A DNA stretch of 64,000 nt, from contig NW_026570249.1 in NCBI RefSeq assembly GCF_019649055.1, forward strand, positions 124,001 to 188,000. The letters run 5' to 3'. The notes under the pieces are model-generated. The model was not told where the DNA came from, searched no databases, and worked only from the letters and a program-made list of their open reading frames with translations. This stretch comes from Paramacrobiotus metropolitanus. Its lineage: Eukaryota > Tardigrada > Eutardigrada > Parachela > Macrobiotidae. Below, in pieces: positions 1-64,000 of this stretch. The position numbers were made by a program, and so were the translations under genes. Within the stretch, counting starts at the first letter, position 1; each line of letters begins with the position of its first letter.

Positions 1-337
1 ATTATTAAGTTATATAATGTGTAATCTAAAATCAATCCCAATAAATCATCCATTATTGTAATTCATCCCTATTTTCCAAATAATCTTCGTCCAAATGATA
101 CTTGTATGTATACATGCTGAATTATTATTCATACATACGCTTATCAAAGTTTTGTGAAAGCTGCTGAAAGATACCGCTAATTTATGCGTTGTTATCCTTA
201 CTGATGGTAGACATAACTAGCTGTACATGTTACATGCGCATTTAATGAGTTACAAACTATTTAATTTATGTATAGTTAAAATTATGTATTACTGTTAAAA
301 TTATATGTACGAGTACTATAATAGTGATATTTTTACA
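1..337. other. AT-rich sequence, no gene seen
   Basis: No open frame or domain is recognisable. The segment ends in a splice acceptor (TTTTTACAG, ending at 338) that feeds the next exon, so most of it is probably an intron of the gene whose 3' end follows. Confidence 0.5.
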
Positions 338-338
338 G

Positions 339-810
339 TTATTACACGCTAACGGTTACGGCGTATGGAACAAATGGACTGACATCCAGCACAACGGTCA
401 CAGTGTATCTTTCTTGCAATGGAAACACCAACCCAAATTATCCAGTTTCGGGAAATCCAGTATTTCAGCAGTCCAGCTACTCCTTCTGATCGGCACCTGC
501 TGGCTCTGGTCTATGCATTAACCAGGGCGCAATCATCGGGAACATCTACGCCACCAACGCATATTCGTACGCGGTAACCAGTGGACCATCGGGACTTTTC
601 ACTGTTTCCAACACTGGACAGATCTCACTGACCACCGCTGCTACCGGAGGCTACTATTCAATAACGGTCACCGCTTACGGCTCCAACGGGGGGTCGGCCA
701 GTGTGCCGGTGACCATTAGCATTCCTTGCAATGTGCTCAGAAGAGCACCGGAACGCGATCGTAATGATAATAATGTTTTGCGTCGAGATAGGTGGGACCG
801 AAGAAATTAA
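339..810 (+). CDS. cadherin-like secreted protein, 3' terminal exon (partial, one in-frame TGA)
   Basis: An exon follows the acceptor TTTTTACAG and reads in one frame (from 340) to TAA at 808-810, with AATAAA overlapping the stop at 809-814. It encodes the end of one beta domain (YTLTVTAYG... then a cysteine) and a complete last domain: YSF, a cysteine, GxI, a Phe-Thr-Val strand, a Gly-Gln-Ile turn, and a closing strand ending in ISIPC. The tail is rich in Arg, Asp and Asn. The same domain occurs in four more genes in this window (5.4, 27-29, 29-31 and 32-34 kb), where it acts as an extracellular module with two conserved cysteines. One in-frame TGA at 487-489 lies just before the first conserved cysteine, in a stretch about five codons longer than in the paralogues. 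The copy may therefore be a pseudogene, or the base calls may be wrong. The 5' part is outside the window. Confidence 0.6.
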
Positions 811-1822
811 TAAAATACGGGACGTTTTATCTCTGTTTTATTTCTGAATTTGATTCCTTTGATTCTCATATAAATGTATAATGACAGATGTTTAATGTTT
901 CTGTTTGTCTTCGGCCATTCTGAACAATATTTGCCCTGATGAGTTAAAATAAACAGAAATATTAATTTTTTAGTGCTGCTATCCAAATTCCTTTCCCAAA
1001 TTTTCATGTTACTGGTTTTTATAATCTCTATCCTGCACTGGCATACAATAAATTCACTGTTCAGCTAGGAAATGTGTAAAGCTACGATTAATAAGTAATA
1101 ATTAAGTAATGTCAGTAATTAATAAGTAATAATTAAGTAAGTAATTATTAAGTAAGTAAGTAACGCTGTAAAAAATCTAGAGTAGTGGACGCGAACTTAA
1201 CGTACTGTACAGTGCTGCGAAACAAACATGAAATCACCGTTGTGTGCACACCTCTGCACTTAAGTAGACAATTGTGCCGGCTCTTATGGACCAACCATAA
1301 GCTGGGGTAAAATTACAATTAATTTTGAAAGCCATACGTTCTATTATTTGGTACAGTAATACATCAAAATTTCACGGTGATTAGGAAAACGTGTACGTAT
1401 CCTACAATTAATTTACTTACACTCTAATCAACCCCACCGGGATTTAGCATCATCCTACAACCAAAATAATATGTGATGATGGTTCATCTGCACGATTACA
1501 ATGTCGTATGCGTAGCGTCATAAAATTAATTACTGCATGTTGTGTGCAGCTGGCTCGGTTAGTGGATTACAGAGTGTTGGTTTTCGGCCTCTCTGGTGCA
1601 ATTTTAGCACGTGGAATGTTCCTGGATCAATTTTCTCAGCGTATACTCAAACCCATCTCGTAATTCCGATCAAAAATTATATTTTCGACATATCTGATGT
1701 GATTAGAAGAGGTGTCGAATTAGCAAGAACTATGGAAATCAATTCATTAGAAGCCGCGGAAAATCATCACAAGGGCAAATTCAAACTGTCTCGTTACTTA
1801 TTTCGTCGGTAGACTGTAGCAG
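811..1822. other. intergenic, simple repeats
   Basis: No gene is supported. A degenerate TAAG/TAAT-rich microsatellite spans about 1085-1165. An open frame at 1537-1812 has no recognisable domain, although an acceptor-like TAG just before 1820 means it may be the intron or 5' UTR of the next gene. Confidence 0.5.
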
Positions 1823-4222
1823 ATGGCCCGCATACCTTCCTCTTCCCGTCCAAACTCTGGTGAGTTTTTTGCGCTTATTTGAGACCACAGGTTGATCTTT
1901 GTGCGACAGAATATATATGTATGATATCATTTGCGAAAAAAAATGAATTCTCTTGTGCAAAAGTAATGATATACCTTCGATATATACAATATATTTGTAG
2001 ATATATCTCATTAATTTACAGTACAGCAAGTTAACAGTGCCTCCGCGTGCAGTGCTAATCTTGTTTTTTTTTTGCCAGCAGAAATGGAAGATTTGGGCAA
2101 TTTCCACCTGGACGAAACAGCTAGTGACAGTAAGTACATATACAGTATTTACGTTTAACACCGCAGCACATGCAACACTGATACTGAACAACGACATTAA
2201 AAATTAAGTACGCTGATATCCAGGTTCGCAAAGACGTCCACGTCGATCAATAACCGACATTTTTCCGTCTTGTGGAGAGACCACTCAATCCTCTACACAG
2301 AATGCATACGACTTGCCAAAAGGGTCGCTGGGCACTTTACGCCATACATCCTCACCACACACTTCGTCCCAGTTAATTCGTGCGTCTAGTAAGTACTGAG
2401 GGCGTTCGCTTGCTAGCATTAAATTAATATTATTATAGTTGTTTCGTTTATCCAAAATACATAGTACGTACTAATAAATATGTATAGCTTTGGAGCCAGT
2501 TTTTAAAATTGTTGTCCCAAAACACTTATATTATTAGTTCTATTCGAATCTTCGCAAGTGCAATAATTAAAATAATGAGACTTTATTTAGCACCTTTGTT
2601 TAGTGGCTGAAATGAATTCTGACTTGTCCTCTAACCAGTATCGCCCTCTGGTGTCAGTTGTACACGAAAAGAGCAAATACTGTATTTCATTCATTGTTAC
2701 TGAAGTCTTCATTTAAATGATAGCTTGATTTTATGCGACTGTACAGATACGTGTATGTACTGTATGTATGCACAATATGTAACGTAAATTATCCGTTCGT
2801 TGCTTTGTATTGACAATTCAGATTTGCGAAGCCGTGCTTTCCGGTCAGAGATTCCGAACTTGCTTTCCCATTCCACCTATCTTCCGCCTTACATTGACAA
2901 TTACTGGGATCTTGTTAAGCAGAGGAGTATAATACTACAGAAAGCAGCAGCAACCGTTTCGGCGGCCTACGAGATTACCTATGGCGAAGCGATAGCACGC
3001 AATTCCCTTTTCATGATATCCGCGCTAAGAGATGGCCTAATACCCGTACGTACCTTTAAAGAATTACTGTATAAAATTATTGTTTCAAGACAACTTCTGC
3101 ATTCCTACCGATGTTCGTTGCTTTTGATAACATATTATTATGGTCATTTCGAAATCTATTGTGCAAAGGACATACCTAAGTAACTTTCCGGTCTTTTTCT
3201 AATTTGCTTCTGTCATTTGAAGTAATGACTTTTGTGCTACTACTTTGTATATTTAAGTATTTTGTTTTCTGTAGCACCAGCCGCAGGCAACACCTTTGCG
3301 ATCACTTCAAGTATTTCAGCAATCCATGACAGTCGACGTAATGCGGTACACAGGTTTCGTCACATCGCTTCCGGGATTTCACGACTTCAGTAAGAATGAT
3401 AAAAAAATTCTGCTCGGTGAAAGGCATATGATATATCAACTGGTGAGTGGCCCTAGTACAATTATCTTACATGATAATCATACTTTATTCTGTTCGGTTG
3501 ATGTAGAACTTAATCTACAATACAACTGATAATTATATAACTTGCTAATGTTTTCAGGTAATCTGCTCGCCGTACTTTTACAAAGGTGAATACTATTATT
3601 GCATGAATGGCCCAGATGAACTGCATATGTGCTGGTCAGTTGCTGAGGGATTGGGTTTACCTTTGGATTTCCTGCGCTTTTGCGGCTCAATTCCCTTTCT
3701 TGTCAACGATATCGGTCTTACGCTGGCGGAAACGTACTTACTAGCGGCGGTTACCATTTTTGCTCCAAGTAAAATGTTGACAACTATTTAATAAGATTTA
3801 ATAAGTTAAGCATGTAGTGATGAAACGTACATACCATCGATTACAGTATTATTTTTAGTCAAAATTGTTCTTAGCTATCATCACAATTCAATGGTTTTGT
3901 AGTAAATTTTTAGTTTTGGTTTTGGTTTCTTTTGATCCTGGCCGCATTAGTTTACACTGAAATGGAATGCCTTATTTACTTAGGTGTTTTGTCGAATGTG
4001 AGCAATAAAGCTTTGGTGGCTGCTCATTACGACTTCTATATGGACGCGCTGTTTTATCAGCTTGGAAATCGCCTAAGCATCGCGGATCGTGCCATTACCA
4101 GTGTGAAACTGGAGAAAGTGATACAAATGTTTCCCCTCATCGATAAAATCTCCATGGGATATTTTCAAAATCTTGATCTGTCCCATGTTCCGGTGCGATC
4201 GCGGGAGGTCATGTTTGATTAG
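1823..4222 (+). CDS. nuclear-receptor-type protein: ligand-binding domain, no DNA-binding domain seen
   Basis: Seven exons join with matching phases: 1823-1859, 2079-2129, 2224-2388, 2822-3045, 3275-3442, 3558-3768 and 3984-4222, giving about 364 residues. All introns have GT..AG ends. After a Ser/Arg-rich N-terminus (MARIPSSSRPNS..., RRPRRS) comes a helical domain. Exon 5 carries the nuclear-receptor ligand-domain signature FVTSLPGF..FSKNDKKILL, the helix 3-5 pattern PGF-x(4)-DxxxLL. The last exon ends with helix 10-like KLEKVIQMFPLIDKIS. No Cys4 zinc-finger exon (CxxCxD..., CEGCKGFF) is visible upstream to position 1. The protein is therefore either a receptor lacking the DNA-binding domain, as DAX1/SHP do, or its DBD exon lies outside the window. 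Its first exon is preceded by an acceptor-like sequence, which leaves the second option open. The domain call is fairly firm; subfamily and ligand are unknown. Confidence 0.7.
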
Positions 4223-5358
4223 TCTGGTTGTGTCGGGGACAGTGCTTATACTTGTACTTTTTAACCTTTTAAGAAACCACGTGGCAGCCGGATAGCTCAT
4301 ATTTTGTAAAGAATTTTGATTGAGAGAGAATTTATACAGCGATGCGTACTTGATAAAAGTTGCGCTGATTTTTTATTTTATTCAGTATTCAGTTTTCTGG
4401 GTATGTCTGTCGGTGATGCCGAATGCGTTTGTCATGCATTCGACCGCAAGTGAGATCTGGTGCGAGTTTGTTTTATAAAAGTTCAAGTTATCATGGAAAA
4501 TTTATATTAAATTTTATATTGATTAAAACGCTTGATTGGCGAAAGAACCAGTCCTGAACATCAGTATATTTAGACGTTATTTTTATACTCATATTAAACC
4601 CATATAATTGATTACCGCCGCCGCTTCTGTGGTTCACAAGTATTAAAGGTCATGTAGCTGCCACAATGACTTGCGTTTTTCGCCTTGTTCCAATTACAAA
4701 CACGATGTTGCGGTTCCAACGTACTTAACTACGCCCAGTAAAGCGCTAGCATGCGGTAAATGCAGCAAGTGTACGTTTATTAATGCTTGACCAGCAGTTT
4801 CTGAAATATCTCCATTGTAAAGTCGCTACGGTACATTTTCCTCGTAATTTCCTTGAGACTGTATACCGATAACAAGAGTAATGATGCATCTTGATTTGTA
4901 CACCTATGTCACGTTAAAGCGCAATATCACAACAAACAACTTTTTCAAAATGTATGTCTGTTATCAAAACCGCTGCTGTGATGCCAGATTAAGTAAACAC
5001 TGAGCATGACAGGTGCGCTCTTTTCATGAAGCACATCGAAAACAGTTTCCGCGTGCTACTAGGTGCGCCTACAAAACCAAGCGGAAAAACTTTTTTGGAT
5101 TAAAAACCTTTGCATAAAATGTACTTGGTAGGTTTCTGCCGTCGCCATTTCGTAAAGGTGTATAAATATGCAACCAACAATTTACTTGTATCCATTAAAC
5201 TTGTAACGCTTTACGAGCATCGAGAATTTAAACTTTGCTGGAGATTTGTGTAAGCTGGTACAGATTATGTTCTGGGTTACAAATTAGTTTAAAACGTTGT
5301 TATTTTTTTACTTCTAATAATTCATTGATCCTCATATTGTTCAGATAGAATCGCCAAA
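4223..5358. other. intergenic
   Basis: AT-rich sequence with no coding signal that I can support. The last 200 bases presumably hold the promoter of the next gene. Confidence 0.5.
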
Positions 5359-6200
5359 ATGCTTTGCACAAGATTTACTGCCATAACAGCGTTCCTTTCC
5401 ATCGTCCGATTTACCCTAGTAAGTAGATACAGTCAAAAGAATCAATGACTTTAATAATGTGTACTACGCGTTATTAATACTAAATACAATTGTAGATATT
5501 TTCACATGAAGTTCGCCGAATAGCAAAACGGCAGATTTTTCCATATCCATATGGAATTACGTATCCATACAGCACCAGCATCTTGCCCTATGGAGCCGGT
5601 ACATTCTCCCAACCGGCATACACATTCACGCTCGTTACCTGCACTCCCGGCAGTATTGTCGGTACGGTGTACGCTACCGGCGCCACCGGATACTCGATCA
5701 CCAGCGGCAGTCTCGGCATGTTCTCCGTTTCCCAATCGGGACAGATCACCGTCGGTCCGTCCCAGCTTGCTAGCGGAACCTACCAAATTAACATCTCCAC
5801 ATACGGCTCCACATTGGCCACCACGGCAGTGACGATATTTGCCACGTGCACTGGATATAATTACGGCATAGCCGGAAATACTGTCAATACTGTCTACAAT
5901 TATGGTACCGGCGCGCCTGTGTTCTATCAACCGTTGTATAGTTTCACGTTAACAACGTGTACTCAAGGACAAACGTTAGTCGGCAATGTTGGCGCATCGA
6001 ATGCGGTGTCATATTCTATACAGAACGGAAATGGACAATTTACGGTGGATAACCTGGGTAATCTGTACACATCCGGAATGACCGCGTATAATCCTGGAAT
6101 GGTTACATTTAATGTCGTTGCTACTGGAAGTTCTGGGACCCAAGCAGTTGCCCCTGTCAGTGTTAACGTTAATTGTTTGAATGCTCTTCTGTATGGATAA
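5359..6200 (+). CDS. secreted two-domain cadherin-like protein
   Basis: Exon 1 (5359-5418) encodes a 20-residue signal peptide and ends in GTAAGT. Exon 2 (5496-6200) follows TTGTAG in the same phase, giving 254 residues. After the signal peptide comes a short propeptide ending in AKRQ, a dibasic cleavage site shared with the other members in this window, then a Tyr-Pro-Tyr rich linker. Two beta domains of about 85 residues follow. Each starts F-x-Q-P-x-Y-x-F-x(4)-C, has Gly-x-Val, a central Phe-x-Val strand and a Gly-Gln-Ile or Gly-Asn-Leu turn, and closes with a second cysteine. The layout resembles cadherin repeats without the calcium motifs. The role is unknown; an extracellular or cuticular structural protein is an inference. 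Confidence 0.75.
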
Positions 6201-7103
6201 ATATGTGCCTAATAATTATGTGTGTCAATCTACTGAGTAGATGCCGTGTGAAAGCGAAAATGTTTTAAATGTATGGTATATATTGCACAAGGTGCAAGCA
6301 TAAATTAAGAAAATAATGCAAGCATCGTGTCGGGTTTGATCGTTCAACTGCACTTTACCGGAGATTCTGCTGCATATTTCCTCAAACGTGCATGCATAAA
6401 TGATCCATGTTAGTGACGACAGTTAAAACCTATTCGTTCGAAAATATATGTAACTTGCGCATGCAAACGCAGCGCAGGTTCATGGTCACGATTGAGCAGA
6501 TGTCTGTTTGATATGATTATAAAAACAACACATGCCGCATATTACACTAAACTGTCGCCGTTTTAATGAAACAGCTTTGCATGTGGCAGAAACTGCTCAT
6601 CCCCAAGTTATGTATCATGATCATGTGGGAGTGCCATTCCATCTTGTAACTTTTCATTATTATTACTATCATGGCAATAAGTACGGGCATTATAATTATG
6701 AAAAAACAACCTGCTTTCGCTCACCGGTTTTTTGCATTGTTTAAAATGTCGCGCATGGTTTTGAGAAAAGACAACTTTTTTTCTTGCCTATTAAAATAGT
6801 AATATTTTGTTAACAGAAAGTGCTATTGTGCTTAAACTGCAATCAACCGTGCCGGTTATGGTTTTATATTTTTGCGCTTGACCAAAAAATCTGAATTTAC
6901 AATTTTTATATGTTTACAATTTGCATTCAGACTTGCTTAATCGCAAAATGACTAGTAGGTTTGCCGTAGAAATTTGCATGGGAATTCATATATTTTTATG
7001 CTGTATATTGCAGTTATGTGATCGTGACTAACGCCTTTTCTTGCGGCTTATACAAAATTGTTAAATTCGTCGACAAATATATGGGGCCTGCATTGCGACT
7101 CAA
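6201..7103. other. intergenic
   Basis: No gene supported. Short open frames (such as 6532-6744) have no domain and lie in AT-rich sequence. Confidence 0.5.
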
Positions 7104-8398
7104 ATGGGATTTCTACAACTTGAACTGACTTTAGGGATGAAGTGGAGATTGTTACTATCGCTTGTGCTAATAGCAATAACAGTTTTAGGCTTATTGCTTT
7201 TTGTCCACATTATTAATTACAACTTCCGAACGACAGCTCCGCTGCCAGATTACATGGACGATTTCATCACCGCTGACAACGGAGATATTCCGTCGGCGTT
7301 ACATCTCACTCGATTTTACAACAAAGCACCGGTTAAACCGACGGGCAACCTTTGTTGGTTGGAATGCGTCAGCTTATTGTCCATGCTTTTATATATAAAG
7401 CCAAACCATGTTTATGTCCATACAAATTATCCGGATTTTTGGCCGTTTGATTCGTGTTATTCGTTAATTGCTACCAACTGGACAAATTTTAAAATGATTC
7501 ATCGACGAAGACGATTTGTTATTGGTGGTAATGCCATCAATCCCAACAACGATGAGTTTATTGCGCACGAAGCGGATATAACCAAACTAACGGTTCTGCA
7601 TGAATGTGGTGGAATTGTTTCCGATTTGGATGTTTTTTACTTGCCGAATATTCAAAGTTCGTACTTCCTTACCTGAAATCTGAAATGGATAATGTGATTC
7701 GTATATTAGCAGTTAAAAAATTTAGTGTATCTGAACAATGGAAACTGTTTGAATGATTAAATCGACATAGACTCGTATATATTATATATAATATAAGGCT
7801 TCTCTCACTGAACCGTGAAAGCAGCGTATGTACTTGTACATACTTACGGGATCTGCACAAAGAACTTCACCAGTAAAACTTTACAAATAAGTTGCAGTAC
7901 TATTTTTTTGCAGAGCTTCTTTCACGTTTCCGGGATGGATTCGACTGCATTGCCAGCCGAGAATTAATCCGCGATGTATATAAAATGAACCTTGGTTTCC
8001 TGGCTTGCCACAAAAATTCGCCGTATGTTCGGGCTGTTTTACAAAACTATAAGGAGGACTACAAGACGAACGATTGGGTGTACAATTCTGGAGAGCATCC
8101 GTGGAATCTCTACAGCGCAAATCCTTTGTTCAGGAAAACTGTTTATGTGGACGACCAAATTTCCAACCATCCATCGTGGACGAACGTGAAAACATTCCTT
8201 AATAAAAAAAGCGGAATGCCCTGGAAACATAAGCCGGCATTTCATTCGTTCTTCCATGATTGCACTTATAACCTGGCAAATGTGCACAAGCAGGACACTA
8301 GCTTTGCTTTGATGATAAGCTTTATTCTCACTGACGCAATCAAAATCCATTATGACTTAACCAGAGGCAAGCCTGAATTAAATTTAGCAGTTGGGTAA
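7104..8398 (+). CDS. type II membrane glycosyltransferase with DXD motif (A4GALT/Gly_transf_sug type)
   Basis: Exon 1 (7104-7656) and exon 2 (7914-8398) join in phase through a GT..TTTTTTTGCAG intron, giving 345 residues. The N-terminus has a short cytoplasmic part, then one membrane anchor (MKWRLLLSLVLIAITVLGLL), as expected for a Golgi type II enzyme. The central block EADITKLTVLHECGGIVSDLDVFYL is the standard sugar-nucleotide-binding segment of the DXD glycosyltransferase families (Gly_transf_sug and alpha-1,4-glycosyltransferase), with DLD as the metal/UDP-sugar site. Exon 2 holds the rest of the catalytic domain, ending with HPSW and a His-Asp-Cys segment. An inner Met at 7137 is an alternative start. 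The acceptor sugar cannot be read from sequence. This is the intact copy; a broken paralogue lies at 15.5-17.9 kb. Confidence 0.82.
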
Positions 8399-9234
8399 TA
8401 TTTTATAAAACGTGCGCAATACCATTTAGAAACGTATAATAATTTTTATGTGTTAGTTATTGCCGCATGGCTACCGTATTAAACGGTTAGGAAATGTTTG
8501 AGTCCGCAACGTTTTCCAGACGTTGTCATCGCGATAATGGCAGTGCCTGTACTTCCATGTTTTTGCTTTGGATTGTTTTCTTACTTGGAAAACTTGTAGG
8601 GTTACAAACCGTTACGTGATAAATCTGCGCTTTGGAAACATTTACAGAAAGCAGAGAAGCAAAGCATCTGGACAAGCTCGAGAAGTGCTTATAAAGGGTA
8701 AAATTTTGCAAAGCGTAAGACGTAGAAACTATATAACATTTTCCACGTGGATGATGTGAAGACGCGAGAGCGGTACTACCTGGTTTCAGCCCTCTACAGC
8801 GGTTATTATGAAAACATTAAAAATAATGTATGTCTGCTTATACGCTTCAGAATACTCATTAATGGATACACCAGGCCGGAAAAATAAAGTGGATATTATA
8901 CAAGTAACTACTTTTGTACATAACAGTTAGAATTTCAGTATCACATGTTTGTTTTTCTTGTTTGCACATTTTTCTCGGTTATATAAATTCAACAAAGCTA
9001 ATTCGACTTAACATGCGTACAGCGGGAATAACCGTGAAGAAAAACATGCGCACTAGCCAGTGACCTGCCGCGATGTCTTGTACGGTAGATCGTCTTCCAG
9101 GCATCTCATGGACTCAGGATGGATTGTGCGATAAAGCCGGCTGTCGGGCGCGCAACGATGTTTGGTTAAATAAGTTTGCCTCGTGGTCAGTCAGTTGCAG
9201 GATTACCGGTATGAGCGTTTTAAATTAGTACATT
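8399..9234. other. intergenic
   Basis: Nothing supported. The open frames at 8526-8759 are short and unrelated to known domains. AATAAA near 8882 is far from the preceding stop. Confidence 0.45.
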
Positions 9235-9456
9235 TTAGCATGATGTATTCACTGCAAACTTGTGGTGGACGTCCGTTTTGTATTCAAGTAATCGGTCAAA
9301 ATGAGTTAGATTTTTCGAGGCACAGTCCACAGCTATGAACATTGCCCTTCTGGACACTCGCGCACTTGCATGGTTTCCGATAATATACAGCTCCCCTTCG
9401 TCGCGATCACTTAGAAGGTAAGGGTTGGCATTCAGCCAGTTCCGTAACCAAGCATA

Positions 9457-9608
9457 CAATGTACGACAAAAAGAGGTTGAACCGATCAGTCGGTCCGCGG
9501 TTCAAAATAACCTCGCAAGCGTCCAAGTTTTAGTGGTGGCGTGTCGTTGCGAGGTTATTTTGAACCGCGGACCGACTGATCGGTTCAACCTCTTTTTGTC
9601 GTACATTG
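9457..9608. mobile_element. 152-bp MITE with 62-bp perfect terminal inverted repeats, TA target duplication
   Basis: The first 62 bases (CAATGTACGACAAAAAGAGG...) are repeated exactly, inverted, at the end (...GTCGTACATTG), leaving a 28-base spacer. TA flanks both sides (9455-9456 and 9609-9610). The three intact LRR paralogues lack the insert, and removing it with one TA restores their sequence (GCATA-x-TC-x-CAGGC). TA duplication points to a Tc1/mariner-type mobiliser. No transposase is present. Confidence 0.9.
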
Positions 9609-10787
9609 TAGTCACAGGCGCAGTGAATTTTACGAATGGCCGATTGAATCTCAGGAGTGGCGTATTGTAATCCTCTTCGCCAAGTCCTAAAAGGAGACTC
9701 TCGTACATGTTCTCTAGCTGGAGCGACCTTAGCTGTGGGAGATCTTTGAATGTCTCCGGCTCAATCGATTCAATGGATGTCAGGTAGAAATCGAGATTTC
9801 TTAAATTCTTGAAGTGACGGAAATCATCTCGTTTTATTACCAGCTTGTTGCAACCATGAAACTGCAAGTACAGCAAATTCGGCAGTCGCAATGCGCCCAC
9901 CGTAGATGAGGCCGAACTGCCTCGGCAAGTCCAAAAATACAGCTCAATTAGTTGTGTTCTAATTGGGTCGACAAGCTGTTGTGTTAGCTTCAAGGAGTCG
10001 TCACCGGGGGCAAACAATCTGACAGCTCGACTGGGATTACTGATAGCAATGCTACTGGCACTGTCCAAAAAATCCTAAAATCCGACGTCATTTAATTTAA
10101 ATTAATTTAATTGCAATCAGAGCAGGTAGCCCATTTCCGGCTAGGTTGACAGTCTAGCATGGGATTTTAAACCTGGCTGAAATTTATTCTATGTCAGTAA
10201 TTTATTATACAGCTACTGTTATTTCAACTCTGTCTGCTCAGCTCACTTCTCTCAGACCGGTGCATTAATCTCATAAAAATATATATTTAATTTTAACCGT
10301 AATATAACTCAACTTATACTTCGGTATATCATGCAGACCTACTTAAAATGACTTTTTCAAATAAACACATGTAGAAGTACTAACCCTCGTCAGAAAAACC
10401 ATATACTTTAATGGTAACTTTTGAATTAGACTTAGATATTACAGATGATCTCCTTGTTTTATAATACTTACGAATATGAAACATTTAGATATGGATATAG
10501 AACATCATTTTGTATTTATTTCGACATATACCACATAACTGGTACTACATAAAAAAACCAACATCCGAGACATACTTTCTCACGAAAATACCAACATAAT
10601 TAGATAAAAAAATCGATTTTGGTTAATGCGCCAGAACCATAAACGGAGCACTAAAAGAGCGCTAGAAATTACAAAAAAGGCAACAAAGATGCATAACAAG
10701 ATAAAATGCATAACAAGATAAAATGCATATCAAGATAATTATCGCCACAGGGGCAAGTATAGCCATGGATGTCGACATCCAAATGCA

Positions 10788-11713
10788 TCAGTCCAGGTCC
10801 GCGGCGTATCCTGACTGATCAGGCTTGGAGTGGTTCCGGCGATAATAGTACAGCTTTCGGCTGAAAGCCTGCAGCAATTCAATCTCTTTAATTGGCATTG
10901 CACGCTTTGCCAGGATCCCTGGATGGTACTGATTGATGTACCCTGTAAAAAGTGTAGCAAATAATTCCTAATGATATAAAAAAATGTTTTTGGACACTTA
11001 CCCAAAACATCTCTCAGCAAGTCGTTGCCAAAGGCACCCTTCAACCCAAAGCGGTCTCCAGTAAACAAGCGCAGGGCATTGTCTTCGGATCCAAAAAACA
11101 GTAACGCAAGGTTCACAGCATCCATCAGTACGCGAGCTGGTGTAAGGTTGACCTTAAAATTCTGGAACCGCGCGGCAGGCAGGTAATGACCAGATCCAGG
11201 GAACAGCTCCACCACATCTGCCGAACGTGTGCGCCACTGTCGGCGCAACTGTCCAAGTAGGGCGGTCTGCTCCTCAGTCCGCTCTAAAATAATAAAAATG
11301 TTGATGTCAACATCAAAAATTAATTTAATATGAAAAATACGTTCGGAATACTTTTTTGTCGCTTTTCCTTCCGAGCAACCGGTGAAAACGGCTTTCGTTT
11401 GCTACCCACAAAATCTACAAATACGAAAACTTAAAACATCGCTGACTTGAGAAAATCAGTTTCATTAAAAAGATTAATTACCTTCCTCTCCCTGCGCGAA
11501 CGTCGGCGTGCGCATGCGAGCTGTAGCACCTGCATTCCCGGTGTGATCCCGTTTCTTGCCGGATGGAAGATTTTGCTCATACGTAGAGTAAAATTCGCGT
11601 TTTTCTGCAGAAATTTGTAAATTACAATTTTTTTCCGTTTCTTTAACACGACACAGAAGCACAAAATGATTACCGTTATTTCGCTTGTTCGCGTAAGGGC
11701 GCAAAGACACCAT
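10788..11713 (-). CDS. nested four-exon gene in intron 2 of LRR copy A (BEN-domain-like?)
   Basis: Exons 11713-11482, 11414-11352, 11283-11002 and 10942-10788 join with correct phase at all three introns and give 243 residues from ATG to TGA. The first 100 residues are basic and low in structure (KRKPFSP, RKEKRQKKR). The C-terminal half is a compact helical region: LTPARVLMDAVNLALLFFGS, then GSEDNALRLFTGDR, then DVLGYINQYHPG. This reads like a BEN DNA/protein-interaction domain, but I cannot confirm it. The gene sits on the same strand inside an LRR intron that is about 1.4 kb longer than in the paralogues, so it arrived by insertion. It could belong to a DNA transposon whose ends I could not define, or be a captured host gene. 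Confidence 0.55.
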
Positions 11714-11734
11714 TTTATTTCAGGTCGACCCGAA

Positions 11735-11760
11735 TCAAACAGTGTTATAACACTGTTTGA
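11735..11760. repeat. 26-bp perfect palindrome
   Basis: TCAAACAGTGTT-AT-AACACTGTTTGA is fully self-complementary. Its right half continues into sequence shared with the LRR intron of copy D (GTTTGA...GAATCCC), so it straddles the right edge of the nested-gene insertion. Confidence 0.75.
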
Positions 11761-11820
11761 ATTGTCAGTCACGAATCCCTGTGTTGACGCTTACCCGAGC
11801 CGTGACGTTACTGTAACATT

Positions 11821-12238
11821 AGGGAATTTTAGATTTCACATGGTTCAGGCTCCGTCCACTAGAAACTACCGCGTCACATAAACAGTACGTTACCAGATTG
11901 AACAGCGTTCAAAATGCTTGTACGGATGCACACATGCAGTGACGTACAGCTGAAAAATAAATCGAGTCGAGAGTGCCGAGAGCGTGACCAACCTGCTCTC
12001 GGGGAGGCGGTTAGAGCACACAAAAAAGATCCACAGGCAGCATACGCTGGCTTATTGCTCAGCCATACGGCTGAGCCGTTGCACAGATCCACGCAAGGGA
12101 GATAGTTTTTACGCGTCAGCCAACGACGTTAGGTTACGGCGCCTTACGTCGCGAACGGACGTAAATCGACCCGTAACGCCAACTTCTACCCGCACGTCGA
12201 ACTGGACGGAACTTGTTTTGTGAAATCTAAAATTCGCT
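11821..12238. mobile_element. 418-bp non-autonomous DNA transposon with 3-bp ATT duplication
   Basis: The ends are inverted: AGGGAATTTTAGATTTCACA at the left and, read on the other strand, AGCGAATTTTAGATTTCACA at the right. ATT is duplicated at 11818-11820 and 12239-12241. The paralogues read continuously across this point in exon 2 (GTAGCATTCTA), so the insertion is clear. A 3-bp duplication suggests a PIF/Harbinger-like mobiliser. No transposase is seen. Confidence 0.82.
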
Positions 12239-12527
12239 ATTCTAGAGTTGATACGGTTCCCGGCACTCTCTTGAAAATCATTTGTCCGATACTGGCTTCG
12301 AGACAGTTATCAAGGCCTTTCCAGCAAGGATTTCGCGGACGACTGGCGCACTCGCGTGGACTAACCGGTGTTCCGTCGTATCGTGGGAAAATATCTTCCC
12401 CTATGATTGCATTTGTTAAAACCTTTAAAGCTGGGTGATTTCGTAATTGTCATATAAACTAACCTCTACAGGTCACCCAAAAAATTCCGTGCATTGCAAG
12501 AGAATAAGCAAATGTTTTATGCACCAT

Positions 12528-13385
12528 TTTTAAACAAAGCGTTCTAAACGCTAAACATCAAATAACAGACTATCTGTACACGAATAAGGATCAGGCAGAG
12601 AAATTCTGTTGCCAGCAACTCTGCTTATTTAGCTGATTTATCAAAACATGTGGCAAGATGCCAAAAACTAGGTACGGAAATCGAAGGCAACAGAAGTATG
12701 CACTAAAGTACTCTGTATAAGCACAATCTTTTTCGACAACGATGCTGTAGATTTCCGTTTTTAATTACAACGGCTGCCTAAGGAATTTGGGTTCAACAGT
12801 CAAATTACGATATTGCTGAGCGTATACTGTATGTGTATTGTACATGTATGCCCATGCACACATCATAATTATGTCCAGACTCTAGAATAATAATAATTAT
12901 CACCTGGAGCGAAGCCGAGGTGGTCTAATTGCAGGAACAATGCTACGACTGATTTTCGCCGTTAAAAGTGACCAGCATGATATCACGGTGGTCTAACATC
13001 ATTCTTTTCTTCTTGCAAACACATCTGGCCGGTAATACGAAAATTATTAAGTATCAATTTGGCAAAGCTAAAACGGATTAGCGCAGCGCTGAATGACTGC
13101 TAGGATAGTGTCCAGCTAACTGATAGCTAACCAGTACACAACCAAGGTAACTTAAATACCGTTTTACAGGTAAATACTTTATTAGGTTGTGCTTAGATTT
13201 TTGAGTTATTTCCGCAAGCGCAAAAATGCCTCAAACTTTTATTTTAACACAATACAATACCCACTACCTTTGAATTATCTCGGAGACGAATGCCATATCC
13301 TACAGCGATGCCGGTACTCAGGCATGTATAATCGTTTTCCATTGCCATTCTGCTAGATAGCATATACGTCTTAAAACTCCTTTTT
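12528..13385. other. spacer between LRR copies A and B
   Basis: No gene. It is clearly homologous to 19864-20742 (for example TGGAGCGAAGCCGAGGTG at about 12904 and 20254), showing that the whole block was duplicated. AATAAA signals for copy B on the minus strand occur at about 13238-13243 and 13178-13183. Confidence 0.7.
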
Positions 13386-14583
13386 TCAACAAGAAGTGTT
13401 AATTGAAAAAGTGTAATTGTCCTCTCTGTATCCACGACGTCGCTCCGCGAAATAGGACAAGTTTTTCGGGGCACAGTCTACAGCAAGGAATATCGACTTT
13501 CTGTATACTCGTGCACTGGGATGATTTCCGATAATGTATAATTCCCCTTCGTCGCGGTCGCTCTGGAGGTAAGGATTGGCATTCAGCCAGTTCCGCAGCC
13601 ACGCATAATCGCAAGCACAGTGAATCTTACGAATAGCCGCCTGGATCTGAGGAGTAGCGTACTGGTTATCGTGATCATTTTCGTGAAGTCGACCAAGAAG
13701 ATTCGCGTATTCATTTTCTAGTTGGAGTGACCTTAGCTGCGGGAGATCCTTGAATGTCTCCGGCTCAATCGATTCAATGGACGTCATATGGAAATCAAGA
13801 TTTCTCAAATTCTTGAAGTGGCGGAAATCGTCTCGTTTTATCACTAAACTGGTGCAGCCATGAAACTGCAAGTACAGCAAATTCGGCAATCGCAATGTCC
13901 CCAACGTGGATGTGGCCGTATTGTCTCGGCAGCTCCAGTACTGCAGCTCAATTAATTGTGTTCTAATTGGGTCGACAAGCTGCTGCGTTAGCTGGTAAGA
14001 GTCTCCACCATTTGCAAATACCTTAACAGCTCGATTTGGATTAACGATGGCAATACTGCTCGCAGTGTCCAAAAAATCCTACAACCCAGTACCGGTGTCA
14101 GACTCCATGCTGCTACAAAGTGCTACTTTTACTGTGCCATATACGGTTCATTTCTCATTGTCAGACCCGTGTACTGAACTCATAATAATATTACTGACTT
14201 TTGACATATAATTATAAGTGCAAATGTTACAAGTGTGACTGCCTCTGCTAAATGTTCCGTTACAACGAACTGCACTTACACGAGCAGTGGCATTTTTGTA
14301 GCATTCTAAAGTCCACACGGTTCCCGGCACTTTCCTGAAAAGCATTTGCCCGATACCGGCTTCAAGACAGTTAGCAAGACCTTTCCAGCAAGCATTCCTT
14401 GGGCGACTGGCACACTCGCGTTGACTAATCGGTGTTCCGTCGTACCGTGGTAAATTACTTTGCCCTGCAAAGTAGTATAAGTTGGCTACTTTTGTAGGTA
14501 GTTATAAGTTATAACTAACCTCTGGAAGCCATAAAAAAAACACCGCAAAATAAAGGAAAATATGCCAACAGATTATGGGTCAT
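13386..14583 (-). CDS. secreted leucine-rich-repeat protein, type 2, copy B
   Basis: Exons 14583-14520 (64 nt), 14464-14280 (185 nt) and 14078-13386 (693 nt) join in phase and give 313 residues. Exon 1 is a signal peptide. Exon 2 is an N-terminal cysteine cap (REC..., CWKGL, NCLEA, LECYK). Exon 3 has about three LRRs (LPNLLYLQFHGC, FKNLRNLDFHMTSIES, LPQLRSLQLENE) and an LRRCT-like cap with CACDYAWLRNWL and a later DC. It ends in SINTSC, a tail shared with copy D. The product is probably extracellular; the ligand is unknown. It is closer to copy C than to A or D (MDTASSIAIVNP start of exon 3). Confidence 0.85.
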
Positions 14584-15459
14584 TTTTAGACGATCGCTCT
14601 TTTAAAGATTACAAACTGTTGTTCCCGCTAAATATTAGTCAGCATAACGAGTAGTAACTGCACGAATATGATTAATATTCACCATGCAGAGAATTCAAAA
14701 ACTATCTTGATTTATCAAAAACTACTGTCGATTGCCAAAAAATTCTGCAGCAACCGACGACCGGCAACCTCATACATATACTTCAAGTAGCACAATCTCA
14801 TAAGTATTTATCAGTTTACTCAATCTGCTCGAAAAATATTGTAGATTTCCGGTTTAATATTAAACAGTACAACAGTAGCTACGTATCGAATCTAGTGGGA
14901 TTAACCTTCGAACTTGAATTATGATATCGCACAGGCCCGCAAATCAGGATAGCGCCAAAATAGCGGTAAATGTCCTCTGGCTGTAAGTTATCACCACATT
15001 CGCCTTCCGGTTACGTGTGAAAAACCGCTTCGATTCACACCTATATACAGTATGTGAATATAAAAATAAGTTTTCATAATACGTTAGCATACTTCTTATA
15101 TATTATACAAGAAAAAGGCTCGGCCTCGCCTCCACGTTTCTTGTGTTCCCCAGTCTACGGCCGGTTTATTCGAATGATTTCGATAAGTTATTTAGTTAAC
15201 ATCTTATTCCTTCAGCGAAATACAATGGTCCGAAAAAAGCGCTAAATCACAGATAGGATAAAACATGAATTTATGGCTTTTGTGCACTCAGATGCATTCT
15301 GTGACTTTGACTCTTTTGTTAACTTTTCCATCCCGACTCTGAGCCTACCAGCTACTACATTTGAACCTGAAGAATGCTTGCAAAAGATGCTGGTGGTAGT
15401 TTGGTCTCTCAATCACCTAGCGGGCTTCGTGTGAGGGACAGTAGCGGTACTTCGGTCAC
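14584..15459. other. intergenic between duplicated blocks
   Basis: No gene supported. The segment 14700-15060 resembles 22040-22420 behind copy C, marking the right end of the duplicated unit. Confidence 0.55.
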
Positions 15460-17902
15460 GATTTTTCAATAAAGCACCGGTTAAACCGACGGATGACCTT
15501 TGCTGGCTGGAATGCCTTACCAGGGCACATTTTCCGGGTCCAAATTCAGAAAAATCTGATCTTTGGCAGGAACATATTATACCATCGTAGTATATTTAAA
15601 AAAATAATTTCAGCTGCTGACACTCAAAGGGCGTGGCCATACAAAATTAATAAGTAGTAAGTAATAGTACATACTATTGCACTGCACTAGTGTAGTACCC
15701 TAACAGCTGTTTGTATCAGTGTAATAATAATAAACAGGAAATTTTCATCTTTTGCCGAATGACAGTGTACGACTATGGCACGGTTAAAAAATAAGGAACT
15801 TTAATATTTATGACAAGTTTCGGAAGCACAGTGCAGACAGTGAGGAAAAGCAAAATCTAGAATTCAAATACAGTGGCAGTATGTGGTACGTACTGTTGCA
15901 CTACCGCAAAGAATCGCAGCTACAAAATGGTTTTTATACTGTGTCGTCTTAACGTTTGCACATGAAATTTTTCATTTAGCATAATGTGGCAAAATACTAC
16001 GTTCCTGCAAGAGGTGAAACTTTCCTGATCTGCTGTTATTTTATAAAAAGCCTGTGCGGGTATTGCGCTAGTGCATTCACTGCATTGTAATAACATGCAG
16101 TATTACGCACTTCTTAATTTTGTTTGGCCACGCCCTTTGAGTGTCAGCAGCTGAAATTATTTTTTTAAATATACTACGATGGTATACTATGTTCCTGCGA
16201 AAGATCAGATTTTTCTGAATTTGGACCCGGAAAATGTGCCCTGGTTAGTTTATTGTCCATGCATAAGTCCATACATAAAGCCAAAACATGTTTACGAATT
16301 ATCCGAATTTTTGGCCGTTTGATTCGTGTTATTCATTAACTGCTACTAACTGGATAAATTTTTTTTTAAATGATACATCGACGAAGACGATTTGATATTA
16401 GAGGTAATGCCATCAATCCCAACAACGATGAGTTTATTGCGCACGAAGCCGATATAGCCAAATTGACGGTTCTGCATGAATATGGTGGACTGTTAACTGT
16501 TTCCGATTTGGATATTTTTCCGGAGCGGACTGACACCAGTTGGCAGTCGGTTAAACTAGAATAATTACAAAGACTAGTCTTTGTACACTATTTAGTTTAC
16601 GGCTTGTTTTCGTCAGGTCTATGGAAAGTCTGTAACCAAAATGTTACACGATTCTGATTCGCACATTTTAGGGGGGTGGTTTAGGACAGCACAAGCATCA
16701 AGTTACACAAAGGAAGATACTGTAAGGGACTATCTAGAAACTACGTTCCCGAAAATTCGTTCTGTACGTAGTTTGTGTATGGTCCCTAACTATACCATTA
16801 ATTACAAATTTATAGTTCACGAATAATACGTAATTTGCACAGCGAGTCCGCGACGGAATGTTTTCGCTGACTGCGAAGCAGACAAGAAAACGCCACTTCG
16901 TGTTTCTACTTGCCGAACATTCAAAGTTTGTACTTCCCTACCTGAAATCTACAGCGTATTTGAGATTTTGTCTATGACTATTTAAACAAGTGAAACGTTA
17001 ACCTTTAATAAGTATCATGTCACAAGTACAAACTTAGTACTAGAAAACATTAATCTCATAACAGAAACACTTCCTCAATGCTATCCTGATCGGGAATTGT
17101 ACCCATTACACAAATCGCATTCCCCCGTTGCATCTGGATAGAGAGTCGCTGTCTAAAAAACTCTTTCGCACGTTTCTGGCCTGTGGCGGTGGCCATACCG
17201 CTTCCAACCTTATCCACAAGCCTTTTTGTTCCATCTCCCCACGGTCCGTAAACAAGTCAGTGTAGAGGGAAAACTGTTCTGAAGAGTGGCTTTACTGTAC
17301 TTCTACCAAACTGCTTGTTTTATCACGAGGAGACTGAGAATTATGAAACCGATACTTCTATACGTATTCTTGTACAAAGAATTTCACCAGTAAAACCATG
17401 ATATTAAAATTGTAACGTTGGTTAATCTGCAGAGCTTCTTCCCATCTCCGGGATGGATTCGACTGCATTGCCAGCCGAGAATTAATCCGCAACGTATATA
17501 AGGTGAACCTTGGTTCCCTTGCTTGTCACAAAGAATCTCCGTATGTCCTAGCTATATGGAGGACTACAAGACGAATGATTGGGTGTACAATTCTGGAGAG
17601 CATCCGTCGAATCTCTACAGCGCTAATTCTTTGTTCAGAAGAACCGTTTATGTTGACGACCAAATTTCTAGTCATCCATCGTGGACGAACATAAAGACAT
17701 TTCTTAATAAAAAGAGCGGAATGGAGACATAAGTCGGCACTGCATTTCTTCTTCCATGATTGCACTTATAATCTGGCAAATGTTTACAAGCAGGACACTA
17801 CAAATAGTTTGCTTTGCTCATAAATTCTATTCTCAGTGACGCAGTTAGAAGGCAGTATAACGTAGGCAAAGATAAGCTTGAATTAAATTTAGCAGTTGGC
17901 TA
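15460..17902 (+). pseudogene. glycosyltransferase paralogue, degenerate
   Basis: Pieces matching the intact gene at 7.1-8.4 kb appear in order: 15460-15519, 16245-16520 (EADIAKLTVLHEYGG and SDLDIF, so the DXD is still visible), 16907-16950, and 17433-17902 (exon 2). The membrane-anchor exon start is missing. A 725-bp MITE sits at 15520-16244, and an extra stretch of about 390 bp (roughly 16521-16906) interrupts exon 1 just after the DXD. Exon 2 has a deletion near 17550 that changes the frame, and further shifts follow. No intact product is possible. Confidence 0.85.
15520..16244. mobile_element. 725-bp MITE with long inverted repeats, TTA duplication
   Basis: The left arm CCAGGGCACATTTTCCGGGT... 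is repeated inverted at the right (...AAAATGTGCCCTGG); the arms are about 130 bases and nearly identical. TTA flanks both ends (15517-15519 and 16245-16247). Removing the element rejoins the glycosyltransferase sequence exactly where the intact copy is continuous. The 3-bp TTA target fits PIF/Harbinger. There is no coding capacity. Confidence 0.88.
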
Positions 17903-18290
17903 ATTTCTGAAGATTTTCATACGAGCGTTACAGCCCATAGGCATAAACGCATAACAGTTTCTCTGCGCTGCTGTATTGCCTCATGGCCACCGTATAATCA
18001 AATGCGCATCGGCTGCAAATTCAAATTTAAAATATTAATTATTGTGCCGCCGCAGATATAGATTTCACAAAAGCCAATTCCTTTTGCGCAGCAAGGAGTA
18101 GCAGGGAAGAACAAACGTTCCGCTAGAAAGGACCAGACGCGGCATAGATCTACTACATAGATTCTTATGAACCTTATGAAAAGTAACTTGTGAAAACAGG
18201 CTGCACTCGGGCACTCAGGCTTGTGCTTACTTTACATACTGTATATCTTTACCTTGAGTGATGGTAACTCTGCCGGACATCACGTTTTAA
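17903..18290. other. intergenic
   Basis: No gene seen. Confidence 0.5.
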
Positions 18291-18529
18291 GGGGAACACT
18301 AGCAGTAGAAAGCGGGTTTGGGGAAACGGGAATGGTTTGAATTTCACTTTGAAAACGATGGCCAGGTATGTGTTTTAACAATTTGACTGAACGCAGAGAG
18401 GATCGCGTCACACCATTGTGCAGCTAAATCTTCTCTGCGTTCAGTTAAAGTTGTGAAAACACATATCCGGCCATCGTTTTCAAACCATACCCGTTTTCCC
18501 AAACCCGCTTTCTACTACTAGTGATCCCC
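18291..18529. mobile_element. 239-bp MITE flanked by TTAA (piggyBac type)
   Basis: The left end GGGGAACACTAG and right end CTAGTGATCCCC begin a nearly perfect inverted repeat of about 100 bases per arm around a short centre. TTAA lies on both sides (18287-18290 and 18530-18533). The corresponding place in the first block (before LRR copy A) lacks it. TTAA targets are the mark of piggyBac mobilisation. Confidence 0.85.
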
Positions 18530-18548
18530 TTAAAGATTCTGCATGCAT

Positions 18549-19863
18549 TTAGCACGAAGTGTTAATTGCAAACTTGTGGTGAAAATCTGTCTCGTATTCA
18601 AGGTATCGCTGGAAAATAGATAAATTTTTCGAGGCACAGTCTACAGCCAGAAACATCGCCCTTCTGGAAACGCTTGCACTGGCATGGTTTCCGATGACGT
18701 ACAACTCCCCTTCGTCGCGATCGCTCAGCAGATAAGGGTTGGCATCCAGCCAGTTCCGTAACCATGCATAATCGCAGGCACAATGAAGTTTACGAATGGT
18801 CGACCGGATTTCCGGAGTTGCATACTCGCTAGTGAAATCTGCTTCGCCGAGTCGCAAAAGGAAACTCGCATACCTGTTCTCTAGCTGAAGTGACCTTAGT
18901 TGTGGGAGATCTTTGAATGTCTCCGGTTCAATCGACTCAATGGTGGTTAGGTAAAAATCAAGATTTCTCAAATTCTTGAAGTGGCGGAAATCGTCTCGTT
19001 TTATCACCAACCTGGTGCAACCAGAAAATTGCAAGTACAGCAAATTTGGCAGTCGCAGTGCCCCAACCGTGGATGTGGCCGAATTGTCCCGACAATGCCA
19101 AAAATACAGCTCAATTAGTTGCGTTCTAATTGGGTCGACAAGTTGGTGTGTTAGCTGGAAGGAATCGCCGCCGGGGGCAAACAATCGGACAGCTCGGTTG
19201 GGATTACTGATGGCAATGCTACTGGCACTGTCCAAAAAATCCTAAAATCCATCATCGGTATTTTATTCTACTGCTACTGTTATCTCTACTGTGTCTTAGC
19301 TCAACTTAATTCTCCCAGTTCGGTGTATCAATCTCATCAAAATATAATTATTATTTCATTTAACCGTAATGTAACTCAGCTTGTACTTCGGTATACTATG
19401 CAGATCTATTAATGAATTTTTCAAATACAAAGTAAATACATGTAGAAGTACGAGTGTACTAACAGTACACTCGTATTAGCTACTAACAGTACTCGTACTA
19501 GTTGTTTGAGCTGCCGGTAACGAATCCCTACCAGAGTATGTTTGTGCTTACCCGAGCCGTGACGTTGTTGTAGCATTCTAAAGTTGATATGGTTCCCGGC
19601 ACTCTCCTGAAAATCATTTGTCCGATACTGGCTTCGAGGCAGTTATCAAGACCTTTCCAACAAGTGTTTCTTGGACGACTGGCGCACTCGCGTTGACTAA
19701 CCTGTGTTCCGTCGTACCGTGGGAAATTATCATCCCCTACAATTGCAATTGTCAAAAGCTTTAGAGCTGGATGATTTCGTTATTTCCATATAAACTAACC
19801 TCTACAGGTCACCCAAGAAATTCCGTACAGTGCAACAAAAAAAGCAAGTGTTTTATGCACCAT
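18549..19863 (-). CDS. secreted leucine-rich-repeat protein, type 1, copy D (intact)
   Basis: Exons 19863-19800, 19736-19552 and 19241-18549 (64, 185 and 693 nt) join in phase and give 313 residues. The exon 1 signal peptide is MVHKTLAFFVALYGISW. Exon 2 has four cysteines (REC, NTCW, DNCL, LECY). Exon 3 starts DFLDSASSIAISNP, has LRRs (LPNLLYLQFSGCTRLVIKRD, FKNLRNLDFYLTTIESIEP, LPQLRSLQLENR) and a C-terminal cap (HCACDYAWLRNWL ... VDC), and ends INTSC. It is the intact counterpart of the broken copy A. Introns are about 63 and 310 bases. The function is unknown; the domain layout fits an extracellular recognition protein. Confidence 0.87.
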
Positions 19864-20742
19864 TTTTTAACAAGGATGCTCTAAAAATTTTATGAGCTGT
19901 GCTTTACGCTAATCCTCAAATAACAGACTGCACGAATAAGAATCAGGCAGACAACTCTGTTGCCGGCAACTCTGCTTATTTAGCTGATTTATCAAAAGAT
20001 GTGGCAAGATGCCAAAAACTAGAGTACAGTAATCGACGGTAACAGAAGTTTGCACTACAGTAGAGTACTCTGTATAAGCACAATCTTTTCAATAAGGATG
20101 CTGTATTTTTCTTTTTAATTACAAGCCTGTTGAATCTAGATTCAACATTTTAATTACGATATTGCGTATACACAACGTGTATGTAAGTACTAGCATGTAA
20201 GTACGCCCATGCACATGTGTGTCCAGACTCCAGAGTAATTATGAATTATCAACTGGAGCGAAGCCGAGGTGATCTAATTTCAGGATCAATGCAGTGACCG
20301 ATTTCGTCCGTTACGAAAGTGACCAACATCACATCACGGCGATCAAACCTCACTATTTTCTTCTTTCAAACACTTTTGGTCGGTAACATAAAAACTGTTA
20401 CGTATAAATTTAGCAAAGCTAAAACGGATTAGCGCAGCGCTGAATGACTGCTACCAGTAGCATATATAGGGAGGAATATTGAGCTAACCTGTGCTCAACC
20501 AAGGTAACTTAAATATCGTTTTTCATGTAAATGCTGTATTTATGTATTAGCAGGTCGTATTCAGATCTGCCGCAAACGTAAAGATGACGCGAACGTTTAT
20601 TTTAAACGCAGTACAATACACCAGTATCGATCTATCTCAGAAACGCATGCCAGAATCTGCAGTGATGCCGGTACTGAGGCATATATGGTCGTTTTCCATA
20701 GCCATTCTGCTAGATATAATATGTCTGTCTTAAAACTCCTTT
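19864..20742. other. spacer between LRR copies D and C
   Basis: Homologous to 12528-13385. It holds no gene. AATAAA for copy C on the minus strand is at about 20596-20601. Confidence 0.7.
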
Positions 20743-21933
20743 TTAACAAGAAGTGTAATTGTCCTCTTTGTATCCACGATGTCGCTCCGCAAAATAGGAT
20801 AAGTTTTTCGAGGCACAGTCTACAGCAAGAAATATCGACTTTCTGTATACTCGTGCACTGGGATGATTTCCGATAATGTATAATTCCCCTTCGTCGCGGT
20901 CGCTCAGAAGAAAAGGACTGGCTTTCAGCCAGTTCCGCAGCCATGCATAATCGCAGGCACAGTGAATCTTACGAATAGCCGCCTGGATCTGAGGAGTAGC
21001 GTACTGGTTATCGTGATCATTTTCGTGAAGTCGACCAAGAAGATTCACGTAGTCGTGTTCTAGCTGGAGTGACCTCAGCTGCGGGAGATCCTTGAATGTC
21101 TCCGGCTCAATCGATTCAATCGACGTCATGTGGAAATCAAGATTTCTCAAATTCTTGAAGTGGCGAAAATCGTCTCGTTTTATCACTAAACTGGTGCAGC
21201 CATGAAACTGCAAGTACAGCAAGTTCGGCAATCGCAATGCCCCCAACGTGGTTGTGGCCGTGTTGTCTCGGCAGCTCCAGTAATGCAGCTCAATTAATTG
21301 TGCTCTTATCGGGTCGACAAGCTGCTGTGTTAGCTGGTAGGAGTCTTCACCGTTTGCAAACACTTTAACAGCTCGGTGTGGATTAACGATGGCAATACTA
21401 CTGGCAGTGTCCAAAAAATCCTACAATCCAATGCCGGTATTGGACTAGCTATGTACTGCTAGAAAGTAGAAAGCGGTACTTTACTATGCCATATTCGGTC
21501 CATTTCTCAGACCGCTGTGTAAAGCTGATATATTTTGACTCACTTTTAACATATCTGTATACTGTAAATGCAAATGTTACCTGTGTGACTGTGTCCGCTA
21601 AATTGCTAGTTACAGCTTACTCCACTTACACGGGCAGTGACATTTTTGTAGCATTCTAACGTCCACACGGTTCCCGGCACTTTCCTGAAAATCATTTGCC
21701 CGATACCGGCTTCGAGACAGTTATCAAGACCTTTCCAGCAAGCATTTCTTGGGCGACTGGCGCACTCGCGTTGACTAACCGGTGTTCCGTCGTACCGTGG
21801 TAAACTGCTTTGCGCTGCGAAGCATCATAATTTCGTTACTTTTGTGTATATGGTATATAAGTAACTGACCTCTGCAAGACAACAAGAAAGCTCCGCAAAA
21901 TAAAAGAAAATATGGCAATAGAATATGAGCCAT
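20743..21933 (-). CDS. secreted leucine-rich-repeat protein, type 2, copy C
   Basis: Exons 21933-21870 (64 nt), 21814-21630 (185 nt) and 21420-20743 (678 nt) join in phase and give 308 residues. The signal peptide is MAHILLPYFLLFCGAFLLS. The cysteine cap, LRRs (LPNLLYLQFHGCTSLVIKRD, LPQLRSLQLEHDY) and C-terminal cap (CACDYAWLRNWLKASP) match copy B closely. The C-terminal tail is shortened by a few residues just before the shared TSC ending. Exon lengths 1 and 2 are the same as in copies B and D, a strong sign of tandem duplication. Confidence 0.86.
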
Positions 21934-23432
21934 TTTTAAACGAAATTCTTCTAACGATGATAAACTGTGGATTCCCGCTAAATATTAAAAAAATAACGAG
22001 TTGCAACTGCACGAATATGAGTAAGATTCACCATGCAGAGAATTATGTTGCCGGTGCCTAAGTTTGTTCCACTGATTTATCGAAAACTACTGCCCATTGC
22101 CAAAAAAAACTCTGCAGCAACCGACGACCGGCAACCTTTTACATGTGGCACAATCTCAGAAGTATTTATCGGTTTACTCAATCTGCTCGAAAAAGATATT
22201 GTAGAATTCCGGTTTGGTTACAGTACAACACTGACTACGCTTTGAATCTAGTGGGTTCATCCTTCGAACTTGTATTATGATATCGCACCGGCCCACAAAT
22301 CTGGAAAGCGCCAAAATGGCGGTAAATATTCTCCGGTTGTAAGTTGTCACCACATTCGTCTTCCGGTTACATAAAGTGTGATCATGAAAAACCGCTTCAA
22401 TACACACCCATATCCTGTACTTACGTGTAAGCAGAAATGGGTTTTCATAATACGTCAAGATACTTTATATATAGCACGTTAATAACGTTATCATTCATAC
22501 TGCAGCTTTAAGAAACCAGCGTTAAGGCCATGGGTTTCAGTTCACTCCTACAAGGCAAAACTTTAAGTTTCTAAGTCAAAGAACACAAACATGTATGCAG
22601 AACCATGACGTCGCCAGATTAGATACAACGACACATGACATGTTGCACGCGTTTTTGCATTATCACAAAGTAACTTTCAGGTAAATCATTACTCACACCA
22701 TGGATTTCTCAACTTGCGTGTTGCACTTTAAAGGACTTTCCCGGCATCCTACTTGTGTTTGTGCATCTGCAAAATTCCACAATAAAAGGGCGGGCATGTT
22801 GATCCCAGGAAAGGTAATTCCTTCCTGCGCTTGATGATAAACTACAGAAGCTAATTCCCAAACTAGCGACGTAACCTTACGAACGGTATACTGCGCCTTG
22901 CATGATACTGGAGCTTGGATACACGTCAGTGTATTTGTTATGGTGATTACACTAATGGCTAATTCGATTGTTAAGTTCTCGGTGGGCGCCTTTAAACGCT
23001 TTTATATTTAAGGCGTTATTCACCTCAGATAAACCGGAAAATATTGCAGATTATGGCCGCTTCCCTAAAGTCTAGGATTTTAATTGGCGCGCGGCTTCTG
23101 CACCAGGCATTTAAACTGCGCAGGCGTTTTCCGGTCGGCATGTCCCAGAACGCTCTTCTGCATCACAATTGCGGGTTTCTAGCTACGCATGGCCTATGTT
23201 GATGAATAGATACATATGCATTCCACAATAACATTTTAACGAATCCACATCGAGTGTAACATGATCATTTAATTGCGCTGATGAGGATTCATGCTTTTTA
23301 CTTTATACGTGATCAACCCATGGAAAAACCAAGAATCGCGGTTAAAAATAAAGAAGCACGGAAATTTACTCTTGCTCTTTCTTTTTCATTTACGTCTACA
23401 TCATAACTCGCGCTTCGAAGCTAAAACTGGTG
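21934..23432. other. intergenic
   Basis: The left part to about 22450 is homologous to 14600-15060. No gene is supported. The final 200 bases are presumed promoter of the GPCR gene. Confidence 0.55.
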
Positions 23433-24503
23433 ATGAATAACATTACTCTGACGTTGAACTGCACCAACATGACCTTTCCTTGTAATCAGACATCCCCGCT
23501 CTGGACACCGTTGTTCGGAATTAAATTGTTTGTATTTGGCGGATCTATTGCATTAAACAGTGGTGTTCTGGTATTATACGCTGTCAAACCATCGCGCATA
23601 ACTCCGTTCAGCATTTATTTAATAGCTTTGTATATTTCGAACATGATCTATTTATGTGCATCCCGATCCCTGACACTGGTAATTGAAGTCCATGGAAGCT
23701 ATCCAATGAGTACCTCCGCATGCTTTTTGTATCTGTACGCCACACGAGTAATCAGTGTTCTATCCGTTATGCTTCACGTTTTGATATCGTTGAACCGCTT
23801 CTGGGCCTTTCGCTACCCCGTGTCGTATCGCAATCGACATAACGACAAAACGACAGCCATCTGTCTATGCCTGGCGGTCATTGGCTACATCCACACTGTC
23901 ACACTGTCCGGATTTCTCCTGGATATTCTGCGTCACTATCCGCGGTACATGTTTAATGAATGTCTGGGTTGGATGGGCAGCAGGGAACCCATGCCAATCT
24001 GGACGGGAATTGAAAATACGATTAGCCGCTACGTGCCGCTGTTCAGTATAATTTGTTTGTATGTCTATTTATTGCGAAAACGCTTCAGTCGGAATGCTAA
24101 CCAGATTCAGCCCCAAGATTCCACATCGAGCAAACCAATACCAGCGGGAATAAATCATACGACGCACCCGGAAGTGCCAGCGCAGGGAGCCAGCACGACG
24201 AATCGATTCGTAAGATCGCGCAGGGACATTGTCAGACCGTTTCTGATTCTGACGTTGACGTCCATATGCGTGACGGCTTGCTGGCTGCCGTACGATGTTT
24301 ACTATTTTGTGAAGTACGTTATGAAAATCTTGCCTCCGACTGTGGCACTGGAAATATGTTCGATGATGTACTCTTTTCAGACAGCGCTTGATCCTGTAAT
24401 ATTTTTTCTTAGCCTGCGTAAATGCAAGTCCACTTGTGTATCTGTAAGCTCGGGCACGTGCCGGTTTTTTTCCGTAAATTTGGACGAAAACAATATTGGA
24501 TAA
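23433..24503 (+). CDS. class A (rhodopsin-like) GPCR, orphan
   Basis: Single exon, 356 residues from the ATG at 23433; the codon before it is GTG. The extracellular N-terminus has several N-glycosylation sites (NIT, NCT, NMT, NQT). There are seven hydrophobic segments. TM1 has the Asn of ALNSGVLVLY. TM3 ends LNRFWAFRYP in place of the usual DRY. TM6 has CWLPYDVYYF, a CWxP motif. TM7 has LDPVIFF in place of NPxxY. A cysteine before TM3 and one in the second extracellular loop (NECLGW) can form the usual disulphide. The third intracellular loop is long and polar. AATAAA is at 24678-24683. Peptide or amine ligand unknown. Confidence 0.88.
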   Translation: MNNITLTLNCTNMTFPCNQTSPLWTPLFGIKLFVFGGSIALNSGVLVLYAVKPSRITPFSIYLIALYISNMIYLCASRSLTLVIEVHGSYPMSTSACFLYLYATRVISVLSVMLHVLISLNRFWAFRYPVSYRNRHNDKTTAICLCLAVIGYIHTVTLSGFLLDILRHYPRYMFNECLGWMGSREPMPIWTGIENTISRYVPLFSIICLYVYLLRKRFSRNANQIQPQDSTSSKPIPAGINHTTHPEVPAQGASTTNRFVRSRRDIVRPFLILTLTSICVTACWLPYDVYYFVKYVMKILPPTVALEICSMMYSFQTALDPVIFFLSLRKCKSTCVSVSSGTCRFFSVNLDENNIG

Positions 24504-25453
24504 AATCAGAGCGAACAGATGATGTTTCCGCATTTTACTTTCAGCAGATCGGCGTTCTCCGTCGTAACACCACCACTAGTCGTTATCGTTCAATAGGTTA
24601 TTATCAGTTATAAATTATAATATTGTTAGCTCTAATTAGCATTTGTTGCCTTGAACTGGTTCAGTAAAATTAATAAGAATAAATTACAAAGTTTGTCCTT
24701 TAATTGTATTCTACACTAAAGTTAAGGATCCCATCGTACCTGTCATTAATTTGAAATGAAATTACAGCAAGCCAAAGAATTTCCGTTACAGTTCCAAACT
24801 GACAGCTAAGAACATTTCTGTAACTTCTCTAATGGACTAAGACTGCACGTTTAGGTTTGATTTTAATATATTTAATATGTACTTGTACATATGCCGTGCA
24901 CGGCATATATAGATATTGAGAATAACTTATGGTTAGTGTGGTTGTTAACGTTGCAACATCTGTATGTATTGTACTATGAACAAAGTACAAGTACTTTGAC
25001 AATATTATAGGAGAGAAGCGCATTGACTATACGTCAGTTGGGAAAATTGTCACGCAAATGGTCGCCGTTATGGTGAATGGACGGTACGGAAGTGTGTGAA
25101 AAAATAGAATGCACAGGCCACGATATATAATTCTATGGCTAATAATATCTAAACACAATGCCCCGTCCGCCCTAAGTTTTTATATACGTAATACAGAACG
25201 ATCGAGAACTCTGCTACACCGTCATTATGAATGTAATTAATGCGTCCACGTTCGGCATTTACGGACGTCTCTTTAATGTCTGTGCAGCTGACCATGAACC
25301 CAATATCCGAATAGCTTTCTTTTGTGGCGTTTTACTGCGAAAATAAATATAAAGACAGTTCATGCATCGAATGCGCATTAAACCTGCACTGGGACAATAA
25401 TCTGGTCAAGCTCCTTCCAGATATACGCATCGCGAACACTGCAACTTTGCAAA
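24504..25453. other. intergenic with GPCR 3' UTR
   Basis: Contains the poly(A) signal of the GPCR gene. The rest shows no gene. Confidence 0.5.
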
Positions 25454-25822
25454 ATGGCTTTGGTTAAATGTATTGCTGTTGTGACCCTAGTTTCCGTGTT
25501 GATCAGTCTTGGCTACGCGATGCGTCCCCGGCATAACCTCCCACCGGCATCTGCTCCAGTGTCGCATAGGCAGAGCGAAGAAGACAAAATGATAGCGTTT
25601 ATCCTTAGTTGTCGAGGAATGACCTCCAATGCCGCGCTCAACTGTCCATGCGCTGGGAATGGGCAGCGTTGTCGGGATCCCCTGTCCATCTGCTCGAATT
25701 TTAAGTGTGTTTGCGATCCGTCTATTAGTACCAACGGTGGCGATAGATGCATTAGCAAATCTCCGGCCCCGGCTCCGGCCAACACCGATATTGGAGAAAC
25801 GGACTATCCTGCAGAACGTTAA
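25454..25822 (+). CDS. small cysteine-rich secreted protein
   Basis: 122 residues with a clear signal peptide (ALVKCIAVVTLVSVLISLGYA). The mature part has eight cysteines between about residues 54 and 99 (SCRG, NCPCAG, QRCRD, SICSNFKCVCD, RCIS), followed by a Pro/Ala-rich acidic tail. The pattern resembles EGF- or EB-like disulphide modules but is not a clear match. A GTGAGT donor follows the stop at about 25829 and an acceptor plus AATAAA lie at about 26200-26297, so the 3' UTR is probably spliced. Confidence 0.75.
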   Translation: MALVKCIAVVTLVSVLISLGYAMRPRHNLPPASAPVSHRQSEEDKMIAFILSCRGMTSNAALNCPCAGNGQRCRDPLSICSNFKCVCDPSISTNGGDRCISKSPAPAPANTDIGETDYPAER

Positions 25823-27194
25823 AACGTGAGTACATATGTTAAACGTTATTCATAGAGTAGGTTCATTTACCGCCTACTAAAATGCTGCATACATTATAAG
25901 ATGCCCATACTTACTAGTAATAAATAAAATTAAATACAACCATTATATTTGGCTTATACTGAACCGTGGTTACCTGTGCTATTCAGAACGGAAGCGTTTC
26001 CTATGTTTTGGGAAGGGAACATCGACTTTTGCCATCGACATTGCGATAAAAACTCTGCCAGAGAAAGAAAATTAAATCAGTTAGTTGTGCTTGTACATAC
26101 AGAGCATGATTTTTGTTAATTCATTTTCTTATTTGCTAAGCGTATATACTATATACTGCATTAAATTAGCTTTTGCATTTCCTCTTTTCGTCTCTCTAGA
26201 TCTGTTTTACATGTACATGTTTTCAAAGCAAAAGAAGCGACGGAGTCAGAAAATGGGAATGAAGGTACCGGGCACCATTTCAGATTGAATCAATAAAATG
26301 TGGGATCGGTAGTAATGTTAGTTGTATGAAATATTATAAATTCTTGTGTAGACCTTTTTTTGTATAAATGCTTGTGTGGAAAAATAAAATTACCTTTTTT
26401 GTCATCTTTTCTGGGTTCTTGTTTATTTTACATTAGCAGCACAAAAATCAAAACAGCCCCACGAACAGGAAAAAGCAAAATGAAACCATGATATTAACTG
26501 CAGTTCTCAATTTTGAACAGATGGAAAAGCAGGAGCTGAGAATTGTTCACCAATTTACATCATTAAGTGTACGTACGTTTATTGGTTTATGAGTCCTAAC
26601 TAAAAAATTATGCGGTGCATCTCCGCCCATGTTTGCATGTTCTGAGTCACGGAGCAAATACGTTTTGCTTGGACATAGTGCCATCCATCGATCCGGCATT
26701 TTTCGGCATTGAAACTGAGATATGCACTGTTAGCGCAATTTTATGTTTAACAATCGACCAAACCTTTGCCAGAACCGCTATTCGCTGGGTCTATACAAAA
26801 TGCCAGAAATGTAGAATTTTTGCATTCACCTAGGAGTAAAATCAAAGAGCATTCAAAGAGCATCATCAAATAAAAGCATCAAAGAGTTTAGACCCGGTAA
26901 CACCACACAAAATCAAACAAAAACCAGTTAAATATATTGCTTATTTACTCGATTACCCAGAATTGATACCATCCAGATAACTTGTTTAGAAAATTCTCAC
27001 TTACGCTGCTGAAATGTATATAAATAATTCACTACATAATTTGGACAAAAATGTATTACCAAATTTAACCGTTTGAAAATTGAATTTCGCTATAATATAT
27101 GATATTTTAATTTTTAAGTACTATTAATCATATTTACCCATAAAGCATAATAAATTTTAAATCTAAATCATATTTGCCAACAGAAGTAGCCAAA
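25823..27194. other. intergenic; probable 3' UTR exon of the preceding gene
   Basis: A TCTCTCTAG acceptor near 26200 and AATAAA at 26292-26297 fit a terminal noncoding exon. Nothing else is supported up to the next gene. Confidence 0.4.
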
Positions 27195-28816
27195 ATGTGT
27201 TTAAGAAATGTGACAGTTTCATTACTGTTTTCAGCATGCATCAGTGCTTTGGTAGTTTCTGGTCATGAGTCTGCGGTAAGATACTCTGCATGAACTGTAT
27301 ACTAGACTTATAAAAATCTTTAACAAATTTTATTTTTCTCTAACATAGTTATATCGGGATTTGTATGTTTAGCAACAAATTCATCAACTGGCTAAAAGGC
27401 AGCTCTTATCCTATCCGTACACAACCACCAATCTCGCCCCTACACTTCCGCAGTCGTCGTACACTTTTAGTGGCGCTTGTACATCCGGAAATATCCTGGG
27501 AACGATTACTTCGACTAGCTTATACGGATTTCCGGCTACATATTCGGTGGACAGCGGCAGTGGCACCGGAAGCTATTATGTAATACTGTATATTTTAGAA
27601 CATACAGTCCATACAGAAAAATAATTTAAAATTCGTATATTGCACTATTAAAATAATTTCCGTTTGCAATATTGCAGCTAGTGATACAGTAACTCGCCTT
27701 GCAAATTACTTCGTACTTTGCAAACGCCTACCCTAATATTATTGCTATCACAGGTCTATGCCCAGCCAACAACCGGGCAGATTTACCTGTGCACTCCCAC
27801 CAGCGGCACATTTACTTTTAATTTTCGTGCAGCAAATCAGTATGGGGCTATCGCCGTACCGGTTACGGTGACTTGCACAGGGACGACGACAACCACTACT
27901 ACTACTCTTTTTTCGACATGCCCTTATACGGGACTAGGAACCAGTAGTATCTACCCTTATGGATCGACATATCCTTATTCAACGGGAACGACTTATCCTT
28001 ATACCACTGGAATTTCTCCTTATACAACGTATCCATACACAACAGGAACGACTTATCCTTACACTACGGGAACGTATCCGTACACCGGTACCACTGGATT
28101 AACTTATCCCTATACAGGTCAGTCATGCAAACCGACACCATGTTTTTATATATAAACACATACAAAAATATAAAATCTGCACTTTACAGTGTTCACATAA
28201 TTTTTCCGCGTACGTATTATAAAAAACTGTAGTTCACGTTGAAAATTAGTAGATACAAACATACATACAAATACGAACATCTAAGCTTTTTATAGGCACA
28301 ACCTATCCCTACACCACCGGAACAGCATATCCGTATACAACAGGAACCTATCCCTACTCTACTGGGTTAACTTATCCATACACCACAGGGACAACTTATC
28401 CGTACACCGGAACGACATACCCTTACACAACTGGAACAACTTATCCGTACACCGGAACAACTTATCCCTTCTCCACTGGAACCAGTTTCCCGTTTGGAAC
28501 CACTGGTCTTACAGGAACGACAGGAACTGTGACCTTTAGCCAGAACAGCTACAATTTCACCACAACGCAGTGTACATCGGGATCGACGGTCGGCACAGTA
28601 TCCGGTACAGGATCAGGATACACTATAGTTACCGGTGGGAACGGAGTCTTCTCCATATCGCCTTCCGGCCAGATTACCCTGACCTCGCAGCTTTATACTG
28701 GCACATACAGTTTAGTTGTCAGCGGTGGCTCAACGACAAACCAAAGACCCGTGACAATCATTGCAAATTGTCAGAATTCTGGATTTACTCCTGGGCTGTT
28801 TGGACGTAAACGATAA
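27195..28816 (+). CDS. secreted cadherin-like protein with Tyr-Pro-Tyr-Thr repeats
   Basis: Exons 27195-27275, 27373-27579, 27754-28117 and 28296-28816 join in phase and give 390 residues. Exon 1 is a signal peptide. Exon 2 has the AKRQ cleavage site and the first half of domain 1 (QSSYTFSGACTSGN). Exon 3 completes domain 1 (VPVTVTC) and enters a Thr run and tandem repeats of about six residues (TYPYTTG / TYPYTGT) that continue into exon 4. Exon 4 ends with domain 2 (SQNSYNFTTTQC ... GQITL ... VTIIANC) and GRKR. The repeats are probably an extended, Tyr-rich linker. It is a paralogue of the minus-strand genes that follow. Confidence 0.82.
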
Positions 28817-29196
28817 TTAATATTTTTATTAGTAGGAGCAATAACCCTCTTTTCGATAAATGTACTTACTTTGCAAAATTTATCCTCTGTTCGCATTGTG
28901 CTTAGTCTGTACATATAGGTAACAAGCACACTGTTTGCAGTCTAACGGTCACTTTCACAAACATTGTACGCTGTATAGAAAACTTATAGCTGTGCATTCA
29001 CATTTGAAAAAGTTCATAAAAGATTTTCTTGTGCTAGAGTTTTACTCAACGGTTCCGCTACCAGGGATTGTTCACTTTATTGAAAAAGGCATAAAGCAAT
29101 GCAGGAATTTCTCACAATTAAAATCAATATCTACTTTTGTACAATACTGAAAATTACAATTTTTGACATTGTTTAAAAATAAGCAAACTTTTAGCA
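28817..29196. other. intergenic between convergent genes
   Basis: The two flanking genes converge here. No coding signal. Confidence 0.5.
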
Positions 29197-31256
29197 CTAT
29201 CCAGTAGTACAAGTAACAGTCACCGTAACCGGTATCGCTTGCTGCACACCGCTACTATTTGTAGCCACAACGGTCAGACTATACACTCCCGCGGAAACAC
29301 TGGTGGCTGTAATATTTCCACTGGCATCAATAGCAAAATTGCCGCTTCCATAGTTGATGGCATACGATGCTGCATTGGTGGCGGTGACGGTCCCCACCGC
29401 CGCCGATGTCCCGCACGTTGACAGCGTAAATCCATAGAACGGTTGCGCAAACACCGGCGCACCGGTTCCTCCCGTCGAAGTCCCACCGCAGGTCACGGTA
29501 ATCGTCACCGGAACGGACGCTGACCCCAGCGTGCCGGTGGCGGTTACTGTTCCTGTATATGTACCGGCTGATAAGGCTGACGATAATGTTATGGCACCCG
29601 CCGTAGAAATGGCAAAGGAGCCGGTACTGGTGATCGAATAACTATTGGCATTGGTGGCCGTCACTGATCCCACGGAGGACCCAGCTGTGCAGCTACTAGT
29701 CGACAGCGTATATGATGTCTGCGGGAAAGTAGCCACACCCGTTGTTGTTCCGCTGCAGGTTACGGTAATGGTCACTGGCACAGTGGTACCGGCGAGGCCA
29801 GTAGTACTGGTACTGGCTACCAGGAGAGTATAAGTTCCTGCTGGTACCGCTGTCAGCATGGTAATAGTTCCCGCCGTGGAGATAGTAAACTGGGTGTTTC
29901 CATTGGTGATGTAATAACCGAGAGCACCGTATGCCTGGACGGTTCCCACGGCCGTACCCGCCGTACAAGTGGTCGCGGTGAAGGTATAGGATGGTTGTAG
30001 GAATCCCGTTCCGGTGGTAGTACCAAAAGGATAGATGCCGGTTGATCCGAAACAGCTGGCGATAATGGTAACCGGGAGTGTAATCGACTGACCCGTCGAC
30101 AGGTACGCTTGGACGTTGGCTGTCAGGGTTCCCGTTGTGGTGGTCAATGGTGTCAGTAAGGTGATAATCCCGCTGTTGGCGTTAATCGTGAATTGGCTAC
30201 CGCTAATGAGATAACCCGATGCACCCGGGTAGCACACTTGTCCGACATAACTGCCGGGTGTGTAACAATTCGTTACGGTGAAAGTCTGCTGGGTGGTTCC
30301 GGTGGTTCCCGTGTATGGATACCCATACGGATAGCCGGTTAAACCAGTGGTTCCCGTATATGGATATCCAGTATATGGATAACCAGTTAAACCAGTCGTT
30401 CCCGTATATGGATATCCGGTTAAGCCGGTTGTGGACTGACATGACGACGTACTCGTGCCATACGGATAGCTCAAACCCGTGGTGCCGGTATATGGATAGG
30501 TCAATCCAGTTGTTCCAGTATACGGATAGGTCAATCCAGTAGTGCCGGTGTAAGGATACGTTAGTCCCGTTGTTCCCGTGAACGGATAGGTTAAACCAGT
30601 CGTTCCAAACGGGTTGTATAAATACGGATTGGTTAGACTCGACGTTAGCGCGCTGCTCAGTAGCAACGGCGAAATGGTGGTGGTCACCGCGGTGTTGGTA
30701 CACGTCCCGTTGTTGAAAGGGCACGAGACGATCCCCAGACCGTTGGTGGAACCCGGACATGTCACGGTTACCGGCACGGAAGTGGTACCGGCGGAAGTAC
30801 TGGCCAGCACGTTGAAACTGAAGGTCGACGGGGCGTTGTTGGCCAGGGTTACGACGCCGGTCAAGTAACCAATGATGGCGTTGAAACCCTGAACAGATTG
30901 GGGATCGATGGTGTAGCCCACTTGACCGGGTACGGAGTTGGCTGATGCCGTCACGGTGCCGACGTTCGTGCCGGTGTTGCAGGAGGTCGCGGTGAACGAA
31001 TACGAACCTTGTCCGAATGTGGGGGCGGAGCCGGCGGTCTGGCGTTTTTGCAGGGCATGCTTGTGGTTAGCGGGAAATTTCCGCATGGAAGTCTGTAAAA
31101 AATATGACAGATTTATTTGAAATTATCACATGAAAAACTTTTCTAGCAATAAGCAAGAAATGATATAAAACTTACTTGAATTGCTCCTGCAAACGTTATA
31201 TATAAGAATACCAGGTAAATATAAAAAATGAATGAGGATTTTGTTAGTTTCAGCAT
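29197..31256 (-). CDS. secreted five-domain cadherin-like protein with YPYTG repeats
   Basis: Exon 1 (31256-31176) encodes a 27-residue signal peptide ending in GTAAGT. Exon 2 (31092-29197) follows TTTTTACAG in phase, giving 658 residues. After LQKRQ (cleavage site) comes domain 1 (QGSYSFTATSC ... VTVTC), then a long linker with many TTGLTYPYTG repeats (about 30300-30610), then four consecutive domains of about 85 residues. Each starts Phe/Tyr-x-Phe-x(4)-Cys and ends with VTVTC or IASC. No calcium-binding LDRE/DxD motifs are seen in these domains. The cysteines at the two ends of each domain probably pair. Strong overall similarity to the 27.2-kb gene implies local duplication. Confidence 0.85.
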
Positions 31257-32390
31257 TTTGCGTGATCGTACACAAAGAAGAAAAATAACACGGTTTTATT
31301 TTAAACTGGGACAAATAAACGGGACGACTTTTTCTGTTCTAAAAAAATCAGTGCAGAGAAAGAACTAATGCTTTTTTCTGCGATGCGGTTTGTACAAAGT
31401 TAGAGCAGCACTGCTGCTTTTTAAATGGCAGATTTTTAAGCATACTTGGCATTTGTTGGTTTTGATACTGGAGAAACGCATCTTCGGATGCCTTGGAAGA
31501 TTAGTGCGTATAGTTTGGCATAATGCAGTATCATCTAAGGATTTGTTTATGCGCTTGTCTTGATGAGTTCGCGGTATTTGTTTTCAACTATGGGAACAAT
31601 TCTTTTTGGGTTTGGCTAATTCACAAGTGATCATTTCCGTTTTCTGCCAATACGAGTCTATTGACGCATATAACAAGTGTGTTTATGCCGAAGTCAACAC
31701 TAAACAGCTGTGTATCGTCATCTCTGTTTGTGGAATACAATGCAGCATACACGACCTTGTTTACCTGTTGTGCTTCGCATGCAGCGTCTGGCCAAATACC
31801 GAAAATTCCTCATCTGCATTCTACAACACAGCTAGCTAGTACGCAAATACTTGTCAAATGTTTTTCTTTATTGCAAATGCTGGAGCGATACATGCACTAC
31901 TTAATGTCTGATGGATGCCCTACGTATGCCCGTTCCCAGCATTGTCATCCGTGGGGAAGATGTAGTGTATGCTCATGCTTGGTACTAGCATACTAACATC
32001 AAAGCAGTGTCGCGGATTTTCTTATGATACTCGCTATAGTTTTGTGTTAACCTATGGTTAATCGGGTATTGCAGCATATAATTATAGATGATATTATAAT
32101 TAGATTACTGTATACCCTTTTTTGTTTGTCTACCATGTTTTACACAAGTATTGAACTTCGATTGTTATATCGTTCACCTTTTCTATTTTTCAGAGTTTGT
32201 ACGAATAACATCATTCTACAAGCACCTAGCTTACTGGAAATACATACAAAAGACAAAATCTAAAACAAATATTTGTATTTGTCTGGAATTTGTGTTCGAG
32301 TAGCAAGAAAAGATACACAAAATTATCTGTATAATCAGTCCTTTCCGGATGAAAAATTAATGGAGCGAGCGCAGTACTTGAAAAAAGATG
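31257..32390. other. intergenic
   Basis: No supported gene. The open frames are short and AT-biased. Confidence 0.5.
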
Positions 32391-34149
32391 TCAAGATGTG
32401 CATGCCGCACCGCCAACGGTAACCGTAATCGGAACAGTTGTCATAAAGCCCCAAGGATCCGAAGCTCGTCCAATCAAACTGAATGTTCCCGCTTGTGCCA
32501 AAGGTCCCATTGTTTTCAGTTCGCCAGAACTTGGATCAACAAAAAATCGTCCAATAACATCTTGCTGTAGACTGTAATTCAGGGGATCTTTGTCGGAATT
32601 AGCCGCCTACAAACAGTAAAAGCACAAATAAGCGCTAAAGATTTAATTGCTGACAAACAGTTTTTTAGCGAGTAATCATTTGCGCAGCGGTTGACCGTCA
32701 GAGTCGCCATAATCAGTTTAATAAATTCAGCGCTAATATTTAAATTACATATCCAGCACATTCGCTGTTACCTGGAGGAGACCAACAAATTGCCACCCGA
32801 CAACATTGCACGGAATATTGAACGAGTATGACGATGCCGAAAATACGGGAGAGCCGGCGACGGTAGTCGTGGCGAGGGTAGTAGCCCCTGCGGTACCGGT
32901 ACAGGTGGCGCTAATGGACACAGGTGCTTGTGCGCTTTGTCCATTCGAACCAACAGCCGCTACGTTAAAGTTTGTCGTGCCAACCGGTAAGGCCGCCGCT
33001 GTGGTTATCACACCGGTGGTCTGGCCAATTTGGTATAATCCATTCCCACCGGACATAAAATATGTCACCGTTGTGCCGGGTGCGAAACTGGCGGTAACCG
33101 TCCCGACCGTTGAGCCAATTGCACAGTTCGTCACGGTAAAAGTATATGAATTCTGGCTAAAGGTGCCACCTATGAATTAACCAGTCCAAAATAAATTTCT
33201 GTAATACAAACTTTTACATAAGCATATAATACATAAAACATAAATATAAATTGCTATATATAATAGCACAACTGCTATAATTCCTATATGGTGCATGTAA
33301 ACTTAAAATTAATCCCTTGTAATATGAATTCTGTAATATAAATTCCTGAAATATAAGTATATGTGCCCTTCATAAGTTCGAATAAACATACCGGCTAGTG
33401 TACAGGCCGGCGTAATGGTAACCGTCGCCGTCGAAGTCGCCACCCCAGTTGCTGCCGTTGTCGCCGTTATCAGAGCGATGATGGGCGTGTTGGTCGTCGG
33501 TGCGGTTGTAAAGGTCAGCGCTCCAGTAGTGGAACTAACCGCCACCTGGCTATTCAGCGTTCCATACTGTACAGCGGCGCCACCCGCCGAAGCCGATACC
33601 GATCCGATGGCCGTGCCCACCGTGCAGGTGGTCGGAGCAAAATTATACGTAGTTTGAGTGAATGTCGGTCCCCCGCAGCTGACCAAGTTAATCGTAACGG
33701 TAGCGGTGGGCACGGTACCGGCTGCCGGGGTGGCTGTGGCGGTCACCTGAATCGTTACTGGAGCGCCGTTGGTTGTCACGGCACTTACGAAGGATATGGC
33801 GCCGGTGGTGGGATTAATGGCAAACTGTCCCGCCGTCGGTTGGGAGGAGATGAGGTAGATGAGCGTGGCACCGGCGGGGGGTGTGGCTGTCACTGTCCCC
33901 ACTGATGCCCCGGCGGCACAGGAGGTGGGCGTGAAGGTGTAGGTGGTTTGTGTGAAGGTCTGCCGTTTACTACGGAAATGTCCGCTTTCTTTGGACTGGC
34001 CGAAACCCTGTAATTAAGCAGGGTGTGCAACAAGTTGATTTCAATATACTGAGCAGGATTCTTACATAGACTTGTGGAACGCTCAAAGAAATAACTATAA
34101 TAACGGAACTCAGAATATTCACAAAAAGGTCATGATACAGATGCACCAT
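32391..34149 (-). CDS. secreted cadherin-like protein with a recognisable cadherin repeat at the C-terminus
   Basis: Exons 34149-34066, 34007-33392, 33169-32772 and 32606-32391 join in phase and give 437 residues. Exon 1 is the signal peptide. Exon 2 has SKRQ and two two-cysteine domains (QTTYTFTPTSC, QTTYNFAPTTC). Exon 3 has a third (QNSYTFTVTNC) and the start of a fourth. Exon 4 reads NSDKDPLNYSL ... FFVDPSSGELKTMGPL ... RASDPWG, which follows the classic cadherin repeat pattern (AxDxD, YSL, FxVDxxSG, L, AxDxxG). That exon supports treating the whole family as derived from cadherin repeats that mostly lost calcium sites and gained a disulphide. Confidence 0.83.
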
Positions 34150-35526
34150 TTCCTAAGATTAACAACTTTGAAGCTTGAACAACTTTAATGCCAGAAGCTC
34201 AATGTTTTGGATGAGGTTTACAACTTTGTGGGATAGATAAATTTTGGTTCTACTTCAAGACCAAAAAGCAGCGATGTGTCTTATAATCCACGCGTAGTTT
34301 TCGCTAATATGTCTAACTGTGTAAACCCGACCAATATTTTAATGTGGCACACATTTTATACTTTACTAAGCATAACTCACATTGATGCAGGGGTGCTTAT
34401 TTAGGATTATTTTTGGCAGATATTTCATGATTCCCTATAAATATTAAACAATAACCATGCTTTTCTGACCATACAATCCTTATTCATGGCCGAATGATGC
34501 AAGCGCGCTTTGTTGATTATGACATGTCTGGAACACTCGTACATAAACTGTGTTTCTTATGTTATTTTATTATGTGACATTTGTCGAGCCAGTACAAATT
34601 TTTCAAAGCCGCATAAACCAACTTTTACGTCGAAACTTATGCGGCCACTTCGATTGTCCAATTGCTATTTTTACGCTTAGTCTTTTAAGTATATGACTCT
34701 TTCGTAATTAAAAGCAACACTACCCGGTAACCCATTTGCGCCGTCAAAATATAAACATATTCCCGTAATGTCGGCAGAAATTTCCGACCAGTCACAGCAC
34801 ATTAAAAACGCCGCAAATTTATGCCCATATTTCCGGAAGCACAACGATCATAATGTTTTCGCATTCTGATTAATACTGACCTTATCGGGCTCGTTAACGT
34901 AAGCGATCGTTTTCGGTACAAAACGCCCGGTTCTTATAGCGCTTGAATATTAACACGGTATGAGTGTGCCAGTTTTGTCCAGTACTGGAAGTGACTTTAA
35001 ATGCATTTGTGGTCATATGCTGTGCGAGTACTGTAATTACAGGCGGATATTGGCTGATAACAACTACGCAGTGAAATGTAGCACAAACACCTGGAGTAAT
35101 AAAGATAATGTGAAATAAACAATGTTGCTATCTTCCTGTTTGTTTAGCCCCTTTATGCTGATTATAACTATCTTCCCAGCCGTCAGTCGCTGGTGGGTTT
35201 GATTACATTTGCAGTGTGCATGAAAAAGCGTGAAGTAGTCAACTGTTATACGTATTGTGCAGTAAACGGTCGACGAATTCTGCTGTACTTATCATTAATT
35301 TGTGTGACGTGCGGATGTGAACTTATTTCCAGTCAATAATTTTAGCGGACTTATATTTTGACTTGAAAATATAGGACTTGAAATCGAAAAACTATAGCTC
35401 TACATTAAAAAACCTCCCTCGTCCTTAATTAAGTATTGTACTACTCCGTTATTTAGCTTTCAACGCACTTCTACTTGACGGATTATTCACAGTTGTTAAA
35501 GGGAATACTGGTGATATACCGTGAAA
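34150..35526. other. intergenic
   Basis: No gene seen on either strand. Confidence 0.5.
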
Positions 35527-36377
35527 ATGCTGTCAGCCGCAGTCCTTGCAAGTGACCAGGTACTAACTTGTAAATAATTATATATTCAAGTGTTAGGTTT
35601 ACTCGGAGCTGTGCGAATGTACAAAATTGCAATTCATTCATTCGTTTACTTGTATACACGTTTCCTCACAGAAATTTCACAAAAAAATAATTAAAGTAAT
35701 AAAACAAATTACAGTAAATAAAAAAATTAATTACAGTAATTTTACGTTCGCTACTTTGGCCATACATATGACCCCTAATTTCGGCTAACTAAAATTTTGC
35801 CAGTCGTTAATACGAAGTAAACTATATTCAGCTACTTTCAACCGTATCGTAATCGCGTGTATTAATACCGGTATATGAGAAACATTTCCTACAGAAAACT
35901 GGAAGTTCTGACTCGGTATTTGTTATTCAGAGCCAAAACCTGGAGCCAAGTGGGTTACACGATGTGGACAATGTATTCGTTAAGAGTATTACGGTGAAAC
36001 CCGATTTCCGTAAACCGCCTCCGCTGGTCAACTGCACCACATCGCCGTTGTTCAAGAGCTCTCTCACCTCACCGTCCTCCTCGCCTCCCGTGACGCCATT
36101 TCCCCTGCTGACTGATTTAGCTAATTACATGCGTCCGCCGCGTCTATCACTCCGCAATCTGAGCGTCTGCAGCAGTATGCATCCCTACAGCGAAGACGGC
36201 CAGCCGCATGTATTTACTCAACCGGAAGTCAACATCAGTATTGACCTTATGGATGATGTTTTTGATGACAGCGCCGAACAGCAACAGGTGGTCGGCTGTA
36301 TGGCCAGCACACGCAAAGGCCTGGGATATGCAGTGACATTGTGCAAATGGATTGTCTACAGTTTTGGAGCGACATAG
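35527..36377 (+). CDS. unknown Pro/Ser-rich protein, two exons
   Basis: A short first exon (35527-35559, MLSAAVLASDQ) ends in GT and joins in phase to 35895-36377 after TTTCCTACAG, giving 171 residues. Composition is Pro/Ser-rich in the middle (SPSSSPPVTPFP) with an acidic segment (DLMDDVFDDSAEQQQ). No domain is recognised. It may continue into further exons, since a GT follows the QQQ stretch. Confidence 0.45.
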
Positions 36378-37358
36378 CTCGTTATTTTTGCTAGTCTTTC
36401 AAGTGAATTTGAGCCATTAATGCATTGGCGAGGAATTATTGTGATGACATTAATACGATTATTCTCGTATTATTCCTCGTGTACGCGTATTCGCACTGGT
36501 CTAATTATGAGCGCAACGTGTGGACCGAATAGTGCGCAATCATGATGTGATAACGCTGATCGACTAATTTGCAAGTTGGTTAATGCGCACAAATTTGCTG
36601 TTACTGCATAGACAAGCTTTTATTAATTTTCATGTCATTGCCAGTAGACGATGTTCCGGACTGAAAGTTAATAAAATGAAGAATTAAAATGATTTTGAAA
36701 GACCGGCTAGGCTAACGATTATCACATATACAGTAGCTCTAATTTTATCGTTTGTAAACCTGATCGAAGATGGGACAAAATATACTCTAGGTAATAATAC
36801 TGCAAAAGTCTTGCAGCGTAGTTACTGTACCAATTAAAAATCAGTTTTCTTTATCCACTGCGCAAATAGTTTTTACGATTCAAATTTTGATGAAATACGA
36901 GCTTAATTTTGCTTTTTATTCAAACTTTGCTTATTTTGCTCGTACTTAGCCACTTCAAGTTCGTTATTGCTTTTGAGGCAACAGCTGAATAAGTACTGTT
37001 GTAAGAAATTTGTATGAAGAAACTGTTGCTAAGCCGGTAAGTATTAGGTATTAAGGACTGTACTATCAAGAATGTTAACCTACTCACGTAAGTTTACTAT
37101 ATTTCAGCAATACTGTATTGGTCACGTTAAGTTTAGTACTAATTAGCAACTACTTATAATTACTTGCTGTGCATTTTTTTTTAAGTATTTAGGACTGTAT
37201 GGGAAACTGTTATTTTGAGTAAAATTGTTTGCTGGTGTGAAAATGCAGCTTTATTTGCGCCTCCAACAAACAAATGACGATAGATTTCGGATCCGCACAA
37301 GAGTCAAACTAACAAATTTCTAAATTACCATTTGGACAATACTGTCAGTGACGGCATT
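36378..37358. other. intergenic or intron
   Basis: AT-rich with no gene. It could be an intron if the flanking reading frames belong to one gene, which I cannot decide. Confidence 0.4.
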
Positions 37359-38246
37359 ATGACTTGTAACAATGGATCCGTCAAAAACACTCCATTCAGC
37401 TTGTCACAATCCGTCCGACCTGTGGATCCCGATAGCGGCTATCCGCTGCCGAGTAATCTTGTGCCACCGTGTGAACGCTACAAATGTCGTCTCGACGAAC
37501 CTTTACCCGACCACATTCACATCAGCCGGTCCATTTTGTTCACATTCCAGCGCCACAGACTTTTGCAGACGTTAAATGAGTCACAGGAATACCATGCCAA
37601 AAAAGCGTATTGCGTACGCAAACAACGCACGTGCGGCGTTGACTCATCCGTGCGTCAGCGGAACCTCGCTCCTACCGGCGTCAATCCATCAGAGTCGTCT
37701 CGCGCGCTAACACCGACACGTTTTGTCAAACAGTTGCAGTTAAAACGATCGCCGAAAAGACCGGCAATTTTCAATGCCATGGATGCTGATGACTTTCTAA
37801 AAAAGAAACCGGTAAAATGCGGTCTCTATGGCGACGATCCATACTGGGTCCCGGCAACGAAAAAAGAACAAATTCAACCGGAAGTGGATGTGCTTAAACA
37901 GCGAAAAAAGGTCACTTTGCCGAATGCTTTCAAAATGACCAAGAGGGATGAATGCTTTGCACGGGTAAATGCGCTTTGTGAACTGCAGCGTATGGAATTT
38001 TTGGACGTGGTTCCCAGAATTCGTGTGAACATCCCGAATTTTAAACTGCTCCATAAGAATGAAGAATGGCGGATGGCAGGTATAAAAAAGCGCCCGTTAA
38101 CGGTGGTAAAGCCGTTTAAATTTGCGGAACGGGATGAAAAGACCTTCCGTGTGCGGAAATTGGAGAAAAGACCTCTGGTACCGCGAGTGTCGACAATTCA
38201 ACGGCTTCAAAAATGCTGCATTGTATCTTCAAAACAGAAGAAGTAA
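37359..38246 (+). CDS. basic protein, TPX2/FAM161-like (tentative)
   Basis: One open frame of 295 residues from ATG 37359, with AATAAA at 38301-38306. It is rich in Lys and Arg. The C-terminal third has RMAGIKKRPL..., KPFKFAERDEKTFRV and RKLEKRPLVPRVS. The KPF-x-F followed by a charged helix resembles microtubule-associated TPX2-type or centrosomal FAM161-type segments. That is a weak resemblance, so the call is tentative. The N-terminal half has no domain. A cytoskeletal role is inference only. Confidence 0.5.
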   Translation: MTCNNGSVKNTPFSLSQSVRPVDPDSGYPLPSNLVPPCERYKCRLDEPLPDHIHISRSILFTFQRHRLLQTLNESQEYHAKKAYCVRKQRTCGVDSSVRQRNLAPTGVNPSESSRALTPTRFVKQLQLKRSPKRPAIFNAMDADDFLKKKPVKCGLYGDDPYWVPATKKEQIQPEVDVLKQRKKVTLPNAFKMTKRDECFARVNALCELQRMEFLDVVPRIRVNIPNFKLLHKNEEWRMAGIKKRPLTVVKPFKFAERDEKTFRVRKLEKRPLVPRVSTIQRLQKCCIVSSKQKK

Positions 38247-38778
38247 AGCTATTGACGATGAGTTTGCTTAATATGTGCCATATACGGTATGCAAGCAAGC
38301 AATAAAATGTGCCTGGTTTACGACAGTATATATTTTGCACGAGTTCTTTAATTGCAGAAGTTTATTTGTTGGTTGTACATGTCACTGTACATGTATATCG
38401 CTGTTACAATGGAGTTTTTACAATTTGCTAGAAAGAACCAGCTCCGTTGATTAACAACTTTCGTAAGTGAATATTTCCGACCAAGACGCAGCTTTTATAG
38501 TTTATTCAGTTTTGAGGGGGTCGTATGGTGCTACTGCTTATTACCTCGTCCCTATTAAATTGCTCAACAAAAAGTGCGTAAACCGTACATCATCAGAAAT
38601 ATATTCGTACGCTGTTATTTTATATCAGAACGTTTCTTTTTCTGCACCCTTATTTGACATTGATAACACAAAAAGTGTAGGTAAAAATTATTTGGAAGCG
38701 GAATCACTGAATCAGGCAAAGCGTGCATCACGGGGTGACTCCTTTGCTGTCCCGACTGTCAAAAAACTGAACAGGCTT
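38247..38778. other. intergenic
   Basis: Contains the 3' UTR of the preceding gene. No other gene supported. Confidence 0.5.
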
Positions 38779-38981
38779 CTATCCGTAATAAGGGTACACG
38801 CAGTTGGAATTAGGATAGTTGTACAGGATGCCGTTGCACAAATAGCGGTTATTGCCATTATTGTATCCGCCGTAGTAATTATTATTGTAATAGGGGCGCT
38901 GGTAGTAGTTGTTGTAGTAAGGGTATCGGTTGTAGTAGTTGTTATTGTAGAACCACTGAGCCATGGCGGTACCGCAGATAC
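38779..38981 (-). CDS. Tyr/Asn-rich secreted peptide, last exon (partial)
   Basis: An exon after TTTGCTGTAG reads ICGTAMAQWFYNNNYYNRYP and continues for about 60 residues made mostly of Tyr and Asn, ending in CVYPYYG. There are three cysteines. Such Tyr/Gly/Asn-rich short proteins are typical of secreted cuticle or antimicrobial-like peptides. The expected signal-peptide exon upstream was not found with matching phase, so the model is incomplete. Confidence 0.4.
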
Positions 38982-39732
38982 CTACAGCAAATGAATAAAT
39001 AAATCAGTAGTTAGTTGCAATCAATTAAAGGTGCATGGATTTAAAAAGTGCGTTGCATTAAAATCTACAATGGCTGTGCTAAAATTTGTGAAATTTTACA
39101 TTACGCAAATAGTAGCAGCACTAATACTGAAATTACTGCATTACATACCGATGAATAATAACGACAGGATAAGGAATTTCATCTTCGTTTGCCGAGTGAT
39201 TAATGCTAACCAAGGTATAGTAAATAAAGTCTTCGCAGAGTTTACTGCGCAATAAACTGTTACTGCAACGGTTAAAGACAAGTGTGAAAATAACCGGCAA
39301 TGGTTTAAAGAACGCTATTATGCATTACAGTGAACTGCGATCCTCAAAGTACGGCAACCTTCTTAAAACACTCGGTTTTTATATGAAAATTCGGGTTCGT
39401 GTTACCGTGCAGTATTGCATCATTAATGTTCTGGAGCTGCCGACCGGCACAGCAAGAACGATAAAACCGGATCAAATATATTTTTGCTGAGATCAGATAG
39501 TCCGGGTATGTTTCCATATTTAATTCTACTAAGATAACGTCATTTAATATTTGTACATGAAATTCGTAATCCCATTACAGGACATATCAATCTTATGTAA
39601 GAAAAATGCCTTTTTTGGTTCACCGCATGGGCGAGACTGACAGGTATTGAATCTGGCCGTGCACCCCTACTCGTTAGCGATTTCAAGTCAAGCATACTTT
39701 ATTGTTAAATAAACAAGAAAACAGCTGAGAAT
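38982..39732. other. intergenic
   Basis: Probably includes the missing first exon of the Tyr/Asn-rich gene. Nothing firm. Confidence 0.4.
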
Positions 39733-40241
39733 ATGGATGATGTCAGACGCAAACTTATCGCAGGCCCAACCGGCATACTGTAAGTTACCGTATTGTTAAC
39801 ACTCTGTGCGCTGTGCTGTAGAAGAATTGTAACATTTGAAACGAGAGTGCGCAACATTCAGTTTAGTGTGCATCCTGTAAATAAGGCCAAGAAAAAAAAA
39901 TTATTATGTTCCTTAAGATGCAATTCAATCTTCATAATAAATACGCCGCGCTTGTGCATATCACCAGCAATTTACTTAAAATTAATTTCAAAACAGCTAT
40001 CCAGCAATTAATTATATATGTATTTGGTAACAATATCATAACTAATACAGTGCTTTTGATGGGTGACTTCTGTTATTAATTAATAGTCAATTCAGTTTGC
40101 CCTTTTATCATGTAAGATCGCTTTTATTTTGTAATTCCTGGTCATGTTTAATTTTTAGATTATTTCTCTTACAGTGTAAAACATGAACTGGTTCAACTGA
40201 TTGCACTAACGATAATAAAGGTTCTGGAAGTGAAGAGCTAA
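39733..40241 (+). CDS. possible two-exon microprotein
   Basis: Exon 39733-39779 (MDDVRRKLIAGPTGI) ends in GTAAGT. Exon 40175-40241 follows CTCTTACAG, joins in phase and ends in TAA, giving 37 residues. The splice sites are good, but the peptide is too short to judge and no family is recognised. It could equally be the start of a longer alternative transcript. Confidence 0.25.
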
Positions 40242-40661
40242 CACAAGCGGTTTTCGATCCATTTTAGCAGTTAAAGTGAAACAGGATCTGTTGATACTGT
40301 CCGCTTCCTGTACTCCCTTTTGTTGCAACAAGTTAATGCAAAAACAGGGACGCCGAAATGTCAAGGTCAGCATTATCGGTGTCAGTTTAATAGCTTTATT
40401 CTACAGCTTTCCAAAGGCAGTCGTCGATTAAAATTTGGCTCCGAACAGCACACTAACCATCATCCCGCACACACTAAAGAAGATATAAATTCGTACTTCA
40501 GTAATATCGTGCATCTGGATCCTCCTGTAACCCATTACAATAAAAATAGCCACGTATGCGTTTTAATGCGTATTGCAGACACTACTTATTTATTCGCGTT
40601 AGTAGCAACAAAATTTTTCACACTTTCTACAGAAATCGTGAGAAATTAAAACACAAGCGAG
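40242..40661. other. intergenic
   Basis: No gene seen. Confidence 0.45.
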
Positions 40662-41333
40662 TTACACAACATCTACAAACACAAGCGGGCGAATAACAGA
40701 GAATATTTCGTCTAAATTCGCCGCCGGTGGTGCTGTTCCCATTATAGATGCTGTGTTTCCCCGCTGTATTTCGATGCTGATCCGTTGACGCAGAAACTCT
40801 AGTGCTCGCGGTTCGCCTGACTGCTGCTGGATCATCTTTCCTAGCACGTTTAGCAGCTGGGTGGTTTCTGGTCCGAATGTTCCGTAGGTCTCGAAAGCCA
40901 GTGGTCCGAACCAGTAATCCTGGGTGATTTTGCGGTATTTCTCGGTCTTGCTCCGCTCGGCTAGCGCTGCTGCCGCTCCGGCTCGAGTGGATGTGGCTGC
41001 GATGTATGACAAGGCCATGGTGCTGCGGCAGGTTACATCCCAGGCCAGCGCCTTTCCTCTTTCCAACGGGGAAATCGTTATTCCGTCCGGTCATTTGCCA
41101 TCTGTACGGGAGATTCCGGGAGGTTCCAGCTCAGTTTCAGTTCCGGCCGATGCAAAGGCGCGCTTAATTACCGCTTTGAGGCTTTCATGGGTCGGTTTCC
41201 GTCCGGCACTGAACTTGCAACTGATCGTAAATTTGGACCCGGTACACTCATACAGACCGGCGCTGGTGGATCGTTTTTGAGGAACCGACATGCGGGGAAC
41301 CACCGGGGCAGTTGTGGTGAACCTTCCGTACAT
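40662..41333 (-). pseudogene. retrotransposon fragment, C-terminal region of a mobile-element polyprotein
   Basis: One frame reads through from 41333 to 40662 apart from a TGA inside the motif RTDGK-PDG at about 41091. Recognisable pieces are LEPPGISRTDGK, LAWDVTCRSTM, AGAAAALAERSKTEKYRK, PLAFETYGTFGPE, GEPRALEFLRQRISIEIQRGN and ASIM. This string is common in animal mobile-element proteins annotated as RNA-directed DNA polymerase. The upstream RT part is absent. It is an old, 5'-truncated copy. Confidence 0.7.
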
Positions 41334-41778
41334 ATGAATAGGACGTCAGTTTTTTTAGGACCCCGTCCGGAAATTTTATCCGGGTCTGGTGGTACATTTT
41401 CAGTGTTTGGAAAACCAGCTATGGTTAGTGCGTATTGCATGTGTACGTTCTTTTCCGTACATGGCTTAATTTGATCCTGTATTTTTAGAAAGAAAAAATG
41501 CAGGACTTGGAACCGCGAGTTGTGCTTTAATTATAGCAGTGTAATGCATTCAATTTAACATTATAGCAATATATTTTTCCAGCTTTAAACGAGATGATAT
41601 TCACACCAGCTGGCAGCTGCCATAATTTTGTGACAGTGCGTACAGAGAAAAAAACAAGAGAAAAACAGCGCATTCCAAAGAGAAATGTTGATTCAGCCAA
41701 AAATTAAAACACAAGCCTAGCATAAAATACTGCAGAAGCTAGAAATGCTCTAATAATCGTTATCATAACCTTTCGGGA
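41334..41778. other. intergenic
   Basis: The left-over 5' part of the retroelement fragment may extend here in other frames (to about 41440). No gene otherwise. Confidence 0.45.
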
Positions 41779-44700
41779 TCAGGGAAGTGCACCCGAGCTC
41801 CAGTTGCTGAAAAATTGTTCTATCCGGTTGATTTTGCCGATAACTTCCGAAGTTAAAATTTTCTGCAGAACTAAGACATCTTTTTGTTCATCCCGTCGCT
41901 GATAGAAGAACAGTGCACAAGTGATGTAAATTCCGGTCAGCTGCAAATCAAAGCTTATAGCATACTCCTTTTTCTGCGTAGCCTCCTTTTTCTACATTCG
42001 ACGATCGATGGTGTCGCAGTACCAAATTCTATTCTTCACTCCGGACTATACCGGTGGTTAATTTACACTATTAAATTTCAGCATTGCAAATTACTGTGCC
42101 ATAACAGTTGCAAGCAGTTCAAAATTCGTACATGCATAATGTGTTCCTTGTCGACCAGGAAAAAACCGCAAGCCGATAGCGACAGGTTTTGCTTGTTTTC
42201 TTCGATTTCTCGTCGAAATTTATGAATAACTCCTTGGAGCTGTTGCTTTCCTGAGTAGGTTCTACAGACAACCTCCTCATGGACTGCATCGATGTCATCA
42301 ATGTCATTCAGAAAATCCACAATTTTCCACGCCTAAAAAAAGTTGATCATATACAAATAAAACAAAATAACTCCACAAAAATTACAAATTAACTTACTGC
42401 CTGCACTGTTATTATGGAATAAGTTTATGAGCGTGGACCTGGTGAAGGTTCACGCGTAGGAACAGAATTGACGGAATTCTGCCTACCAAAAAGCCTAGCA
42501 ATGCTATAAAAGCGCCTACGCTATAGAAAGCGAGAAATGGCGTGACTGCTAGGAATTTATGACAAGACTAAATTCGATAGAATTTCCTCTTCGACAACTT
42601 CGCATTGCTGACTGCAGCAAGCGAGGAAAATGCGCACGTAGCCGCCACACAGTGCGGGTGCGCGCAGAACACCATGCTTTCGCCACGCGTAAGGCGGGCG
42701 CGCAATGAACACACAACAGACTGCCAAGCGAGGGTGTACGCATGTACGCCTGCGCTCACATGCCTCTGGGAGGGAGGCTGAGCTCCGTCGAAGCAAATCC
42801 ACATCCAATTCCTTGGGATCCTTGACGGCTCGTCTGTGTGTTTAATAAAACATCGAGATTTAATCTCCCTTTAACATCACAAATTCCAATTACATGTGTG
42901 AATAAAGAGATCTCGAAACAAAAGTAAAAACAGTAAAAATATCAACAGAATTCATTATCAAAACGACTAGGATCCTCCGACTCCTAAAGGTCACTGGGTC
43001 CTGTCAACCGTAATCCGCTTTTGGTCCATTCCGCTCTTTTTGAGCAATCTTTTTCATCACAAATGAGATCCGCTTTAAGGAATAGGTGCGTATCAAGTAC
43101 GACTTCTGAATACTGCTTCTTCATCTTTGGAATAAATGCGTATCAAGTACGACTTCTGCAAAATGAGATTCTTCCTCTTGGACGTGGAGGGACGTCTTGA
43201 AAGACAAGCTTAATGCTTCCTCCCTGGTAAGGTCATTCTTTTTAACTTGGATTGATGACTCGTTGAGCAGTGAAGTTCTCAAAGGTCATCCCTTTCTCTT
43301 TGATATGCGACTCATTTGGGCCGTGGCGATCCCAAAAGGTCATACATTTCTTCATCATGAGTTCAATATTAAAGGTCATGGAGGAACTTAGCCAATTTTC
43401 AGCTTTCAAGCAATTCTGCTTGCCTCCCTTGTAAAGGTCATCATTCTTTTTCATTTTCTTCGGTCGCACATCCTTTTCTTTTCCGTGTAGTGCAAATTGA
43501 CGCGCACTTCTTTTCCTTACCAGGTTCGAGGGCCGGTTAACGCCGTAACTCCTCTTTCTTCTGAGGCCGGTTATCGCCGTAACCTCAACATCTGAAAGTT
43601 TTACTCCTATTTTCTTGAACTCTTTCTCTTTTTCACCCTTGTGGCTTCTGTCATTCCGCAAGAGTGTGCCGACTCAGTAGGCCGCAACTACACTCTAAAA
43701 GTGACGTTTTAAATGTAATGAGGAAGGCCGGTTAGCGCCGTTACTCTTCCTGCTTCGAGGGCCGGATGACCTCCGTAACTCCCCATATTTCGGATCGCCT
43801 TGATCCTCTGCAACAAAACTCTGAAACCAATAGAAACACAAACGATATGACAGTTCAACAAGTTATGTCTCCTTCGCCCTGATACTGTACCTTTATCACC
43901 ATTCTCGTGCTGCCGACTGATGGCCGTAACTAGCACATCAGCGATGCCCTAAAGGTCATCACTGATCATTTGAACCATTGTCGCGGTTCCGATCGAAACG
44001 TCGTCTTTCTTTTTCATTACGATCAGACGTTCGATCTCGAGGTTCCTTTCCCTCTCTTGCAGCTCGTCTCCTTCGCTCCGGCTGCTAGTAGCACTGTGAC
44101 GATTTCGGTCACGTCTGCGATGAATACGGATCAAATGCTTTTCATGCATCAACCGTCCATACTTTTTAAGTCCCGTGACCTTTCTCGAGGATGATGGGAT
44201 GACCTTTCGCAGACGCGTGACCGTTCCAATTCTCGTGACCTTTTTCGAGAATGATCGGATGACCTTTCATAAACGCATGACCTTTCATGTTTCCATAACC
44301 TTTGTCGAGGATGATCGGACGACCTTTCGTACACATGTGACCTTTCATTCCTGTCGGCTGACCTTGCCAAGCCCGACTGATACGTTTCTCTCGGCGGTGA
44401 TTTCGGTCGTTTGAACTCGCCTCTCTTGAAATTTCTTTCGGTCTCCGTCATTTCGTTTTGCTGCATGAGGAATTTGCGCATGTTCTCAATTTTGTCCTCG
44501 ATCAAAATTTTGATGACTTGCGACCATCGGCCTTTTCCGTCAGGTTGACCTTTTCTTGCAGGAATATTGTATGTTCCTCTTTTGTTAGTGAGAGTGGGTC
44601 CTTAAGGATGATGTCCAATTGCTGGATGAGTGATTCGCGTATAATCGCCTCCTGTACGTCTTGTTTCTTAAATATCGCGTCCGAAACGGGTGCTGCAAGT

Positions 44701-47700
44701 CCCGCATGACCTTTATCTGCATTGGCTAAACCCTTCTCTGCCGCAGCTTTCTTTCTTTCTTTCAAACGCTTTCTTTCTGCTTCACGCTTTTCTTGCAATA
44801 TTTGCTTTCTAAACGCATTCGCTTCCGCAGTTTTAGGAGGTTCAAGGGTGACGTCCCATCCAGGTCTGCGTCCTACCCACATTCGGTATTTATCCTCCAA
44901 AATCACTCTATCTTCGGGCGATAGTTTCAGCCACGTTTTTCTTCTGACCAGGTGTCGAAATACATCTAGGTTGCCTCTTTTGCTTCCTGCGGAATTACCA
45001 GGAGTTGATTTGGCATCGGCACGGCGACCACGCATTCCCAACAAGGGAATCGTTCACCTGAAAGAATGTTGTTGCGCTTGCAATCCGGGCAATCCTTGTT
45101 GTAATTTGTCAACGGGTCGCCGGTGACCTTTACGATCGACGGTCTCCGTCCCTTCTCTGTCTTCTGATCAGTTTGGCTCCGTTCAGCCATTTTTCTCAGT
45201 TTTCACCTACAATCTCAAAATTTGTAAGTCCCGTGACCTTTCATTGTTTTCATTTTCCAACGTCTATCTTTAAGCCTATGATAAAAAGGCTATTCAGTGC
45301 TGAGCTGAAACTTTTCGCTGCTCTTTGATGATGACCTTTGTCATCCTTCTTTAGCTGAACCATTCTCAACTGTATGTGGATGACCTTTTCCCATCTTAGC
45401 TCATTCGCTACTCTTCTTGTAGAGTGTGGTTCGAAAATAATTTGAGAACTACGGTCTGCTCATCTCCTACTCGTTTCTGGTTCTGATTCTTCATTTTGTG
45501 TGGTAGACCTTCCTCCCACACTTTGCTTCTTGCTAATGTACGGTGACCTTTCTCTGCTTCATCAGCGCCATGACCTTTCAGTCCTTCCTTCGATGTGTGC
45601 TAAGTTCTCCGCTGAGTTCTTTAACTGGGCGCTTCTTCTCCTTCTCATCGCTTGAGCTCGGGTGACCTTCCCCCCCGGCTGCAATTTCTGCTGCCCTTTA
45701 GATCCCAGCTTGCCGGATAAAGTCTGATGACCTTTATCTTCCAACGTTTCAGCTTAAGTCTGGTGACCTTTAGCTGCAAACTTTTTGGATGAAGTCTGAT
45801 GACCTTTTTCTTCCAACATTTTCGGCTAAAGTCTGGTGACCTTTTAGCCTCAATCGCTTCTTGAACCTTCTCTCCTTGACTGCTCAGTACCGTTCTCTCA
45901 TGAGCAACTGTAAACGAAGTCAATTTCATTCTTCTTCTCTTTCATTGTTCTCGAGCTCGGGTGACCTTCCGCCCCGGCAAAACTTTCCGCTAATGTCTGA
46001 TGACCTTTAGGTGTTTCACTCGCTCTTTGATCCGTCCGTTCTTTTTTTTTTGTTTTGCGCCAATCGTTCATGAGCGATTTTCATTCAACGGCGTGATCGG
46101 AAATGTCTTCGATTAGCGGGTTTATTTCTGATGACCTTTATGCCGTCCCATGTTCCGGTCATAATATCATAAACTCCTATAAGCCTGACTTTCGGGTTTA
46201 TTTGTTTTCGTCCTTTAGTTATCCGATCAAGTAATGCTTTGTCGGCTTCGTCTTCATCTTGAACTTCCCCTCTCAGAATCTGTTCTGGAGTTGGCTTCGG
46301 AGTTTTCTTCGTTTTCTTGACCTTTCGCTTCTCAATTTCATTTGCGATCCGTTGGCCAAGTTGGTCGGCTTGTTCTTTGACGGCTTTTATCTGTTCCGCT
46401 CTTGAAAGGTCATTCTTGCCGTTGGTGGCAGAACATGGTTCGAAAGTATCTTGAAATTTACGCTCTGCTACTCTGCGAGCAGGCTCATCCATTTTCGCTC
46501 TTGAAAGGTCATCCCTGACATTAGTAGCGGAGCGTGGTTCGAAAGTAGGTGCCAATTTAGATTCATGCTCTGCGCTTTCTTTATCCCCGTTTCGGTGTGA
46601 CCTTTCATTTTGCTCAATCGTGGTCAAGTTCCCCGCTTCTTGACTAAGCTTCATCGTGACTGGCGTCTCAAAGTCTTTAACCTCTTTCTTCTGTCGTCCT
46701 CTCTTTTCTTAACTGGCTCTTCCGCCTCTTTTGGCTCTTCTGCCTCTTTTGGCTCTTCTGCCAATTCTGGTACAGAGCGTGGTTCGGAAGTATGCTGACG
46801 ACTACGCTCTGCTTGAGCTTGAGGATCGCGCTCCGCGATTTCATGACCTTTCTCAGTTATTTCCGACGCTGCCCTTTCAGCTTGACCTTTCTGAACCGGT
46901 AACGGTGGATGCCACGGTTTCAGACGATCCACCGAAACGACTCGTAAATCCGGTTCCTTCACCGCATCTTGCTCGATGACTTCGACTTCGTTCTGTCTCG
47001 GAAAACTGAGAATCTTCCACACTTTGTCATATTTATTCTTAAAGTCGGATTGATTTTCCTTCTTTCCTTGCTTTGTATCTTTCGGCAATCTGATTAAGAC
47101 TCGGTCTCCGACTTTGAATTGCGGCTCTGACTTCTTCTTGTTGTAGATTTCTGCGTGCTTTTCGTAAGCATCTTTGATGTTGCACTTCGCCACTTCTTCT
47201 GAAAAGGTCAAGTTCCTTTTCATGGTTTCGACCCATTCGTCTGGTGCACCGTAGTCGTCAGGAACGTTCGTCTTCGTCACTACGTCTTCTGGCATGGTCA
47301 TTTCTCTCCCGTGAAGCATGTAGTACGCTGAGTACCCCGTCGTTGCATGTACTGCACGGTTCATTGCCGATATGACGTAAGGAAGATACTTGTTGAACTT
47401 CCTTTCATTTCCCGCTTTTAGGTACTGCGACAATCCATCACTGATGGTCTGCATCTGTCTTTCCACCTGTCCTTGACCTTCAGGATGGTATGCTGTTCCA
47501 AACGTGTGTTTGATTTTGAACACGTTGGTGACCTTTTTCAGTACTTCTGCGGTGAAATGCCTTCCGCGATCCGTATGGAGAATATGTGGCGCTCCGTGCA
47601 CCAAAATTACGTGTTTCACGAAGATCTTTGCGAATTCCTTTGCGGTGGCTGTTTTCATCGGCTCCGCTATAACGTACTTCGTCAGCTGGTCAATAAAGAC

Positions 47701-50700
47701 CGCGATGTATTTATATCCCCTTTTCTTTGTTGGAAGTAATGGTCCTTTCAAATCCGCATAGACTCTGAAGAATGGATGTCCGACTTTGATCTCTTGGAGC
47801 TTTCCCGGTGGACACTTTCTCGGTGTCTTTATAAACTGGCATCCTTGGCATGCGAGGATGTAATTCTTGACATCCGTACTCATACGGTCCCAGTAATATC
47901 TGAGCCGGATCGCTGTCAGCGTCTTTTCAAAGCCGAGGTGACCTGCTGCTTTTTCATCATGCAGTGCATGAATGATAGCCCTTCTCATTTGCAGCGGTAC
48001 CACATATGTCCTTTCCAGTCTTCCTTTCTGGTCTTTGACGCGATACAGTATGCCGTTCCATAACTGGTAATGCGTCTCAAACTTTGACCTTTTGTCTGCG
48101 TCTTGCAGGTGCTCCAATTCATCGATGATCATTGCCAAGTGCGGATCTTTTAGCTGCTTATCCCGCAACTGCAAATTCGTATCATCTTCTTCTTCTTCGT
48201 CTCCTTGTAGGTTGACGATGCGGACTACTGCAGTGCTGAGTTCATTCCAATCTTTGATGACCTTGCATCTCGGAAGAGGCTTGTGACCTTTCTCGATTTT
48301 CTTTGGGAATCTCAGCAGTCTGATGGGACACTCTTCTGGGATGTATTCCGAGAGGATTTCTGCTTCACAAAGGTCATTCTGGTCTACCATTTTCTGACCA
48401 TCTTTCGTGACCTTACCATCTTTTCGTTCGGAAGCTTCTTTTCTCACTCTGTTGACCTTTATCTTGGTAGCAGAGCGGGGTTCGAAAGTAAGGCGACGAC
48501 TACGCTCTGCTTCGTTTATGCTCGAGCGCATGTCTCCGCTTTCTTTTTCTTCCGACATCACCCTTCTCATGTCGGTCTTCAGCCTTTCTTCTCTTTCTTC
48601 AGCTAATTGCACGAAAAGTTGCCAAACTTCAATCGGAGGTTCTTCTCTGTTGAGTTCGTTCTTGTAATCCTCGAAGTTTGGGATTTCGTCGTACTCTTCT
48701 TCGTTGCAAGTGGGACCTTCAATTGGCGCTCTTGAAAGGGCATCTGCATTGTCGCAGTATTTGCCCGGCTTGTATTCTATCTTGAATCGGTGACCTTGTA
48801 GTGCCAATGCCCATCTTGTCAATCGGGGATTCATGCATGACTTGTTCGACTCCGATCTTAAGAGATTCGTCAAAGCTTTGTGATCCGTTCTCACTGTGAA
48901 TTCGGAGTAGTCGATGTACGACTTGAACTTTCTGACAGCAAACACTACTGCCAGACATTCCCATTCCGTTACTCCGTAATTCTTTTCCGCTCCATGCAAA
49001 ACGCGGCTTGCGTATGCAATGGGATGTCCATCTTGGGACAAGATCGCACCTAGCCCTTCCTTTGATGCGTCGCACTCGATCACTGTCGGCTTTGTCGGAT
49101 CGAACTTCTTTAATACTGGATCCTTGCATAGCGCTTCTTTAAGGTCATTGAATTCTTGGTCATGGATTGCTGACCAATCTCTTTTGATGTTCTTGTCATG
49201 TCTTAGCAATTCGTAGAGATGCGCCGTCTTTTGCGCGTATCCAAGGATGAACTTTCGGTAATAGTTCGCTAATCCGAGGAATGACCTCAACTGCCGTTCA
49301 GTTGTCGGTTTCTTTTGGCCATTAACTGCCATGACCTTTTCGGGATCCATTTTGATACCATTCTCGCTTAGGATATGCCCCAAGAATCCCATTTCGCGCA
49401 TGCCAAATTCGCATTTCGTCGGCTTAATTGTGAAGCCTGCGTCAACCAAACTTTGAAGGACGTTCCTTAAGTTCTGCATGAAGATCTCCCAGGTCTTCCC
49501 TGCGAAGATACATCGTCGATATAGCCGAAAACGCATCCCATTCTCTTTGCGTTCGACAAGACTTTATCCATACAAAGTTGAAAGGTCGCAGGTCCATTGC
49601 AGACTCCAAAAGGCATTCTTTTGAAACGGAACATTCCGTCCTGCGTGACGAAAGTTGTCTTATCTTTCGAGGCTGGATCCATTGGGATCTGCCAGAAGCC
49701 ACTTTGTAAGTCCATCTTGCCGTAGTACTTGTTTCCCGCGCATGCGTCAAGCAGTTCGTCTGGGTTCGGCAGTGGATAGTTGTTCTTTTTCGTCAGCTTG
49801 TTCAGCAAAATGTAATTGACGCAGAATCTTGTTCCCATAGTTCCGTCGCCATTCTTCTTTGCGGCGAGTACGACCGGAAAACTCCATTCCGCATCGGATG
49901 GTTCAATGACATCTTGCTGTAGCATCTCTTCGATGTGCTTTGTGATGAATTCACGACCTTTCCAACTTGTTCTTGCTGGATTGCATTTAACCGGTTTGGC
50001 ATCGGCTGTGTCAATAGTGTGCGTTACCCCTTTGACATCGCCATACGGTTTCTTTGACGTGGGGAGAACTTTCCAAAACTCCCAAAATGCGTTTCGCACG
50101 TCATTCTTTTGTTCCTCAGTTAGGTCTGGTCCTAACTTTAATCTTTCAATTATGTCGTTCAGTTCTTCTTTCGTCTTTGCATCCACTTCGGGATCTTCAA
50201 GGATGTTTTTCACGACGGTAGCCGAGTTGACCTTTACATTCTCGAGGTGTTCGTAATGTTCTACGTAACCGAGAAATTGGCCCTTCCTTACGGTCTTTCG
50301 GCTTTTGCTTCGGTTTTCGATAATAATTTCAAATCGAGTGCCGTTATGGTCCGTGACTCCCGTTCTCGGTTGGACTTCATTATCCTTTTGAGGAGTTGCT
50401 GTATACATCAGCTTCTGATTCCGTGGTACATGAGCGCCCATCTTGACCTTTACGCGTGTGCCAAGGTTTGGTCTCAGCTTAACTCGTTGGTCGCTGTAAA
50501 CCTTGATCGCTCCTTCTGGGATTCTTGCTTTCTGCACTTTAATTCTTCGAACAATGATCTCTTTCTCTTGTTGTTCGTTCTTTTCATCGTCTTCGTCGAG
50601 GTCAAGCAGATCTTCTTGATCCGAAAGGTCACTCACTCCAGAGTCTTCAGAAGTGGTCGAGTTGTCGCTCGTGCTCGAAAATTCCGAGTCGGATTCGCTG

Positions 50701-53700
50701 CTATTGTTAGCTTCAAGCTCTTGACCTTTGCTCTTTTTCTCAATTGGTCGCTCGTCGACGCCTTCATCTTCACTTTCTGTTGTAAGGTCATCGCTTTCAT
50801 CCTTGGGAGCGCTAAGTTTTTTAGCTTTTCGTTTTTCGGGCAGAGGTTTGTCCGTTTCCTTGGACTTCCGTCCGTTTCGTGCAGCTATCCTTGGATTTGT
50901 TCGTGTTGCGCGAATCCTTGCTCGTGACCTATCCCTTTCTTCGTCTTCCGAACTATCATCTGCTTGAGCGATATTCTGTGACCTTTCTGCTTGTTCGACT
51001 GGTGGTCCTTCCTCACCGGTTTCGGGTGACCTTTCGTCGACTTTGGGAACTGACCTTTCTGGCTCCTCTTCCAGCATCGCGTTTAGTGACCTTTCATTTT
51101 TCTCGGGTGGTGGCCCTTCCTCACCATTACCGAGTGACCTTTGTAATGAAGCTACTAACGACGCTGCTTTCTTTTCTTGCGGCGACATTTGAGCCTTTTT
51201 TGCCTCTGTTACCGGGATTCCGTTTTCCTTATCCCGAAACGCCTGGTTCAGTTCCTTGATCATCTGAGCCAACTCATACGCCGTATGCGTCGGTTCCTCT
51301 TCTTCGGCGCCTGTGCCGTTTTCTTGAGCAGCGCTTGTGCTGACCTCTTGTTCTTTTTCTTTAGTTTCTTCGGCGCTTGTGCCGTTATCTTTGCTCTTTT
51401 CTTCTTCGGCGCTTTTGCCGTTTTCTTTTTCAGCGCTTGTGCCGTGACCTTTCGGTCTCTTATCGCCGATAAAGACGCAATTTGCCATCAGCTCTTCTGT
51501 AGTCCAGTCATTTTTCGGTACCGTCTCATACATGCACCAAGTATCTCCGCCTCTTTCGGGATACTCCACTCCATCTGGATCTGGTGCAAAGGTCACCTTC
51601 TTCTTTCTTGGGTAACCAAATAATCCAAGTTCGCGTCTTTTTCGCGTGACCCTTAATTCAGGGATTTCTCCTGTATATATCGGTACTTCTTCGAGGATTT
51701 TGCCCCATTGTTTGTTCCATTCTCTTAAGTTCCCCTTTTTGAGGCAGGCCTGGTAAAGGTCAAATAATTCGTACACTACTGTGCCGAGTCCAATTGGGAA
51801 AATGATCGCTCGTCCTTGACCTTTCCATAGATAATTAACTCTGAATTCCCAAAATAAGTCAACTCTCGCTTGCTCCCATATTTCGTTCTCTTCCATTGCT
51901 CGTCGCCTTTCTCTGTCGAGCTTTGTGATCGGGTTTGTATACCACGGGTCGCTTTTATCCGCCTTTTCGGGAATGAAGTTATCCGCTTCTTGCTGCCAAT
52001 GATGGAGCCACTTCCCTCTGGAGATGATGTAGTTCTTGACTACCGATAACCATTCTCGATAACATTGCCAAAGGTAAGTTGCTTTTGACAGCTCCGGCAT
52101 GGGAAGTGTTCTGATAATCGATTTGACCTCTTTTTCTTCTTGTCTATTATGACGTGCAATTGCTGCATTGCATTTCGGCCATTCCGAAAGGTCATCTTGT
52201 GTCATTTCTTGCATGCATTTTGCACATCTTTCTTGAGGTCGCGCTATCGAAAGGTCATCGCTGTCGTGCCAATCGTGATGGCAAGAGGTTGCTCTCTCTT
52301 CCGCAGTCCATTCTCTTGGTTTGCGGGAAACGACGCGATTGTCCCCTTCCGGCATCCGTTGTCTCGGTTCGGGGCGGACGATAACTCGCTTATCCGTTTC
52401 TCCGGAATCGGTATCTGTCCACTCGTCATCTTTTTCGATTTCGATTACGCTGTTATCTGATGATATTTCGATGACTTCGATTTCTTCATCTGCAGAGCGT
52501 GGTTCGGAAGTAAGACGACGACTACGCTCTGCTGCATCGTTGCGCGCTCGCGTGTCTCGGCCTTTCACCCGCCCTCTTGCTTTATCACGTGGTTCGAAAG
52601 TGTGCTGAGCACCATGCTCTGTTTTCCTTGCATCCAGTTGCTTTCTGGCTTGATCTCGTATTTCTGAGGATAATGCTCTTTCGTCGCTGTTCATCAGTCC
52701 TGGCTCTGTCCTGGGCCCAACCATTTTCGTGCCCAGTGCCTCTGGTACTGGGAGTAGCCTTGACCACTCCATTCCTGGCACTAGCGACTGTTTCTTTGCA
52801 ATCAGTGCTTCTGCTTGCATTATCTTGATTTGTTCCATCGTTGGTGACCTTTGTGTCCCTTTCGACTTCAGTGACCTTTTGCTTCTTTCAGCCTTTTTTA
52901 ATCCCTGTGCCTCTGGTACTGGGATTAGATTTTCACCATTCTCATTTTGTTCCTTATCATTCGATCCCTGTGCCTCTGGTACTGGGATAGCCGTTTGCCC
53001 CGAATTATTTCTTTGTTGAAGTTCGGTGACCTTTCCTGCATTGACTTTTGCAGAGGATTTCGGCTCGTCATCTTCGGCTTCAGTTTCTCGTTCTTCCTCG
53101 TCATCCCCGTCTATCAGGATGAATTTCTTTGCGAGGAAGTCGAATCCCAGTAGGACTTGGACATCGTCTGACGCTGGTCTGACGTAGAACGAGTGTTGAC
53201 TCGTTTTCCTTCTTAAGGTCACTGGTGCTACGCAGTAGTGCGTTACTTCGAAGCCTGACGTTCCGCTGATCCCTTTGATCATCACCTTCTTTTTCGGTGG
53301 TAGTCTTACAGTCTGGAGGCCATTCCTTTCACAGAACTGTTGACAAATCAAAGACGTCTCTGCGCCAGTGTCAAGCATCGCCATGACCTTTTTATTTCCA
53401 ATTTTGACTTCATGTGTATAAGCTTCGATCCGTTTCGGTAAGTTTCCATCTTCGAGTTTCAAGACTCTTATTCGACACTTGACTGGGATTGGTGCAGCAT
53501 GCTTGCTCTCTATCAGACCTTTTGAGCTCCAACGATCTATCCGTTTCGGTACGTCGGGTCGCACGTCTGAGAACTTTTCTATCCGCTTTGATTTCGGTAA
53601 GGCGTTCGTCTGCTCTTTCGCGGCGATTTCTTTGCCCGTGACCTTTGCCACTTCGCACATTAAACCCTTCTCTTGTGCGTTCTCGTGACCTTTTATCACT

Positions 53701-56700
53701 TGCGCAATAACTTCGTATTGTGACCTTTCATTGCGCACGTCTTTGGACGGTTTTTCTTGCAACTTTGTCATTATCTCTTGCGTAATTTCATCCGCAAAGG
53801 TCATCTCGTCATCTTCACTCTTTTTCTCTGGTGACCTTTCGTACACAACCATCTTATGGTCGTTTTCTTTCATCCAATCGGTAATTTTCTTCGCAATTTC
53901 GTTATTCGTGCGAGTTGGATCGATTTGAGATGACAATCCGTCAGTTCTTGGCGGTGACCTTTCGTTGTCATTCCGGATTGCTTCTGTCATGTCATACGAC
54001 TTCTCCTTCTGCGGAGTTTGCGCTAAGTCCGGTGACCTTTCCGGTTTTGACATGAAAAATCCACCATTTAGTGACCTTTGTAAAGGTACTTTCTCACCAT
54101 ACTGAGGCGGTAATTCACCCTTCTCAATCCGCTCTCGAAACTGACGGTTATTTTCGTCACATTGGTTCTTCTCTTTCCAGTACTCTTGTACTTTCGGTTG
54201 TGAAGCTTTAACCATTTCCTCGAGATGTTTTCTCATCCGCCAGTCTTGTTTCTCTCTTTCTTCCCAGTAAGCTTCTCTGGGAATTCTCACATCTTGCGGT
54301 GACCTTTGTGGCGGAGGAACTGGTTTCCACATACCGTGTCGTCCATTTGGTCTGTAAGCCACTTTTTGCCACTCCATCTTCTGTTGTAGAGTGTTTGCCT
54401 CATCGAGAGAGTCATCTGAGACTTGCTGTGCCCCTTCGCTCTGTTTCACTGTTTGCTGCGCCATTCGCAGAGTCAAGTTACTTTCTTGACCTTTCGGTTC
54501 ATCGGCGACTTCACCGTGACCTTTCTCTTTCAGTGACTCCTGAGTCTGTTGCACTGGCTGTCCCTCGTGACCTTTCACTTCTTCAACTCTCGCTTGAGGT
54601 GACCTTTCGGTCTCTTGCGCTCCTTGCGCAGTCACGGCCTTTCCGTGATCTTTTTCGGCAGCTCTTGCTTGAAATACTTTTGCCATCTGCTCGAGAAATT
54701 TCGGTCTATCTGGACCGCCTTCGTGCGTCCGTTGCACTGTTACGGTCATTCCGTCAACTTCAAACGTATTTTCGACGAACTTTCGGAATCTCGCGTGATG
54801 TGTTTCATCATCCTCTTCGCTTGAGATTTCCGCTTGCGTCTTTCGGAGAGTAGCTTCACTCTTCCTCGCAGTTACTTTCTGCGGTGACCTTTGGGTCTGC
54901 TGTCCTTGCAGCGTCACGTTACTTTCGTGACTTTCTTGATTTGCAGTTACTTTCTGCTGTCCCGGATGCAGAGTTGAGGCCCTTCCGTCAACCCTGTTCC
55001 CCGCAGTTACTTTCTGCGGTGACCTTTCGGTCGGCCCCGGTTGAGTCAAGTTACTTTCTTGACTCCCCGCAGTTACTTTCTGCGGTGACCTTTCGGTCAA
55101 ATTCTTCCGTCCTTGCGGCAATCTTTTTAAACCCTTCTCTTGTCCTTTATGAGCCCCTTCGCTCGATTTCGAGTTACTTTCTCGAATCCTCGGATTTCTT
55201 TTCCGGGTCTTTGCGTTACTTTCGCAGCATCCCTTTCTCGCTGCGGTCCTTGCCTGCAACGGAGCACCTTGCTCCTCTATATCCGGTGGTTTCGGTTCCG
55301 GACGATCAGTAGGCTCACCGGCGCCTACTGACCTTGAACGTTTCCCTGGGCCATTCCCTGAACCGGCGCACCTTGCGCCTGTCCGGCACCATTCGCCGGG
55401 GCGAAGTTAAAACCTCCGCCTTGCTGACCGAAACCGTTCTGGTTCCCACCGACGAAGCCGCCTTGCTGCCCGCCGAAGTCGCCCTGGCCACCTTGACCGG
55501 CGAAATTGCCCTGGCCACCTTGACCGGCAAAATTCTGGCCACCTTGACCACCATTATTCCACTGGCCTCCTTGACCAGCACCGTTCCATTGGCCACCTTG
55601 ACCACCACCATTCCATTGGCCACCGCCGTAATTTCCGCGATTGCCGCCGCGGCCTCTGCCTCTACCTCGGAAGCCGCCTCTAACCGGGCCATATCCGCCG
55701 TTTCCTCCGCCTTGGCCACCTTGACCGGCGAAGTTGCCTTGGCCTCCGAAGTTATCCTGGCCGCCTTGACCTCCGTTGTTCCACTGGCCACCTTGACCAG
55801 CGAAATTCCCTTGGCCGCCAAAATTGCCCTGGCCTCCTTGATTGTTGTAGTTGGCCTGGCCACCTTGACCGGCGAAGTTCCCTTGGCCACCTTGACCAGC
55901 ATACCGACCGCCTTGGCGTGATTGTGGCACGTATCCGTTTGCTATTGCGTTGCGCCATCCGCCATGATTGTTACGCAGCATCAACCATTCTTCATACACG
56001 ACCCGGTTGGGGTTCTGATTCCACGGTGTTCCCGCGAACGAACACGCTTGTGTGTAGTGGTTGCCGTACATGCAGTTCTGGCATGTCAGCGCGTTATTGA
56101 CCACCCATCCGTCGATCATGGTGAACAGGCGCTCTACTCGCGACCCGTATCGTGGTCCTTGATTTCCTTGTCCACGGTTCGGTCGGAAGTTTCCTGATTT
56201 CCTCCGCCACCGTTGAATCCCTGGCCAGCAAAGCCCGGATTCGCCTGAGCCATTCCTTGACCACCGAGCCCTCCATTCAGGGCATTTCTCTGCACGTTTC
56301 CTTGTGGATTCTGTTTCGGCCTTGCTGCTTGCTGAGCTGATGCTTGGATCGCCGCGATCGCAGGCTTGGTTACTTCTTGGACGGCCGTTTGGATCGCCGC
56401 GATCGTCGCGTACGATACCTGACCTTCATTTCGACCGTTGCCAAAGGTCATCTCTTGAGTGCCTAACGGCGGGAATTCCGTATTGTATCCTGGCGCCTGC
56501 GCCGAGCACGACTGGTTCTGTCGCCCATTCGCGACTTCTTCGATCTGGCCCGATCGGATGATCACGCAATCATCTTGGACTCGGTTGCCTCTCGTGACCT
56601 TATACTTTTCTTCGCCAGTCGACCAGGTGCGGAAGAATTCCTTGATATCCATTGGGTTATGGAATTTCTGTGCTCGGAGTGCCTTATAAAGGTCACTGTC

Positions 56701-59700
56701 GTTCTTACATCCTTGAATCAGGAATCCGATAGCCTGCTTCTCAGTTATGATCCGTTTCGACTTGAAGCGCATGATCGCCTGATAGAACTGGTCAAGCGTT
56801 TCTTTGCCAGCCTCGAACTTTCTCGTCATCGCTTCTCTTAAGGCGTTGACCCCTTCGTCACGATCGCCAAAATGTTCTTTGAACTTTGTCATCCATTCAT
56901 CGACGGTTAACTCTTCCGCCTCTTCCTCATCATCAATTTCTCTTTCCGCGTCAAACCATGCCTTCGCGTCCCTTTGACTGCGTTGGCGACTTCCAGCATC
57001 ATTGCTGCATCCGAAAGGTCATACGTCTTCTGAGTCTCCTTGACCTGACGGATCCAACCAAGTAAAGCTTCTCGGTTGCCGTTGTAGTCGATCAACGCGG
57101 ATTTCCGGGCCATGGCTCTCATGTAACCTCTGAATTCCCGTTCTTCGCGACGGAGTCGCTGTGCTTCAGCGTGGTATTCCGCGCGGTATTCTCTTTCTCG
57201 CCTCTCCTCTTCACGAGCTACCCTTTCCTGCTCGTTTTGGCGAACTCGTGGATCTTCATGATTATCTGGTTGATGGTCAGATTTGTAGACAATTGTTTCC
57301 CTCGGTCCTGTTTCTTGTTGCCGAGGATTGACCCCACCGATCGGTCCTGAGTGCCCCTTCGCCAACTCAGTATCGTCGGTGACCTTTTCAGCTTTGGCCG
57401 TGACCTTATCTTTATCATGGCCGTCGCTTCGGCCAGTCCCCGTCTTTAAGGGAGCTTGGAAATGAAAGCTACCTTCGACGGTGTGGACTTCACCGTATCT
57501 GGGGGGTGGAGATTCGATCCGTTCCGGCTGTTTTGCCTCTCCTTCCTTTTGTTTTGCCGACCGTTTTAAAGTTTTAATTTCTTCCTCTCTTTGTTTGACT
57601 GTCTGCTGCAGCTGCTTTACGGTTTCGTTTGCGTCTTTCCTGAGCTTCTCATAATCGTTGTTTGCTTCGGTGACCTTTCTCATTTGCTCGAGGATTGTAC
57701 TTGCTCTGTTATCGAGAGTCTTATCGAGATCCATTTTTGCTGCTTTTAGGATCTCAGCTTCTGCTTCCAACCGTGTGATACGATCCGCTCTGTCTGCGAG
57801 GGTCCTTCCTCTCGCTTGGCACTCTTCCTCAACTACTTTCAGTTGTGTTTTTAGTTCCGTAATTTTGTCATCCTTTTCCATTACGGAAGTAGCCAATCCG
57901 ACTGATTCATCGCTCAATTTGGCGATCTCTTCTTTTTGTTTTTCATTTTCTGTCTTTCCTTCTTTATTCACGACCTCTAGCACAGTGACCCGTTCGTCAC
58001 ACCGTTGTGCTTCCTTCAACCACTTTTTTGCTTCTTTCTTTTGGTTGTCGATTTCGTCATTGAGTCGTTTGAATTCAGTTTTTGTTATTTCAGCCAGTTC
58101 AAGCAGTTCCTTTGCTGCTTGATCTCTCTGGCTTTCCGCTTCGTTGTGTTTCCTTTTCATCTCTTTTAATTCTGTTTGTAACGTGTTGACAAGGTCTTCG
58201 CGTAATTTAAGGTCATCCTTCAGTTTCGAGATGTCAGCCGTCAAGCTGGTGACCTTTCCGGTGAACTTCGTCGCATTTGCTAGGGATTCGTCACGTTTCT
58301 TCTCGGCCTCCTTGACCTTTGACTGTAAAAGGTCACGCTCCTTTTTCAATTCTGCTATTTCCTGTGACCTTTCAGCTGCTTCCTCGGACAGACCGTAGTT
58401 TTCTGCGGTGAGTATACCTTCCGCGTCTCGATCTTCGACCATTTTCCTCAGATCCTCTGCAGCTTTTTTCTGACCTTCAAATCTGACTTTCCATTGTTGC
58501 GCTTCATCTTCGAACGTGACCTTTTCTTGTTCCATCACGCTCAATCTGGCTTCGACTTCAAAGGTTTTGTTGCGTTGGTCCCGTATCGCAGCGAAAGCTT
58601 GCGCTTCCTTTTCGTCGAGGAGTTGTTCTAGTTCCTTGACACGCTGCTTTAATCCGTTCATTACAGACGTTTTTGGTGATGGTGACCTTTGTTCCCGGTC
58701 GTCGGCTCTTCCTGACGCCGTTCCTTCAAAGGTCTCTTCTAACTTGTCCTGGAGGGTCGTTTCAAACATCCCTTTCGTTAAGTTGGCCTCCTTCATTGCC
58801 GTATGGAAAGACGTCCGTATCGTCGTTTCATCTTCATCGTCAGTGTAGAACTTTTCGCTCGACACGGGACTGGTACCATTCTCTTCCAGCTGATCGTGTA
58901 AGAACAGTGAGTTGTCCGAAAGGTCATCCTGTTTGACCTTTCCTTCGTTGATCAGCTCGTTGCTGCTGACGGCGCCACCACCTTCGGTGACCTTTTGACT
59001 GACTTCGTCACTTCCCTTCTCAACTTGATCCGCGTTTTCCTCCTTGACCTTTTCGGCCGACCGTGCCATTCCTCCGGTCTCGGCCTTCTTGTCATCTTTG
59101 TTCTGTCCATCTGAAGCCGTTCTCTCTTCGGTGACCTTTGCTTGGTCTACCGTGTTATCTCCGACATGTCGTTCGGAGCTTTTTCCATTTCCGTCACTCG
59201 AGCTTTCGTTCTGAGTTTCCCTCAGGGCCGTTTGATATGTGGCCTCTGAGCCTCTGGTGTCCTTCCTCCCAAAGGTCTTTTGAGCTCGAGTTGCTCTTTC
59301 ATGTTCCACGGGCCGTGTGTACGGCTTTAGTTTCCGTTCGTAAGGGTTTTCTAACCCCTGAGACCGTTCTCTCTGATTGCTCGATGAGACCGGTTCATTA
59401 CCGTCTGTGTCTTGATCCATATCTTTGGCTTCCGTTGATGATCGGATAACTTGGACGATGCTATTAATGTTTCTGACACGTTAGTTTTAGCTACGTAAGC
59501 CCCTTTACACGTAAACAGAAACAAGCGCTGTCCTAAAGGTCACCTTTTCAGCTCAACTTTACTAAAGGTCACTCTGCCTCAAAAAGTGCTAAGTTCCTTC
59601 TAAAGGTCACTTCCTTTAGTAAAATGAGATTAATTTCCCACTGTTTCAGCTTAATAGCTTACTCCGTCACGTTAAAGGTCACTTTTTCCTTCAGAACTTT

Positions 59701-62469
59701 TTCCGTTTAAAGGTCACGATCGATTTCGGTCAAAACGTTTAACCTGAGAATATTTTTGGATTTTACTGAGGAATCAACTCAGATTTCCTCGAGATAAACG
59801 TTATTTATTTAGCTTTCAACTTTTATTAAAGGTCATCATTCTCGTCAAAATTTATGGTTAAGGTCAACTTCTCGTCAGTCGGTTCAGAAAATTTTCTTAG
59901 CTGGTTACGTCACGATCTTGAGTGCCGCGCGGAAAGACTCCGCCTCCTAACAAAATCTCAGCTTCTAATTGGCTGATTTCCTAGCTAACTTTAGCTACGC
60001 TACTGCTCCAATCACAGTGCGAATAACCGACCAATCAGAAACGTTGTTTTTCGAATTATAAGGCAGAGTGACGTCACGACCAAAATCGAAAATTTTCGCT
60101 AGCGCGCCGTGCGCAAAAGTACCGCCTACTTTTCTGCTCAGCTCAGAACCGACAAATGAAAATTGAGGATTTTACCTATCAGCCAATTAAAAAATTAATA
60201 ACGAATTTCTGACCTTTTCAATTCCAGAATCCGAAGATGGAGATCCTCCGCGTTATTCCGCGTCCTCCAGTGATCCTCCAGCGATTAAGCTGACTTCTCC
60301 TGGGCCAGCCGCTAACCCCTTCTGCTTCGTTTCAGCAGGACGCAGCGGTGCGTCGACCAAAAGACTTGCTGGCTGCGGGTCTTCTGTCGTGCCTTGACGT
60401 TAGCAACGACAGGGGCGCTCGACCTCCTTTTTGGGGGAGCGCGTATAATGTGTGTGCGCTCTACTCAGTAGAGACGCACCTGAAAACTCCACACCCGACA
60501 GCCAAAAGTGGCTTGCCCACTCGTGCCCCCCTTCGGGCTTCTGCCTCTTGCGGCGATCTTTCTCGGCGCTTGTGCCCCTCCAATCAAAGCTACTTCAGTA
60601 GCTTTGATCGCGTCAGAACAGTACAGCGTGCTCTACTCAGTAGAGACACACTGGTGCTGATCTGCTGTCGAGATCCAAACGCTCCTTTCGCCACCAAACC
60701 GTACGCGAGCCCTTTCTCGCGGAAACTTCTTCCACACCTCGTCAATTGGACGGGAAAACTCTCAGATTATCCTGGAGAAACACGACTCTTGCTACCATAT
60801 GAGCGTGGACCTGGTGAAGGTTCACGCGTAGGAACAGAATTGACGGAATTCTGCCTACCAAAAAGCCTAGCAATGCTATAAAAGCGCCTACGCTATAGAA
60901 AGCGAGAAATGGCGTGACTGCTAGGAATTTATGACAAGACTAAATTCGATAGAATTTCCTCTTCGACAACTTCGCATTGCTGACTGCAGCAAGCGAGGAA
61001 AATGCGCACGTAGCCGCCACACAGTGCGGGTGCGCGCAGAACACCATGCTTTCGCCACGCGTAAGGCGGGCGCGCAATGAACACACAACAGACTGCCAAG
61101 CGAGGGTGTACGCATGTACGCCTGCGCTCACAAGTTCATATACATACTGTGAAAATATAATAAAATTTGAATTATGCATAGAAAAGATCCTGTAAGCGGT
61201 GAAACAATGTAATTTCAACAAATTATTTTTTCCGCAAATCTGTAGTTATTTCGTGCAATGCTACTGTAGAAAATTAAACAATTGCAGTACGATGGGCTTT
61301 CAACTTACCCTGTCATTCAAAGTTTTGCTCACCCACAGCCGCGCTACCATGGCCAATAACAACACCGGGATACAAGTCCGTAAAATGAACGTGGCAGCTT
61401 CGTGTAAGAAAACTGACTTGACCTTATCCTCTACAGTGGAATACGGAGTTTCTACTGATAAAAAATGGGCGATGTATGAAACTATGCAAACTAACTCCGC
61501 AAAGGTATTAGTGAGAATAAGAATGCCAAATTTATCGTTTAATGCCTTCACCATAGATCGCAAGCACCGGTGATATTGCTGCAGATCTTTAACGGTTGCC
61601 ACGAGTTTTTCCGATCCAAATGTGCCGGATGTGATATGGGAATTTAGAGATTCAGCAGCTCTGGTATTTAACGCTAAAAATCCTGCTTGCAGCTGATAGC
61701 ATGCAACAATTATCAGCGCATTAGTGGTACTCCACAACAGAAATGAACACATTAGTCCACAAATATAGATGACAACTTGACCCATAAATGCGATCTCTCC
61801 CGGAAGAACATCCACCCGTTGCAGCGAGCTCCAGCTTAAAAACCCGGGCACAATTGTATTGACTTCGTTAACATTATCAGCATTGGCGCAGTACACCGAA
61901 TATCCCAAATATGCGACATAAATAAGTATGAACGTTATAACGCCAATTAGGATCCAATTAAGCTTGCAGTAGAACGACGCGGTAAAAATATCTTGAACAG
62001 TCACCTTTGCGTTGATTGACGCTCCATAAGATGTCTCTTTTGCCCGGTGCAATAACAAAACGTAGATTGCAAGCAAAGCATGGATGTTGAACAGGATTCG
62101 GTAAGCCAAAACCAGCACTGCATGACCTTCCAGGTCTTTTATATTCCCCGCGTAGGAGCGATATAGTATGTCAAGATCTATTAAGAAAAAATACCCAAAG
62201 AGTGCAAAAAGCATCCAGTGAAAAACTTTTGTGAAATACGAAATACAAGTCTCGACACTTTGTTTCGGATGAAGTTTGTCAGTTTGCGCCGTTTGTTGAA
62301 CGTCAACGGATTTATCGAAATCCAGAGACCGCTGATTCGGACAGCAATGCGTCGACCAACCAATTATTCGCCACAACAGCCTTGCCAACACCGAATTAAC
62401 TTCCTGGCTTGATTTAAGATCAGCAGGTTTATCATTCTTGTCCCATACTGGCATTATTAGAACTGTCAT
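41779..62469 (-). CDS. gustatory-receptor-like (7tm_7) chemoreceptor, intron 1 enlarged by an 18.7-kb retrotransposon
   Basis: Exon 1 (62469-61309), exon 2 (42332-42132) and exon 3 (41940-41779) join in phase 0 and give 507 residues. Exon 1 has six hydrophobic segments (LFALFGYFFLIDLDIL, AYRILFNIHALLAIYVLLL, LIGVITFILIYVAYLGY, VVIYICGLMCSFLLWS, AELVCIVSYIAHFLSV, IPVLLLAMVARLWV) and ends LNDR at a GTAAGT donor. Exon 2 has the Gr-family stretch SACGFFLVDKEHIMH. Exon 3 supplies the seventh segment GIYITCALFFYQ, in the place of the family's TYhhhhhQF ending. Without the LTR element the first intron would be about 0.27 kb, normal for this locus. The element lies on the sense strand of the gene, so premature polyadenylation or a very long intron is possible. 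Start chosen at ATG 62469; a TTG lies upstream in frame. Confidence 0.78.
42422..42425. repeat. 4-bp target-site duplication (AGTT), left copy
   Basis: AGTT at 42422-42425 and again at 61133-61136 flanks the element exactly. Four-base duplications are usual for Ty3/gypsy integrases. Confidence 0.8.
42426..42760 (-). repeat. 3' LTR (335 bp)
   Basis: Identical by eye to 60798-61132. Read on the minus strand it starts TGTGAGCG and ends CGCTCATA, an imperfect 8-base terminal inversion. On the plus strand it carries TATAAAAG at 42505-42512, antisense to the element. No clear polypurine tract lies next to it at 42761 onward. Confidence 0.95.
42761..44148 (-). other. 3' internal region of the retrotransposon, short ORFs of doubtful value
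   Basis: Open frames at 43242-43661 (139 codons, very Lys-rich), 43709-43936 and 43949-44152 have no recognisable domain. Several AAAGGTCA copies occur here, mostly in plus orientation (about 42984, 43281, 43337, 43369, 43427, 43950). Short GGCCGGTTA-type repeats lie at about 43530-43760. It may be 3' UTR. Confidence 0.45.
44149..45190 (-). CDS. extra retrotransposon ORF with a zinc-ribbon-like CxxC pair, frame-broken
   Basis: Three overlapping open segments follow each other: 45190-44966, 45044-44502 and 44505-44149, each in the -1 frame of the previous one. The first has CPDCKRN...FPCWEC, two CxxC pairs 15 residues apart, as in zinc ribbons. The second is rich in charged helix (KREAERKRLKERKKAAAEKG) and has VRRKTWLKLSPEDRVIL. 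The third is made of repeats containing ERSSDHxRxRxRxxERS. It is after integrase, where retroviruses keep env, but has no membrane segment. Function unknown. Whether it is one protein depends on whether the frame changes are real. Confidence 0.45.
44161..44345. repeat. about three tandem 60-bp units containing TGACCTTT
   Basis: Each unit has GTGACCTTTxTCGAGxATGAT, then GATGACCTTTC, then a third TGACC. Some octamer copies are changed by one base (TAACCTTT, CGACCTTT, TGACCGTT). Confidence 0.7.
45191..46084 (-). other. post-pol region with 36-bp tandem repeats
   Basis: About four units of about 36 bp (AAGTCTGRTGACCTTT...) span about 45715-45850, each with one TGACCTTT. Short open segments at 45929-45645 and 45744-45562 translate the repeats as KVIRL/KVTRL or KGHQ. 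No domain is recognised. Confidence 0.55.
46085..46654 (-). CDS. retrotransposon ORF after integrase (189 aa)
   Basis: Its ATG overlaps the stop of the pol segment (ATGA), in the -1 frame; the frame is open some 20 codons upstream, so it may be the true end of pol rather than a separate gene. It has two copies of the FEPxSAT repeat found elsewhere in the element (TFEPRSATNV, TFEPCSATNG), then a Lys-rich part and an ending RLIGVYDIMTGTWDGIKVI. No known domain. Confidence 0.5.
   Translation of the reverse strand: MKLSQEAGNLTTIEQNERSHRNGDKESAEHESKLAPTFEPRSATNVRDDLSRAKMDEPARRVAERKFQDTFEPCSATNGKNDLSRAEQIKAVKEQADQLGQRIANEIEKRKVKKTKKTPKPTPEQILRGEVQDEDEADKALLDRITKGRKQINPKVRLIGVYDIMTGTWDGIKVIRNKPANRRHFRSRR
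46651..49536 (-). CDS. pol: pol segment 2: end of reverse transcriptase, RNase H, integrase
   Basis: 961 codons open. It starts with the RT thumb region (TKCEFGMREMGFLGHILS). RNase H follows (IECDASKEGLGAILSQDG, HKALTNLL). Integrase has the HHCC zinc module (HDEKAAGH ... CQGCQ), then the DDE core: D in VYADLKGP, D in HTDRGRHF, and E in GQGQVERQM. It ends with an SH3-like C-terminal part (FKVGDRVLIRLPKD ... VDRLKPWHPP). Catalytic residues look complete. It is separated from the preceding RT segment by a -1 frame change just after YIDD, with no slippery site there. The start codon given is only the first possible one in this frame. Confidence 0.9.
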   Translation of the reverse strand: MRFRLYRRCIFAGKTWEIFMQNLRNVLQSLVDAGFTIKPTKCEFGMREMGFLGHILSENGIKMDPEKVMAVNGQKKPTTERQLRSFLGLANYYRKFILGYAQKTAHLYELLRHDKNIKRDWSAIHDQEFNDLKEALCKDPVLKKFDPTKPTVIECDASKEGLGAILSQDGHPIAYASRVLHGAEKNYGVTEWECLAVVFAVRKFKSYIDYSEFTVRTDHKALTNLLRSESNKSCMNPRLTRWALALQGHRFKIEYKPGKYCDNADALSRAPIEGPTCNEEEYDEIPNFEDYKNELNREEPPIEVWQLFVQLAEEREERLKTDMRRVMSEEKESGDMRSSINEAERSRRLTFEPRSATKIKVNRVRKEASERKDGKVTKDGQKMVDQNDLCEAEILSEYIPEECPIRLLRFPKKIEKGHKPLPRCKVIKDWNELSTAVVRIVNLQGDEEEEDDTNLQLRDKQLKDPHLAMIIDELEHLQDADKRSKFETHYQLWNGILYRVKDQKGRLERTYVVPLQMRRAIIHALHDEKAAGHLGFEKTLTAIRLRYYWDRMSTDVKNYILACQGCQFIKTPRKCPPGKLQEIKVGHPFFRVYADLKGPLLPTKKRGYKYIAVFIDQLTKYVIAEPMKTATAKEFAKIFVKHVILVHGAPHILHTDRGRHFTAEVLKKVTNVFKIKHTFGTAYHPEGQGQVERQMQTISDGLSQYLKAGNERKFNKYLPYVISAMNRAVHATTGYSAYYMLHGREMTMPEDVVTKTNVPDDYGAPDEWVETMKRNLTFSEEVAKCNIKDAYEKHAEIYNKKKSEPQFKVGDRVLIRLPKDTKQGKKENQSDFKNKYDKVWKILSFPRQNEVEVIEQDAVKEPDLRVVSVDRLKPWHPPLPVQKGQAERAASEITEKGHEIAERDPQAQAERSRQHTSEPRSVPELAEEPKEAEEPKEAEEPVKKREDDRRKRLKTLRRQSR
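49467..55259 (-). CDS. pol: pol segment 1: long N-terminal part, aspartic protease, reverse transcriptase to YIDD
   Basis: 1,930 codons open. The frame extends upstream of 55259 to the frameshift site, so it is probably expressed as gag-pol. The first 600 residues are low-complexity with many ERSP/KVT/KGH tracts. A retropepsin follows (AMLDTGAETSLI, then VQVLLGFDFL). A long acidic linker of about 1,000 residues comes next, unusual for Ty3/gypsy. RT begins near residue 1,715 (KPVKCNPARTSWK, VVLAAKKNGDGT, RFCVNYILLNKLT, MDLQSGFWQIPM, MPFGVCNGPATFQ) and reaches the catalytic FGYIDDV at about 49510-49530. There the frame changes and the ORF ends. Confidence 0.9.
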   Translation of the reverse strand: MQARTAARKGCCESNAKTRKRNPRIRESNSKSSEGAHKGQEKGLKRLPQGRKNLTERSPQKVTAGSQESNLTQPGPTERSPQKVTAGNRVDGRASTLHPGQQKVTANQESHESNVTLQGQQTQRSPQKVTARKSEATLRKTQAEISSEEDDETHHARFRKFVENTFEVDGMTVTVQRTHEGGPDRPKFLEQMAKVFQARAAEKDHGKAVTAQGAQETERSPQARVEEVKGHEGQPVQQTQESLKEKGHGEVADEPKGQESNLTLRMAQQTVKQSEGAQQVSDDSLDEANTLQQKMEWQKVAYRPNGRHGMWKPVPPPQRSPQDVRIPREAYWEEREKQDWRMRKHLEEMVKASQPKVQEYWKEKNQCDENNRQFRERIEKGELPPQYGEKVPLQRSLNGGFFMSKPERSPDLAQTPQKEKSYDMTEAIRNDNERSPPRTDGLSSQIDPTRTNNEIAKKITDWMKENDHKMVVYERSPEKKSEDDEMTFADEITQEIMTKLQEKPSKDVRNERSQYEVIAQVIKGHENAQEKGLMCEVAKVTGKEIAAKEQTNALPKSKRIEKFSDVRPDVPKRIDRWSSKGLIESKHAAPIPVKCRIRVLKLEDGNLPKRIEAYTHEVKIGNKKVMAMLDTGAETSLICQQFCERNGLQTVRLPPKKKVMIKGISGTSGFEVTHYCVAPVTLRRKTSQHSFYVRPASDDVQVLLGFDFLAKKFILIDGDDEEERETEAEDDEPKSSAKVNAGKVTELQQRNNSGQTAIPVPEAQGSNDKEQNENGENLIPVPEAQGLKKAERSKRSLKSKGTQRSPTMEQIKIMQAEALIAKKQSLVPGMEWSRLLPVPEALGTKMVGPRTEPGLMNSDERALSSEIRDQARKQLDARKTEHGAQHTFEPRDKARGRVKGRDTRARNDAAERSRRLTSEPRSADEEIEVIEISSDNSVIEIEKDDEWTDTDSGETDKRVIVRPEPRQRMPEGDNRVVSRKPREWTAEERATSCHHDWHDSDDLSIARPQERCAKCMQEMTQDDLSEWPKCNAAIARHNRQEEKEVKSIIRTLPMPELSKATYLWQCYREWLSVVKNYIISRGKWLHHWQQEADNFIPEKADKSDPWYTNPITKLDRERRRAMEENEIWEQARVDLFWEFRVNYLWKGQGRAIIFPIGLGTVVYELFDLYQACLKKGNLREWNKQWGKILEEVPIYTGEIPELRVTRKRRELGLFGYPRKKKVTFAPDPDGVEYPERGGDTWCMYETVPKNDWTTEELMANCVFIGDKRPKGHGTSAEKENGKSAEEEKSKDNGTSAEETKEKEQEVSTSAAQENGTGAEEEEPTHTAYELAQMIKELNQAFRDKENGIPVTEAKKAQMSPQEKKAASLVASLQRSLGNGEEGPPPEKNERSLNAMLEEEPERSVPKVDERSPETGEEGPPVEQAERSQNIAQADDSSEDEERDRSRARIRATRTNPRIAARNGRKSKETDKPLPEKRKAKKLSAPKDESDDLTTESEDEGVDERPIEKKSKGQELEANNSSESDSEFSSTSDNSTTSEDSGVSDLSDQEDLLDLDEDDEKNEQQEKEIIVRRIKVQKARIPEGAIKVYSDQRVKLRPNLGTRVKVKMGAHVPRNQKLMYTATPQKDNEVQPRTGVTDHNGTRFEIIIENRSKSRKTVRKGQFLGYVEHYEHLENVKVNSATVVKNILEDPEVDAKTKEELNDIIERLKLGPDLTEEQKNDVRNAFWEFWKVLPTSKKPYGDVKGVTHTIDTADAKPVKCNPARTSWKGREFITKHIEEMLQQDVIEPSDAEWSFPVVLAAKKNGDGTMGTRFCVNYILLNKLTKKNNYPLPNPDELLDACAGNKYYGKMDLQSGFWQIPMDPASKDKTTFVTQDGMFRFKRMPFGVCNGPATFQLCMDKVLSNAKRMGCVFGYIDDVSSQGRPGRSSCRT
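55283..55346 (-). promoter_or_regulatory. -1 programmed frameshift signal: slippery heptamer plus H-type pseudoknot
   Basis: In the gag frame the heptamer G GGA AAC (55346-55340) matches X XXY YYZ. After an 8-base spacer, TCAGTAGGC (55331-55323) pairs perfectly with GCCTACTGA (55314-55306). The 8-base loop contains CCGGTG (55321-55316), complementary to CACCGG at 55288-55283, with 1 nt before and 1 nt after it in the loop and 17 nt between the stems. The gag stop UAG lies inside the first stem. Pol is open in the -1 frame. Confidence 0.9.
55325..56119 (-). CDS. gag: gag segment 3: zinc knuckle and Gly/Gln-rich nucleocapsid
   Basis: 264 codons. A CCHC knuckle CQNCMYGNHYTQAC (C-x2-C-x4-H-x4-C) near the start is followed by a long Gly-Gln-rich part with tandem GQGGQGNFAGQ units and an RGRGRGG box, consistent with RNA binding. 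It ends at UAG inside the frameshift pseudoknot. The frame is open upstream of the first ATG and overlaps gag segment 2, so it probably continues that segment after a one-base change near 56198. Confidence 0.85.
   Translation of the reverse strand: MIDGWVVNNALTCQNCMYGNHYTQACSFAGTPWNQNPNRVVYEEWLMLRNNHGGWRNAIANGYVPQSRQGGRYAGQGGQGNFAGQGGQANYNNQGGQGNFGGQGNFAGQGGQWNNGGQGGQDNFGGQGNFAGQGGQGGGNGGYGPVRGGFRGRGRGRGGNRGNYGGGQWNGGGQGGQWNGAGQGGQWNNGGQGGQNFAGQGGQGNFAGQGGQGDFGGQQGGFVGGNQNGFGQQGGGFNFAPANGAGQAQGAPVQGMAQGNVQGQ
56134..56892 (-). CDS. gag: gag segment 2: capsid domain
   Basis: 252 codons. MTKFKEHFGDRDEG..., RKFEAGKETLDQFYQAIM, FLIQGCKNDSDLYKALR is the usual Ty3/gypsy capsid helical region. It then turns Gln/Ala/Gly-rich. 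In this frame the coding extends upstream through AKAWFDAEREIDDEEEAEEL, which continues segment 1 across a -1 frame change near 56970-56975 in a short G run. Confidence 0.85.
   Translation of the reverse strand: MTKFKEHFGDRDEGVNALREAMTRKFEAGKETLDQFYQAIMRFKSKRIITEKQAIGFLIQGCKNDSDLYKALRAQKFHNPMDIKEFFRTWSTGEEKYKVTRGNRVQDDCVIIRSGQIEEVANGRQNQSCSAQAPGYNTEFPPLGTQEMTFGNGRNEGQVSYATIAAIQTAVQEVTKPAIAAIQASAQQAARPKQNPQGNVQRNALNGGLGGQGMAQANPGFAGQGFNGGGGNQETSDRTVDKEIKDHDTGRE
56907..59420 (-). CDS. gag: gag segment 1: long coiled-coil N-terminal part
   Basis: 837 codons from ATG 59420. After an acidic, disordered first 250 residues there is a heptad-rich coiled coil of about 350 residues (LKQRVKELEQLLDEKEAQAF through about VKQLQQTVKQREEEIKTLKR). 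The C-terminal part (EREFRGYMRAMARKSALIDY, LLGWIRQVKETQKTYDLSDA) is the start of the capsid domain and runs into segment 2. Such a long coiled coil ahead of capsid is uncommon. Tracts ERSP, KVT and KGH mark embedded AAAGGTCA octamers. Confidence 0.85.
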   Translation of the reverse strand: MDQDTDGNEPVSSSNQRERSQGLENPYERKLKPYTRPVEHERATRAQKTFGRKDTRGSEATYQTALRETQNESSSDGNGKSSERHVGDNTVDQAKVTEERTASDGQNKDDKKAETGGMARSAEKVKEENADQVEKGSDEVSQKVTEGGGAVSSNELINEGKVKQDDLSDNSLFLHDQLEENGTSPVSSEKFYTDDEDETTIRTSFHTAMKEANLTKGMFETTLQDKLEETFEGTASGRADDREQRSPSPKTSVMNGLKQRVKELEQLLDEKEAQAFAAIRDQRNKTFEVEARLSVMEQEKVTFEDEAQQWKVRFEGQKKAAEDLRKMVEDRDAEGILTAENYGLSEEAAERSQEIAELKKERDLLQSKVKEAEKKRDESLANATKFTGKVTSLTADISKLKDDLKLREDLVNTLQTELKEMKRKHNEAESQRDQAAKELLELAEITKTEFKRLNDEIDNQKKEAKKWLKEAQRCDERVTVLEVVNKEGKTENEKQKEEIAKLSDESVGLATSVMEKDDKITELKTQLKVVEEECQARGRTLADRADRITRLEAEAEILKAAKMDLDKTLDNRASTILEQMRKVTEANNDYEKLRKDANETVKQLQQTVKQREEEIKTLKRSAKQKEGEAKQPERIESPPPRYGEVHTVEGSFHFQAPLKTGTGRSDGHDKDKVTAKAEKVTDDTELAKGHSGPIGGVNPRQQETGPRETIVYKSDHQPDNHEDPRVRQNEQERVAREEERREREYRAEYHAEAQRLRREEREFRGYMRAMARKSALIDYNGNREALLGWIRQVKETQKTYDLSDAAMMLEVANAVKGTRRHGLTRKEKLMMRKRRKS
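59421..60780 (-). other. retrotransposon 5' leader with strong hairpins
   Basis: 1.36 kb between the primer-binding site and gag. Seven AAAGGTCA octamers lie between 59530 and 60215. Perfect inverted repeats occur at 60459-60473 and 60632-60646 (CTCTACT-C-AGTAGAG, twice) and 60583-60608 (12-base arms). These could serve packaging or dimerisation, by analogy with other LTR elements. The plus-strand open frame at 60348-60881 overlaps these hairpins and is not considered a gene. Confidence 0.6.
60781..60797 (-). promoter_or_regulatory. primer-binding site
   Basis: Immediately inside the 5' LTR the minus strand reads TGGTAGCAAGAGTCGTG. It begins TGG, complementary to a tRNA CCA end, with no spacer. 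The implied tRNA 3' end (CACGACTCTTGCTACCA) resembles but does not equal initiator tRNA-Met. The exact tRNA is unknown. Confidence 0.85.
60798..61132 (-). repeat. 5' LTR (335 bp)
   Basis: Identical by eye to 42426-42760. It abuts the primer-binding site and the AGTT duplication. The plus strand has TATAAAAG at 60877-60884, pointing out of the element toward exon 1 of the receptor gene. Confidence 0.95.
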
Positions 62470-63203
62470 TTCATAAAGCCGAAGCAAAACTATGTGCTAA
62501 ACGCTACGCAAGGGGCACTTTTAGTCCCTTTTTTTCGTGTGCTCTGTAGTTATCAACAAAAACCGGCAGTCAGTACGCGAAATAATACACTGCGGGAACC
62601 CGTAATGACTAAGTCGGTAAAATTTTAGCCATTTAGTTTTATTCAAGATACACGCTTAGAATGCTATTGTTACCGATACTGCATACTGTTTGGTCACTTT
62701 CAGGTTAGTGAGGATGTACTGTAATCTACTATACTTCGAAGTACTGCTTTTCATCTACACGTACATCTGCAAACAAAGTGCTTTTAGTAGCTTTAGAACT
62801 GAAATTTGAGAAAAGCTGAGCTGTCATATCTTGTGGTTCAAGTGCTATTTGCTTTTTGACATGCTGGATACGGAATATCCATACTTTATTCCATAATTAT
62901 TTTTCCTAGAAGGGTAGCGCAGTCACACCGCCGTGTCATTTAACAAGGCATACACTGCATATCGTACGAGTTCTTGTGCTGATCGTGTCATCCTGGATTC
63001 AGGATACCGGATTTCTAACTTTATTGTTAATGCATTTTCCTTAACCCAGAATACATACTGTACACACCATCGCCGCGTCTTATCATTGCAAAATTCCGAT
63101 CAGTTGTTTTTGGTTTCTGTTTATGTATACATAGGTTGTTGCATAATACGCGTTGGTGGTTTACAATTTGGAATAACATGTAGCAGCCGGTAAAAGCGGG
63201 TCG
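62470..63203. other. intergenic
   Basis: No gene supported. Probable promoter region of the gustatory-receptor-like gene. Confidence 0.5.
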
Positions 63204-63815
63204 TCATGCGCAGAGACAGTCACCGGTTGCACATTTCTTTCCTGTTGGGCAAGCTGAGCATTTGGTTGACGAATCGGCAGACTGCCATGGGCAGTTCAAG
63301 TTTCCACCATTTCCGCTAAAATAAGTAGCTTTTAGGTAAAATAGTTTTGAGCAAAAACATGTTTTATTTTTTTACTGTCACAAATGTACTTACGGAGGGC
63401 AGTAATTGCAGACATAAGTCTTTACTGGGGCTTTCAGTGTCAAACCATTAACGGTAATATCAGTTGGGCATTCGTAGTATCCACACCCTACTTTCGCCGT
63501 GTCGGCCCACATTAACTGAAGACAAAATCTGTTTTAGCGGCAAACGGGATCATCCAACAGCTTTATGTTTAGCAAACATTAACGGGGCGGGGAACTTTTA
63601 CAAGTTCTAAGCTGCACCCTACTAGCACATTGTCCATAATTCACAATAATAATACCAATATGTGTACCGTACTTGAGTGTAGTGTCCCACTTTGGAAAAA
63701 ACGTTGTTTGCGCTGCAATATGTGAAATCTTTCACTTCGTCATACCATCCTTTAACAGCGTCGGTCCACGAATTATAACCCCAGGCAATGTTCTGACCGC
63801 AACCGCCTGAATAAT
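63204..63815 (-). CDS. CAP-superfamily (venom-allergen/CRISP-like) secreted protein, 3' exons, partial
   Basis: Exons 63815-63673, 63515-63394 and 63315-63204 join in phase and give the last 125 residues. CAP motifs are clear: GCGQNIAW, WYDEVKDFTYC, VGHYTQ at the end of one exon continuing LMWADTAKVGCGYYECP in the next, then YVCNYCPPGN. A short C-terminal cysteine-rich tail follows (LNCPW, KCSACPTGKKCATGDCLCA). The 5' exons with the signal peptide and first histidine lie beyond the right edge or in the last 185 bases, where I see none. Extracellular; molecular role unknown. Confidence 0.85.
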
Positions 63816-64000
63816 CTATAAACGTTGACTTTTGAGACTCAATATACGTCGCACTCGTAATTATAATGAGCTATTTTATTACACTACTTAATTATGCATC
63901 ACACATATTGTATTTGAATGCCGTAATTATCGAAGATTTAGAGCCCCAGGGTTACCAATATTTCAAACGCCTCACGGGGTGGGTGTAATTTCGGGGTGGC

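Follow-up and report, generated by a model that had tools for sequence, protein, structure and literature searches.

Structure of the element

The window, by which we mean the whole 64,000-nucleotide stretch of Paramacrobiotus metropolitanus DNA that was analysed, is part of contig C29, and the genome searched amounts to 169.8 Mb. On the minus strand, positions 42426–61132 of the window are occupied by an LTR retrotransposon of 18,707 bp. It is bounded by a pair of direct repeats of 335 bp each that are 100% identical, the 5′ LTR at 60798–61132 and the 3′ LTR at 42426–42760 (both minus strand), and a 4-bp target-site duplication, AGTT, flanks both LTRs (left copy 42422–42425, right copy 61133–61136). 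By its set of Pfam domains and its best protein matches the element is assigned to the Ty3/gypsy type. The Pol domains recognised by Pfam follow one another on the minus strand as protease, reverse transcriptase (RT), RNase H and integrase, which is the Ty3 order, and the four best protein matches of the pol ORF are all Paramacrobiotus metropolitanus proteins.

The coding part consists of overlapping ORFs in several frames, all on the minus strand; the octamer counted in each of them is AAAGGTCA or its complement TGACCTTT. ORF1 (56907–59420) encodes a long charged protein with no Pfam family above the cut-off and contains 14 octamers. It is followed in another frame by an ORF at 56134–57018, which we call Gag-like by its position alone, as it has no Pfam match, and which has 2 octamers in 56134–56906. 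A Gly/Gln-rich ORF (55325–56425) lies at the nucleocapsid position; a Pfam search matched no family to it, a pattern match places one CCHC zinc-knuckle motif (CX2CX4HX4C) at 56042–56083, and there are 0 octamers in 55325–56133. The ORF for the aspartic protease and reverse transcriptase (49467–55406; Pfam gag-asp_proteas and RVT_1) holds 35 octamers in 49566–55322, and the ORF for RNase H, the H2C2 domain and the integrase core (46651–49563; Pfam RT_RNaseH, Integrase_H2C2 and rve) holds 9 in 46711–49563. Downstream are a short 3′ ORF, A, whose counterparts are recognisable in relatives (46085–46708; 5 octamers), a 3′ region containing short ORFs of doubtful status as well as 60-bp and 36-bp tandem arrays (44133–46084; 19 octamers, all sense AAAGGTCA) and a 3′ region adjoining the LTR (42761–44132; 6 octamers, all sense TGACCTTT), all three again on the minus strand. 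In the minus-strand leader, a cluster of six octamers at 59535–59835 is entirely sense TGACCTTT, in the flanking context GTGACCTTTA for five of them and ATGACCTTTA for one, and a lone sense AAAGGTCA lies upstream at 60210–60217.

Abundance and sharpness of the octamer

A sequence-only reading of this DNA had claimed about 95 exact copies of the octamer in about 18 kb, roughly three quarters of them AAAGGTCA on the sense strand. Between the LTRs (42761–60797) we count 97 on the two strands together, 70 sense AAAGGTCA and 27 sense TGACCTTT (that is, 27 AAAGGTCA on the plus strand and 70 on the minus strand), so both estimates are borne out, the sense share being 72%. The same reading had put four or five copies in the 42 kb to the left; the scarcity is real, and the number is 7 in the 42.8-kb left flank. 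For the whole window the total of 104 compares with a mean of 2.80 and a maximum of 8 in dinucleotide shuffles (0 of 100 shuffles reach 104), and a second-order Markov model of the element predicts 2.85 octamers.

The octamer is also unusually sharp, because its one-base neighbours are so rare: each variant occurs 0–3 times except at position 1, where T occurs 9 times, G 5 and C 4 (18 in total). The second most common word is AAGGTCAC, which we take to fit the NR4A2 motif. The smallest spacing between octamer starts is 15, and neighbouring octamers show only weak helical phasing (R 0.21 over 79 gaps). In free sequence the density is high, with 9.7 per kb for the 3′ A-type region and 8.0 per kb for the opening stretch of the pol ORF; in the conserved enzyme cores it is low, with 2.6 per kb for RNase H–integrase and 0 for the RT segment, and the count is likewise 0 in the LTRs and in the Gly/Gln-rich Gag segment. 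The leader and 3′ region carry the octamer, as had been claimed, and the LTRs are free of it.

Could the word follow from base composition, from codon bias or from a protein repeat for which it happens to code? To the eye the proteins are rich in K, E, R and S, and short tandem arrays do exist in the element. Within the ORFs, AAAGGTCA is read in all three codon phases, as had been proposed, and TGACCTTT in the two that avoid an in-frame TGA. A shuffle that preserves amino acids and codon use, which the sequence-only reading had named as a possible refutation, gives a mean of 8.56 octamers and a maximum of 18 in 1,000 runs, against 73 observed in the ORFs; as 13 of these 73 lie in the short 3′ ORFs of unsure status, we also give the four main ORFs, with 60 octamers against 6.2 expected. 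A word kept for a protein repeat is expected to look different, as among IMG/VR viral contigs with clustered AAAGGTCA, where the 15 densest of 80 carry it nearly all on a single strand and mostly in one or two position classes. The shuffles of the window and of the codons rule out chance and codon bias, and the phases, the synonymous sites (below) and the contrast with the viral contigs rule out a protein micro-repeat. With the word also on both strands and in noncoding parts, we give this whole class of explanation next to no credence.

Genome-wide, AAAGGTCA occurs 42,562 times and the reversed word 15,522 times (2.7-fold), and close pairs of octamers number 2,652 against 56 for the reversed word (47-fold). 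The excess of 27,040 words would amount to roughly 300 copies if it belonged mostly to this family at about 90 words per copy. Among the 100 close pairs listed, many appear by eye to lie in the octamer element family.

Saturation of protein-compatible places

In the four main ORFs, 80 places allow the octamer synonymously and 60 of them are filled (47 of 64 for AAAGGTCA and 13 of 16 for TGACCTTT). The sense bias of the coding part therefore matches what the proteins allow, although the proteins may themselves have evolved to accommodate the word. A like degree of filling is seen in six pieces of related copies (53/64, 21/24, 34/39, 32/44, 27/35 and 36/45).

The control is provided by sister Ty3 families, which come next in protein similarity (44% and 41% identity). 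Six sister pol pieces contain 0 octamers and fill 0 of 36 compatible places, a comparison that is made on mutually related pieces from the pol region, where the octamer family is also sparse. At four sister places on C1 no close octamer pair lies within 40 kb, among the pairs listed. The octamer is not a general habit of the host's elements. The left part of the window has 15 compatible places in ORFs of at least 150 aa, and 5 of these places are filled; the ORFs were taken in any frame, many of them not being genes and some overlapping. The fill rate elsewhere is thus not zero, a point that chance or a protein repeat could claim in its favour.

The number of allowed places differs as well, at 10–24 per 1,000 aa in the octamer family, about 4 in the sister pieces and 3 in the left-window ORFs. 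Since there are more allowed places in the octamer family than in its sisters, the element's proteins seem to have been moulded by the word.

Several relatives carry a separate 3′ gene, and this too has an octamer excess, with 10 against 0.63 expected in copy L022; five other ORF pieces of the 3′ gene have 2–9 against 0.26–1.27, the smallest of these (2 against 0.26) lying within the shuffle range. In the window copy there is no tblastn match over 60 aa to this long 3′ ORF.

Conservation across diverged copies

The genome contains at least 41 pol matches (40 of 356 first-look candidates were scored). We sampled pieces of ten other copies together with 4.5-kb pol pieces of six further copies, and in 15 of the 15 tabulated pieces the octamer is the most frequent 8-mer. 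Absence of the octamers from other copies had also been named as a possible refutation, and they are kept.

The conservation statistics use 13 diverged pieces (L016–L028) from the same genome, aligned to the window copy; these pieces share ancestry, so the counts that follow are not independent and overstate the number of independent observations. Of 319 aligned octamers 242 are unchanged, compared with 5,778 of 22,349 (26%) control octamers. Per-base divergence is 0.11–0.28 in the flanks (mostly near 0.2), 0.02–0.07 at the eight bases of the octamer and 0.09 at a ninth, giving a footprint of low divergence of eight bases plus a weaker ninth. Fourfold sites are identical in 283 of 305 cases (92.8%) inside octamers and in 3,969 of 6,251 (63.5%) outside.

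Retention in coding parts is 171/218 for AAAGGTCA and 44/63 for TGACCTTT. In noncoding parts TGACCTTT is kept in 20 of 23 cases and AAAGGTCA in only 7 of 15, and the lone leader AAAGGTCA at 60210 is kept in none of the three diverged pieces in which it is aligned. Taken across the family, the sequences show that the octamer is under strong purifying selection in both orientations, in all codon phases, in coding and in noncoding DNA, and at the majority of places that the proteins leave open to it. The proposal that the word is kept as nucleic acid rather than through the protein is supported by three kinds of result, namely the codon shuffle, the divergence footprint and the saturation.

Gains and losses of the octamer

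Gains and losses were scored relative to the window copy, with pieces summed for each copy. Five copies are balanced or gain-rich: C97 (gains 15/69, losses 7/61), C160 (12/61, 11/60), C1:2.49M (9/72, 7/70), C69 (6/70, 6/70) and C41:684k (5/96, 4/95). The other five are loss-rich: C1:4.07M (gains 11/77, losses 21/87), C203 (3/15, 5/17), C70 (4/19, 10/25), C162 (3/10, 4/11) and C41:669k (2/40, 19/58). In C41:669k stops are far more numerous than in any other copy (20 in 2,663 compared codons), and it looks like a decaying copy. The link between decay and octamer loss comes from this one clear copy, because C160, with 9 stops in 3,168 codons, is yet balanced and C70, with 6 in 1,780, is loss-rich.

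There are 82 gains in 26 pieces, with related copies counted repeatedly, and relative to the window copy 46 of them are single-base differences, 17 involve two to five bases and 19 an indel. Copying and pasting of a longer unit is ruled out as the main source of octamers, because in the pooled alignments the flanks diverge at the background rate. Together with the 46 one-base gains, this also leaves the suggestion that a self-propagating micro-repeat is the main source without support. Local tandem duplication does contribute some octamers in the leader and 3′ region.

The same data bear on a drive explanation, in which stretches with the octamer are favoured as donors when copies recombine, switch template or undergo conversion, and the word spreads and persists with no benefit to the element, like the uptake words of bacteria. 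The sharpness of the word and the near-saturation of its possible places do resemble genomes with uptake sequences, and the enlarged supply of compatible places is in keeping with it. Conversion, however, should carry flanks along, yet beyond the eight bases divergence stays at the background level, and more than half of the gains are single-base differences from the window copy. We regard drive as quite unlikely.

Clusters at the ends of the element

In leader-cluster stretches from five copies, 42 of 42 words are sense TGACCTTT, typically as AAGTGACCTTTA. The window copy has six words in about 300 bp, and four other copies have 8, 8, 8 and 12; the C160 copy has no leader cluster. Near the 3′ LTR, stretches from three copies give 17 of 17 words as sense TGACCTTT. 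The C1:4.07M copy has one AAAGGTCA upstream in the leader, as the window copy has at 60210. The base before the word is T in 24 of 30 distinct leader words.

A plain site that is blind to orientation does not predict such clusters, so their orientation counts against a simple double-stranded DNA site. So strict an orientation speaks for a strand-aware function of some kind at the element's ends, for example in transcription.

Candidate readers of the octamer

If the word acted in RNA, it could serve in packaging, or UGACCUUU could pair with AAAGGUCA, either inside one genomic RNA or from one to another. Each orientation is the complement of the other, and as UGACCUUU alone occurs in the end clusters and AAAGGUCA predominates in the middle, end-to-middle pairing would be possible. 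Pairing of this kind should tolerate G-U-compatible variants, and these are rare: against 97 exact words there are 1 of AAAAGTCA, 1 of AAAGATCA, 2 of AGAGGTCA, 1 of AAGGGTCA, 3 of AAAGGTCG and 5 of GAAGGTCA, which disfavours pairing. A reader of single-stranded RNA is disfavoured because it would not keep both orientations in the coding parts, and the coding excess of AAAGGTCA matches the fit to the proteins given above, with the same proviso that these may have evolved around the word. A role in RNA is in our view very unlikely.

Since the octamer is retained in either orientation and in every codon phase, and variants compatible with G-U pairing are scarce, its reader is probably a protein on double-stranded DNA. 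The word AAAGGTCA is described as the NBRE, the site that NR4A receptors use as monomers (PMC4777543; PMC12539977), and the discussion of PMC4777543 prints the NBRE once more with other letters. The 97 words are exact NBREs at monomeric spacing. In the host genome we found one clear NR4A-type DNA-binding domain on C45; its three exons are 83%, 76% and 67% identical to the NGFI-B domain, and its A-box, which includes SLKGRRGRLPTKPK, is nearly identical to that of NGFI-B. On these sequence matches NR4A is the probable reader, although less surely than that the reader is a protein on double-stranded DNA.

The sequence-only reading had recognised a nuclear-receptor monomer half-site of the ROR/ERR/FTZ-F1 kind. 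The half-site is there, and it is exactly the NR4A NBRE; the assignment to these other receptors does not hold overall. ROR prefers T at position 2, ERR prefers T before the word and FTZ-F1 prefers C at position 1, and the copies as a whole show none of these preferences. ERR-like receptors are presumably present in the host, judging by eye. The T that precedes the leader words is acceptable to ERR too, so an ERR-like receptor may act there.

The reader might instead be encoded by the element family itself, for instance by ORF1 or by the long 3′ ORF of the relatives, and serve in cDNA compaction, packaging or self-recognition. The octamer does track the element's lineage, since the sister Ty3 families lack it (in the six pol-region pieces), and the long 3′ ORF that several relatives carry (1,612 aa in L022) belongs to no assigned family. 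Against an element-encoded reader, Pfam finds no DNA-binding family in ORF1 or in the 3′ ORF, a PDB search with one well-conserved stretch of the 3′ ORF found no relative (one match, E 0.2), and the window copy, which has no tblastn match over 60 aa to that ORF, has kept its array; the identity of the word with a known host-receptor site would moreover be a coincidence. We consider such a reader unlikely. By eye the long 3′ ORF could be taken for a linker-histone or winged-helix protein, an assignment that we reject, as neither Pfam nor the PDB search gave a notable match.

Discussion

Our candidate for the best explanation is that the octamers form an additive docking array for a host NR4A-type receptor on the DNA of the element, to which we give a probability of roughly 0.55. 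The receptor would bind the element's double-stranded DNA at AAAGGTCA sites, and the benefit would add up over the sites and act on the whole molecule, because octamer density tracks free sequence and not distance from the promoter. Two points tell against the docking array in our judgement: about 100 sites is far above what a promoter needs, and the sharpness of the word goes beyond that of usual receptor motifs.

Such an array would most likely serve to tag the DNA of the 18.7-kb copy. Receptors bound for the nucleus would coat the cDNA and carry it into the nucleus or hold it there, as is the case with plasmids, and in the integrated copy the same array would act as a dispersed enhancer and chromatin platform. 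Whether nuclear import or transcription and chromatin would be the main benefit we put at about even odds; a share for transcription is suggested by the leader cluster, whose orientation next to the promoter is fixed. More tentatively, and with somewhat more doubt than belief, the DNA of the whole element may have been written around one octamer, as a bacterial genome is around its uptake sequence, with its codons and apparently its proteins remodelled for receptor coating of the cDNA or provirus from end to end, which would provide the element with a passport to the nucleus or with a chromatin of its own.

If the docking array is real, this is a mobile element whose DNA-level signature takes precedence over codon choice, and perhaps over protein sequence, through 18 kb. 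It would offer a natural system for the effect of many additive sites on cDNA nuclear entry, transcription or chromatin, and the analysis points to a single host gene, of NR4A type, that lends itself to direct testing.

We found no precedent in the open-licence literature for a whole element, genes included, that is saturated with one exact site, and there is a fair chance that the phenomenon is categorically new. In form it comes close to bacterial DNA uptake sequences, where one short exact word is hugely over-represented in coding and noncoding DNA and has few near-variants; those words are read in bacterial transformation, whereas the present one belongs to an animal retroelement. For the proposed import, transcription-factor sites, including glucocorticoid-receptor sites, are described as bringing plasmid DNA into non-dividing nuclei (PMC5705778); these DNA nuclear targeting sequences are short viral, promoter or engineered stretches, and here the role would fall to retrotransposon cDNA. 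The two closest cases among mobile elements and retroviruses are already known. In the HIV-1 LTR a single AAAGGTCA, the identical octamer, is described as an NR4A2 binding site (PMC9295971); there the NBRE is in the LTR, whereas here the LTRs are without it and the internal part has about 100 predicted sites. The 5′ untranslated region of Drosophila gypsy is described as having 12 Su(Hw) sites in 340 bp (PMC2374998), all of them for one host DNA-binding protein; the leader of the present Ty3/gypsy element likewise has a cluster of words, as putative sites for such a protein. Gypsy has its sites in one 340-bp block, whereas the 97 of the present element are spread over the leader, the genes and the 3′ region. 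Codon choice is also fitted to them, and the octamer is the monomer site of a nuclear receptor.

3′ region of the related elements

Long ORFs lie 3′ of pol in five pieces of related elements from the same genome (L012, L020, L022, L024 and L028), and the longest of them, in L022, runs uninterrupted for 1,612 aa. These ORFs matched no known family, and they have no counterpart in the window copy of the retrotransposon, which carries tandem arrays and octamers at the place that the ORFs occupy in its relatives.

In L018, a piece of a related copy, we observed octamers in series and in one shared orientation at 8476–9849 of the reverse complement. This run falls where L018 has no alignment with the window element, and it is perhaps an adjoining family member in the opposite orientation.

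Other ORFs in the window

Four paralogous ORFs on the minus strand (9502–10074, 13386–14078, 18549–19241 and 20743–21420) look by eye like leucine-rich-repeat proteins, and an ORF at 23352–24503 resembles, again by eye, a seven-helix G-protein-coupled receptor. Several ORFs at 27685–34013, where the DNA contains tandem arrays, have many TYPYTTG-like repeats and, as judged by eye, probably encode repetitive secreted proteins.

Octamer words in the host genome and in viral contigs

The host genome encodes an NR4A-type DNA-binding domain in three exons (C45:296700–298600). On host contig C1, a duplicated small gene that appears by eye to be secreted (C1:276900–278000 and C1:331500–332600) is preceded by about three TGACCTTT words and contains one more. 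The upstream region may be a host promoter with the same site, oriented like the words of the element's leader. A repeat with inverted arms on the same contig (C1:565000–568000) holds AAAGGTCATCCACCTTTCT-like units in its arms, oppositely oriented in the left and right copies, and these units look like the subterminal repeats of a DNA transposon.

IMG/VR viral contigs (L107, L131, L088, L095 and others) offer a useful contrast, with at most 53 AAAGGTCA words each. In the 15 loci tabulated out of 80, almost all of these words share a single strand, and most fall into one or two position classes, a pattern that resembles protein repeats and differs from that of the retroelement.
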